A stretch of 44,156 nucleotides of DNA, taken from contig DFEB01000007.1 of NCBI GenBank assembly GCA_002368605.1, forward strand, positions 1-44,156, given 5' to 3'. The position numbers and the translations under genes are program-made. The stretch is from Treponema sp. UBA3813 (GTDB taxonomy: Bacteria > Spirochaetota > Spirochaetia > Treponematales > Treponemataceae). A model generated the notes under the pieces. That model was not told where the DNA came from and ran no database searches. It worked only from the letters and a program-made list of their open reading frames with translations. Every line of letters begins with the position of its first letter. Within the stretch, counting starts at the first letter, position 1. Below, in pieces: positions 1 through 44,156 of this stretch.

Positions 1-20
1 TTTGCATTTGCTGAACAGTG

Positions 21-146
21 CAAAAACAAGCGTAGGCGGGGTTATGGCACGAATCCACTTTGTGCGAGCGAGCGAAGCGAGTCTAATTTCCAATTTCGCA
101 CAACCGTGGATTCCAGTGCCATGTTCCCGCCGAGAGCTTGTTTTTG
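21..146. repeat. Long imperfect inverted repeat (foldback element)
   Basis: The arm at 21-58 is an imperfect inverted copy of 106-146; both begin or end with CAAAAACAAGC and contain GGCGGG, ATGGCAC and GAATCCAC. A nested perfect 8-bp pair, TTGTGCGA (60-67) with TCGCACAA (96-103), closes a loop rich in GCGAGC units. The whole can fold into one long hairpin. It carries no credible gene and lies upstream of the macroglobulin promoter. It resembles a REP/MITE-type intergenic repeat; whether it recurs in the genome cannot be judged from this window. Confidence 0.75.
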
Positions 147-161
147 TGATTCTCCAATAAT

Positions 162-190
162 TTGCAAAACTCGACATTTGACCATATACT
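162..190 (+). promoter_or_regulatory. Candidate sigma-70 promoter for the macroglobulin-pbpC pair
   Basis: TTGCAA at 162-167 and TATACT at 185-190 are separated by 17 bp. The start codon at 243 has GGAG about 9 nt upstream. A second possible -35, TTGACC (178-183), has no well-placed -10. Confidence 0.5.
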
Positions 191-242
191 TAAATACCCC
201 TCTATGGTAGTATTTTTGAAAAATAAGTAATCGGAGTCTTTT

Positions 243-3200
243 ATGAGAAAGTTTTCCCCTTTAAGTTCTTTAATCTTTTTGTTTTTTTCAATTCTTTCTA
301 TTTTGAACATTTCCTGCAAAGAAAAAGGCGTTCAAAAGGTTAAAGTGTCCTATAGTGTTTACGAGCCCAGCATTGCCTACAATCCAGATTCCAAACCAGA
401 CTTTCTAAGCATTGAATTTGACGGTTCGGTTGCACCTATTGATATGGCAGACAAAGAACTTGATTCGCAAGGGGCTCTTCCTTCTGTTTCACCGGCAATC
501 GAAGGAAAATGGCTTTGGGTGGGGGATTCTGTCCTTCGTTTTGTTCCTTATGAACGCTGGAAGCTTGAAACTTCGTACAAAGTGAGCCTTCCTGCTGAAA
601 TTTTTTCTCAGAATGTAATTGTTTCAAAAAATTCATTTTCTTTTACAACAGATTCTTTTACGACCAGCCTCAGAAATGTTGAATTCTATATCAATCCGGA
701 AAATCCTCTTGAAAAGCGGGTCACGGCCACTGTGTCGGGCAGCCACCCGATCGAAAAGGAAGGTTTTGAAAAGTTCGTTTCAATGGGAATAACACATCCC
801 TCTTCGCATAAGAAAAATCCCGTTAATTTTACTATTTCATGGAGCAAGGACGGACTTGAAGCATATCTTGTGAGTGATAACATTCCTGTTCCTCCCCAAA
901 CCGCAGAGTTGAAGGTTGAAATGTCTTCCGGCATCAAAACAATTATCGGGGAAGCGACTTCGTCTAATTCAGATTCAGTAGATGTAGAAATCCCTGGTAT
1001 GAGCGACTTTGTTCGGATTACCGACATTTCTCATTCACTTATCAAAAATGAAGACCAGAATTACGATCAGGTTATTACAGTTGAGACAAAGGGGTCTGTC
1101 AGCGCAGAAGAACTCCTTTCTCACATGGAAGTTTACCTGCTGCCAAATGACCGGCCAGAAGAGCAGGGCTGGGATTATGAGAGAAATTATGACTGGCGCG
1201 GTACAAGTATTCAGTTTTTTACCGATAAAGTAAAAGCCCAGTCTGTTAAAATAGAACCAAAAATTATTCCTTCTCCAGAAAACGCTTCACCAATAAATAA
1301 TTTTATCATCAAAGTGCCGGAGCTTTCTTATATCCTCGTGCGCTTTACGGGAACGATTAATTTCTTCGGCGGCTACAAACTGGTCAATGATAAAGACAAT
1401 CAGAACTACGAGTTTTTGAGAGTCAAAAGCTATCCTGTGGAGCTGGGAATCTTGTCTGAAGGAACGATTCTTTCTCTTTCTGGCAGCCGAAAAATGGCAA
1501 TTTCTTCACGGGGAATTTCGAAGGTCAGGTATTCGCTTTCACGAATCATGCCAAAAGATGTGAATCACCTTGTTTCACAGTCAAATGGCGATATGAAGAA
1601 TTTCCGCTTTGATTCTTACAATTTTGATGAAAGCAATATTTCCGAAAAGGAAACATCTGATTATATGATTCCGAACTGGTCAAAAGAATTTGTTTCTTAT
1701 TATTCTTTTGATTTTTCTTCTCACCTGGCTCCTAATCCAAGCAAGAATCTTTCAAACGGCCTCTTTCTCTTTGAGGTCGCTGACTATTCAAGCGGCTATT
1801 CTTCTTCTAGAAGTGACAAGCGGCTTATCCTCATAACTGATTTGGGCTTCATCGTAAAAAAGAACCGGGACGGCTCACGGGATGTCTTCGTTCAGTCAAT
1901 TTCAAAAGGTAGTCCTGTGGCAAATGCTCAGGTTCAAATTATTGGCTTAAACGGAAATGCAGTCATTTCTACTTACACCGACTCAAACGGTCATGCAACA
2001 ATCCCGGATTATTCTTACAGCGGAAATCCAGAGCACCGTCCTACGGCGTATGTAGTAAAAACTTCAAACGATTTGTCTTTCATGCCGTATTCTGAGCGGG
2101 GTAGAAGCCTTGATTACTCAAATTATGATGTTGGTGGCGAGTATGGTATTGATGCTCCTACAAAAATCTCTGCTTATATGTTCTCTGACCGGGGAATGTA
2201 CCGGCCCGGCGACACAGTTCACATCGGCGTAATCGCAAAATCCGGGGACTGGAACATCGATTTAAAGAATCTTCCTCTTGAGACGGAAGTCCTTGACTCT
2301 CAAAGTTCGGTTATTTACTCAAATCAGTTCCGCCTTTCTTCTTCGGGCTTCGAGGAAATTACTTTCTCAACAAAAGACTATTCTCCTACAGGTATGTATG
2401 ACATCAATCTTTACATTCTGAAGGAACAGAACGGTAAACTGAAGAGAGAATATCTTGCTTCAACAAGCGTAAAAATCGAGGAATTCCTGCCTGACACCCT
2501 GAAACTTTCTGCCAGCTTCGATCCTCTTCCAAAAGAGGGCTGGATTAACCCGCAGAAGCTCAAAGGTCTGGTCAGCCTTAAAAATCTCTTCGGCACTCCT
2601 GCCCGGGGTAACGATGTAAAGGCTCAGATGACTCTTTATCCGGGCTTCCCTGTTCTCAGAAAGTATTCAGACTACTATTTCTCAGATCCTTTCTACAAAT
2701 CAAATTCTTACGATGAATTCCTGGGCACCAAGCAGACCGACGATAATGGCGAGGCTTCTTTTGACTTGGATATTGAAAAATTTGAAAAAGCGACTTACCG
2801 CCTTGAATTCTATGTGGAAGGCTACGAAAAGGAGAGCGGAAGGAGCGTCAGCCAGATGTCCAGCATGTATGTTTCGCCGCTCAAGCACCTGATTGGCTAC
2901 AAGGCAGACGGCTCGCTTTCATACATCAACCGGGATTCAAAACGCAAGCTTTCTTTCATCGCCATTGATCAGGATTTGAACCGAATCAATCTCAGCGATG
3001 TCACCGTTAATATAGAAGAAGTCAAGTACATTTCCACCTTGGTCAAACAGCCCAACGGGCTCTTTAAATACCAGTCTGTTAAAAAAGCATATCCTCTTTC
3101 TTCTGAGAAAATCACGATTTCTAAAAACGGTACTGATTTCTTCGTTCCCTCAAATGCTTCTGGTGAATACAAAATCACCCTGCTGGACAGCGAAGGCCTT

Positions 3201-5861
3201 GTTTTCAATACGATTTCTTACACCATTGTCGGCGATCAGAATACAAGCCGCAGCCTTACCCGCACCGCAGAACTTGAGCTTAAACTGGAAAAATCTGACC
3301 TCGCATGCGGTGACACGGCAAAAGTCTTTATCAAGGCTCCATATACAGGCTTCGGTCTGATTACTGTTGAACGGGACAAGGTTTATTCTTACAAATGGTT
3401 TAAGGCTAATGAGCTTTCCAGCGTTCAGACAATCCAGATTCCTCAGGGAATTGAAGGAAATGCCTACATAAATGTAATGTTCAGTCGAAGCCCGGATTCA
3501 GAAGAGATTTTCATGAGTCCTTTCTGTTACGGGGCAATTCCTTTCACCCTTGATAAGGGTAACCGAACAAACAAAATCAAGCTGGATTTCAAAGACGAGA
3601 TTAAGTCTGGCGAGGACTTGACGATTAACTATTCTTCTTCTGATGAAGGAAAAATCGTAATCTACGCCGTGGACGAAGGAATTCTTCAGGTCGCTAAATA
3701 TCGCAATCCGAATCCTCTTTCATTCTTCTTCAAAAAACGCGCCCTTGAAGTCCGAACCTCTCAGATTCTCGACCTTGTTCTTCCTGAATTTGAAGTTCTC
3801 AAAACTATGAGTGCAATGGGTGGCGGTGCCGGCATGGACGAGCTTTCAAAGAATCTCAATCCTTTCAAGCGAAAACAGAACGCTCCCGTGGCCTACTGGT
3901 CCGGAATCATCGATACCGGCCGTGAAGAGAGAAGCGTCACTTACCATGTCCCGGATTACTTTAACGGCACAATCCGCATTATCGCAGTCGCCGTCTCAAA
4001 GGGAACAATCGGCGTTGAGCAGTCTTCGACACTTGCCCGAAACACCTTCATCATCAGCCCTAACGCTCCTCTTGCAGTAGCTCCTGGCGATGAATTTGAT
4101 GTAAGCGTTACCGTCACCAACAATCATCGCGGCTCTGGCTCTGCGAATAAGGTTACTCTCACGGCAAGCCCCAGCCAGCATCTTTCTATTGTGGGTGAAA
4201 AATCTGTACCACTCACGATTGATGAGGGCAAGGAAGCCACTGTTTCATTCAAAGTCAAGGCAAACAATGTTCTTGGTGGGGCAGAAATCACATTCAAGGC
4301 TTTTGACGCGAGCGAATCTTCAAAATTGAGTACGACTTTAAGTGTCCGCCCGTCAATGCCATATCAAATCTGGATAAAATCGGGCAAAACCGACAAAAAA
4401 GAAATTTCTGCAGATGTAAATCACAAACTATATGATGAATTTGCAAAACGCAGCCTGTCTGTTTCCAATGTTCCGACAACATTCCTCGACGGCTTGAATT
4501 TCTACCTTGCAAATTATCCTTATGGATGCGCTGAGCAGGTCACAAGTAAGGCATATCCTTATCTCTTTGAGGATTTTGTTAAGGCCGGCGGAAAAACCCA
4601 TGCCGACGCTCAGAAAATGGTCAGCGATACAATCGCTATTCTACAGGCACGAATGCTTTCTGACGGAAACATCGGCTACTGGACTAACAAAAGCTCACCG
4701 ATGCCTGAAATCACCCTCTATTGTGCGGAATTCCTGACGGACGCCAAAAAACACGGTTTCTTTGTTCCTCAGAGATTCTTTGACAAGGTTTTGGGAGCTG
4801 TCAAATCAATCGCCAATTCTTCAAAAGATTCTGGCTTCGACATTATGCTGCGCGCTCACGCAATCTATATCCTCACCAACAACGAGATCGTTACAACAAG
4901 CTATCTTGAAAAGCTTGAGGGCGACTTGAACCGCAAGAATTACAGCGAAACTGACTACGAAGGGCTTTACCTTGCCGCCAGCTACGCTATGCTCAAACAG
5001 GACAAAAAGGCGAATTCAATCCTCGGCAAAATCAAGCGCAAGAAGATTTTTGATTCTTCATGGATGTTCCACAATGGTCTGCACTATGTTTCAACCTACA
5101 TCGATGTGATTGCCCGCTACTTCCCTGAGCGTATCACCGACATCAAATCAAATCAGGTGGAATATCTGTGCGAAGGTCTTGAAAGTATGAGTTCATACAA
5201 TACTTATTCAGTGAGCGCGGCAATCCGGGCTTTTGAAAGCTATTCAAATGTAGAAAAGGGCGGAATCTATTCAGCCTACGAGATTTTCGGAAAAAACGAG
5301 AAGGCAATTCCGCTTGAGGGCAATCAGATTCTCAAAGGTGCTTTCACAAAAGACGCCGAAAAGATTTCTTTCCGTACCAGCGAAAAAATGCCGATTTTCT
5401 TCCAGACTTTACAGGCAGGTTTTGAGACATCAATTCCTGAAAAGGACATAAAGGAAGGTCTTGAAGTAAGCCGTGAATTCACAAATCTTGACGGCAAAAA
5501 AATCGATTCTGTAAAAGCAGGTGATGACATACTTGTAAAAGTTTCATTCCGCTCTCTCAAAGGCTCGATTCCAAATATCGCCATGGTGGACATGCTTTCG
5601 GCCGGCCTTGAGGCAGACATCGAATCAATCCGCTCTGGAAAATACAACAAGGGCTGGTCTGCCGATTATGTTGACATCCGCGAAGACCGGGTCGTGATTT
5701 ACGGCACTGTCACGGACAAGATAAACACCTTCACCTACAAGGCAAAAGCTACGAATACTGGAAAATTCGTAGTCCCGCCTATGTTCGCAGAGTCTATGTA
5801 TAACAAAGATATACGCGCCCTTTCTCCTCACGCGCCGCTTACGATTGAGGCAAGAAAGTAG
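243..5861 (+). CDS. Alpha-2-macroglobulin family lipoprotein with thioester motif
   Basis: Large envelope protein of 1872 residues, the usual size for bacterial alpha-2-macroglobulins, which trap attacking proteases. The N-terminus is a lipoprotein signal with C25 as the likely lipidated cysteine (ISC). A conserved MYRPGDTV segment near residue 655 and the central region SYKWF...YINV fit the macroglobulin domains. The thioester motif C-A-E-Q is at 1429-1432 inside YGCAEQ, followed by an alpha-helical thioester domain with repeated Tyr/Ala-rich helices and a C-terminal receptor-like domain. Together these indicate a YfhM-type (type I) protein anchored to a membrane. Its stop codon directly abuts pbpC, the classical partner gene. 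The start is chosen by GGAG and the signal peptide. Confidence 0.95.
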   Translation: MRKFSPLSSLIFLFFSILSILNISCKEKGVQKVKVSYSVYEPSIAYNPDSKPDFLSIEFDGSVAPIDMADKELDSQGALPSVSPAIEGKWLWVGDSVLRFVPYERWKLETSYKVSLPAEIFSQNVIVSKNSFSFTTDSFTTSLRNVEFYINPENPLEKRVTATVSGSHPIEKEGFEKFVSMGITHPSSHKKNPVNFTISWSKDGLEAYLVSDNIPVPPQTAELKVEMSSGIKTIIGEATSSNSDSVDVEIPGMSDFVRITDISHSLIKNEDQNYDQVITVETKGSVSAEELLSHMEVYLLPNDRPEEQGWDYERNYDWRGTSIQFFTDKVKAQSVKIEPKIIPSPENASPINNFIIKVPELSYILVRFTGTINFFGGYKLVNDKDNQNYEFLRVKSYPVELGILSEGTILSLSGSRKMAISSRGISKVRYSLSRIMPKDVNHLVSQSNGDMKNFRFDSYNFDESNISEKETSDYMIPNWSKEFVSYYSFDFSSHLAPNPSKNLSNGLFLFEVADYSSGYSSSRSDKRLILITDLGFIVKKNRDGSRDVFVQSISKGSPVANAQVQIIGLNGNAVISTYTDSNGHATIPDYSYSGNPEHRPTAYVVKTSNDLSFMPYSERGRSLDYSNYDVGGEYGIDAPTKISAYMFSDRGMYRPGDTVHIGVIAKSGDWNIDLKNLPLETEVLDSQSSVIYSNQFRLSSSGFEEITFSTKDYSPTGMYDINLYILKEQNGKLKREYLASTSVKIEEFLPDTLKLSASFDPLPKEGWINPQKLKGLVSLKNLFGTPARGNDVKAQMTLYPGFPVLRKYSDYYFSDPFYKSNSYDEFLGTKQTDDNGEASFDLDIEKFEKATYRLEFYVEGYEKESGRSVSQMSSMYVSPLKHLIGYKADGSLSYINRDSKRKLSFIAIDQDLNRINLSDVTVNIEEVKYISTLVKQPNGLFKYQSVKKAYPLSSEKITISKNGTDFFVPSNASGEYKITLLDSEGLVFNTISYTIVGDQNTSRSLTRTAELELKLEKSDLACGDTAKVFIKAPYTGFGLITVERDKVYSYKWFKANELSSVQTIQIPQGIEGNAYINVMFSRSPDSEEIFMSPFCYGAIPFTLDKGNRTNKIKLDFKDEIKSGEDLTINYSSSDEGKIVIYAVDEGILQVAKYRNPNPLSFFFKKRALEVRTSQILDLVLPEFEVLKTMSAMGGGAGMDELSKNLNPFKRKQNAPVAYWSGIIDTGREERSVTYHVPDYFNGTIRIIAVAVSKGTIGVEQSSTLARNTFIISPNAPLAVAPGDEFDVSVTVTNNHRGSGSANKVTLTASPSQHLSIVGEKSVPLTIDEGKEATVSFKVKANNVLGGAEITFKAFDASESSKLSTTLSVRPSMPYQIWIKSGKTDKKEISADVNHKLYDEFAKRSLSVSNVPTTFLDGLNFYLANYPYGCAEQVTSKAYPYLFEDFVKAGGKTHADAQKMVSDTIAILQARMLSDGNIGYWTNKSSPMPEITLYCAEFLTDAKKHGFFVPQRFFDKVLGAVKSIANSSKDSGFDIMLRAHAIYILTNNEIVTTSYLEKLEGDLNRKNYSETDYEGLYLAASYAMLKQDKKANSILGKIKRKKIFDSSWMFHNGLHYVSTYIDVIARYFPERITDIKSNQVEYLCEGLESMSSYNTYSVSAAIRAFESYSNVEKGGIYSAYEIFGKNEKAIPLEGNQILKGAFTKDAEKISFRTSEKMPIFFQTLQAGFETSIPEKDIKEGLEVSREFTNLDGKKIDSVKAGDDILVKVSFRSLKGSIPNIAMVDMLSAGLEADIESIRSGKYNKGWSADYVDIREDRVVIYGTVTDKINTFTYKAKATNTGKFVVPPMFAESMYNKDIRALSPHAPLTIEARK

Positions 5862-8225
5862 GTGTTGTCAAAAAAGAAACTCTGTCTGCTGATTGCATTC
5901 TGTATTGTCATGGACGCATTTCATCTGGCAGTCGCAGGCCCCTTCCTCGCAGAAAAATTGCGGGGAGATATTTTTCACGGCCTCGAATTTTCCGTCGTTT
6001 ACACTGACAAAAACGGCGGGCTTCTTCAGATTTTTCTCACAGAGGATGATAAATTCCGAATTTACCGCCCCCTGTCGGATTTTCCCAAGGAATTTGTTGA
6101 GGCAGTTCTCTTGCAGGAAGACCGCTATTTCTATTCTCACAGGGGTATAAACCCGGTGGCCATCGTGAAGGCTGGAATTGAGACTTACATTAAAAAATCC
6201 CGCCGCATGGGGGCTTCAACAATCACCATGCAGACGGCGAAACTCAAATACGGCCTTTACACAAAATCAATTTTCGGAAAACTCAGGCAGATTTACAGGG
6301 CTTTGGTCCTCGAATTCTGCTATTCAAAGCAGGAAATCCTTGAGTGTTACCTTAACCTCGCTCCCTGCGGCTATAATATAGAAGGATTTGAAACGGCCAG
6401 CTGGTATTATTTCAATAAATCAATCAGGGAACTCAATCTCTCTGAGAATATAATGCTGGCGGTGTTGCCACAAAATCCTATTAAACGAAGTCCTTCTCCA
6501 CTGCGCACTCCAAGCGAACTTATTGATGCAAGAAAAATCCTTTTTGAAAGATGGATAGAAAATCATCCAGAAGACTCTTCAAAAGCCCCCTTCATGGATA
6601 TGCAGATGTCAACAGAATGTCGCTTTCCCAACGAGGCCCGTCATTTTTGCGAGATGCTTTACTATGACCGTGGTAAAACTTCCGATACAGACAAAAAAAG
6701 TCGCAGGGCTGTAAAGACCACTTTAAATTTGCGACTTCAAAAGCAGTGCGAGGAGATTTTTGACACTTATATCCATCAGAACCGGCACTTCGGCGTTGAG
6801 AACGGCGCAATCCTCTTGCTGGACTGGCAGAATATGGAAATCGTGGCCAACATTGGCTCTGCCGATTATTACAATGATTCTATTCAGGGGCAGGTAAATC
6901 TGACCACATCAAAACGCTCTCCAGGCTCTACATTAAAACCTTTTATCTATGCTATGGCTCTGGAGCAGGGGTTGATCCACTATGATACAATGCTGAAAGA
7001 TACGCCCGTTACCTTCAACGAATATTCTCCCGACAACTACGGAAGCATTTTTAAGGGGCCGGTAAAGGCTTGGTTTGCCCTGGGTGACAGCCGCAATATT
7101 CCTGCCATTGCCCTGAACCGGGATTTAAAAGAGCGGGATTTGTACGATTTTATGACTGAATCTGGTGTTTCACAGATGAAGGAGAGGGAGCATTACGGTC
7201 TTTCAATAGTTTTGGGAACTTGTGAAGTGACCATGCTGGAACTGGCAAAAATGTATGCGACTCTTGCCAGTAACGGAATTCAGAAAGAAATCCGCGCAGT
7301 CTATTCGCCGAAAAACGAAGTGGGAAAGCGTATGCTGACTTCGGAAAGTGCCTTTATCGTAAAAAAAATGCTTGAGGAGAACACTCCGCCTTATCAGCAT
7401 AAGCCCAAAGAGCTTGAAGGCGTAAAAATCGCCTACAAAACAGGAACTTCCATCGGCTTTAAGGACAGCTGGAGCGTAGGAATTTTTGACCGTTATGTTC
7501 TTTGTGTCTGGATTGGAAACTTTGACGGTCACGGAAACAATTCTTTTTTGGGCAGGACCATGGCGGCTCCGCTTCTGTTCAACCTTGCCTATCATATTTT
7601 GTCTGAAATTCCCCAAAATGAGAGGATGAAGGCGGCCATTCCGCCAAAAAATGCCATTCAGGTGAAGGTCTGTTCTGTTTCCGGCGGCCTTCCTACCGAG
7701 GCCTGCGAGCAGACTGAATGGAGCTGGTTTATTCCTGGAGTCTCACCAATCAAAACCTGTAAAATTCATCGAAAAATCAATATCGATACCCGCACTGGCT
7801 ACCGCACTGATGAAAGCGGGGAGCCTTATATAAAAACCGTTTCCAGGGAATTCTGGCCCAGTGATTTGCAGAATCTTTTTGAACAGGCAGGTCTTCCTCG
7901 TCTTAAGCCACCTGAGTACCCGCCGGAAGATTTTTCATATTCTGCCCACGGTCAGGGCTTTCCGCCGGAAATTGTCTCGCCCATGACAGGCACGGACTAT
8001 GTTTTCAGAAAATCAGACACCAGTCGCAACAAAATCATGCTTCATGCGGTGGCAGACGCGGATTCAGCCGAACTTTTATGGTATTGCGGAAGCGATTACA
8101 TAGGCCGGAGCGAGCCGGGAAAGTCTCTGGAATGGTCGCCTAAGCCGGGAGTTTACGATATTACCGTCTCTGACCAAAAAGGCCGCAGCGACAGCGTTGT
8201 GGTTTCAATCGTGGAGACGGAATAG
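5862..8225 (+). CDS. pbpC: Penicillin-binding protein 1C (bifunctional peptidoglycan synthase)
   Basis: 787-residue enzyme that polymerises and crosslinks peptidoglycan. It has an N-terminal membrane anchor (about 7-30), a GT51 glycosyltransferase domain with the EDRYFYSHRG motif (catalytic E86), then a transpeptidase domain with S356-T-L-K359, S410-R-N412 and K526-T-G-T-S. The C-terminal region after about 610 resembles the BiPBP_C domain of PBP1C, including the CKIH segment. The GTG start follows the upstream stop without any gap, so translation is probably coupled to the macroglobulin gene. Pairing of pbpC with macroglobulin is widespread in bacteria and is thought to link protease defence with repair of the wall. 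Confidence 0.93.
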   Translation: MLSKKKLCLLIAFCIVMDAFHLAVAGPFLAEKLRGDIFHGLEFSVVYTDKNGGLLQIFLTEDDKFRIYRPLSDFPKEFVEAVLLQEDRYFYSHRGINPVAIVKAGIETYIKKSRRMGASTITMQTAKLKYGLYTKSIFGKLRQIYRALVLEFCYSKQEILECYLNLAPCGYNIEGFETASWYYFNKSIRELNLSENIMLAVLPQNPIKRSPSPLRTPSELIDARKILFERWIENHPEDSSKAPFMDMQMSTECRFPNEARHFCEMLYYDRGKTSDTDKKSRRAVKTTLNLRLQKQCEEIFDTYIHQNRHFGVENGAILLLDWQNMEIVANIGSADYYNDSIQGQVNLTTSKRSPGSTLKPFIYAMALEQGLIHYDTMLKDTPVTFNEYSPDNYGSIFKGPVKAWFALGDSRNIPAIALNRDLKERDLYDFMTESGVSQMKEREHYGLSIVLGTCEVTMLELAKMYATLASNGIQKEIRAVYSPKNEVGKRMLTSESAFIVKKMLEENTPPYQHKPKELEGVKIAYKTGTSIGFKDSWSVGIFDRYVLCVWIGNFDGHGNNSFLGRTMAAPLLFNLAYHILSEIPQNERMKAAIPPKNAIQVKVCSVSGGLPTEACEQTEWSWFIPGVSPIKTCKIHRKINIDTRTGYRTDESGEPYIKTVSREFWPSDLQNLFEQAGLPRLKPPEYPPEDFSYSAHGQGFPPEIVSPMTGTDYVFRKSDTSRNKIMLHAVADADSAELLWYCGSDYIGRSEPGKSLEWSPKPGVYDITVSDQKGRSDSVVVSIVETE

Positions 8226-8290
8226 ATTCTCTTGTCAGCAAGCTGTTTTTTCTGCCTGAAAATTTATTTCCAAATTTGAGTATGCTCACA

Positions 8291-8319
8291 TTGAGTAAAT
8301 CTGAAAAATCATCTATAAT
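8291..8319 (+). promoter_or_regulatory. Promoter of the oadGAB operon
   Basis: TTGAGT at 8291-8296 and TATAAT at 8314-8319 with exactly 17 bp between. The first gene starts at 8362 with GGAGG at about 8352. This is one of the best sigma-70-like promoters in the window, in line with the strongly biased codon use of oadA. Confidence 0.75.
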
Positions 8320-8361
8320 TTTATCCAAATTCTATCTTGAATCATATCCTTTGGAGGAATT

Positions 8362-8598
8362 ATGACAATTGCTGAAATGCTTAGTCAGAGTATTATCCTT
8401 ACTCTGCTTGGTATGTGTGTTGTTTTCAGTTTCCTTGTCATCATGATTATTTGTATGAACGGTCTTCGTATTTTCGTTCATGCAACTGGTCTCGACAAAG
8501 AAGAAGCTAAAACTGATGTTGCGGCGCCAGTAGCGCCCGCAGTCGACCAAAATGCTGTCGTTGCCGCAATCGCAACGGCTTTGCACGAAAAAAACTAA
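8362..8598 (+). CDS. oadG: Oxaloacetate decarboxylase gamma subunit
   Basis: 78-residue small subunit of the sodium-translocating decarboxylase. One membrane helix (about 11-33) is followed by a charged and Ala/Pro-rich tail ending in AAIATALHEKN, the usual OadG C-terminal pattern. In the family the gamma subunit assembles the complex and tethers the alpha subunit to the membrane-bound beta subunit. It starts the operon behind GGAGG; oadA follows after 15 bp. Confidence 0.88.
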   Translation: MTIAEMLSQSIILTLLGMCVVFSFLVIMIICMNGLRIFVHATGLDKEEAKTDVAAPVAPAVDQNAVVAAIATALHEKN

Positions 8599-8613
8599 AA
8601 GAGGTTAATCTAA

Positions 8614-10683
8614 ATGGCTAAGAAAATTGGTATTTCTGAACTTGTTTTGCGTGATGCTACACAGTCACTTCACGCTACTCGTATGACTTTGGCAGATATG
8701 TTGCCAATCGCTCCAAAAATTGACAAAATCGGTTACTGGGCCGCAGAGGCTTGGGGTGGAGCTACTTACGATTCTTGTATCCGCTTCCTTAACGAAGATC
8801 CATGGGAGCGCCTCCGCAAATTGCACGCCGCAATGCCAAACACAAAAATCATGATGCTTCTTCGTGGTCAGAACCTCCTTGGTTACCGCCACTATGCAGA
8901 CGACGTTGTTGATAAGTTCGTCGAGTACGCATCAAAGAACGGCGTTGATGTATTCCGAATTTTCGATGCTTGTAATGACCCGCGCAACCTTGAGCGCGCT
9001 ACAAAAGCAGCTAAAGCTACTGGCAAACATGTCCAGATGGCTATTTCATACGCTACAACTCCATATCACACAAAAGAAATCTACGCAGAGCTCGCAAAAA
9101 CATACGCTGACTTCGGTGCAGACTCTATCTGTATCAAAGATATGTCAGGTTTGCTCAAACCATTCGAGGCTTATGATCTCGTAAAAGCAATCAAATCAAA
9201 GGTTGACCTTCCTGTTGAGATTCACTCACACGCTACAACAGGTCTTTCAGTTGCTACTCTTCTTAAGGCAGCTGAGGCTGGTGCAGACGTTCTCGATACT
9301 GCAATTTCTGCAATGGCTATGGGTACATCACACTCACCGACAGAGACTGTCGTTGAAATGCTCAAAGGCACAGATTTCGACACTGGTCTCGACATTTCTG
9401 CTTTGCTTGAAATCGCAGCTTACTTCCGCGACATCCGAAAGCACTATGCTTCACTCGAGTCTAAATTCTTGGGAGCAGATACCCGAATCCTTAAAAGCCA
9501 GGTTCCAGGCGGTATGCTTTCTAACCTCGAAAGCCAGCTCAAACAGCAGGGCGCATCAGACAAAATCGACCAGGTTTTGGCAGAGCTTCCACTCGTTCAG
9601 AAAGACGTTGGATACGTTCCACTCGTAACACCAACATCACAGATCGTCGGTACACAGGCCGTATTCAATGTACTCTTCGGCCGCTATGAGCGCATGACTG
9701 GTGAATTCTGTGACCTTCTCACAGGTAAATATGGTAAAGTTCCTGCTGAGCCAAACAAAGATCTCGTTAAAAAGGCTCTTGAGCAGAACAAAATGGAAGA
9801 AGCCATCACTTGCCGTCCGGCAGACAAAATCGCTCCTGAGTGGGACAAAATGGTTGAGGAAGCAAAAGCAAACGGCGGAAACGGCTCAGTCGAGGATGTC
9901 CTCACTTATGCTATGTTCCCGAAAGTTGCTACAAAATTCTTCGAGACTCGAGCAAACGGTCCTGTAGACGCAGAAAAAACATTCGGTCTCAAAGAGACTC
10001 CAAAAGCCGCTTCTTCTTCAAACGGTTCATACACTGTTACAGTCAACGGACAGAGCTACAGCGTTCAGTCTAACGGCGACACAGTCACAGTCAACGGAAC
10101 TCCATACAATGTTTCATTCGGCGCTCCAAGCGCAGCTCCTGCAGCAGCCGCTCCAGTTGCAGTTGGAGGAGTTGATGTTAAGGCTCCAGTTGCTGGTACT
10201 CTTCTTAAACAGTGCTTCGCTAACGGAACAAAAGTTTCAAAAGGTCAGACTGTCATCATCATCGAATCTATGAAGATGGAACTTGAAGTTAAGGCTTCTG
10301 ATGACGGCACAATCACATATTCTGTTCCAACAGGAACTCAGATTACAGCAGGTCAGGTTCTCGCTTCTATCGGTGGAGTCGTTGCAGCTGCCCCGGCAGC
10401 TAGCGCCGCTCCGGCAACTCCTGCTCCTGCAGCAGCCCCTGCCGCTGCTCCTGTTGCGGCTGCTCCAGCTGGCGGAAAGCCGGTTAACGCTCCTGTTGCC
10501 GGTACTCTCCTCAAATACGCAGTTGCTGAGGGGGCTTCTGTTCAGGCTGACACAACAGTCGTAATCATCGAATCTATGAAGATGGAACTTGAAATCAAGG
10601 CCGGTGCCGCTGGTAAAATCCACTTCACAGCTCCAACAGGCTCACAGGTAACTGCTGGTCAGGCTGTCGCTTCTGTTCAGTAA
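8614..10683 (+). CDS. oadA: Oxaloacetate decarboxylase alpha subunit with two biotinyl domains
   Basis: 689-residue carboxyltransferase that moves CO2 from oxaloacetate to biotin. The N-terminal TIM-barrel domain has the RDATQSLHATRM start motif, KDMSG and HSHATTG metal/substrate motifs. A PYC_OADA-type domain follows to about residue 460. Two biotin-carrier domains then occur in tandem, each with an ESMKMELE motif: biotinylated lysines K554 and K656, 102 residues apart, separated by an Ala/Pro linker. OadA normally has a single carrier domain, so the duplication is unusual. The DNA coding the two motifs is almost identical, suggesting recent duplication or conversion. Codon use is strongly biased, typical of high expression. 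Ribosome binding site GAGG lies upstream of 8614. Confidence 0.95.
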   Translation: MAKKIGISELVLRDATQSLHATRMTLADMLPIAPKIDKIGYWAAEAWGGATYDSCIRFLNEDPWERLRKLHAAMPNTKIMMLLRGQNLLGYRHYADDVVDKFVEYASKNGVDVFRIFDACNDPRNLERATKAAKATGKHVQMAISYATTPYHTKEIYAELAKTYADFGADSICIKDMSGLLKPFEAYDLVKAIKSKVDLPVEIHSHATTGLSVATLLKAAEAGADVLDTAISAMAMGTSHSPTETVVEMLKGTDFDTGLDISALLEIAAYFRDIRKHYASLESKFLGADTRILKSQVPGGMLSNLESQLKQQGASDKIDQVLAELPLVQKDVGYVPLVTPTSQIVGTQAVFNVLFGRYERMTGEFCDLLTGKYGKVPAEPNKDLVKKALEQNKMEEAITCRPADKIAPEWDKMVEEAKANGGNGSVEDVLTYAMFPKVATKFFETRANGPVDAEKTFGLKETPKAASSSNGSYTVTVNGQSYSVQSNGDTVTVNGTPYNVSFGAPSAAPAAAAPVAVGGVDVKAPVAGTLLKQCFANGTKVSKGQTVIIIESMKMELEVKASDDGTITYSVPTGTQITAGQVLASIGGVVAAAPAASAAPATPAPAAAPAAAPVAAAPAGGKPVNAPVAGTLLKYAVAEGASVQADTTVVIIESMKMELEIKAGAAGKIHFTAPTGSQVTAGQAVASVQ

Positions 10684-10691
10684 AGATTGTC

Positions 10692-10714
10692 ATTGCCGTG
10701 TTCTGCACGGCAAT
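10692..10714 (+). other. Intercistronic hairpin between oadA and oadB
   Basis: Perfect 9-bp stem, ATTGCCGTG (10692-10700) and CACGGCAAT (10706-10714), with loop TTCTG. No T-run follows, so it does not look like an intrinsic terminator. It may stabilise or process the mRNA to set the ratio of alpha to beta subunit. The role is inferred. Confidence 0.6.
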
Positions 10715-10731
10715 CTATATAGGAAACTAAA

Positions 10732-12198
10732 ATGATTGATTTGAACAAAGATTTTAAGAAAAAGGTTTTCGGCGTAACTCTCGCTATTATGGCGATTGCT
10801 TTCGTTGTATCGACCGGCTCCAAAGTTTTCGCACAGTCATCAAATGACATGACTGTCGAAAGCCAGTATCTTTCAGGAACGGACAATTCTTCTGTATCTT
10901 CTGGTACCGGTCTCAACCGTACTATTAAGGGAACGGAGAAGTGGGGCGAAGAGCACAACATTGACCCCCTCAAATTCGTTCAGAATATCGGTAAATCAAC
11001 TGGTATCTACCAGATGATGAATCAGAAAAAGGTTGAACCAAAGGCTGAATTCAAAGAGCCGATTGCTGAAGCTCCAGAGAAAGACTGGGGAACGGCTCCT
11101 GGATGGCAGTCACTTATCATGATTGCAGTTGGCTTCCTTATTGTCTATCTCGCTGTAGGTAAAGGATTTGAGCCGCTTCTTCTGATTCCAATCGGATTCG
11201 GTACAATCCTCGTCAATATCGTTGGCGCAAACATGGGCGAATTGCCTGACGGTATGCTGGCAATCATCTACCATGCTGGCGTTGGTAACGAGTTCTTCCC
11301 CATGCTCATCTTCATGGGTATCGGTGCAATGACAGACTTCGGTCCCCTTATCGCTAACCCCAAAACAGCTATCCTCGGTGGTGCGGCTCAGTTCGGCGTA
11401 TTCTTCACACTTTTTGGTGTTGCCGTAATGAACCTCTTTGGTCTCAACTATAACATCATGCAGGCTTGTGCTATCGGTATCATCGGTGGCGCTGACGGCC
11501 CGACATCAATCTATGTTTCTGGAAAACTTGCTCCAGAACTCATGGGTGTTATCGCTGTCGCGGCTTACTCTTACATGGCTTTGGTTCCGATGATTCAGCC
11601 TCCAATCATGAAGCTCCTTACTTCTAAAAAAGAACGACTTATCAAAATGCCGAACCCTCGCGCTGTTCCGCGCATGGAAAAGGTTTTGTTCCCGCTCATG
11701 CTTTTGATTCTTACGATTCTCTTGTTGCCTCCTGCAGCACCTCTTATCGGTATGCTGGCATTCGGTAACTTCGTAAAAGAGTCTGGTGCCGCTCAGCGTC
11801 TTTCAAAGACAATGGAAAATGAATTGATGAACATTGTTTCAATCGTTCTTTCATTGGGTGTCGGCTCTCAGATGACTCCGGAGAAAATCATCAAAGGTGA
11901 GTCTGTTGGTATCATCGTTCTTGGTTTGGTTGCATTCGCTGTTGCTACAGCAGGCGGTTTGCTCATGGCAAAACTCATGAATATCTTCTTGCCGAAAGAC
12001 AAGAAAATCAACCCGCTCATCGGTTCAGCTGGCGTTTCGGCAGTTCCAATGGCAGCCCGCGTCGCAAACAAAGTTGGTCAGGCGGAAGATCCTTCAAACT
12101 TCCTCTTGATGAACGCAATGGGGCCGAACGTTGCAGGTGTTATCGGTACAGCTATGGCAGCCGGTGTATTCATCGCCACTTACGGTGGGCTGCGCTAA
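10732..12198 (+). CDS. oadB: Oxaloacetate decarboxylase beta subunit (Na+ pump), N-terminally extended
   Basis: 488-residue membrane subunit that couples decarboxylation of carboxybiotin to sodium export. The core has about ten helices and the diagnostic [17 protein letters not shown] segment; the aspartate in GADGPT is essential in the family. The canonical protein begins near residue 80 ([15 protein letters not shown]). The first 80 residues are extra: a signal-peptide-like helix (about 11-33, ending KVFAQ) and a hydrophilic stretch, with another acidic linker before the first core helix. AGGAA precedes the ATG. With OadG and OadA it forms a complete pump that links fermentation to a sodium gradient. 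Confidence 0.93.
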
Positions 12199-12224
12199 AG
12201 CGAATCCCACCGCAAGTGGCTTAG

Positions 12225-12250
12225 CGAGTTTCTGCTATGGCAGAAACTCG
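12225..12250 (+). terminator. Strong hairpin downstream of oadB
   Basis: Perfect 11-bp stem (12225-12235 with 12240-12250, arms CGAGTTTCTGC and GCAGAAACTCG), loop TATG. The T-rich tract is 11 nt further on (GATTTTATGG), so termination is possible but not textbook. The wider region 12199-12282 also folds back on itself imperfectly, as repeat elements do. Confidence 0.45.
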
Positions 12251-12290
12251 ATCGCTTCGATTTTATGGTGGTCTCCGCTAAGGAATTCCT

Positions 12291-12364
12291 CACAGAGGCC
12301 ACAGAGTTCACAGAGGTTTTTATTTGTTAAAAGAAATGCTCTCTGTGCGCTCTAAAGCTCTGTG
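12291..12364. repeat. Phased CACAGAG/CTCTGTG repeat cluster
   Basis: CACAGAG occurs at 12291, 12300 and 12309, exactly 9 bp apart. The inverse CTCTGTG occurs at 12341 and 12358. The outer ends (12284-12297 and 12358-12371) form a perfect 14-bp inverted repeat. The cluster sits just before the small secreted-protein ORF. A related three-unit array occurs at 38834. Confidence 0.7.
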
Positions 12365-12379
12365 AGGAATTTAAAGTCT

Positions 12380-12742
12380 ATGAAATCACGCTTTCTGCAC
12401 TTTATTCTTGCTTTTCTTCTCTTGTTTTCTGCTCCGTTTGGAACGAGTGTGCAGACGGCACTTCTTGATTCTTCCGACGACATAAAAGTCGTTACGATTC
12501 ATTCTTCAAGTCAGGAACTTACACCCCTGCTTGTGACTGAGTCAAAAATCATTGAGCGAACTATTGTCCGCTCACAAAAGAAATCAGCGAGTACGCAGGA
12601 ATTCAATCACGAATCTTTCTGTGCTTTCGCTGATTTTTCTTTTTATTCCCCTTCATTTACAAGCAGTACGATTCCATCTTCAAGAATCCTGCTTCTTCCC
12701 AAATCTCTTCAAACTGTAATTTTTCTCCAAACCCTCATCTAG
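12380..12742 (+). CDS. Small secreted protein of unknown function
   Basis: 120 residues from the ATG at 12380. An in-frame GTG at 12362 lies inside the inverted repeat and is less likely. The first 27 residues look like a signal peptide (MKSRF, hydrophobic core, then SVQTA). The rest is Ser/Thr-rich with no recognised domain. No clear Shine-Dalgarno is present; GAGG is 13 nt away. It lies between the oad operon and two tiny membrane proteins. I do not recognise a family, and it may be spurious. Confidence 0.4.
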   Translation: MKSRFLHFILAFLLLFSAPFGTSVQTALLDSSDDIKVVTIHSSSQELTPLLVTESKIIERTIVRSQKKSASTQEFNHESFCAFADFSFYSPSFTSSTIPSSRILLLPKSLQTVIFLQTLI

Positions 12743-12812
12743 ATTAACTCCAATCTTTTCTAGTTTTTATTTTTTTTTCTTATTTTTATTTTTCTCATTT
12801 TAGGAGTGTCTT

Positions 12813-12887
12813 ATGGCTGAGATTATTATTATATCTGTTGTTGTAATTTCATTAGTTGCTTGTATTTTTTTCTTTAACAGACATTAG
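12813..12887 (+). CDS. 24-residue hydrophobic small membrane protein
   Basis: ATG at 12813 preceded by AGGAG with 7 nt spacing. The peptide starts MAEIIII, is almost wholly hydrophobic and ends FFFNRH, so it is a single membrane helix with a basic C-terminal end. Upstream DNA is T-rich with no other gene. The good ribosome binding site and a composition typical of bacterial small membrane proteins support it. No homology is claimed. Confidence 0.55.
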   Translation: MAEIIIISVVVISLVACIFFFNRH

Positions 12888-12991
12888 AAAAAAATGGCAG
12901 GAGCTATTGTCTTGCTTGCAGAAATCCGCAGAGAAAAATTTTTCATGCGGGCAAATCATTTGTGAACTTAAAAAATTATAGAGGTGATTTT

Positions 12992-13114
12992 ATGTTATTC
13001 GGATTTATTGCTATTGTTTTAATCGTTGTTTCTGCTGTTATCTTTTCGATTCTGGGAGTTGCCGTTGACAACTTCGGCGACAAGTGCATCGAAATGATTG
13101 ACAGAAAACGATAA
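12992..13114 (+). CDS. 40-residue single-helix membrane protein
   Basis: ATG at 12992 follows GAGGTGATTTT, a good ribosome binding site. Residues 2-26 form one membrane helix (begins MLFGFIAIV). The tail, about 27-40, is charged (DNFGDKCIEMIDRKR). It stands 104 bp after the 24-residue protein and just before the convergent DUF4230 gene. The architecture fits a small regulatory or complex-stabilising subunit, but the function is unknown. Confidence 0.62.
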   Translation: MLFGFIAIVLIVVSAVIFSILGVAVDNFGDKCIEMIDRKR

Positions 13115-13125
13115 ACAAAAGCGTT

Positions 13126-13767
13126 TCATTCCTTAAAAGTCACCGAAACTTCTTCAAAGCCAGAGGCCAGGAGGATTGTTTCGGTGATTTCTTTTGCATG
13201 AGACTTTGCTTCTTCCAAAAAGCCTGTTTCTAAAATCTCGGCTGAGGCCGATTCTTGATTAAAGCGGATCTCTGCCATAATTTCCTGAACGGAAATAGAA
13301 ACGAAGGCGCTCTTGCTTTCATCGAATACTTCAATGCTTGAAATGTCATTTGAAAGCACTTCCACTGGCGGTAGTTCGACTTTTACGCTTTTCCCCCGGT
13401 TTGACACAGAGATTTTTGCCTTGGATATGTCGGAAATGCCCCCGCGGATAAGGCCTGTGTATTTTACTATGCTGTAAGTTTTTGCCAGCCCAGCGATTCT
13501 AGTCTTTTTGATAGATATGACATCGGAGTATGTGTTTTTGACCGTGGTAAGCTCCGCGCATTTTTGCAATTCCCTAAAAACAATGGCAGAAGATTTCTCA
13601 GTCTTGACTTCCCCCAGTTTCTGCCAGCTAAATTTCCCGCCAAAAAAGAGAGCGCAGAGCAGGGCGAGAATCACTATTATCTTGAAAAGAATTTTGTTGG
13701 CGAATTTTGAGAAAATCTTCAAAATCAAAGGACTTTTACTTTTTTTCTCGCTTTTATCTTTTTTCAT
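13126..13767 (-). CDS. DUF4230 domain membrane protein
   Basis: 213 residues from ATG at 13767. GGAGG ends 6 nt upstream, which decides this start over a TTG 12 nt further out. A basic N-terminus (residues 1-28) is followed by one membrane helix (about 29-45) and an extracytoplasmic domain. This domain contains LQKCAELTTVKNTYSDVI and the Y-x-G-x-I-R-G-G-I pattern of DUF4230. The family has no assigned function. The gene is convergent with the small membrane proteins and divergent from the FliM-like gene. Confidence 0.8.
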   Translation of the reverse strand: MKKDKSEKKSKSPLILKIFSKFANKILFKIIVILALLCALFFGGKFSWQKLGEVKTEKSSAIVFRELQKCAELTTVKNTYSDVISIKKTRIAGLAKTYSIVKYTGLIRGGISDISKAKISVSNRGKSVKVELPPVEVLSNDISSIEVFDESKSAFVSISVQEIMAEIRFNQESASAEILETGFLEEAKSHAKEITETILLASGFEEVSVTFKE

Positions 13768-13838
13768 AAGTACCTCCAAATTATCCCTTGTTACTTTTTT
13801 ACTTTAAATTTATTTCAATCTAGTATACACTATATTCT

Positions 13839-14489
13839 ATGGAAAACAATCAGGTTTCGCTTTCACAGGCAGAAGTTGATAAACTTTTGGGATTATCTGG
13901 CGCTTCTGAGCCTTCTTCTCAAGCAAAAAAAGAAAAAAAATCTTACAAAATCAAGGAATTCCTCTCGGCAGAGCAGCTTGAAGAAGTCAGGGAAGTCTGC
14001 AAAAATGTCTACAAGCATTTTAAACTTGATTTGCGGGCAAAATTCGGTGAGCCAAAAATCCGCAAGCTCACGCTCACTTCTCTTGAGCATGCAAATATAA
14101 ACGAATTTTTCGACACGATTTCCGAGAATGACTTTCTCTACGAAGTTTCTTTTGGCAAGGGCAAGGCTTTTATCAAGCTGGATACCTTCCTTTTCGGAGC
14201 CCTTTCCGGCATGACAATCGACACCAAGCATAAAATCAATTTTTTTCAGAGCGAAGTCCTCAGAGAATTCGTCGTTAACTTTCTGGCAGGCTCTTTTGCC
14301 CGTCAGCTCAGCGAAAAATCCCAGCCAGAGATTACATCTCTTTTTGAGCAGGACAAAAAGCCTTTCCGCACAGGGAAATCAGGTCTTTCACTTACAATAA
14401 ACTGGAACGAGAATTTGCGCTCATTCGGAATCGAAAAAATCTTCCTTACAAAAGAACTGGTGGAAAATTTCCGCGTGTTTTCAAAATAA
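13839..14489 (+). CDS. Short FliM-like protein without C-terminal SpoA domain
   Basis: 216 residues. Residues 6-18 (VSLSQAEVDKLLG) match the N-terminal CheY-binding peptide of FliM/FliY (LSQxEIDxLL). After a lysine-rich linker the remaining part (about 45-216) is only weakly reminiscent of a FliM middle domain. Normal FliM is about 330-350 residues and ends in a SpoA domain, which is absent here. No flagellar genes are adjacent. It may be a paralogue that binds CheY-P without joining the rotor, or an unrelated protein carrying the peptide. No Shine-Dalgarno is visible. A TATACA box lies 9 nt before the ATG. Confidence 0.7.
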   Translation: MENNQVSLSQAEVDKLLGLSGASEPSSQAKKEKKSYKIKEFLSAEQLEEVREVCKNVYKHFKLDLRAKFGEPKIRKLTLTSLEHANINEFFDTISENDFLYEVSFGKGKAFIKLDTFLFGALSGMTIDTKHKINFFQSEVLREFVVNFLAGSFARQLSEKSQPEITSLFEQDKKPFRTGKSGLSLTINWNENLRSFGIEKIFLTKELVENFRVFSK

Positions 14490-14520
14490 CAAGGTATTAT
14501 TAGAACAAAGCCGCGATTTT

Positions 14521-14529
14521 TGATACAAT
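14521..14529 (+). promoter_or_regulatory. Extended -10 box six nt before the ABC exporter ATG
   Basis: TGA followed by TACAAT (14524-14529), with exactly 6 nt to the ATG at 14536. There is no Shine-Dalgarno. Transcription would start at or next to the A of the start codon, implying a leaderless mRNA. Confidence 0.55.
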
Positions 14530-14535
14530 CTTTAT

Positions 14536-16323
14536 ATGTCTGTCGTCCGAAAAATCACATCGGGCATGGAAAGACGCTACTGGACTTATACTTTCCTTTC
14601 GCCACTTTTCATGTTCGGTGAAGTCATCATGGAAACAACGATTCCCCTGGTCATGGCAAAAATCGTCGATGTGGGAATCAAAAACAAAGACTCAGATTTT
14701 GTCATCCGCTTCGGGCTTTTAATGGTCTTGATGGCGAGTTTTTCTCTTTTTTGCGGTGCCATGTGCGGCAGGATCTCTTCTCTTGCGGCTTTCGGTTTTT
14801 CTAAAAATCTCCGAAAAAAACTCTTCGCCAGGGTGCAGGACTTTTCTTTTTCAAATATGGATCATTTCGGCACTGATTCTTTGGTCACCCGCCTCACCAC
14901 TGATGTCACCAACTTGCAGAACATGTACCAGAACTGTATCCGCACGGCAGTCCGCTCCCCGATTATGCTCATTTTCGGAACGATTATGGCCTGTCAAATC
15001 AACGCCCGGCTGGCTCTTATTTTCTTTATTGTCATTCCTCTGCTTGCTACGGTACTTATTTCTATCGTGCATATCGTCTATCCCCGCTTCCGCCAGATGC
15101 TTAAAAAATACGACAATTTAAACCGAGTCGTTCAGGAAAATCTGATTGCAATCCGCGTGGTCAAGGCTTTTGTTCGCGGCGACCACGAAAACGCCAAATT
15201 TGACGAAATCGCCGAGGACTTGCAGCGCACTCAGGTGGGGGCCGAAAAAATCGTCATACTAAATATGCCAATCATGCACCTCATGGTTTACGGCTGCATT
15301 GTAAGCGCCCTATGGTTCGGCGGCAACATGGTCATTTCTGGCAAAATGCAGACCGGCGGGCTTATCAGTTTTATTTCTTATATCACACAGATTCTCATGT
15401 CGCTTATGATGCTTTCCCGCCTTTTTGTAATGTTCATCTTGAGCCGCACATCCCTTTCCAGAGTCATGGAAGTTTTGGATGAAGAGATAGAAATTCATAA
15501 TGCAGAATGCAAAATGCAGAATGAGGAGAGATGTTTAAGTCCCCTGCAGTCAGGTAGGCAAGTTTTAGAAGCTAGGGGCAAGTCTTTGAATGACATCGAG
15601 TTTTCTCATGTTTATTTCTCTTATGACAAAAAAATGGAGCATTCGGTTCTTAGTGACATTAATCTTTCGATTCCGCAAGGAAGCACAGTGGGAATTCTTG
15701 GCGGAACGGGAAGCTCAAAGTCTACATTGGTTCAGCTTATTCCCCGCCTTTACGAAGTGACTGAAGGCTCAGTCAAGGTGGGCGGAAAGGATGTCCGCCA
15801 GTGGAATTTGACGGACTTGCGCAAGAAAATCGGCTTTGTCTTACAGAAAAACACTCTTTTTTCAGGAACAATCGCCGAAAACCTGCGCTGGGGAAATGAG
15901 AATGCCTCGGACGAGGACTTAATTGCCGCCTGCAAGGCCAGCGATGCCCACGGATTCGTCACTTCCTTTCCCGACGGCTACGACACGGACTTGTCTCAGG
16001 GGGGAGTCAATCTTTCCGGCGGGCAGAAGCAGCGTCTTTGTATTGCCCGCGCCCTGATCAAAAAACCGGACATTCTTGTGCTTGACGACTCCACCAGCGC
16101 GGTGGACACGGCCACGGATTTACGAATCAGAAATGCCCTTCGTTCTTCCCTTCCTGCCACCACAAAGCTTATCATCGCCCAGAGAATCGCTTCGGTTCAG
16201 GACGCGGATTTTATCATCGTGCTGGACTCTGGCAAAATCAACGGAATCGGAAGTCATGACGAACTGATGAAGTCAAATCAGATTTACCGGGAAGTCTACG
16301 AATCCCAGATGAGTGAAAACTAG
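14536..16323 (+). CDS. ABC exporter half-transporter, degenerate-site subunit (MdlA-like)
   Basis: 595 residues: six membrane helices (about 20-300) then an ATPase domain. Walker A is G389-GTGSSK-ST, the signature LSGGQ is at 493-497, and the Walker B motif ends D517-D518 where the catalytic glutamate should be. The switch histidine is replaced by Q549. These are the marks of the inactive-site subunit of a heterodimeric exporter; the active partner follows after 8 bp. The domain linker (about residues 320-355) holds an unusual insertion, NAECKMQNEE through LEARGKS, encoded by tandem ATGCAGA-type heptamers that look like inserted repeat DNA. The substrate cannot be read from the sequence. Confidence 0.93.
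   Translation: MSVVRKITSGMERRYWTYTFLSPLFMFGEVIMETTIPLVMAKIVDVGIKNKDSDFVIRFGLLMVLMASFSLFCGAMCGRISSLAAFGFSKNLRKKLFARVQDFSFSNMDHFGTDSLVTRLTTDVTNLQNMYQNCIRTAVRSPIMLIFGTIMACQINARLALIFFIVIPLLATVLISIVHIVYPRFRQMLKKYDNLNRVVQENLIAIRVVKAFVRGDHENAKFDEIAEDLQRTQVGAEKIVILNMPIMHLMVYGCIVSALWFGGNMVISGKMQTGGLISFISYITQILMSLMMLSRLFVMFILSRTSLSRVMEVLDEEIEIHNAECKMQNEERCLSPLQSGRQVLEARGKSLNDIEFSHVYFSYDKKMEHSVLSDINLSIPQGSTVGILGGTGSSKSTLVQLIPRLYEVTEGSVKVGGKDVRQWNLTDLRKKIGFVLQKNTLFSGTIAENLRWGNENASDEDLIAACKASDAHGFVTSFPDGYDTDLSQGGVNLSGGQKQRLCIARALIKKPDILVLDDSTSAVDTATDLRIRNALRSSLPATTKLIIAQRIASVQDADFIIVLDSGKINGIGSHDELMKSNQIYREVYESQMSEN
15500..15527. repeat. Tandem 7-bp repeat inside the ABC exporter gene
   Basis: Four consecutive heptamers, ATGCAGA, ATGCAAA, ATGCAGA and ATGAGGA, lie in the linker between membrane and ATPase domains. 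The following DNA to about 15590 is also unlike transporter sequence and keeps the frame open. Confidence 0.75.
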
Positions 16324-16331
16324 GAGTCATT

Positions 16332-18122
16332 ATGCCACCTGTGAAAATGAGGGGAACTCAACGCCCGAAAAATACAAAAAAGACAATCCGAAGGCTGGTT
16401 TCTTACATGGGGCGATTTAAGTCCCTTTGGATTTTTGTTTTTCTCTTTGTGATTCTCTCAGCCCTTGCCGAAGTCGCCGGGGCATATTTGCTCAAGCCTG
16501 CGATTAACGATTACATTCTTCCCCTTATCGGAAAGGAAAATCCCGACCTTGAAGGCTTAATCCGTCTGGTTCTCACCATGATTGCAGTCTATGTCATAGG
16601 AGCCTTTTCTTCTTATGGCTCTGAACGAATTTTGATTTTTATCTCAACCAACACTCTCTGCAATATCCGGAAAGATTTGTTCCATCACATGGAAAAATTG
16701 CCTCTCCGTTATTATGACAGCCGCCAGCACGGCCTTTTAATGTCCCTCTATACCAACGACACTGACACGCTTCGGGAAATGTTCAGTATGAGCGTTCCCC
16801 AGCTTTTTTCCACTTTCTTTCAGGTTTCCGGCATTTTTATCATGATGTGCCTGCTTTCGATTCCCCTCACTTGTCTCATGCTTTTTACCATTGCCCTGAT
16901 TATGATTCTTTCAGCTCAAATCGGAAAGAGGAGCGCAAGGGCTTTCAGAAGCCAGCAGGAAAATATTGGCCGGGTGAACGGTTACATCGAAGAGTTGATT
17001 GAAGGTCAGCGGGTGGTCAAAGTCTTTACCCGCGAAGAAGAGGCAAAAGCCCGCTTTGACGAATTGAACGAGGATTTGCGCAAGGCGGGAACAAGCGCCA
17101 TGAGTTATGTTTCGGTGCTGGGACCCATGATGAACAATCTCAGCCATATTCAGTACGCCCTCACGGCCATTGCAGGAGCCTTTCTTGTCATAAAAGGCTT
17201 TACCGATGTGGGTACAATCGCAAGTTTTTTGCAGTCAACCCGTTCATTTTCCCGCCCCCTTACCCAGGTCAGCCAGCAGTTCAATTCGGTTCTGAATGCC
17301 CTTGCCGGTGCGGAGCGAATTTTCGCCGTTATTGATGAGGAAATCGAAAGCGATGAGGGCAATGTCGAAGTTGATTCTTCTTTTAAAGGGGATTTCGTAT
17401 TTGAGAATGTAAATTTCGGCTATGAGAAAAATATTCCCGTGTTAAAAAATATTTCCCTTTATGCCCACCCCGGAGAGAAAATTGCCCTTGTCGGCTCAAC
17501 CGGTTCCGGAAAAACGACGATTACAAATCTGCTCACCCGCTTTTATGACATCGAGGAAGGGCAGGGAAAAATCCTGTATGACGGACATCCCCTTAAAACG
17601 ATAAAAAAAGACTCCCTGCGCCGCTCCCTGGGCATGGTTTTGCAGGACACTCATTTGTTCACTGGAACGATTTTCGATAATATCCGCTACGGAAAGCTGG
17701 ATGCCACAAAAGAAGAAGTGCTTGCCGCCGCCAGACTGGCCAACGCGGATTACTTTATCAGTCACCTTTCTGAGGGCTATGACACGGTGATTACCGGCGA
17801 CGGCTCTTCTTTAAGTGCCGGGCAAAGACAGCTTTTGGCAATCGCCAGGGCTGCCGTGGCAAATCCCCCGGTTCTTATCCTTGACGAGGCTACCAGTTCC
17901 ATCGATACCCGAACGGAAAGGCATATTCAAAAGGGCATGGACTCTCTCATGCGGGGGCGGACTGTCTTCGTTATCGCTCACCGGCTTTCAACCGTGCGCA
18001 ATGCGGACGAAATCCTTGTTCTTGAAAAGGGAGAAATCATCGAGCGGGGAAATCACGACGCGCTTATGGAAAAACAAGGCCGGTATTACGATTTGTACAC
18101 CGGCGCCTTTAAGCTGGAATAA
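16332..18122 (+). CDS. ABC exporter half-transporter, catalytic-site subunit (MdlB-like)
   Basis: 596 residues with six membrane helices (about 30-310) and a full ATPase domain: Walker A 388-396 (GSTGSGKTT), Walker B ending D518-E519 and switch H550 are canonical. The signature reads LSAGQ (494-498) rather than LSGGQ. In heterodimeric exporters the degenerate ATP site is made from the first subunit's Walker motifs and the second subunit's signature, so the defects in this pair complement each other exactly. AGGAG overlaps the preceding stop region and the ATG is 8 bp after it, so the two are co-translated. The 3' end is convergent with the Bax-inhibitor gene, 10 bp apart. Confidence 0.94.
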   Translation: MPPVKMRGTQRPKNTKKTIRRLVSYMGRFKSLWIFVFLFVILSALAEVAGAYLLKPAINDYILPLIGKENPDLEGLIRLVLTMIAVYVIGAFSSYGSERILIFISTNTLCNIRKDLFHHMEKLPLRYYDSRQHGLLMSLYTNDTDTLREMFSMSVPQLFSTFFQVSGIFIMMCLLSIPLTCLMLFTIALIMILSAQIGKRSARAFRSQQENIGRVNGYIEELIEGQRVVKVFTREEEAKARFDELNEDLRKAGTSAMSYVSVLGPMMNNLSHIQYALTAIAGAFLVIKGFTDVGTIASFLQSTRSFSRPLTQVSQQFNSVLNALAGAERIFAVIDEEIESDEGNVEVDSSFKGDFVFENVNFGYEKNIPVLKNISLYAHPGEKIALVGSTGSGKTTITNLLTRFYDIEEGQGKILYDGHPLKTIKKDSLRRSLGMVLQDTHLFTGTIFDNIRYGKLDATKEEVLAAARLANADYFISHLSEGYDTVITGDGSSLSAGQRQLLAIARAAVANPPVLILDEATSSIDTRTERHIQKGMDSLMRGRTVFVIAHRLSTVRNADEILVLEKGEIIERGNHDALMEKQGRYYDLYTGAFKLE

Positions 18123-18132
18123 GCTTGTGTTA

Positions 18133-18873
18133 TTAGTTGTCTTTCTGTTTTCCGAAAAATCTCAAGAGTGTGAGGAAAAGATTAATGAAATCAAGGTAAA
18201 TTTCGAGAGCGGCCATGATTGAGATTTTCTTGTAGTCATTGTTGCCGTTTGAGTGAAATGCGATTTTCATGATTTTTTGAGAATCGTAGGCTGTGAGGCC
18301 TGTGAACACAATGACACTTACAATCGAAATGATAAAATCAAGAAGCGTTGTGTTGAGCTTTAAAAATCTGTTGAAAACAAATTGTACCACTGAGGCTATG
18401 ATGATTCCAACTAAAGCCATAAGCAGGTATCGTCCAAGAGTCATAAGGTTTCTTTTTGTGACGGAACCATATATTGCCATTGTGCCGAACATTGCCGCCG
18501 TAACTATAAAAGTCTTTGCGATTGATGCGAGTTTATATGCCGCAAAAATTGAAGACAGTGTGACACCGTTGATGAGGGCATAAAGAATAAAGCCTGCGAC
18601 AGCGGTTTGAAGAGAGATTTTTCGGATTGATGACGAGAGCAAAAAAACAAGGACTAATTCCAAAATGGCGAAAATCCAGAAACCAATTGCGTAGCCTCCG
18701 AAGAGAAAATCTCCGAAAGCAGTTCTGATTTGTTGGGTTTCGTCTGTAAAAACCATTTTTGCCGTGATGTATGCGGCAAATGCGCTGATTAAAAGGGCTA
18801 TTCCCATCCATGAATATGTATTTGTAACAAATTTTGCTTTTTCTGATTCACCTGCTGTGATGCTACGAGCCAT
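18133..18873 (-). CDS. Bax inhibitor-1 / YccA-YbhL family membrane protein
   Basis: 246 residues with seven predicted membrane helices starting after a short cytoplasmic N-terminus (SYSWMGIALLISAFAAYITA). The late segment F-T-G-L-T-A-Y-D-S-Q-K matches the conserved family motif that holds the proton/calcium-sensing aspartate. The family forms pH-sensitive ion-leak channels, and bacterial members are linked to protease and stress control. GGAGG is 8 nt before the ATG. It is divergent from the ankyrin gene. Confidence 0.92.
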   Translation of the reverse strand: MARSITAGESEKAKFVTNTYSWMGIALLISAFAAYITAKMVFTDETQQIRTAFGDFLFGGYAIGFWIFAILELVLVFLLSSSIRKISLQTAVAGFILYALINGVTLSSIFAAYKLASIAKTFIVTAAMFGTMAIYGSVTKRNLMTLGRYLLMALVGIIIASVVQFVFNRFLKLNTTLLDFIISIVSVIVFTGLTAYDSQKIMKIAFHSNGNNDYKKISIMAALEIYLDFINLFLTLLRFFGKQKDN

Positions 18874-18996
18874 ATTTGAAATCCTCCGAATTCATTCTAT
18901 ATCAATTCATGAGAAAAAACCACAGTTCTAGTTAATTCCTTTTTCATTTTTTCCGATATTCATAGGGAAGAAACTGTTTTTGGGAGAAAACGAATT

Positions 18997-21795
18997 ATGA
19001 AAAAAAACTTCGTAAATCTAATTCCGATTTTAATGCTTGTAACTTTTTTACTTGCTTGTTCTACAACGCCAAAAGAACCGTCAATTCAGGAACTTATAAT
19101 GCAAGGCCGTTACGATGAGGCGAAGGAAATCTTTAAGACAAAAACTGATATAAATGCTGTGGATGAATATGGTGATACGGCGCTACATGTTGCCGCTCGT
19201 GTCAATGAGGCGGATTTGGTCAGTTTCCTTGTTATAAAGGGTGCTGATACTGAACTCCGGAACAATGAAGGCGATACGGCGCTTCATGTTGCTATAAAAA
19301 ACAGCTCCATTGATGCGGCAAAAGTTCTAGCTATTGTTCACGGTGATATTTTCGCAAAAGACGGAAATGACAACAGTGCACTTGAGCTTGCTCTTTCAAA
19401 GGGGGCTGAATGGTATGACGCAATGATCACGCCTCAGACCGGAGAACTTAGGGATGTTGACGGTGAATCTATCGTCCATTATTTTGTTAAAACCCGTGAT
19501 GAGAAAGCGATTGACCGTTGTATTCAGGTGAATATTCCTCTTTCTGTAAAAGATAATTACGGACTGACTCCTTTGCATCTTGCTTTCCAAAACGCCCAGA
19601 ATGCGGCTTCAGTAAGAATTGCTGCCCGCCTTTTGCTGGCAGGTGCTGAACCTGTTCGTGGTGATTACGCCTATTTTGAGGACGCAGTTCGTACCCATAA
19701 CATGATTCTTCGCTTTAATGACGGCCAGACCCCGCTTCATCTTGCAACAATTGACGGACATACAGGCATTGTCGATTATATTCTCAACGAAAAAACTTCT
19801 GCACGAGTTTCAGATATCCTTGCTGCCCAAGATATCAGCGGAGCAACTCCGCTTCATGAGGCTGTCCGTTATGGCCGAGTCGATATCGCGCGCCTTTTAC
19901 TTATTAATGGTGCGAATGTAAATTCAATGGACTCAATTGGAAAGACTCCGATTCTTTTGATTATTCCGGGAAATGCCCAGCAGGAAATGTACCCGCTTTT
20001 GCTTCAGTATCGGGCAAATGTAAATCAAAAAGATATGTACGGAGACACTGTTCTTCATGTAGCAACGATGGCAAATGCTCCGATAAGCATACTTTCTCTT
20101 TTGGCAAGCAACGGTGCGGTCATTAATGAGAGAAATAAAGAAGGTGTAACTCCGCTTACGCTTGCAATTGAGTTGCAGCATCCAGAGCAGGTTAAGTTTT
20201 ATGCTCAGAATGGAGCCGATATTTATGCTGAGGACATGAAAGGCAACACTCCTCTTACAAAAGCTTTGGAATCAGAAAGCAGGGCAATGCTTGAGACTCT
20301 TATAACTACTTCAAATGCTTCTTCAACAGATTCCAGCGGAAACACAGCCCTTCACATTGCCGTAAGTAAAGACGCTCCTATAGAGTATATCCGTTATCTT
20401 GTTGAGGCGGGCGTTGATATTAACACACGCAATAAGAATGGAGATTCTGCCCTCTTTATTACCGTTCAGAAAAATCGGCGGGATGCGGGGGATCTTCTTC
20501 TTGAAAAAAATGCCGACATCTTTGCCACAAATACTCAGAATAATTCACCCCTCAGAATCGCATTGTCTCGCGGTGGGGAAGTTCAGGATTGGCTTATCAA
20601 TTCAAAAACATTGAATTCAACCGATGGAAGCGGAAATACCCCTCTTCATTATGCGGCGGAATGGCATTTGAACAACGCGATTGTTGCCTTGATTCAGAAA
20701 GGAGCAAAGATTCAGGCGCAGAATGCAAACGGTGAAAGTGCGATTTATTCAGCTGTAAAGGGTGGCGATGACAGCCCGTCAACAATAAATGTACTTGTTT
20801 CTAACGGACTTGTCTTAGATTCTAAAGACAAACTTGGCCGTGATAATCTTGGAAATACGCCTCTTCATGCGGCTGTCAAATGGAATACATTCAATACGGC
20901 AAAAACACTTATCGCACTGGGGGTTGATGTTGATGCCCAGAATTTAAGTGGAAAAACCGCTTTGAGTGATGCTTGCCGTTCTGCCAAAAAAGATATGGCA
21001 ATTCTCTTGATTCGCAATGGCGCAGATATTAATGCCACAGATGCAACCGGAAGAACAGTCCTTATGGACGCAATTTCCAGCAGCAATGAAGAAATGGTTC
21101 GGCTCTTGCTTGGTTATAAGGCAAATGTTCAGATTCAGGAAATGTCAGGACGGAATGCTTATCATGAAGCTGCTTTGACAGGAAATACGGGCATTATTAA
21201 TTTAATCAGAAAGGCTGGCGGAAATCCTCTTTCTCGTGATGCTGCTGGAGATACGCCATTCTCTTTGGTGTTAAATTCAGATATTTCTGTAATTCAGGCC
21301 GTTCTCGGAAATGATATGACGATAGCAGATTCTGACGGAAATACCCCGGTTCATATCGCCGTTTCTCGCCATGCAAGTAAAAAGACTTTGACGCAACTCC
21401 TTAACATGGGGTATCCAGCAAGTCAGCGCAATGGAAAAGGTATGACAGCTTTGAACGAGGCAGTTGCTAAAAACGAAAAAACTCAGGCTCTTGTTCTTCT
21501 TGAATATGGTGCGGATCCTTATATTGCCACAACTACTGGAGAAAATGCCCTTACGGCTGTATTCAAAACAAAAAACCTTGATATTCTTGATGCAATCGTA
21601 AAATACAACAGCATGAAAAGTGACCGGCAGGGCGACGGAATCCTTCACTATGCGGCGCGAAGCGCAGATCGTGACATAGTGGAGCACCTTGTCGCCTTGA
21701 AATTGGATAAAAATGCGGCGAATATTTCAGGCGAGACTCCGGCTCAAATGGCTTCAAGATGGGGCAGAAAAGACATAGCAGAATTACTTAAATAA
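18997..21795 (+). CDS. Ankyrin-repeat lipoprotein with 26 repeats
   Basis: 932 residues. Lipoprotein signal with C21 (LLAC). From about residue 50 to the end I count 26 ankyrin repeats, many with the GNTPLHxA core and GADIxAxN end. The repeats show higher-order order: a repeat ending in DIFA/DIYA/DPYIA is followed by a shortened repeat lacking the usual loop (2-3, 10-11, 13-14, 20-21, 23-24). This suggests growth by duplication of three-repeat blocks. It probably forms a long solenoid anchored to the envelope for protein binding; the partner is unknown. GGGAG is upstream. The 3' end overlaps the convergent methyltransferase gene by 12 nt. Confidence 0.93.
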   Translation: MKKNFVNLIPILMLVTFLLACSTTPKEPSIQELIMQGRYDEAKEIFKTKTDINAVDEYGDTALHVAARVNEADLVSFLVIKGADTELRNNEGDTALHVAIKNSSIDAAKVLAIVHGDIFAKDGNDNSALELALSKGAEWYDAMITPQTGELRDVDGESIVHYFVKTRDEKAIDRCIQVNIPLSVKDNYGLTPLHLAFQNAQNAASVRIAARLLLAGAEPVRGDYAYFEDAVRTHNMILRFNDGQTPLHLATIDGHTGIVDYILNEKTSARVSDILAAQDISGATPLHEAVRYGRVDIARLLLINGANVNSMDSIGKTPILLIIPGNAQQEMYPLLLQYRANVNQKDMYGDTVLHVATMANAPISILSLLASNGAVINERNKEGVTPLTLAIELQHPEQVKFYAQNGADIYAEDMKGNTPLTKALESESRAMLETLITTSNASSTDSSGNTALHIAVSKDAPIEYIRYLVEAGVDINTRNKNGDSALFITVQKNRRDAGDLLLEKNADIFATNTQNNSPLRIALSRGGEVQDWLINSKTLNSTDGSGNTPLHYAAEWHLNNAIVALIQKGAKIQAQNANGESAIYSAVKGGDDSPSTINVLVSNGLVLDSKDKLGRDNLGNTPLHAAVKWNTFNTAKTLIALGVDVDAQNLSGKTALSDACRSAKKDMAILLIRNGADINATDATGRTVLMDAISSSNEEMVRLLLGYKANVQIQEMSGRNAYHEAALTGNTGIINLIRKAGGNPLSRDAAGDTPFSLVLNSDISVIQAVLGNDMTIADSDGNTPVHIAVSRHASKKTLTQLLNMGYPASQRNGKGMTALNEAVAKNEKTQALVLLEYGADPYIATTTGENALTAVFKTKNLDILDAIVKYNSMKSDRQGDGILHYAARSADRDIVEHLVALKLDKNAANISGETPAQMASRWGRKDIAELLK

Positions 21796-22494
21796 AAGGA
21801 AAATCGTAGGCACTTTCTCAAAAGGGAGTGCCTTTTCTTTTTTCCAGGCGGTTATGGTTTTGGTCTTGATGAATTCCTCGCTGGTGGTGATTCCGCTGGC
21901 GACGCAGAGCTTTGTTTCCGCTCGGCAGGTTTTTAAAATCGCCTCAAACATTTTCTGATTGCGGTAGGGAGTTTCGATAAAAAGCTGGGTCTGGTTTTCC
22001 TTGTAGACTTTGTTTTCCAGCTGTTTGAGTCTAGCTTCCCGCTCTCCGTTCTTGACCGGAAGATAGCCGTTGAAGGCAAAATTCTGGCCGTTAAAGCCCG
22101 AAGCCATGAGAGCCATAATCATTGAGTTGGGGCCGACAAGGGGGACGACTCGCAAATTCTTTTTTTGAGCGATTTCCACCGCACGGCTTCCAGGGTCTCC
22201 AATGCATGGACATCCCGCGTCAGAAATCACTCCCATGCTCTCGCCTTTTTCCAGCGGAAGAAGAATTTTTGAAAGGTCGGCCTTTTCGTCAGTATGCTCG
22301 CTGAGCTCGGTGAAAGTGCAGTCGTCAATAGGAAAAGACTTATCAAGGGAAATCAAAAAACGCACGGCTGACTTGCGGCTCTCCACGATAAAATGCCGGA
22401 TATTCCTTACAATTTCGAGATTGTAAGAGGGAAGGACATTTTCGTTGGGAGTCTCTCCCATAGGGCAGGGGATTAGATAAAGGGCTGTTTCCAT
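21784..22494 (-). CDS. RsmI-like tetrapyrrole-methylase-family SAM-dependent methyltransferase
   Basis: 236 residues. Family motifs: LYLIPCPMGE at the N-terminus (RsmI has TPIGNL here), SDAGCPCIGDPGSRAV for cofactor binding, LVGPNSMIMALMASGF, and FIETPYRNQKMFEAI. RsmI methylates C1402 of 16S rRNA. This protein belongs to the variant group with PMGE in place of IGN, so the substrate is less certain. There is no Shine-Dalgarno; an extended -10 box lies six nt before the ATG. Stop codon and 12 nt overlap the convergent ankyrin gene. Confidence 0.85.
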   Translation of the reverse strand: METALYLIPCPMGETPNENVLPSYNLEIVRNIRHFIVESRKSAVRFLISLDKSFPIDDCTFTELSEHTDEKADLSKILLPLEKGESMGVISDAGCPCIGDPGSRAVEIAQKKNLRVVPLVGPNSMIMALMASGFNGQNFAFNGYLPVKNGEREARLKQLENKVYKENQTQLFIETPYRNQKMFEAILKTCRAETKLCVASGITTSEEFIKTKTITAWKKEKALPFEKVPTIFLLFK

Positions 22495-22500
22495 GAGAAA

Positions 22501-22509
22501 ATTATAGCA
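22501..22509 (-). promoter_or_regulatory. Extended -10 box six nt before the methyltransferase ATG
   Basis: On the minus strand TGC-TATAAT, then TTTCTC, then ATG. The consensus extended -10 places the transcription start on the start codon. The same arrangement, with only one base changed, precedes the DUF763 gene. Confidence 0.65.
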
Positions 22510-22571
22510 GATTATTGGGAAATTAGGAATTAGAGATGAGCAATTAGCGATTAAGGGAAAATTTTCCTTTC

Positions 22572-22599
22572 AATCCGTGCGAATCTGTGATAATCTGTG
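22572..22599. repeat. AATCTGTG array with 10-bp period
   Basis: AATCCGTG at 22572, AATCTGTG at 22582 and 22592: three units spaced exactly 10 bp, ending 26 nt before the next start codon. Upstream (22515-22557) lie TTAG/ATTAG-rich degenerate repeats. Confidence 0.65.
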
Positions 22600-22624
22600 G
22601 ATAGTTTTTTTTGGAGACATCTAT

Positions 22625-23458
22625 ATGAAGATTTTGATTCGACCACATGATATTGGAAAGGGAAGCGCTGACTGGCTTGGAAAAAATGCTCATGAATGGG
22701 GCTTTGACGGCGTTCAGCTGGCCATTGCGAAGGCTGTTGAGGGACAGAACGGAAATCCGGGCACTCTCACGCCGAAAGTGATTTCAGAAATCCGAAATGG
22801 ATTTAATTCTCACCATGTTGAGATTCCTCTTTTGGGGGCTTATTTTAACCCCGTTCACTCAAACAAGGAAAAAGTGAAAGCCGGAGCCGAAAAATATGCC
22901 GACCATTTGCGCCATGCCGCTGAATTCGGTGCGAAATTTGTTGCCAGCGAGACTGGAAGCTACAACGATGACAAATGGACTTACAATCCCAAAAATCAGA
23001 CGGAAGAGGCTTTTCAGGAAGTCAAGAAGATTTTCGCTCACATGCCGGCTGTCGCCAAAGAAGCCGGTGTCTGCATGGCTCTTGAAGGAGCATGGGGCCA
23101 CTGTATGTATAAGCCAGAGATGCTGAAACGCCTGGCCGATGAAATTGATCCCGGTCAGGAAAATTTCCGCTTCATCGTGGATATTTACAATTACCTCTAT
23201 ATCGGAAATCACGAGGAGAGGGCAAAGATTTTTGAGACCTGCCTCAAGCTTTTTAAAGGAAAAATCTGCGGCTTCCACTTAAAGGATTATGTGGTGAATG
23301 GCGAAGAGCTTGAAATCGCTCCTTTAGGTCAGGGAATCATGGGCTGGAAGGACTTTTTGCCTATGATTAAAGCAGAGTGCCCGGACGCTTACCTTATTTT
23401 TGAGGGCGTAAAGGATGTGCCTGCTTCTCTTAAATTCGTAAGAAGCATTGTGGAATAG
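22625..23458 (+). CDS. Sugar phosphate isomerase/epimerase (TIM-barrel)
   Basis: 277 residues from ATG 22625, chosen because GGAGA lies 8 nt upstream; an in-frame GTG at 22577 would run through the repeat array. Xylose-isomerase-like TIM barrel with four metal-ligand positions: Glu in MALEGAWGH, Asp in FIVDIYNYL, His in GFHLKDYV and Glu in LIFEGV. Such enzymes isomerise or epimerise sugars or inositols. The exact substrate is not evident. No linked catabolic genes are present. Confidence 0.88.
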   Translation: MKILIRPHDIGKGSADWLGKNAHEWGFDGVQLAIAKAVEGQNGNPGTLTPKVISEIRNGFNSHHVEIPLLGAYFNPVHSNKEKVKAGAEKYADHLRHAAEFGAKFVASETGSYNDDKWTYNPKNQTEEAFQEVKKIFAHMPAVAKEAGVCMALEGAWGHCMYKPEMLKRLADEIDPGQENFRFIVDIYNYLYIGNHEERAKIFETCLKLFKGKICGFHLKDYVVNGEELEIAPLGQGIMGWKDFLPMIKAECPDAYLIFEGVKDVPASLKFVRSIVE

Positions 23459-23583
23459 TTTTTGACGCAGATGCATTAGCCGCGTGAGCGGCGAGTAAAT
23501 AATTTCTACTAACGCAAACGACACTAAGTGGCGTATGGACGCAGATAAACGCGGATTATTTATTTTTTAAATCTGTGAGGAAT
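23459..23583. repeat. Intergenic degenerate repeats
   Basis: GACGCAGAT occurs at 23464 and 23538, the latter continuing AAACGCGGATTATT. A short palindrome GCCGC-GTGA-GCGGC lies near 23481. AAATCTGTGAGGAATTTAA at the end resembles the repeat at 12358-12374. No gene or clear terminator is visible. Confidence 0.5.
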
Positions 23584-24807
23584 TTAAACATCGTCCATGC
23601 AGGTTCTGCCGCCCCATTCTTTGCTGTGGGCTTTTTCGTGGGCGATTGTGGCTTCAAAGTCTGCCAGAGGCTCGCAGTTGGCTTCGATTTGGCGGGCTGT
23701 GGCGTTTAGGCGGCGGATACACTCGCTTTTGTCATTGTAGCCCAAGCGTGATTTTTCGATTGCGTCGCCCAGGACGCGGATTGACTCGTCGTAGATTTTT
23801 AAGGGAACAGGGAAGGGGTGGCCGTCTTTTCCTCCGTGGGCAAAGCTGAATCGTGCCGGGTCGGTGAAGCGGCTGGGAGTTCCGTAAATCACTTCGCTCA
23901 CCAAAGTAAGGCTCTGTAGCGTTCTGGGACCAAGCCCCGGCGTGAGCAAAAGGCTCTCAAAATCCTGATTGTTGCTTTCGTAGGCCGTGGCAAGAACGCT
24001 TCCCAGTCGCTTTAAATCCACATCTTCTGCCCGGACATCGTGATGAGCGGGCATTCTTAGATTCCTGTCATTGCGCAGCTCAAAGGTCAGGGCATATTCT
24101 TCATTTGAAATTTTCGCAATCTCCTTCATCATTTTGTCGGGATTTTCCTGAGTCAGGGAAAGAATACTTCCCCGTGTTTCCTTGGCGGCCGAGTCCGTGA
24201 GATTTAAGATTTTTCCCTGATTTTCGCCAGTGACGCCTGAGTGAGGCTCTTCCACAAAGGAGCGGAGATTTTCCGAAGACCAGTGATAGCGGCGGGCTGT
24301 GCGGGTGGCCGTGTTCATTCCCTGCTGGACTACCACCCAGTCGCCCTGGTCGCTCAGGACGAAATTGTGCATGTAAAGCTGGAATCCGTCCTGAACTGCG
24401 TTTCCGTCAACTTTTGCGGTGAGCCGGCTTGCGTTTACGAGGGAAGTTCCGTCAAGGCCTGTGGCATCTGCCAGATACAAAAGCTCATCCGGCGTTTTTC
24501 GCGAGTATTTTCCCCTGCCGCCGCAAATACAAAGGCCGAATTCACGCGCCCGCTCGTTGATTCCCCGTTTCAAAGCGTACATTACGCTGGTGGTGATGCC
24601 GCTTGAATGCCAGTCCATGCCCAAAACCGCCCCCAGAGACTGAAACCAGAGGGGATCTGAAAGGCGGGTGAGAACTTCTTTTTTTCCGTAATTTATGAGC
24701 AGGGCTTCGATTATTTCTGTTCCCAAAAGCTTCATTCTGTCGGCGAGCCACTTGGGAACCACGCCCGTGTGAAGGGGTAAATCGGCATAGCCTGAGCGTT
24801 TGAGCAT
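23584..24807 (-). CDS. DUF763 domain protein
   Basis: 407 residues, full length for DUF763. The N-terminus LKRSGYADLPLHTGVVPKWL is the family hallmark, followed by the GMDWHSSGITTSVMYALKRG motif, a Cys pair (CICGGRG, about residue 94) and LLLTPGLGPRTLQSL, which looks like a helix-hairpin-helix DNA-binding motif. AHHDVRAEDVDLKRL is also conserved. The family is mainly archaeal with scattered bacterial members and has no proven function; the hairpin suggests nucleic-acid binding. It has no Shine-Dalgarno and an extended -10 box six nt before the ATG. Confidence 0.9.
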   Translation of the reverse strand: MLKRSGYADLPLHTGVVPKWLADRMKLLGTEIIEALLINYGKKEVLTRLSDPLWFQSLGAVLGMDWHSSGITTSVMYALKRGINERAREFGLCICGGRGKYSRKTPDELLYLADATGLDGTSLVNASRLTAKVDGNAVQDGFQLYMHNFVLSDQGDWVVVQQGMNTATRTARRYHWSSENLRSFVEEPHSGVTGENQGKILNLTDSAAKETRGSILSLTQENPDKMMKEIAKISNEEYALTFELRNDRNLRMPAHHDVRAEDVDLKRLGSVLATAYESNNQDFESLLLTPGLGPRTLQSLTLVSEVIYGTPSRFTDPARFSFAHGGKDGHPFPVPLKIYDESIRVLGDAIEKSRLGYNDKSECIRRLNATARQIEANCEPLADFEATIAHEKAHSKEWGGRTCMDDV

Positions 24808-24813
24808 GAGGAA

Positions 24814-24822
24814 ATTATAGCA
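24814..24822 (-). promoter_or_regulatory. Extended -10 box six nt before the DUF763 ATG
   Basis: Minus strand: TGC-TATAAT, then TTCCTC, then ATG. Consensus extended -10, no ribosome binding site, leaderless mRNA predicted. Confidence 0.65.
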
Positions 24823-24851
24823 GAAAAGTCAAAAAGGGAAAACGACAGTTT

Positions 24852-25316
24852 TTATCTTCCAAAAATCAGGGCGAAAATCTTTCTTACCACAGGTCCTGCG
24901 AAGCAAAGCTGCCAGAAAAAGGCCATGGGAAAGTTCATGATGGTGGTTTTAATCCAGATTGAGACTACTTCGCTTTGCAAAAGGCCGCCCTTGAACAGAA
25001 TCGTTGCGGCAAGACTCATCATGGGACACATAAAAATCACCGAGAAGACTGAAATCGAAAGGATGATGAAAATGGGCTTTGTCTCAGCCGGATTAAAAAT
25101 CTTGAAAGTGAAGGCTTTTGCCAGCGGGCCTGCAAGCAGCATGTCGAGGATGATTGCGATTGGTCCCATAATCACCAGTTCCCTGAAAGCGCCCAGTATA
25201 ACCGCATTGGTGAAGTCACCGATTGCGAGGGTCATGTTGTAGCAGATAAGCGCGTAGACCATGAAAAAGACCATGATGATTGTGAAAATGATTTCCTGAA
25301 ATAAAGACTTTGGCAT
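24852..25316 (-). CDS. DUF2798-type small membrane protein
   Basis: 154 residues with four hydrophobic segments (about 8-28, 42-62, 80-103, 122-145). The segment LIGPI-like MGPIAIILDMLLAGPLAKAF and the end AGPVVRKIF fit DUF2798. The function is unknown. AAGGAG lies about 10 nt before the ATG. DUF763 lies 44 bp downstream on the same strand but has its own -10 box. Confidence 0.75.
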   Translation of the reverse strand: MPKSLFQEIIFTIIMVFFMVYALICYNMTLAIGDFTNAVILGAFRELVIMGPIAIILDMLLAGPLAKAFTFKIFNPAETKPIFIILSISVFSVIFMCPMMSLAATILFKGGLLQSEVVSIWIKTTIMNFPMAFFWQLCFAGPVVRKIFALIFGR

Positions 25317-25476
25317 TTTAGTTTACTCCTTTGCCGTTTTTGATTGTGCAAAGATTGTTAAACTACGCCCTTGGTGATGGCAGACTGCCGGAAATAAAAA
25401 GCGCATGAGGCTCGGCTGCTGGAGCAACCAAGATTCAATCTCAAGCGGGATTAATGTAGCGGAATTCAAAAAAATG

Positions 25477-25485
25477 TGCAATAAT
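25477..25485 (+). promoter_or_regulatory. Extended -10 box seven nt before the aldo/keto reductase ATG
   Basis: TGC-AATAAT (AATAAT at 25480-25485), then 7 nt to ATG 25493. No Shine-Dalgarno. The first base departs from consensus, so this is a weaker member of the leaderless set. Confidence 0.45.
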
Positions 25486-25492
25486 TTTCAGC

Positions 25493-26365
25493 ATGGAATT
25501 TAAATCACTCACATCAACTTACACTCTTGCCAACGGAAACAAAATTCCCTGCGTGGGATTCGGCACCTGGCAGAGCGAGGACGGCGATGAGGCTTACAAT
25601 GCTGTTCTTTCAGCCTTAAAAAACGGATACCGCCACATTGATACGGCAACGGCTTACGAAAATGAAGAGAGCGTCGGGCGGGCAATCAATGACTTTTTGC
25701 GTGAGAGCGACCTTAGCCGGAGCGAGCTTTTTATTACGACGAAACTCTGGAACGCTGACCACGGCTACGAGGCAACAAAAAAAGCTATAGACCTTTCCCT
25801 TAAAAAAATGAATCTTGATTATCTTGATTTGTACCTGATTCACTGGCCCAATCCCCTTAAATTCCGTGACTGCTGGGAAGAAACGAATGCGGGAAGCTGG
25901 AAGGCTATGGAAGAGGCTTACGACGAAGGAAAACTCCGCGCCCTTGGTCTTTCAAATTTCCGTCAGCATCATATTGAGGCTTTGGAAAAAACGGCAAAAA
26001 TCAAACCTATGGTTAATCAGCTTATGGTTTGTCCCGGTCAGGCACAGCGGGAGCTTTGCGAATTTTCCAGAAAGCGGGGTATGATAATCGAAGGCTACAG
26101 CCCCATGGGAACAGGAAAAATCTTCTCCAGTGAAAAGATACAGGCTCTTTCAAAAAAATACGGGCGCACAATCGCCCAGATTTGTATCCGCTGGAGCCTG
26201 CAGGAAGGAGCGATTCCCCTGCCTAAAAGCGTTCATGAAGAGCGGATTATTGAGAATGCAAAAGTCTTTGACTTTGAGCTTGAAAAATCTGACTGCGATT
26301 TGATTGCAGGTCTTACAGGCCTTGAAATCCGCCAGAACAGAAATCCTGACGAGGCTCCCTTCTAA
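25493..26365 (+). CDS. Aldo/keto reductase
   Basis: 290 residues, NAD(P)H-dependent carbonyl reductase. The catalytic tetrad is complete: D50, Y55 (HIDTATAYENE), K84 (TTKLWN) and H117 (YLIHWPNP). The cofactor motif near residue 250 is IPLPKSVHEERI. It is closest in pattern to the 2,5-diketo-D-gluconate reductase/methylglyoxal reductase group. It shares one base with the following phosphatase gene (TAATG), so the pair is translationally coupled. Confidence 0.93.
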   Translation: MEFKSLTSTYTLANGNKIPCVGFGTWQSEDGDEAYNAVLSALKNGYRHIDTATAYENEESVGRAINDFLRESDLSRSELFITTKLWNADHGYEATKKAIDLSLKKMNLDYLDLYLIHWPNPLKFRDCWEETNAGSWKAMEEAYDEGKLRALGLSNFRQHHIEALEKTAKIKPMVNQLMVCPGQAQRELCEFSRKRGMIIEGYSPMGTGKIFSSEKIQALSKKYGRTIAQICIRWSLQEGAIPLPKSVHEERIIENAKVFDFELEKSDCDLIAGLTGLEIRQNRNPDEAPF

Positions 26366-26817
26366 TGCACAAGATTTTATTTATCTGCCACGGAAACATC
26401 TGCCGCTCGCCCATGGCCGAAATGGTCATGAAACACTATGTAAAAAAGGCGGGGCTTGAAAAGGACTTTTACATCGATTCCGCCGCCACTGACTATGACG
26501 AAATCGGGAACGGAATGCACCGAGGAACGAGGCAAGTCCTCACGAAAAACGGCATTCCCTTTACCGACCACCGGGCCCGCCTTGTCACCCCGGACGATTA
26601 CAATGACTTCGACCTTCTTGTTATCATGGACGAGGAGAATGAAAGGCACTTAAAGTGCAGGGTAGGCGAGGATACAGATGGGAAAATCCATTACCTTCTG
26701 GAGTATGCCGGCTTGAACCGCGATGTAGCCGACCCCTGGTATACCGGGAATTTTGAGGAGACCTGGAATGACATCACCCTGGGCTGCCGAAGCCTTTTAG
26801 ATGCCCTGTGCTGGTAA
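26365..26817 (+). CDS. Low-molecular-weight protein tyrosine phosphatase
   Basis: 150 residues. The P-loop C8-HGNICR14-S and the general acid D123 in DPWYTG are intact. Length is typical. In the family it dephosphorylates phosphotyrosine on proteins or small phosphorylated substrates. It is coupled to the reductase through a TAATG junction, and a strong terminator follows, so the two form a short operon. Confidence 0.93.
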   Translation: MHKILFICHGNICRSPMAEMVMKHYVKKAGLEKDFYIDSAATDYDEIGNGMHRGTRQVLTKNGIPFTDHRARLVTPDDYNDFDLLVIMDEENERHLKCRVGEDTDGKIHYLLEYAGLNRDVADPWYTGNFEETWNDITLGCRSLLDALCW

Positions 26818-26835
26818 AAATAAAAAGATTTATTA

Positions 26836-26866
26836 CGGGATGCATTTTCTGTATCCCGATTTTTTT
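26836..26866 (+). terminator. Intrinsic terminator after the phosphatase gene
   Basis: 9-bp stem (CGGGATGCA with TGTATCCCG, one G-U pair), loop TTTTC, followed by a 7-T run starting at 26860. Confidence 0.85.
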
Positions 26867-26887
26867 ATATTAAGCCTGCTCTTTCTA

Positions 26888-26916
26888 TTGACACAAAAAT
26901 AAAAAACATATATCAT
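26888..26916 (+). promoter_or_regulatory. Promoter of the tRNA-Lys pair
   Basis: TTGACA at 26888-26893, 17-bp spacer, TATCAT at 26911-26916. A perfect -35 box, 26 bp before the first tRNA. Confidence 0.8.
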
Positions 26917-26941
26917 CTTTTACATTCAGCAATGAACACAT

Positions 26942-27014
26942 GGGCTATTAGCTCAGTAGGTAGAGCACCGCCCTTTTAAGGCGGCTGTCGATGGTTCGAA
27001 TCCATCATAGCTCA
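26942..27014 (+). tRNA. tRNA-Lys (anticodon UUU), copy 1
   Basis: 73 nt. Acceptor stem GGGCTAT pairs with ATAGCTC (one G-U). The anticodon loop CTTTTAA sits between CCGCC and GGCGG, giving anticodon TTT. The T-loop is TTCGAAT, discriminator A. CCA is not encoded. Confidence 0.97.
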
Positions 27015-27036
27015 TTAAAGTTTCTTTGTTGGAGTT

Positions 27037-27109
27037 GGGCTATTAGCTCAGTAGGTAGAGCACCGCCCTTTTAAGGCGGCTGTCGATGGTTCGAATCCAT
27101 CATAGCTCA
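27037..27109 (+). tRNA. tRNA-Lys (anticodon UUU), copy 2
   Basis: Identical over all 73 nt to the copy starting at 26942, 22 nt downstream of it. The spacers differ, so only the gene itself is kept identical. Both are probably transcribed from the one upstream promoter. Confidence 0.97.
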
Positions 27110-27113
27110 CATA

Positions 27114-27145
27114 AGACTTCTGAATATTCAGGAGTCTTTTTTTTT
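27114..27145 (+). terminator. Intrinsic terminator of the tRNA-Lys unit
   Basis: AGACTTCTGAA pairs with TTCAGGAGTCT (one G-U) and is followed by nine T. Confidence 0.88.
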
Positions 27146-27171
27146 GCTTTTTCAGAAATCTGGGGTATAAT
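27144..27171 (+). promoter_or_regulatory. Candidate promoter of the diguanylate cyclase gene
   Basis: TTGCTT (27144-27149), 16 bp, TATAAT (27166-27171), overlapping the end of the tRNA terminator's T-run. Confidence 0.5.
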
Positions 27172-27192
27172 ATAAACTGAGGTATGCTGTAA

Positions 27193-28959
27193 ATGATTCT
27201 GTCGGTAAAAAATCGAAGTGCTTTGCTTGACGAAAATTTCCGTCTTGTCGAAACTGATACAACAAAAGATTTTTTCACATATTTCGACTATCTGTGCGAA
27301 AACATCCTGGACTTCGTGCATCCCGACGAAAAAGAACGCTTCATTGACCTCGTCACAGGAAAGCATGATAAATCCGATAACCGGAGCGACATATTTCATC
27401 TTTTGCGAAATACTAACGAATATCGCTACAATTTTGTCACTGTCCGAAATGTTCGTAAGCCTTATCTCGCGAGAATCCGATTATTTGATATTTATGATGC
27501 CATTGAATTTACCCGCACTTCTGTAGACGAAAACAACAAAATCCATACAGCACTCGGTCTTACGAACGATTATCTTTTCAGTTATCAAAAGACACAGGAT
27601 TTGTTCACGCTTGCCTATTACAGTCAGGGCAAAGAAATCGTCCTTTACAAAATGCATCTTGACGATTGGAAAAAACTGCTTATAAACGAAAATCTTGTTT
27701 CTAAAAAAAGTCTCGATAATCTTAATGTTTTTTGTAATGATATTGCCAAAAATCCTAATTCCGTAATGACAAAAATGGAAGGCTCTTTCAGAACGTCCGG
27801 AGCCGTAAATGAAAAACTTCGTCTGATAGGCAGCCGCTATGAAGGTTTGGATGATACCTGTATGATTGGTCGTATCTTGTCAGACGAGGATATGGCAAAA
27901 CTTCACGGCTCTCATGCCCTCATCGAAGAGCTCCAGCTTGATTCGCTTTCTCAGGTTTACAACAAAAAGACCATAACTACCTATGTCCAGCAGAAAATCA
28001 AGGCTGGATTGCAGGAGCCATTTGCCCTTGTTATCATTGATTTGGATCATTTCAAGCCGATAAACGACAGGTTCGGACATCTCGCTGGTGACAAGGTTAT
28101 TACCCGCACCGCTCAAAAGATAAAAGAAGTTGTGGGTGAAGACGGCGTTGTCGGTCGCTTCGGCGGTGACGAATTCATGCTGGTTTTGGAGAATGTTGCC
28201 AATGTAAGCATATTGCGTGGTGCTCTCCGTGCCATTATGGTTCAGGTCAAAAAAGAATTTGAAGGTAATTTTGATGATATCGTGCTCAGTTGTTCTGTGG
28301 GGGCTGCTGTTTATCCTGCTAACGGAACGACTTATGATGAACTCTTTAAAAAGGCTGATTTTTGTCTCTATCGTGCGAAAGATAAAGGCCGGGACCGATA
28401 TGTTTTCTACCGCGACGACCTTCATGCACAGGCTTATGCGGAGCGTTTAAAAGAAAATGGAGAAGGAAAGGCTGCCGAAGGCCGAGAAGTTCAGGAATTA
28501 AAGCACATGGCAGATTATATGCATAATCTGTATGTAAATCCTCGGGAAGCTGTAATGAAACTTCTCAAACATATGATTGGTCTCTATTCTGTTGACTGCA
28601 TTTCAATTTATGCCGGACCAGAAATGAAGAGTATAGTTTATGTTGGAGAAGAAAGACCTGAACTTAAAACAGCAGAATATACTTTGACCGAGGATTTTAA
28701 GAAAGCCCTCGATGCTGATGGGCTTGCCCTCTATAATTTTACTTCTGAAATCCCGGAAAACAATGCTTTTGGAGACGCCCTTCGCGCTAGGGATGTTTTC
28801 TCATCGGTGCATTGTGTTATCGGTTCCAAAGATGATTTTACTGGCGTGATTGCCTTCCATAAAGTGCGGACTCCGGCCCGTTTTGCAGACTATGAGGTCA
28901 ACTGCGCGAGAATTCTAGCTTCAAGCCTTACCCTGATTGATTTGAAGGATTTAGCATAA
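27193..28959 (+). CDS. Diguanylate cyclase with N-terminal sensor and C-terminal GAF-like domain
   Basis: 588 residues. Residues 1-240 resemble PAS-type sensing sequence without recognisable membrane helices. The GGDEF domain spans about 245-410, with VIIDLDHFKPIND and the active motif G324-G-D-E-F328, so it should make cyclic di-GMP. No RxxD inhibitory site lies at the usual position before the motif. The last 150 residues look like a GAF domain, an unusual order with a sensor on both sides. GAGG lies 10 nt before the ATG. A two-codon ORF (ATG CTG TAA) directly abuts the start. Confidence 0.9.
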   Translation: MILSVKNRSALLDENFRLVETDTTKDFFTYFDYLCENILDFVHPDEKERFIDLVTGKHDKSDNRSDIFHLLRNTNEYRYNFVTVRNVRKPYLARIRLFDIYDAIEFTRTSVDENNKIHTALGLTNDYLFSYQKTQDLFTLAYYSQGKEIVLYKMHLDDWKKLLINENLVSKKSLDNLNVFCNDIAKNPNSVMTKMEGSFRTSGAVNEKLRLIGSRYEGLDDTCMIGRILSDEDMAKLHGSHALIEELQLDSLSQVYNKKTITTYVQQKIKAGLQEPFALVIIDLDHFKPINDRFGHLAGDKVITRTAQKIKEVVGEDGVVGRFGGDEFMLVLENVANVSILRGALRAIMVQVKKEFEGNFDDIVLSCSVGAAVYPANGTTYDELFKKADFCLYRAKDKGRDRYVFYRDDLHAQAYAERLKENGEGKAAEGREVQELKHMADYMHNLYVNPREAVMKLLKHMIGLYSVDCISIYAGPEMKSIVYVGEERPELKTAEYTLTEDFKKALDADGLALYNFTSEIPENNAFGDALRARDVFSSVHCVIGSKDDFTGVIAFHKVRTPARFADYEVNCARILASSLTLIDLKDLA

Positions 28960-28991
28960 TTATTCGCTTTTTTCATCCTTTTCTCCTTATC

Positions 28992-29020
28992 TTGTAAATC
29001 GTCTCGTTTTCTTCTATAAT
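28992..29020 (+). promoter_or_regulatory. Promoter of the EF-G gene
   Basis: TTGTAA (28992-28997), 17 bp, TATAAT (29015-29020). The ATG is at 29051 with AGGTA upstream. Confidence 0.75.
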
Positions 29021-29050
29021 TTTCCTCACATTTTTTATAGGTACGAGACT

Positions 29051-31111
29051 ATGGCAATTAATTTACAGAAAATGCGCAATATCGGAATCATGGCGCATAT
29101 CGACGCAGGAAAAACCACCACAACTGAGCGAATCCTCTATTATACAGGTAAAATTCACCGTATCGGCGAAATTGACGACGGCGCGGCAACAATGGACTTC
29201 ATGAAGCAGGAGCAGGAGCGTGGAATCACAATCGCTTCGGCGGCAATCACCACTGACTGGAAGGGCTACACAATCAATATCATCGACACTCCGGGGCATG
29301 TTGACTTTACTGCCGAAGTTGAGCGTTCCTTGCGGGTCTTGGACGGAGCGGTTGCCGTAATCTGCGCGGTAGACGGAGTTCAGCCACAGACCGAGACTGT
29401 ATGGAAGCAGGCTGATGAATTCTCTGTTCCGAGAATGTGCTTCGTAAACAAAATGGACCGAATCGGAGCTGATTTCTTCTATTCAATCAATGATGTTCAC
29501 GAAAAATTTGGAGTCAATACTGTAGCTCTTCAGGTTCCCATGGGGCAGGGCGAAGATTTTGAAGGCGTAATCGACCTTCTCACAATGAAAGAAATCCGCT
29601 GGAATGAAGAAGATGAGGGCGAGACTTTCACTGAATCTGATATTTCTGACAAATATAAAGATTTGGCAAATGAATGGCGTGAAAAACTTATTGATGCTGT
29701 TGCCTCAAACGACGACGAGCTTGGAATGATTTATCTTGAGGGCGGCGAAATCACCAACGAACAGCTCAAAAAAGCTTTGCGCACTCTTACAATAAACCGC
29801 ACTCTCGTTCCCTGCCTCTGCGGCACGGCACGGCGCAACAAAGGCGTTCAACCGCTTATCGATGCTGTAATTGACTATCTCCCTTGCCCCACGGATGTTC
29901 CCCCTGCAAAAGGCATTCATGTCAAAAAGGACAAGGAAGAACCTGTGGAAATTCCCTGCGATGACAAAAAAATGCCCCTCGGCCTTGTCTTTAAAATCCA
30001 GCAGGACAGGGAAATGGGTGCCCTTGCTTTTGTCCGCGTCTACTCAGGAAAATTCACCACGGGAAGCCAGTGTCTCAATGTGGGTAAGAAAAAGCGGGAG
30101 CGAATCAACCGAATCCTGCGCGTAAACGCAAATCACATGGAGCAGATGGATAGCGTTCAGGCTGGAGACATAGCCGTTTTCGTAGGCCTTAAAATCTCCC
30201 AGACCGGCGACACTTTGGGAAGCGAAGGAATGCCAATCCTTCTTGAAAGCCTTAAATTCCCGGAGCCAGTAATCTCAATCGCCATCGAGCCTGAGACTTT
30301 GAGCGACAAGGACAAGCTTGTGGAGACTCTGGCAGTCATGAGCCGGGAAGATCCCACTTTCACCAGCCATGAAGATGCCGAGACAGGCCAGCTCATCATC
30401 AGCGGCATGGGCGAGCTTCACCTTGATGTTCTCGTTACCCGAATGAAGGAAGATTTCGGCGTAAAGGCGAATGTCGGCGCCCCACAGGTCACTTACCGCG
30501 AAAGCGTCACCAACGAAGCAGAAGTTTCTTCAACCTGGGAAAAGAATCTTGCAGGAAAAGACAACACCGCAGGCCTCACTCTCAAAATCCGTCATAATGA
30601 GCAGGGGGTGGGAAATACCTATTCTTGTGAAGTTCATGACGCTCAGATTCCCGAAGAGATTTACGATGCTGTCAAGGCCGGAATCGAAAATTCCTTCGCT
30701 TCTGGAATCAAATACGGCTATCCCTGTGCCGATGTGGGCGTTACGGTCACAAAAATCGACTACAACGAGCTTACAGGCACTCCCTTTGCCTTTACGGCAT
30801 GTGCGGCCCAGGCTTTTGACGAGGCGGCTGCCAAAGCCTCACCTCAGATTCTTGAGCCTGTCATGAATGTTGATATTTCTTGTCCGCTTGAATTCGTGGG
30901 GGATGCAATCAGCCAGATTACCCAGCGTGGCGGGCAGATTGCAGGTCAGGACTCAAAAGCCTCTGGCGAAATCGTTCACTGCATAGCTCCTATGGCAAAA
31001 ATGTTCGGCTTCTCAACGAACCTGCGTTCCGTAACCCAGGGGCGTGCAAGCTTCTCAATGGAATTCGCTCACTTCCAGCAGAAAATCGGCGGGCTTGACT
31101 CAGCTTACTAA
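29051..31111 (+). CDS. fusA: Elongation factor G (spirochaetal type)
   Basis: 686-residue translational GTPase. G1 is AHIDAGKTTTTE, the switch region has RGITI, G3 is DTPGH, and G4 is NKMD. Domains II-V follow in the usual order, ending near QKIGGLDSAY. Spirochaetes carry two EF-G paralogues, one for translocation and one for ribosome recycling. The gene is not next to rpsL, rpsG or tuf here, so it could be either. It has its own promoter. It is convergent with the next gene and the stop codons overlap (4 nt). Confidence 0.95.
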   Translation: MAINLQKMRNIGIMAHIDAGKTTTTERILYYTGKIHRIGEIDDGAATMDFMKQEQERGITIASAAITTDWKGYTINIIDTPGHVDFTAEVERSLRVLDGAVAVICAVDGVQPQTETVWKQADEFSVPRMCFVNKMDRIGADFFYSINDVHEKFGVNTVALQVPMGQGEDFEGVIDLLTMKEIRWNEEDEGETFTESDISDKYKDLANEWREKLIDAVASNDDELGMIYLEGGEITNEQLKKALRTLTINRTLVPCLCGTARRNKGVQPLIDAVIDYLPCPTDVPPAKGIHVKKDKEEPVEIPCDDKKMPLGLVFKIQQDREMGALAFVRVYSGKFTTGSQCLNVGKKKRERINRILRVNANHMEQMDSVQAGDIAVFVGLKISQTGDTLGSEGMPILLESLKFPEPVISIAIEPETLSDKDKLVETLAVMSREDPTFTSHEDAETGQLIISGMGELHLDVLVTRMKEDFGVKANVGAPQVTYRESVTNEAEVSSTWEKNLAGKDNTAGLTLKIRHNEQGVGNTYSCEVHDAQIPEEIYDAVKAGIENSFASGIKYGYPCADVGVTVTKIDYNELTGTPFAFTACAAQAFDEAAAKASPQILEPVMNVDISCPLEFVGDAISQITQRGGQIAGQDSKASGEIVHCIAPMAKMFGFSTNLRSVTQGRASFSMEFAHFQQKIGGLDSAY

Positions 31112-31881
31112 AGGGCTTTGAGCTGCTTTTTGCGCTCATACATTTTCATGTCGGCTCTGCTGAAAACCGTCGGGTAGGACTTGTCTTGCCCGGCCTCAAA
31201 TTCAGTAAATCCGCATGAGACGACCACATGCTTGTCCGTCAGATTCTTTTCCATCTGGCTGTCAAAAGCCTTTACTAATTCTGTCTTGTGCTTAAAATCC
31301 TCTCCCATGAGAAATGCGACGAATTCGTCTCCGCCAATTCGGTAAATGGGGCTGTGTTTGAAAGTTTTGCAAATTATGGCACAGGCTTCTTTTATGACTT
31401 TATCGCCCTCATCGTGGCCTTTTGTATCGTTTACCAGTTTCAAGCCGTTCACATCAAAGACCGCAACGGCGAAATCTTTTAAAATTCCGTCTTCAATTCG
31501 TTTTCCGATTCCGATTATGTCTTCCTGATAGGCTGTTTTGCTTTTGACTCCCGTAAGAGAGTCCGTGTAAGCCATTAATCGTGCTGATCCAAGCTCTGCC
31601 TCGCGGATTTTTTCGACTTGAAGGAGATTTTCGAGCTTTTCCCGACGGTCTTCTTTTTCGCCTTCAAGGACAAATGTGTGGATAAGACAGATTCCAAGTA
31701 AGTAGCCTAAGGAATAAAAAGGGAGAATCGGGTATATCGCCGAAAAAATAACAAATATTGTCATGGCTATGCCGAATCCCCCGATAGTGCGGTGACGGTG
31801 GCGGATTTTTCCATGATTTTTGACCGTGATTGTAAGCGTATAAATAGAAGTCACCAAAAAAAGCAGAATTTGGGCGAACAT
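31108..31881 (-). CDS. Membrane diguanylate cyclase, possibly 5'-truncated
   Basis: 257 residues. Three hydrophobic segments (about 2-18, 33-54, 56-72) precede a GGDEF domain (about 100-257) with LTGVKSK, FDVNGLKLVND and IGGDEF, so catalysis looks possible. The ATG has no Shine-Dalgarno and no -10 box, an in-frame stop lies 36 nt upstream, and the protein begins abruptly inside what seems to be a multi-helix sensor. I infer that the 5' part may have been lost; a short form cannot be excluded. Confidence 0.75.
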   Translation of the reverse strand: MFAQILLFLVTSIYTLTITVKNHGKIRHRHRTIGGFGIAMTIFVIFSAIYPILPFYSLGYLLGICLIHTFVLEGEKEDRREKLENLLQVEKIREAELGSARLMAYTDSLTGVKSKTAYQEDIIGIGKRIEDGILKDFAVAVFDVNGLKLVNDTKGHDEGDKVIKEACAIICKTFKHSPIYRIGGDEFVAFLMGEDFKHKTELVKAFDSQMEKNLTDKHVVVSCGFTEFEAGQDKSYPTVFSRADMKMYERKKQLKAL

Positions 31882-31992
31882 TGTGGCAGTGCGGGCTTTT
31901 CCGGTGTGATAGCCGCCTTATATGATAGGAAAATATCTTGCTTTTCCGAAAAAAATATCTGAGAAAATTGGGAAAATTTTGTACTACTTCTA

Positions 31993-32021
31993 TTGACACT
32001 TTTTAGGGATTTCTATAATAT
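31993..32021 (+). promoter_or_regulatory. Promoter of tRNA-Leu
   Basis: TTGACA at 31993-31998. The -10 is either TATAAT (32014, spacer 15) or the overlapping TAATAT (32016, spacer 17). Confidence 0.7.
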
Positions 32022-32035
32022 ATCTAACATCAGTT

Positions 32036-32117
32036 GCGGGGATGGTGGAATTGGTAGACACGCTAGCTTGAGGTGCTAGTGGCGCAAGCTGTGCCTGTTC
32101 AAGTCAGGTTCTCCGCA
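32036..32117 (+). tRNA. tRNA-Leu (anticodon GAG)
   Basis: 82 nt with a long variable arm. The acceptor GCGGGGA pairs with TCTCCGC (one G-U). Anticodon stem CTAGC/GCTAG holds loop TTGAGGT, anticodon GAG. T-loop TTCAAGT. CCA is not encoded. Confidence 0.96.
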
Positions 32118-32126
32118 CTAGTTTAT

Positions 32127-32158
32127 GAGGCTTCCCAAATGGGAGGCCTCAATTTTTT
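32127..32158 (+). terminator. Intrinsic terminator of tRNA-Leu
   Basis: GAGGCTTCCCA with TGGGAGGCCTC (one G-U), then AATTTTTT. Confidence 0.88.
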
Positions 32159-32165
32159 ATGTGGG

Positions 32166-32231
32166 ACTAGTGGTGCAAGCTGTGCCGTCCGAAGCACAGC
32201 TTCAAACGCCTCCCTATGTTCAAGTCAGGTT
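32166..32231 (+). pseudogene. Partial, interrupted copy of tRNA-Leu
   Basis: 32167-32186 matches the variable arm of the tRNA (32076-32095) with one mismatch, and 32217-32231 matches the T-arm (32096-32110) exactly. Thirty foreign bases separate them. The acceptor and anticodon arms are missing, so it cannot be functional. The end of the copy sits directly in front of the DUF554 start codon. Confidence 0.85.
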
Positions 32232-32237
32232 TTAAAA

Positions 32238-33056
32238 ATGATTGCCGTTTTTGTTAATTGCGCTACGATTTTAATCGGTTCGATTATAGGTCTTCTTTTT
32301 GCTAAGAAAATTCCCCAGAAAGTCACTGATTCCATTCAACTGGCCTGCGGTCTCGTTTCATTCGTCATGGGCGTCCAGATGTCATTTAAATATCAGAATG
32401 TGGTTTTTCTGGCCCTTGCCCTGATTCTGGGCGGCATTGTGGGAACTCTCCTTGATGTCGACGGAAAAATCCTGCAATTTGGAAAGTTTCTTGAACGAGT
32501 GTTTATGAAGAAAAATGACGGGGCGTTGCGGGGATACCCCGCAGAAGGGGTAGCGGAAAACGCGAATGCGCTTGAAGCGAGGGGAAGGCTTTCCCCTTCT
32601 GCTCCTGAATCTTTTTCATCTGGCAGGCCTCAGAAAAATTTCGCCTATGCTTTTTTGAACGCTTCGGTGCTTTTCTGCGTGGGAGCCATGGCCATTGTGG
32701 GCAGTTTTAAGGCAGGAATTGAGCATGATTATTCTATTATTTTCTTAAAATCGATTTTGGACGGCTTTATTTCCATAGGATTTGCGGTGGCAATGGGTGT
32801 GGGAACGGCATTCAGCATCATCGCGATTTTTCTTTATCAGGGGGCGCTGACTATGTTTTCCGTGCTGATTGCCCCTTATGTTAGCGAGCAGATGATTGCA
32901 GAGCTTACGGGAAGCGGTGGTGCCCTTATCATTTTAATCGGAATCAACCTCATGGGAATCAAAAAAGTAAAGACCGCAAATTACCTTCCTGCGGTGCTTT
33001 TTAGTGTGATTTTCGTTCTCTGCCAGCCTTTTGTTGAAAATTTGCTGGGATTGTAA
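32238..33056 (+). CDS. DUF554 family membrane protein with in-frame repeat insertion
   Basis: 272 residues from ATG 32238. Longer reading in this frame starts inside the tRNA and is rejected. Seven or so hydrophobic segments and the motif FVMGVQMS...LLFCVGAMAIVGSF are characteristic of DUF554 (YqgA-like), of unknown function. Residues about 95-128 (GALRGYPAEGV through SFSSGRPQ) are foreign to the family and are coded by nested palindromes at 32521-32600. They fall in a loop between helices. The ribosome binding site is poor (CAGG) and comes from the tRNA fragment. Confidence 0.88.
   Translation: MIAVFVNCATILIGSIIGLLFAKKIPQKVTDSIQLACGLVSFVMGVQMSFKYQNVVFLALALILGGIVGTLLDVDGKILQFGKFLERVFMKKNDGALRGYPAEGVAENANALEARGRLSPSAPESFSSGRPQKNFAYAFLNASVLFCVGAMAIVGSFKAGIEHDYSIIFLKSILDGFISIGFAVAMGVGTAFSIIAIFLYQGALTMFSVLIAPYVSEQMIAELTGSGGALIILIGINLMGIKKVKTANYLPAVLFSVIFVLCQPFVENLLGL
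32521..32600. repeat. Palindromic repeat element inside the DUF554 gene
   Basis: Nested inverted pairs: TGCGGGG/CCCCGCA (32527-32543, 3-nt loop), AGAAGGGG (32543-32550) with CCCCTTCT (32593-32600), GGGGAA/TTCCCC (32581-32596) and GCGTT/AACGC. This structure is typical of intergenic REP-like elements rather than coding DNA. Confidence 0.75.
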
Positions 33057-33073
33057 GAATTCCGTTCTTTTTT
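33055..33073 (+). terminator. Weak terminator after DUF554
   Basis: AAGAA/TTCTT stem of 5 bp with loop TTCCG followed by T-run. Short stem, so low certainty. Confidence 0.35.
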
Positions 33074-33084
33074 AAATTTTTCCC

Positions 33085-33130
33085 TTGAATTCTCTTTCGT
33101 TGTCATTTATACTGATTTCATAGTTATAAT
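33085..33130 (+). promoter_or_regulatory. One or two promoters for the sugar-ABC ATPase
   Basis: TTGAAT (33085) -17 bp- TATACT (33108-33113) is well spaced. TTGTCA (33100) -19 bp- TATAAT (33125-33130) is a second, longer-spaced option. Confidence 0.5.
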
Positions 33131-33151
33131 CCCTTGCCACAGGAGGAAAAA

Positions 33152-34270
33152 ATGGCAAAAGTAGAGCTTAAGGGCGTAACAAAAGTTTACGACGGCAATG
33201 TTTTGGCTGTAGAAAAGTCAAACGTAACAATCGAAGACCGCGAATTCTGTGTATTCGTAGGTCCGTCTGGATGTGGTAAATCTACTACACTCCGTATGGT
33301 TGCTGGTCTTGAAGACATCACTGAAGGTGAGCTTCTTATCGACGGCGAGTTGATGAACGATGTTCCGCCAAAAGACCGCAATATCGCAATGGTATTCCAG
33401 AACTACGCTCTTTACCCTCACATGACCGTATTTGACAACATGGCATTCGGTCTCAAAATCCGCAAAGAGCCAAAAATCGAAATTCAGCGCAAAGTCGAAG
33501 AAGCTGCAAAAATGCTTGACTTGACTCAGTATCTTGACCGCAAACCGAAGGCACTCTCTGGTGGTCAGCGTCAGCGTGTTGCTGTAGGACGAGCAATCGT
33601 TCGTTCTCCAAAAGTATTCTTGTTCGACGAGCCTCTTTCTAACCTCGACGCAAAACTCCGTGTTACAATGCGTGGTGAGATTTCTTCACTCCATCACCGC
33701 TTGCAGGCAACAATGATTTATGTAACCCATGACCAGGTCGAAGCTATGACTATGGGTACAAAAATCGTCGTTATGTCTGAAAAACGAATCCAGCAGATTG
33801 GTGAGCCACTCTATCTTTACAATCACCCAATCAACAAGTTCGTCGCAGGCTTCATCGGTACACCACCAATGAACTTCTTCCGCCTCACAATCGAAGAAAA
33901 AGACGGCAAAGTTATCGCAAACGAAGGTTCATTCACTCTCGTTCCAACAGAAGCTCAGCAGAAACACCTCAAGGCTTATGTCGGAAAAGAAGTTACATTC
34001 GGTATCCGCCCAGAGGACTTGCACTATCAGGCAGCTCCAGCTGCAGAGAACAACATGCAGGTTAAAGTCACAAACAAAGAGCCTCTCGGTGCCGAGACAC
34101 ATGTCTTCGTTCAGGTTAAGGACGCAAACATCGTAGCAAAAGTTGCTCCAGAAGTAGTTGTCCAGCTTGGCGATACCATCAACTTCACTCCAGATATGGA
34201 AAAAGCAAAATTCTTCGACCTCGAAACAGAAATCAACATCTGTGAACCAGAGATCGAGAAGAAGTGGTAG
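33152..34270 (+). CDS. Sugar ABC transporter ATP-binding protein (MsmK/UgpC/MalK type)
   Basis: 372 residues from ATG 33152 behind AGGAGG. Walker A 37-45 (GPSGCGKST), Q-loop FQNYALYPH, signature LSGGQ 135-139, Walker B ending D159-E160, switch H193, then a C-terminal TOBE/OB region with TFGIRPEDL. It energises binding-protein-dependent uptake of oligosaccharides or glycerol phosphate. No permease or binding protein is adjacent, so it probably serves several transporters in trans, as MsmK does. Strong codon bias and a strong ribosome binding site fit high expression. Confidence 0.94.
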   Translation: MAKVELKGVTKVYDGNVLAVEKSNVTIEDREFCVFVGPSGCGKSTTLRMVAGLEDITEGELLIDGELMNDVPPKDRNIAMVFQNYALYPHMTVFDNMAFGLKIRKEPKIEIQRKVEEAAKMLDLTQYLDRKPKALSGGQRQRVAVGRAIVRSPKVFLFDEPLSNLDAKLRVTMRGEISSLHHRLQATMIYVTHDQVEAMTMGTKIVVMSEKRIQQIGEPLYLYNHPINKFVAGFIGTPPMNFFRLTIEEKDGKVIANEGSFTLVPTEAQQKHLKAYVGKEVTFGIRPEDLHYQAAPAAENNMQVKVTNKEPLGAETHVFVQVKDANIVAKVAPEVVVQLGDTINFTPDMEKAKFFDLETEINICEPEIEKKW

Positions 34271-34292
34271 TCTTTTAGAAAGATAGCTGGTT

Positions 34293-34327
34293 TCCCCTGC
34301 AAGTTTTTCTTGTAGGGGATTTTTTTT
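34293..34327 (+). terminator. Intrinsic terminator of the ABC ATPase gene
   Basis: TCCCCTGCAAG with CTTGTAGGGGA (one G-U), then eight T. The -35 box of the next gene lies inside its right arm. Confidence 0.88.
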
Positions 34328-34338
34328 GCATGTATAAT
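34310..34338 (+). promoter_or_regulatory. Promoter overlapping a terminator, giving a leaderless mRNA
   Basis: TTGTAG (34310-34315), 17 bp, TATAAT (34333-34338), then 6 nt to GTG 34345. The predicted transcription start coincides with that GTG. Confidence 0.6.
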
Positions 34339-34344
34339 TACATT

Positions 34345-35172
34345 GTGAAAAAGAAGTCACTCCTTTTCTTTTTTCTGATTTTTTCTGCGATTATTCTCTT
34401 GACTTATTTGCTTGTAAGCAAGACCGTGATGACTGCTGACAAAGTTGCCTATAAGTCGTCATTAAATCTTTATTTTAACGGCCGTTATCTTACGGACAAA
34501 GAACTTTCAAAACTCCCTGAAGTCAAAATCAACTTTAATAATTACGATTCATTGAGCCATGTGTTTCCCCAAGATGGGTTGGAATCAGTTTACAGGTTAA
34601 GTCACTATTACAATTACAACAGTAAATTTTTTCGAATGGAAGTGGACTCAAGCGGCAAACAATGGGTCCATCTTTCAATGGATGCAAAGGAATATGCACA
34701 GGGGCATAAGCATCTTAAGAATTATCTGAGAACGCAAAAATTTTTGTCTATAGAAAATCCATTTTCCTATAATTTTAGTTTCTGTTTTTTCACTGACAAA
34801 ACTAACGAGAGCGTTCAGATTTTTCATGTTTTTGTTTACGCCCCCATTAAAAAATCTGTGTTTCAAATTGTCTGTAAAAATGGACTTGTGACAGTAAAAT
34901 TCCCTGTGGAATTAAATGAAAAATCATTTGAGTCAGAAACAATCGTCCTTGGTGCTTATAGTCTGGGTGATGTCGGAAAAATTTCAGTTCAATCTGACGG
35001 AAAAACCGTGCTGATTTATTACAACGAAAAACTGGTTTTTGATAAAGATATTCTGCCAGAAATCACAAAAAACAATGCTCCATTCTATATTGCCAATGGT
35101 CTTTACCCTGCCGAAGGAAGTCAAGGATTCAGTGAGATTTTCCTCAGTGATATAGATTACAGCGGCAGATAG
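34345..35172 (+). CDS. Membrane-anchored protein of unknown function
   Basis: 275 residues from GTG 34345. An in-frame ATG at 34330 lies upstream of the -10 box and would not be in the transcript if the predicted promoter is used. The N-terminus (KKKSLLFFF, then a helix to about residue 27) is a signal anchor or uncleaved signal. The rest is extracytoplasmic, rich in Phe, Tyr and Ser, with beta-like spacing. No domain is recognised. It ends 2 bp from the convergent response-regulator gene. Confidence 0.75.
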   Translation: MKKKSLLFFFLIFSAIILLTYLLVSKTVMTADKVAYKSSLNLYFNGRYLTDKELSKLPEVKINFNNYDSLSHVFPQDGLESVYRLSHYYNYNSKFFRMEVDSSGKQWVHLSMDAKEYAQGHKHLKNYLRTQKFLSIENPFSYNFSFCFFTDKTNESVQIFHVFVYAPIKKSVFQIVCKNGLVTVKFPVELNEKSFESETIVLGAYSLGDVGKISVQSDGKTVLIYYNEKLVFDKDILPEITKNNAPFYIANGLYPAEGSQGFSEIFLSDIDYSGR

Positions 35173-35174
35173 TA

Positions 35175-35786
35175 TTATTTAAATCGAGAAATCAGATCTT
35201 CCCGATAGGAAATGCCCAGTTTCTCGTATATCCTGGAAACATAAATTTCTGCCGAGTGACGGGAAATGTTAAGTTTTTCGGAAATTTCGTCATTGTCAAG
35301 CCCGTTGATTATCTCTTCAAAAACGCTTCTTTCTCTCTTTGTTAAGAATCGAGTCGCATCGAGGGCTTTTTGAACTTTGGGAGCAATTTCTTTTTGGATA
35401 TATTGATTGCCGGATTGTACAGAATCCAGACATTTTAAGAATTCTTCCTCAGAGACTGATTTTGAAATATAGCCGGAAGCACCACATTCTTTGGCAAGCA
35501 TGGCATAGCCTGTCATTTCGAACATTGAGTAGACGATTGTTTTTATTTGCGGAAAGTTTGTGCTCATCTCTTTGATAAAATCAAAACTTTGTTCGTTCTT
35601 TAGTTGAACATCACAAATTACTATTTCGGGAAGGCTCTCAAGGGATGAAGATTTGAAAAAAGACCTAGCCTCTTTTGTGTCGGTGGCGGTAGCCAGCACT
35701 TTCCATTTTGTGTTTTCATCTAGCCAGCTTTTTAGTGCTCTTCCCAGCATTTCATGGTCATCAATAATGAAGAGTGTGTTTTTCAT
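35175..35786 (-). CDS. NarL/FixJ-type response regulator
   Basis: 203 residues. Receiver domain 1-120 with acidic pocket D9-D10, phospho-acceptor D59 (IVICDVQL) and K109 (GYISKS). LuxR-type helix-turn-helix about 143-203 (LTKRERSVFEEIINGLDNDEISEKLNISR). It binds DNA on phosphorylation by the adjacent kinase, whose stop codon overlaps its ATG (ATGA), so the pair is translationally coupled. A likely target is the palindrome at 37085, upstream of its own operon and of the divergent lipoprotein. Confidence 0.94.
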   Translation of the reverse strand: MKNTLFIIDDHEMLGRALKSWLDENTKWKVLATATDTKEARSFFKSSSLESLPEIVICDVQLKNEQSFDFIKEMSTNFPQIKTIVYSMFEMTGYAMLAKECGASGYISKSVSEEEFLKCLDSVQSGNQYIQKEIAPKVQKALDATRFLTKRERSVFEEIINGLDNDEISEKLNISRHSAEIYVSRIYEKLGISYREDLISRFK

Positions 35787-36982
35787 AAGCCTTTCCTGTT
35801 TTTTTCGATATTATCTGGAAGCTTTATGATGATTTCCGTTCCGTCGTTCTCTTCGCTGATAATCTGAAGAATTGCGCCGATTGATTCTGCCCGGCTTTTC
35901 ATTGAATGAAGCCCAAAATGCATTTCTTTTCCTTCCTGAAGGATTTTTTGCGGAATTCCGATTCCGTCATCGGTGACATAAATTACACTTCCATCAAAGC
36001 CTTTTTCGTGCCCGATTACTACGGAACAGCAAGTTGCCTCAGAATGATTCTTGATATTTACAAGGGCTTCCTGTACGATTCTGAAAATATTAAGGAGAAT
36101 TTTCTGGTCCTTAATGGGCGTTATGTTTTCATCAGAGCGGAAACTGCACTGAATTTTTCCGTTGAATTCAGAATTGAACTTGTTGCAGAGAAATTCCATT
36201 AGGTTTTCCAGCTGAACGGATGATTTTTTGAGTTTTAAGTCTGGGGGAATGAGGTCGTAGCATATATTCCTCAGTTCTTGAATGCAATTTGTGCAAAGGT
36301 TGACAATATGATTTTTTTTGGAAATTAAATCTTCGCCTGTTTTTATATGTTCTGCTTCAAATTGTATGGTTCTGATTTCTTGAGCTATTGTGTCGTGGAG
36401 TTCATTTGAAATCTGGCCTCGCTCGTTTTCGATGGCGTTTAGAACCGTGTCTGTGAATTTTCGGTTTTCGGAAAGCTCTTTTTTCGTCTGCTTAGATTTA
36501 AAGTGGAGAAAAATAAGAAGAGTTATGAAAATAACTAGAAGAAGCAAGGCGAAAAGAATCAAATAAAAGCGGTTTTTTATGGACTGGCTGTAAAATTTTG
36601 TGTTGAATTCAGACAGTTTGAGGAGATTCTGGTTGATATCAGTGGCAACTCGGACAAAATCGCCGTAATTCTCATCAGGTTCTATTCTTTTTAGAAGTTG
36701 TATATTTGTTTTTAGCCTCTGAACTAAAAGATAGTAATCCCTGGATTTTTTGCAATAATCCTTGTATTGCTTTGATTCTATGTATTGAAAGCAAACGGAC
36801 TCAAAGGATTCCGCTGACTGCTTGAAAAGGGAATAGTTTCCAGTTGTTATGAATGATTCAAGGTCATTCGCAAACTCATAGCCACCCTCGAATAATTTTT
36901 GGCTGTCGCTTAAATAATCTTCTGAAGCAAAAATAGGTGATATAAAAATTGATGTTAAAAGAAGACAGTAGAATAGTTTCAT
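35783..36982 (-). CDS. Sensor histidine kinase (HisKA_3 type)
   Basis: 399 residues from ATG 36982, which begins a clear signal peptide (MKLFYCLLLTSIF, ending FASED). An upstream ATG at 37006 is possible. A mostly helical periplasmic sensor of about 115 residues, unlike any family I know, is followed by a membrane helix (about 138-161) and HisKA_3 with H196 in NELHDTIAQE. The ATPase domain has EALVNIKNHS, DDGIGIP and HFGLHSMKSRAES. It is the cognate kinase for the downstream regulator. No Shine-Dalgarno is obvious. Confidence 0.9.
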   Translation of the reverse strand: MKLFYCLLLTSIFISPIFASEDYLSDSQKLFEGGYEFANDLESFITTGNYSLFKQSAESFESVCFQYIESKQYKDYCKKSRDYYLLVQRLKTNIQLLKRIEPDENYGDFVRVATDINQNLLKLSEFNTKFYSQSIKNRFYLILFALLLLVIFITLLIFLHFKSKQTKKELSENRKFTDTVLNAIENERGQISNELHDTIAQEIRTIQFEAEHIKTGEDLISKKNHIVNLCTNCIQELRNICYDLIPPDLKLKKSSVQLENLMEFLCNKFNSEFNGKIQCSFRSDENITPIKDQKILLNIFRIVQEALVNIKNHSEATCCSVVIGHEKGFDGSVIYVTDDGIGIPQKILQEGKEMHFGLHSMKSRAESIGAILQIISEENDGTEIIIKLPDNIEKNRKGL

Positions 36983-37084
36983 CTCAAGGATGATTATTTT
37001 TACCATGAAATCGACGGAAAAACAATAGAAGTTTTCTCTATCGCCTTCTGAAAGTGCTTGGTTTATAATTTTCAATTAACTTAT

Positions 37085-37097
37085 GTACTAATAGTAC
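37085..37097. promoter_or_regulatory. Perfect palindrome between divergent genes, candidate operator
   Basis: GTACTA-A-TAGTAC in the gap between the sensor kinase and the divergent lipoprotein. LuxR-type regulators bind such short dyads. The assignment to the adjacent regulator is inference. Confidence 0.5.
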
Positions 37098-37115
37098 TGT
37101 AAATAGGGGAAAAAT

Positions 37116-38765
37116 ATGAAACTAGCTAAAAAACTGATGTTTTCATTCGTAATGGTTTTTGCCTTTCTTTTATTGTCATGCGCTAATGAGGATGAAAAAT
37201 ACGAAACACCAGCTTCTGTAGATTATTCCAATGTTGCAGAAGGCGATATGCTTACAATTGACGGAGTAGAGTATGTTGTTCTTGCAAATACATATAAGTC
37301 ATCTTCTTCTCGTTCAATTGTTGAATCTTCACGAAGAGTAAACCTTAGCGGTAATTTCAGTGAAAAAGTAAAGGATTTGGTCTATCGCTATATGGACTTA
37401 GCGGATGTAAAGACAATGCTTTCTGAGATAGGAGTCACAGAATACATACAAGTATGGTCTGTGAGCGCAAGCCAGAATCAGATTTACCAAAAAGATGGAA
37501 AAATAATTGCATCTGACTACCTGTATTTTTACAATAAAAACGGCATACGAATCGCAAACTTGCAACTTAGATGGACTTCAGAGAAGTTGTATGCGGCAAT
37601 AAATCCTTCTGATACAACCCCTATTGCATTTTTTGAAAGTGAAGCTGGACTTTCCAAAAATAATTCAGAAGCAGATGCGGACTATAACTATACTGATTCT
37701 GATGTTGATATTGATAAATTTGCCGAGTTCAGAAAAAACTATGATGCTCAGGCTATTGTCGTTCGTTCCTCTCCAGAGAATGTGAGTGCGAGCCGAATTA
37801 CTGAAAAGAGAAGGGCTGATTCTGGTTTTACATATACAAACGAAGGAAAAGTTAAGAGCTACGCCCTGAGTGACAGAGAAAGCTATACCGTATACGCACT
37901 TTATCACTGGATTGATTCGGAGGCGCGCTCAAGCCTTAAATACAGTCCTGAAAAGACTTCTGGAACAAACAAAAGTTTTTATTTTGCCCTTAATCAGGCT
38001 AATAAAGATATGAAGGAAATATACAGAGCCTCTGAAAGTATTACTGATTTAACTGATACTTCAGCTCCTGGAAAAGTTAAGGTAACAGTAAAATCTACTG
38101 GAATGGGGTCAAAATCTGCTGATCCAAAATCAACAGAAAGCACAAACTCCATTGATGTAGAAAGTTTCTCAGGCTCTTCGACAAAAACACTAATCGCTTT
38201 TGCTACCCAGATTTCTGGTTCAGCTATAACTTCTCCTGTAAAGTATAGGATAAAAATTAAAGAAAAGAACTATAAAAAAGAAAAATCATTTTTGGAGCAA
38301 AGCGTAGAAGTGGAAAAATACGAATATGATTCAGTGGCTTCCGAAAGTTCCGGTTCACCTGTGTTTGCCAGCACCTCTACTTCGTTAAAAAAGGAAGAAA
38401 GCATCCAATACACCATGGCTGAAGCAATCTCTCAGTTTATGAGCGATTATGTTTATTTCGCCACTGACACGGTTACAATCAACGAGTATGAAATTCCTTC
38501 GTATATTCTGGTGAAAGCACCTTTTCCTGAAGGAGCGGATCATAACAAGGATTACACTCTTGTAAAACTTGTACCAGAAGAAAAAAGCGTAACTGTTGGT
38601 AGCACAGAACATGCGGCTTTCGTATACAACCTGGAGCAAAGTGAAACTGTAAGCGGAGTAAGCGGAATGAAAGTTCCGTCATTTGTAAAGACTTATTCAG
38701 ATGCTTTTGAGAAAGTTTTCGGTTCTGGCTATCAGAATGACGCAGCTTTCCCATCGGCATCGTAA
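37116..38765 (+). CDS. Lipoprotein of unknown function next to a two-component system
   Basis: 549 residues. Lipoprotein signal with C22 (LLLSC). Ser-rich, with a conserved-looking early segment EGDMLTIDGVEYVVLANTY (about 42-60), a central linker TDTSAPGKVKVTV and a lysine/glutamate-rich region. No recognised domain. AGGGG lies 6 nt before the ATG. It is transcribed divergently from the kinase and probably controlled by that system. It could be the sensed or regulated envelope protein. A terminator follows. Confidence 0.8.
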   Translation: MKLAKKLMFSFVMVFAFLLLSCANEDEKYETPASVDYSNVAEGDMLTIDGVEYVVLANTYKSSSSRSIVESSRRVNLSGNFSEKVKDLVYRYMDLADVKTMLSEIGVTEYIQVWSVSASQNQIYQKDGKIIASDYLYFYNKNGIRIANLQLRWTSEKLYAAINPSDTTPIAFFESEAGLSKNNSEADADYNYTDSDVDIDKFAEFRKNYDAQAIVVRSSPENVSASRITEKRRADSGFTYTNEGKVKSYALSDRESYTVYALYHWIDSEARSSLKYSPEKTSGTNKSFYFALNQANKDMKEIYRASESITDLTDTSAPGKVKVTVKSTGMGSKSADPKSTESTNSIDVESFSGSSTKTLIAFATQISGSAITSPVKYRIKIKEKNYKKEKSFLEQSVEVEKYEYDSVASESSGSPVFASTSTSLKKEESIQYTMAEAISQFMSDYVYFATDTVTINEYEIPSYILVKAPFPEGADHNKDYTLVKLVPEEKSVTVGSTEHAAFVYNLEQSETVSGVSGMKVPSFVKTYSDAFEKVFGSGYQNDAAFPSAS

Positions 38766-38784
38766 AATAACCGCTAATATCACT

Positions 38785-38820
38785 AAATCCCCTGAAAGTT
38801 TTCCTTGCGGGGATTTTTTT
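38785..38820 (+). terminator. Intrinsic terminator after the lipoprotein gene
   Basis: Outer stem AAATCCCC/GGGGATTT of 8 bp, inner GAAAG/CTTGC-like pairing, and a seven-T tail. Confidence 0.82.
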
Positions 38821-38833
38821 GCAGGACATTTTT

Positions 38834-38858
38834 CTCCGTGCGCTCAGTGTACTCTGTG
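38834..38858. repeat. CTCTGTG array with 9-bp period
   Basis: CTCCGTG at 38834, CTCAGTG at 38843 and CTCTGTG at 38852, exactly 9 bp apart, then AGAAATTTTT. This closely parallels 12341-12373. Confidence 0.65.
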
Positions 38859-38867
38859 AGAAATTTT

Positions 38868-38876
38868 TGATAAAAT
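38868..38876 (+). promoter_or_regulatory. Extended -10 box seven nt before the RNase gene
   Basis: TGA-TAAAAT (38871-38876), then 7 nt (CCAATCC) to ATG 38884. No Shine-Dalgarno. Confidence 0.5.
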
Positions 38877-38883
38877 CCAATCC

Positions 38884-40791
38884 ATGAAAAAAAATTCTGT
38901 CGTGATATATAAAAATCTTCCTGCCCTTGTGGGAGAGCGGGATGGAGATAAATTTCTAGTAAACTGGTGCGTCTCTCGTGCCACTGCCTCCGGGAAAAAG
39001 GCCGTTTATGCCAGCCAGAAAGTCCGTGAAAAGGATGTGATTATTTTGTGCGAGAGCGAGGCTTCCTCAATTGATGCCCTGCTTGATTTCGCTGAATCGG
39101 CTCTGGCTGAGAATTCCGAGGTGAAAAGTCAGATTTCCGAAACCCACGAGCTTTTGCTGAGCGATGACGAGACTGCCAAAGCAGAGCAAGGCTTTAAGGA
39201 CTTGGTGGAATTGCTCCGGGGAGAGTTAAAGGCAAATGAATCATGGGGGCTTTATTCTGCCCTAAAATCCTCTTTTGAATTTGAAGAAATCCTTCGTGAC
39301 GGGCAGATTTTCTTTATTCCTCGTTCAATAGAAAAAATCGATGAACTGAAAAACAAGGCGTTTGAGAAGGAGCACGCTGAGGAAATCCGTGCGGCCTTCA
39401 TCGAGCGTCTTAAAGCCAAAAATCTTCTTCCCGAAGACTCAAAATATATGGGTGATGTTGAGGCTTTGGCTCTCGGCACCACTGACAAAAGCAAGACCAT
39501 GAAGGACGCGGGCTTTAAGGAGACTCCCGAAAAGGCTCACAAACTTCTTCTTGATACAAAAATCTGGAATATTACGCGAAATCCTTATCCGATGAGGCTT
39601 GGTTTGAGCGCAAAAAGCGCCACTGTGTCTCTTGGAACTCCTCCTGAAGAAGAAAGAATCCGCCTTCCGGGGGTGTCCTATGCCATCGACAGCCAATGGT
39701 CAACAGATCCTGACGATGCCATTGCCTTTGACGGAGAATTTTTGTGGGTTCATATAGCTGACCCGGCATCTTTTGTTGCACCGGATTCTGAAATTGACAA
39801 GGTGGCGCGGGGCAGGGGAGCGACTCTCTATCTTCCTGAAGGAACTGCCCGCATGTTGAGCGAGGATTGCCTTGAAGACTATGCCCTTGGCTTGCGGGAA
39901 GAAAGCCGTGCCCTGTCATTTAAAATCAAACTGGGTGAAAACGGTGATGTGGAAGATTGTGAGGTTTTGCGCACGATTGTTGATGTAAAGCGCCTCACTT
40001 ACGAAAAGGCTGATGAACTTAAAGACAGCCCTGAGCTAAAGCCTCTTTTTGATATCGCCCGCCGTAACGCTGAGCGACGGAGCAAGGCCGGGGCGGTGAA
40101 CATTTCTATCCCGGAAGTGCATATTTCCGTAAACCCTGAGACAAAAGAAGTGACTTTTGAGCCTGTTGCCCACTGTGAAAGCGGTGAAGTGGTTAGGGAA
40201 GCCATGGTTCTGGCAGGTGAGGGAGCTGCGAAATTTGCCTTTAAAAACAATCTGCCCTTCCCATTTATTTCTCAGGAGCTGCCTGAAATCCCGAAAGAAA
40301 TTCCAGAAGGCTTGGCCGGCCAGTTCCGCCTGCGTAAGTGTATGCGTAAGCGCAATGTTAACATTACTCCGGCAAGTCACGCGGGTTTGGGCGTTGGAAT
40401 GTATTCCCAGGTTACTTCCCCCTTGCGCCGTTACGGGGATTTACTGGGGCATGAGCAGCTCCGCGCTTTTTTGAAAGGGGAAAAACTCATTGACAAGGAC
40501 ACCATGCTCATGCGTATGAGTGAGGGGGATGCCGCCATGCAGGCCAGCAAAAAAGCCGAGCGCAACAGCCGTCAGCACTGGACTTTGGTTTACCTCTTGC
40601 AGCACCCCGACTGGCAGGGCGAGGCAATCTGTGTGGACAAGCAGGCTGGTAGAGCCTTGTATTTTATCCCCCAGTTCGGCATGGAAACTACGATTGGCGG
40701 TGAGGCTCCGGTGGATTTGAACGGAAAGGTCACCCTCAAGACTGGCAAAATCGACCTGCCCAATCTTGAAGTGACTTTTTCATTTGTATAA
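38884..40791 (+). CDS. RNase II/RNB-family exoribonuclease
   Basis: 635 residues, close to RNase II length and shorter than RNase R. The RNB catalytic segment has D269, D275, D277 and D278 (IDSQWSTDPDDA), followed by HIADPASFV. The later motif RNVNITPASHAGLGVGMYSQVTSPLRRYGDLLGHEQL is also RNB-specific. It degrades RNA 3' to 5'. The N-terminal cold-shock domains are hard to see and may be divergent. The gene has no Shine-Dalgarno and an extended -10 box seven nt before the ATG. Confidence 0.92.
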   Translation: MKKNSVVIYKNLPALVGERDGDKFLVNWCVSRATASGKKAVYASQKVREKDVIILCESEASSIDALLDFAESALAENSEVKSQISETHELLLSDDETAKAEQGFKDLVELLRGELKANESWGLYSALKSSFEFEEILRDGQIFFIPRSIEKIDELKNKAFEKEHAEEIRAAFIERLKAKNLLPEDSKYMGDVEALALGTTDKSKTMKDAGFKETPEKAHKLLLDTKIWNITRNPYPMRLGLSAKSATVSLGTPPEEERIRLPGVSYAIDSQWSTDPDDAIAFDGEFLWVHIADPASFVAPDSEIDKVARGRGATLYLPEGTARMLSEDCLEDYALGLREESRALSFKIKLGENGDVEDCEVLRTIVDVKRLTYEKADELKDSPELKPLFDIARRNAERRSKAGAVNISIPEVHISVNPETKEVTFEPVAHCESGEVVREAMVLAGEGAAKFAFKNNLPFPFISQELPEIPKEIPEGLAGQFRLRKCMRKRNVNITPASHAGLGVGMYSQVTSPLRRYGDLLGHEQLRAFLKGEKLIDKDTMLMRMSEGDAAMQASKKAERNSRQHWTLVYLLQHPDWQGEAICVDKQAGRALYFIPQFGMETTIGGEAPVDLNGKVTLKTGKIDLPNLEVTFSFV

Positions 40792-40821
40792 ATCTCTAAA
40801 AAGTTCTATTATATAGGCGAA

Positions 40822-41583
40822 TTGGAAGATTGTTATAAGATTCTCGGAGTGCGCCATGACGCTACGGCGGCAGAAATCAAGCGTGCTTACCGTCAGAAAG
40901 CGAAAGTTTTGCATCCAGATGCCTCTCAAAACTCGGCGACTACGGAAGAATTCCGCCAGCTCGTCAAAGCTTATGAGATTTTGTCTGACGCGAAGCAACG
41001 CTCTCTTTTTGATGAGTCTTATTTTATCCGCCGTTCTCAGAGCCGTTACAATCGCTCGGTAAACTCTTTTGATTACCGAAAATGGCTTTCTGCCCGTAAT
41101 GACGAAGAAAGCCGGGCAAAACTGATTTTCTTCGACCTTATGCACAACCGTGAGGACGATGCTGTGGCCGAGTTTAAGCGCATGAGCATGAATCACGCCG
41201 GCTTCCGTCTTGCAAAGTGGTTTACCCGCGAGGATTTTATGGACTACGGTTTTATCCTCGCCGAAGAGCTGGTTTTGCGTCAGGAATATTATGATGCTTT
41301 CATTCTGCTTGAACAGATTATCCGCATGGAGTATTCTTATGCCTACTTCCGCCTCTTTTTTCCGGAAGTCATGGAACTTGCGGCCAATGTGCTGAAAAAT
41401 CATCTTGAGGGCAAAATCCCCGATGAACTGGCACTGGATTGCTGGGAGCGGGCTCTGGAGCTGGGCTTTGGAAAAAACAGCGATGCGAACTTTTTACGGA
41501 AAATGGCCGCCGCCTACAAGCGCATGGGCGACACTTCCACTGCGCGGATTTGCGAAGAAGAAGCCAGAAGAATTGGCAATTAG
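40822..41583 (+). CDS. J-domain protein (DnaJ-like co-chaperone)
   Basis: 253 residues. J domain 1-65 with YKILGVRHDATAAEIKRAYR and HPD (LHPDAS), so it should stimulate a DnaK ATPase. The rest is helical without Gly/Phe or zinc-finger regions and looks like TPR-type helices (WERALELGFGKN near the C-terminus). The start is TTG at 40822, the only start in frame giving the canonical M-x-D-x-Y beginning; AGG is 5 nt upstream. It lies 30 bp after the RNase gene. It is a specialised type III J protein whose client is unknown. Confidence 0.88.
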   Translation: MEDCYKILGVRHDATAAEIKRAYRQKAKVLHPDASQNSATTEEFRQLVKAYEILSDAKQRSLFDESYFIRRSQSRYNRSVNSFDYRKWLSARNDEESRAKLIFFDLMHNREDDAVAEFKRMSMNHAGFRLAKWFTREDFMDYGFILAEELVLRQEYYDAFILLEQIIRMEYSYAYFRLFFPEVMELAANVLKNHLEGKIPDELALDCWERALELGFGKNSDANFLRKMAAAYKRMGDTSTARICEEEARRIGN

Positions 41584-41591
41584 CAATTATG

Positions 41592-41609
41592 CGCCGCATG
41601 GATGCGGCG
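41592..41609. repeat. GC-rich hairpin upstream of map
   Basis: CGCCGCAT and ATGCGGCG form a perfect 8-bp inverted repeat with a GG centre, 9 nt after the J-protein stop. First of three hairpins in this gap. Confidence 0.7.
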
Positions 41610-41614
41610 AAAAA

Positions 41615-41665
41615 GCACAGAGAGAAAATTCTGTTTGCCTTTAGGTGAACAGAATTTTCTCGTGC
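41615..41665. repeat. Long hairpin upstream of map
   Basis: Perfect 14-bp stem GAGAAAATTCTGTT (41622-41635) with AACAGAATTTTCTC (41648-41661), extended by GCAC/GTGC across a 3-nt bulge. No T-run follows, so this is probably repeat DNA or an mRNA structure. Confidence 0.75.
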
Positions 41666-41669
41666 GAAT

Positions 41670-41696
41670 AAAAAATTACAGGATGTAATTTTTTTT
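41670..41696. terminator. Bidirectional-type terminator upstream of map
   Basis: AAAAAATTACA and TGTAATTTTTT, 11 bp perfect, loop GGA, flanked by A-run and T-run. Ends 30 bp before the map start. Confidence 0.7.
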
Positions 41697-41726
41697 CGAA
41701 AAACAGTCAAGGAGATATAGATTTTT

Positions 41727-42491
41727 ATGATTCGATTAAAGAATGAAAAGGAAATTGATGGCATCCGTAAGTCTTGCCATGCCTTGGCGGATTTATTCCG
41801 CGAAGTCGTACCCCAGGTTCATGCTGGCATGAGTACAAAGGAAGTTGACGATCTTTGCGTCAAATTCATCAAAAGTATTGGCGGAACGCCGGCCTGGTAC
41901 CGGGAAGATTTCCCAGGGGCTGCTTGTATCAGTATCAATAACGAAGTCATTCACGGCATTCCGTCCCGAAAACGCATTATCCACGACGGAGACATTGTCT
42001 CCCTTGATATCGGAATCGACTTGGACGGCTACATTTCCGACTCAACCCACACTGTCATGGTGGGAAATGTAAAGCCTGAAATCAAGCGTCTTGTTAAAGC
42101 GACCCGTGAAAGCCTTGTTGCTGGAATCGCGGCTTGTGTCGCAGGGAACAGAATCCGGGACATTTCAAACGCTGTCTACAATGTGGCCAATGGTCGTTAT
42201 GGTTACGGCGTTGTCTACGATTATTGCGGTCACGGTGTCGGTCTTGATGTGCACGAAGATCCCAGCATTCCTAATCTTCCTGAAGGCGGCCCGAACCCGC
42301 GGATTCAGGCGGGTATGGTTCTTGCCATCGAGCCGATGATTAATCTGGGCACGGGTGATGTGGATTTGGCAAGCGACGGCTGGACAGTCCTCACTTCTGA
42401 CGGAAAATGGAGCTGCCACGAAGAGCATACTGTTGCGGTTTTCCCTGATCATACGGAAGTCCTCACGGCTTGCGATGACTTAATCTGCTAA
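41727..42491 (+). CDS. map: Methionine aminopeptidase, type I
   Basis: 254 residues. It removes the N-terminal methionine from new proteins using two metal ions. All five ligands are present: D94, D105, H169, E202 and E233. The substrate-binding YCGHGVGLDVHE and EPMI motifs are intact. No zinc-finger N-terminal extension. AAGGAG lies 12 nt before the ATG. It stands alone behind three hairpins and ahead of htrA. Confidence 0.96.
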   Translation: MIRLKNEKEIDGIRKSCHALADLFREVVPQVHAGMSTKEVDDLCVKFIKSIGGTPAWYREDFPGAACISINNEVIHGIPSRKRIIHDGDIVSLDIGIDLDGYISDSTHTVMVGNVKPEIKRLVKATRESLVAGIAACVAGNRIRDISNAVYNVANGRYGYGVVYDYCGHGVGLDVHEDPSIPNLPEGGPNPRIQAGMVLAIEPMINLGTGDVDLASDGWTVLTSDGKWSCHEEHTVAVFPDHTEVLTACDDLIC

Positions 42492-42515
42492 TAACAAATT
42501 TTTATGTAACTAACG

Positions 42516-42568
42516 AAGCCTCCGGGATTTTTATTATTAGAAATTAAAAATCACTCTACTGGAGGCTT
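42516..42568 (+). promoter_or_regulatory. Hairpin sequestering the htrA ribosome binding site (candidate RNA thermometer)
   Basis: AAGCCTCCGG (42516-42525) pairs over 10 bp with CTGGAGGCTT (42559-42568, one G-U), burying the GGAGG at 42561-42565. The left arm runs straight on into GATTTTTA (42526-42533), which pairs perfectly with TAAAAATC (42545-42552). The loop is 11 nt and there is a 6-nt bulge on the right. The ATG is at 42573. Regulation by heat is inferred from the structure and gene function. Confidence 0.65.
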
Positions 42569-42572
42569 ATAT

Positions 42573-44090
42573 ATGAAAAAAATAACTAAACGACTCTTGG
42601 CGGGAACAGCAGCTTGTGCTTTTGCATTTGCTGCTCTTTCTCTTTCTTGCACCCGTGTTCAGGTTCAGGGAAGCGCGGCTACGGCCTTTGCGGACACTTC
42701 AAAACCTGCGGTTACGATTCCGTCTGAATCTCTCAAGGTTATCGAGGCCTTGCAGAATTCATTCCGCTCAATCTCTTCGGGCGTCCTTCCTTCTGTCGTT
42801 GAAATCGATGTAACAGAAAAAAAAGAAGTTCAGTCAATGAATCCTTTTGAGGGATTTGACGGCTGGCCCTTTGATTTCTTCTTCGGAAACCCAAATTCTG
42901 ACCGGGATCCTTCAAAAAACAACCGAAAGCGTGAGTACGAGCAGAAAGGGCTGGGCTCTGGCGTAATCGTTCGCCGAACAGGAGACACGGTTTATGTCCT
43001 TACAAATAATCATGTCGCCGGAAAAGCGACAAACATTACCGTTAAACTGAACGATGGTCAGGAATTTGAAGGAAAGCTTGTTGGAGCTGATGAGCGGCAG
43101 GATATCGCCCTTGTTTCATTCGATGCAAAAGACGCTCAGAATGTCGTGGTCGCTGCCCTCGGTGACAGTGACAAAGTGCAGACTGGCGACATCTGTCTTG
43201 CCATGGGCGCTCCCTTGGGCTACCGTCAGTCGGTCACTCAGGGTATCGTAAGCGCAACAGGCCGAAGCGGTGACCAAATCGGCAACATGAACGACTTTAT
43301 TCAGACTGATGCAGCAATCAACCAGGGAAACTCTGGCGGTCCTCTCGTAAATATCTACGGTGAGGTAATCGGAATCAACACTTGGATTGCTTCTGGTTCT
43401 GGCGGCAGCGTAGGCTTGGGATTTGCCCTTCCGATCAACTCTGTCAAAAAGGCAATTGACGACTTCATTTCAAACGGAAAAATCACTTACGGCTGGCTGG
43501 GCGTTTCCCTCGTGGATGTCACAGACGAATACAAATCAGAATTGGGCGTAAAAGGACAGAAAGGAGCTTTTGCTTCACAGGTCTTCCTTAATTCTCCGGC
43601 TGCAAAGGGTGGCATGCAGGCTGGTGATTACATTATCGCTCTCAACGGCAAGAATATGAACAGCCAGAGCGAACTTATCCGTGAAGTCGGTTATCTCCCG
43701 GCTGGCAAAAACGCTGAATTCGTAGTTCTCCGTGGTGGAAGCAAAATCACTCTCACTGTTAAAATCGAAGAGCGAACGGACGAAGTTTCAAATGACAACG
43801 CAAAACTCTGGCCGGGCTTCATCGCTTCACCTCTCAACAAAAAATTGCGGGAAAGCCTGAAAGTTGACGACAAAATCAAGGGTGTCGCCGTATCCAATGT
43901 GCTTGAAAAGTCTCCGGCTGCGGCTCTCCGTATCCAGAACGGAGACATCATTACGGCGGTCAATGACAAAAAAATCTCTAACCTCAAGGAATTCTATGAG
44001 GCTCTTGATTTGAACCGCAACAAGGAAATCTGGTTTGATGTTTACAACGACGGACACACGATTTCTACAGGAAAATACAAATTGAACTAA
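42573..44090 (+). CDS. htrA: HtrA/Do-type envelope serine protease
   Basis: 505 residues. It is an ATP-independent protease-chaperone that removes misfolded envelope proteins. The N-terminus is a signal peptide; C26 (LSLSC) may make it a lipoprotein, though the lipobox is loose. Catalytic triad H147 (TNNHVAG), D177 (RQDIALV), S254 (GNSGGPLVN). Two PDZ domains follow, about 315-405 and 425-500. A long insert FEGFDGWPFDFFFG before the protease core is the usual LA-loop region. The GGAGG ribosome binding site lies in a predicted hairpin, suggesting control of translation. Confidence 0.95.
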   Translation: MKKITKRLLAGTAACAFAFAALSLSCTRVQVQGSAATAFADTSKPAVTIPSESLKVIEALQNSFRSISSGVLPSVVEIDVTEKKEVQSMNPFEGFDGWPFDFFFGNPNSDRDPSKNNRKREYEQKGLGSGVIVRRTGDTVYVLTNNHVAGKATNITVKLNDGQEFEGKLVGADERQDIALVSFDAKDAQNVVVAALGDSDKVQTGDICLAMGAPLGYRQSVTQGIVSATGRSGDQIGNMNDFIQTDAAINQGNSGGPLVNIYGEVIGINTWIASGSGGSVGLGFALPINSVKKAIDDFISNGKITYGWLGVSLVDVTDEYKSELGVKGQKGAFASQVFLNSPAAKGGMQAGDYIIALNGKNMNSQSELIREVGYLPAGKNAEFVVLRGGSKITLTVKIEERTDEVSNDNAKLWPGFIASPLNKKLRESLKVDDKIKGVAVSNVLEKSPAAALRIQNGDIITAVNDKKISNLKEFYEALDLNRNKEIWFDVYNDGHTISTGKYKLN

Positions 44091-44112
44091 TCAGTAATGT
44101 CAGAGTGTTCCA

Positions 44113-44135
44113 CGGAAAAATCACAGATTTTTCCG
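44113..44135. repeat. Hairpin downstream of htrA
   Basis: CGGAAAAATC and GATTTTTCCG form a perfect 10-bp stem with loop ACA, 23 nt after the htrA stop. No T-run follows, though U-rich sequence lies in the stem. It could be a terminator or the edge of a repeat cut by the window end. Confidence 0.55.
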
Positions 44136-44156
44136 AGACTCGCTCAAAACCTGTCT

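Follow-up and report, generated by a model that had tools for sequence, protein, structure and literature searches.

The window, the whole stretch of 44,156 bp analysed here, is one contig of a genome of 83 contigs and 2.6 Mb. Judging from protein matches, the source organism is an uncultured Treponema of gut/rumen type, because the DUF763 protein encoded in the window shares up to 99% identity with ruminant-derived Treponema contigs and 81% with T. ruminis. The start regions considered are listed in Table 1. A first-pass annotation of the window had named five ATG genes in which TGn and a −10 hexamer lie 6 or 7 nt before the start codon and a Shine-Dalgarno (SD) sequence is missing. Both statements were confirmed for all five: motif and spacing are as described, the extended −10 (TGn directly upstream of the −10) is present in each, and no AGGA, GGAG or GAGG is in place at any of them. 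The product names of the five are backed by Pfam, with the methyltransferase slightly under the cut-off (27.6 vs 27.8 bits). The hexamer of the aldo/keto reductase gene, AATAAT, is weak in its own genome. The gene at 13839, which has no Pfam match, is a leaderless candidate absent from the earlier list. Good ribosome binding sites had also been claimed for the neighbouring oadG, ABC ATPase and map genes, and an SD sequence is present in all three.

Table 1 Start regions in the window. Distances are from the hexamer to the start codon.
Gene	Gene position	Sequence before the start	Element or start region	Strand	Remark
Candidate	13839-14489	TACACT, 7 nt, ATG	13826..13841	+	leaderless candidate
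ABC exporter	14536-16323	TGA-TACAAT, 6 nt, ATG	14521..14538	+	
Methyltransferase-like	21784-22494 (start 22494)	TGC-TATAAT, 6 nt, ATG	22492..22509	-	
DUF763	23584-24807 (start 24807)	TGC-TATAAT, 6 nt, ATG	24805..24822	-	
Aldo/keto reductase	25493-26365	TGC-AATAAT, 7 nt, ATG	25477..25495	+	
RNase II-like (RNB)	38884-40791	TGA-TAAAAT, 7 nt, ATG	38868..38886	+	
GTG gene	34345	TATAAT, 6 nt, GTG	34333..34347	+	leaderless reading unsupported; alternative start ATG 34330
oadG	8362	TTTGGAGGAATTATG			SD start; Pfam OAD_gamma
Second ABC gene	16332	TAGGAGTCATTATG			SD start
map (M24 peptidase)	41727-42491	AGGAG then 12 nt	41710..41729	+	Pfam Peptidase_M24

The GTG start at 34345 had been proposed as a sixth case, with a −35 element in place of the TG extension. 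The TATAAT at 6 nt is indeed there; the −35 and the leaderless start are not supported. The best −35 that could be read upstream by eye is TTGTAG at 17 nt, which matches at three of six positions, and a TG abuts the hexamer with the intervening n missing. The gene is preceded by a terminator-like hairpin. Its protein has a match in 4 of 59 genus genomes, its own included, and none of the matches in other genomes extends over the N-terminus. Among the GTG and TTG candidate starts of called genes no excess of −10 boxes was found, in a test of low power as many of these candidates are not true starts. A raw scan found five GTG/TTG codons 6 nt after a TATAAT, two of them inside genes and two in uncalled open reading frames; only 34345 sits close to where a called gene begins. 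Individual genes, for instance those at 25493 and 34345, could each be a chance match.

Enrichment of the box at gene starts

The enrichment sample comprised 624,656 bases of the same genome outside the window (24% of the genome). With a simple codon-usage gene caller just 311 genes were found; a dicodon caller, used in its place, gave 479 genes (29 within the window and 450 outside). A usable first ATG was available for 438 of the 450, and 12 were dropped; since this home-made caller takes the first ATG, some of these starts are wrong. Chance expectation was taken from dinucleotide-preserving shuffles (300 runs) and from windows shifted to 14–50 nt upstream.

The first-pass annotation had proposed genome-wide enrichment at 6–7 nt over shuffled upstream regions as a check, and the enrichment is evident in this sample. 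In 66 of the 438 genes TAnnnT is found 6–8 nt ahead of the first ATG, as against a shuffle mean of 31.2 and maximum of 46. At the same distance, TAnnAT occurs in 38 genes (9.5 in the shuffles) and TGnTAnnnT in 21 (shuffle mean 1.5, maximum 6). The corresponding shifted-window means are 35.6 for TAnnnT, 14.6 for TAnnAT and 3.5 for TGnTAnnnT. The spacing is narrow. Among 230 genes lacking an SD sequence, TAnnnT was counted 37 times at 6 nt, 25 at 7 nt and 5 at 8 nt, over a background averaging 7.5 at 0–5 nt and 5.7 (range 1–13) at 10–45 nt. The count at 9 nt (14) is also raised, beyond the peak at 6–7 nt. That position aside, the distance profile of these 230 genes does not point to a broad class of mRNAs with very short leaders. 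For the strict pattern TGnTATAATn6ATG, the whole genome contains 22 matches, with none for either the reversed pattern or the same pattern with n16.

The excess over the shifted mean amounts to about 30 genes (7% of 438), and to about 47–50 genes (11%) once the expectation excludes SD genes, where the box can hardly fit. The share of affected genes in this genome is thus roughly 7–11% of those sampled. The coexistence of two initiation modes in one genome, as had been suggested, is borne out: 208 of the 438 genes have an SD sequence and 66 have a −10 box at the start. None of the 66 boxed genes has both, and the SD sequence is found in 208 of the remaining 372, an exclusion that is partly forced by both elements requiring the same bases.

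Promoter context

The extended −10 had been presented as a feature of the whole set. This is true of the five named genes in the window; outside it, TG precedes 21 of 66 start boxes, compared with 36 of 391 TAnnnT at control positions. TG is therefore frequent at start boxes and not defining. The −35 region was compared between boxes with and without TG, the window's five boxes being included in these statistics. Among the 46 TG-less boxes, TTGACA at −35 spacing is perfect in four and matches at five of six positions in six, the shuffle rates being 0.2% and 2.8%, respectively. Five- or six-of-six matches at 15–19 nt occur upstream of 10/46 TG-less boxes, 1/25 TG boxes and 3% of shuffles. The mean −35 match is 3.32 with TG (n = 25), 3.78 without TG (n = 46) and 2.98 in shuffled sequence. 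The earlier suggestion that the extended −10 replaces a good −35 thus finds only a trend in the expected direction (P = 0.07, TG vs no TG). The strongest argument from sequence that the boxes are real promoters is a properly spaced −35 upstream of a box whose +1 would coincide with the first base of the AUG.

Conservation at orthologous genes

For each window gene, the best-scoring 30 loci were taken from 59 genus genomes including its own, these best-scoring relatives not being independent of one another; for DUF763, 52 loci from named genomes were used. Counts after removal of duplicate or short upstream regions are given in Table 2, in which map, whose start has an SD sequence, serves as the leadered control.

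Table 2 TAnnnT box 6–8 nt before the start codon at orthologous loci.
Gene	With box	Box missing	Shifted mean (max)	With SD	Loci
ABC exporter	28/30	2/30	4.0 (7)	0	best loci, own included
RNB	19/30	11/30	3.0 (6)	0	best loci, own included
Methyltransferase	17/29	12/29	1.6 (4)	2	best loci
DUF763	19/42	23/42	1.8 (5)	8	non-Bacteroidota loci
Aldo/keto reductase	5/9	4/9	1.0 (4)		21/30 rows dropped as paralogues or uncertain starts
13839	8/8				conserved ATG, own included, 32–100% identity
map (control)	0/29		2.7 (6)	24/29	best loci

The four closest orthologues of the aldo/keto reductase (74–97% identity) have TATAAT at 6–7 nt. The four loci without the box are the window's own gene, with AATAAT, and three orthologues at 56–70% identity that carry an SD sequence. 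The presence of the box at some orthologues and of an SD sequence at others indicates that the initiation mode can switch between orthologues. The DUF763 locus of T. ruminis, a cultured rumen commensal, has TATAAT at 9 nt. In Bacteroidota, TAnnTTTG, which we take to be the promoter box of that phylum, lies 4–8 nt before the ATG of the protein start at 9/9 DUF763 loci (8 distinct upstream regions). Leaderlessness of DUF763 may thus recur across phyla with a different, Bacteroidota promoter. Within Treponema, we put forward tentatively, and at less than even confidence, that leaderlessness is selected and gene-specific, the ABC exporter and 13839 retaining it despite protein divergence above 40% and the aldo/keto reductase being leaderless in some members of the genus and SD-led in others.

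Spread in the genus and phylum

Across 98 genus genomes, TGnTATAATn6ATG gave 1763 matches vs 390 for n16, with ATGs counted irrespective of being gene starts, and the n6 count exceeded the n16 count in 97 of the 98. The n16 control was added because the reversed-pattern control alters more than the spacing. In a phylum scan with the reversed control, a match was present in 224 of 246 genomes; sums by family cover 92 of the 246 genome rows, in hand-picked families. The genus itself gave 311 matches vs 18 in the control (20 genomes). In its own family, a second genus gave 71 vs 4 (5 genomes), 11 other genomes 83 vs 10, and one 1.1-Mb genome 0 vs 1. For other families, the matches and controls were 71/13 in 5 genomes (f3), 1/0 in 3 (f2 and f4 together), 49/29 in 23 (f6), 35/0 in 3 (f9), 36/0 in 9 (f12) and 11/3 in 12 (f29). 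In family f22, outside these sums, the counts were raised and the controls were raised too. Over the 92 summed rows, the excess is clear in the genus, in the second genus of its family and in part of the other groups, and it is weak or missing in the rest.

In 20 of the 52 stronger candidates compared with Pfam, no functional theme emerged, the genes being mixed housekeeping ones. The matches include an EngA/Der-type GTPase, PurD, a DnaX-like protein, the EPSP-synthase family, an HrpB-type helicase, an MnmA-type protein, an endonuclease III type protein, a QueD-like protein and TrkA; three of the 20 have no Pfam match at 1e-6.

Interpretation

The motif, its narrow spacing, the excess over chance, the promoter context and the conservation at some orthologous genes agree with housekeeping-sigma promoters whose −10 lies 6–7 nt before the ATG, and it is very probable that these give leaderless mRNAs with +1 at the A of the AUG. 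With this geometry RNA polymerase, which typically initiates some 7 nt past the −10, would begin the transcript at that A and leave no leader. A sigma-70 type promoter would recruit the polymerase. Upstream recognition would presumably be aided by TGn at about one promoter in three and by a good −35 at some others. The RNA would then have this A as its 5' end and be translated from the terminal AUG without an SD sequence, presumably, by analogy, through direct recognition by the 70S ribosome and initiator tRNA. As a prediction, the leaderless interpretation of the first-pass annotation is well supported by the enrichment at 6–7 nt, the preference for n6 over n16 and the orthologue conservation.

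Alternatively, the AT-rich box might be a leader element, for example an S1-binding or unstructured ribosome site, within an mRNA that starts further upstream. The 164 of 438 genes with neither an SD sequence nor a start box are in keeping with this, as they imply that other non-SD initiation, weaker SD sequences or wrong starts exist. A leader element would, however, need neither the 6–7 nt spacing nor the TGn extension nor TTGACA at promoter spacing, and we consider it improbable. Slightly less probable still is that the promoters are real and the starts misassigned, so that the mRNA has a leader and is translated from a later start codon. Among the RNB and methyltransferase orthologues, several do begin some codons off the query start. 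Against this, the DUF763 proteins are conserved from their first residues, and for the ABC exporter 30/30 best loci start no more than one codon away from the query, with the box 6–8 nt from the agreed ATG in 28/30. Other boxed candidates, e.g. PurD and TrkA, match their Pfam profiles from residue 1–3. Single hexamers are common in AT-rich intergenic DNA (shifted 3-position windows average 36/438 for TAnnnT), but the likelihood of chance matches is slightest of all, and as an explanation of the whole class they are contradicted by the 66 TAnnnT observed, by the 21 TGnTAnnnT vs 1.5 shuffled and 3.5 shifted, and by the orthologue conservation.

Predicted leaderless promoters of this kind provide a specific, testable list of genes for a large host-associated genus, and the natural pairs of leadered and leaderless orthologues would allow the switch between initiation modes to be studied. 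They also bear on gene-start annotation, in which callers relying on SD sequences can misplace such starts.

Comparison with known systems

Leaderless genes have already been predicted in Spirochaetes, and this way of initiating translation is itself known, though minor. Zheng et al., 2011 (PMC3160421) describe TA-led leaderless genes in which the Pribnow box begins about 12 nt ahead of the start (counted from its first T), with TG in front of it in several genomes of low GC content, Lactococcus among them. The Treponema genes described here have the same box distance and, in a subset, the TG. Of 18 Spirochaetes genomes in that study, 6 were predicted to have leaderless genes, at 1.8–6.9% of genes; the share of 7–11% of sampled genes estimated here, by a different method, is slightly higher. 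The same paper reports that leaderless mRNAs are spared by kasugamycin. The word Treponema is absent from its main text, and no description of such genes in Treponema was found among the matches listed in the open-licence literature. In another spirochaete, Leptospira interrogans, dRNA-seq placed the start of about 440 mRNAs no more than 10 nt from the start codon, with no −10 motif identified (PMC5243855). The Leptospira evidence is thus experimental, with no such motif reported, whereas the Treponema genes have a clear promoter and are predicted from sequence.

According to a study on mycobacteria (PMC4633059), the −10 hexamer and the SD sequence are mutually exclusive, leaderless starts are AUG or GUG and account for nearly a quarter of transcripts, and 71 of 97 expressed orthologues are leaderless in both mycobacterial species. 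The same source ascribes leaderless initiation elsewhere to 70S binding helped by IF2, and cites leaderless GUG as poor in E. coli. The exclusion of −10 and SD in Treponema is as in mycobacteria, while the share of genes is lower and the signal is confined to ATG, in a comparison of limited power. With the same reservation about a low-power test, the ATG-only signal is closer to E. coli than to mycobacteria. To these systems the present analysis adds the genus-wide extent of the class in Treponema, the anatomy of its promoters, and its gene-specific conservation and switching.

Possible promoter elements in the window

The leaderless candidate at 13839–14489 (plus strand) and the DUF4230 gene are preceded by candidate -10 hexamers that share bases between the two strands. 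Because these hexamers overlap, the sequence suggests that a single bidirectional -10 at 13822–13831 would serve both genes.

Features of the divergent gene pair
Feature	Position	Strand or orientation	Basis
TATACT	13822–13827	minus	sequence reading
TACACT	13826–13831	plus	sequence reading
DUF4230 gene	13126–13779	divergent from the leaderless candidate at 13839	Pfam

Within 34290–34347, a terminator-like hairpin with its T run was seen by eye to end 2 bases 5' of the ATG at 34330, and TATAAT starts 5 bases past the T run; the terminator and a possible promoter therefore almost adjoin.

DUF763 loci in other genomes

The DUF763 genes on three contigs titled Fibrobacter (L074, L076, and L079) encode proteins with 66–69% identity to the Treponema protein, and these contigs are possibly mislabelled or contaminated assemblies. 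A TAnnTTTG element lies 4–8 nt upstream of an ATG in all nine Bacteroidota DUF763 loci (L083–L091) and is overlapped in eight of them by the inverted repeat CTAA-n5-TTAG (three loci have the longer form GCTAA-n5-TTAGC). The repeat could be an operator on a predicted leaderless promoter.
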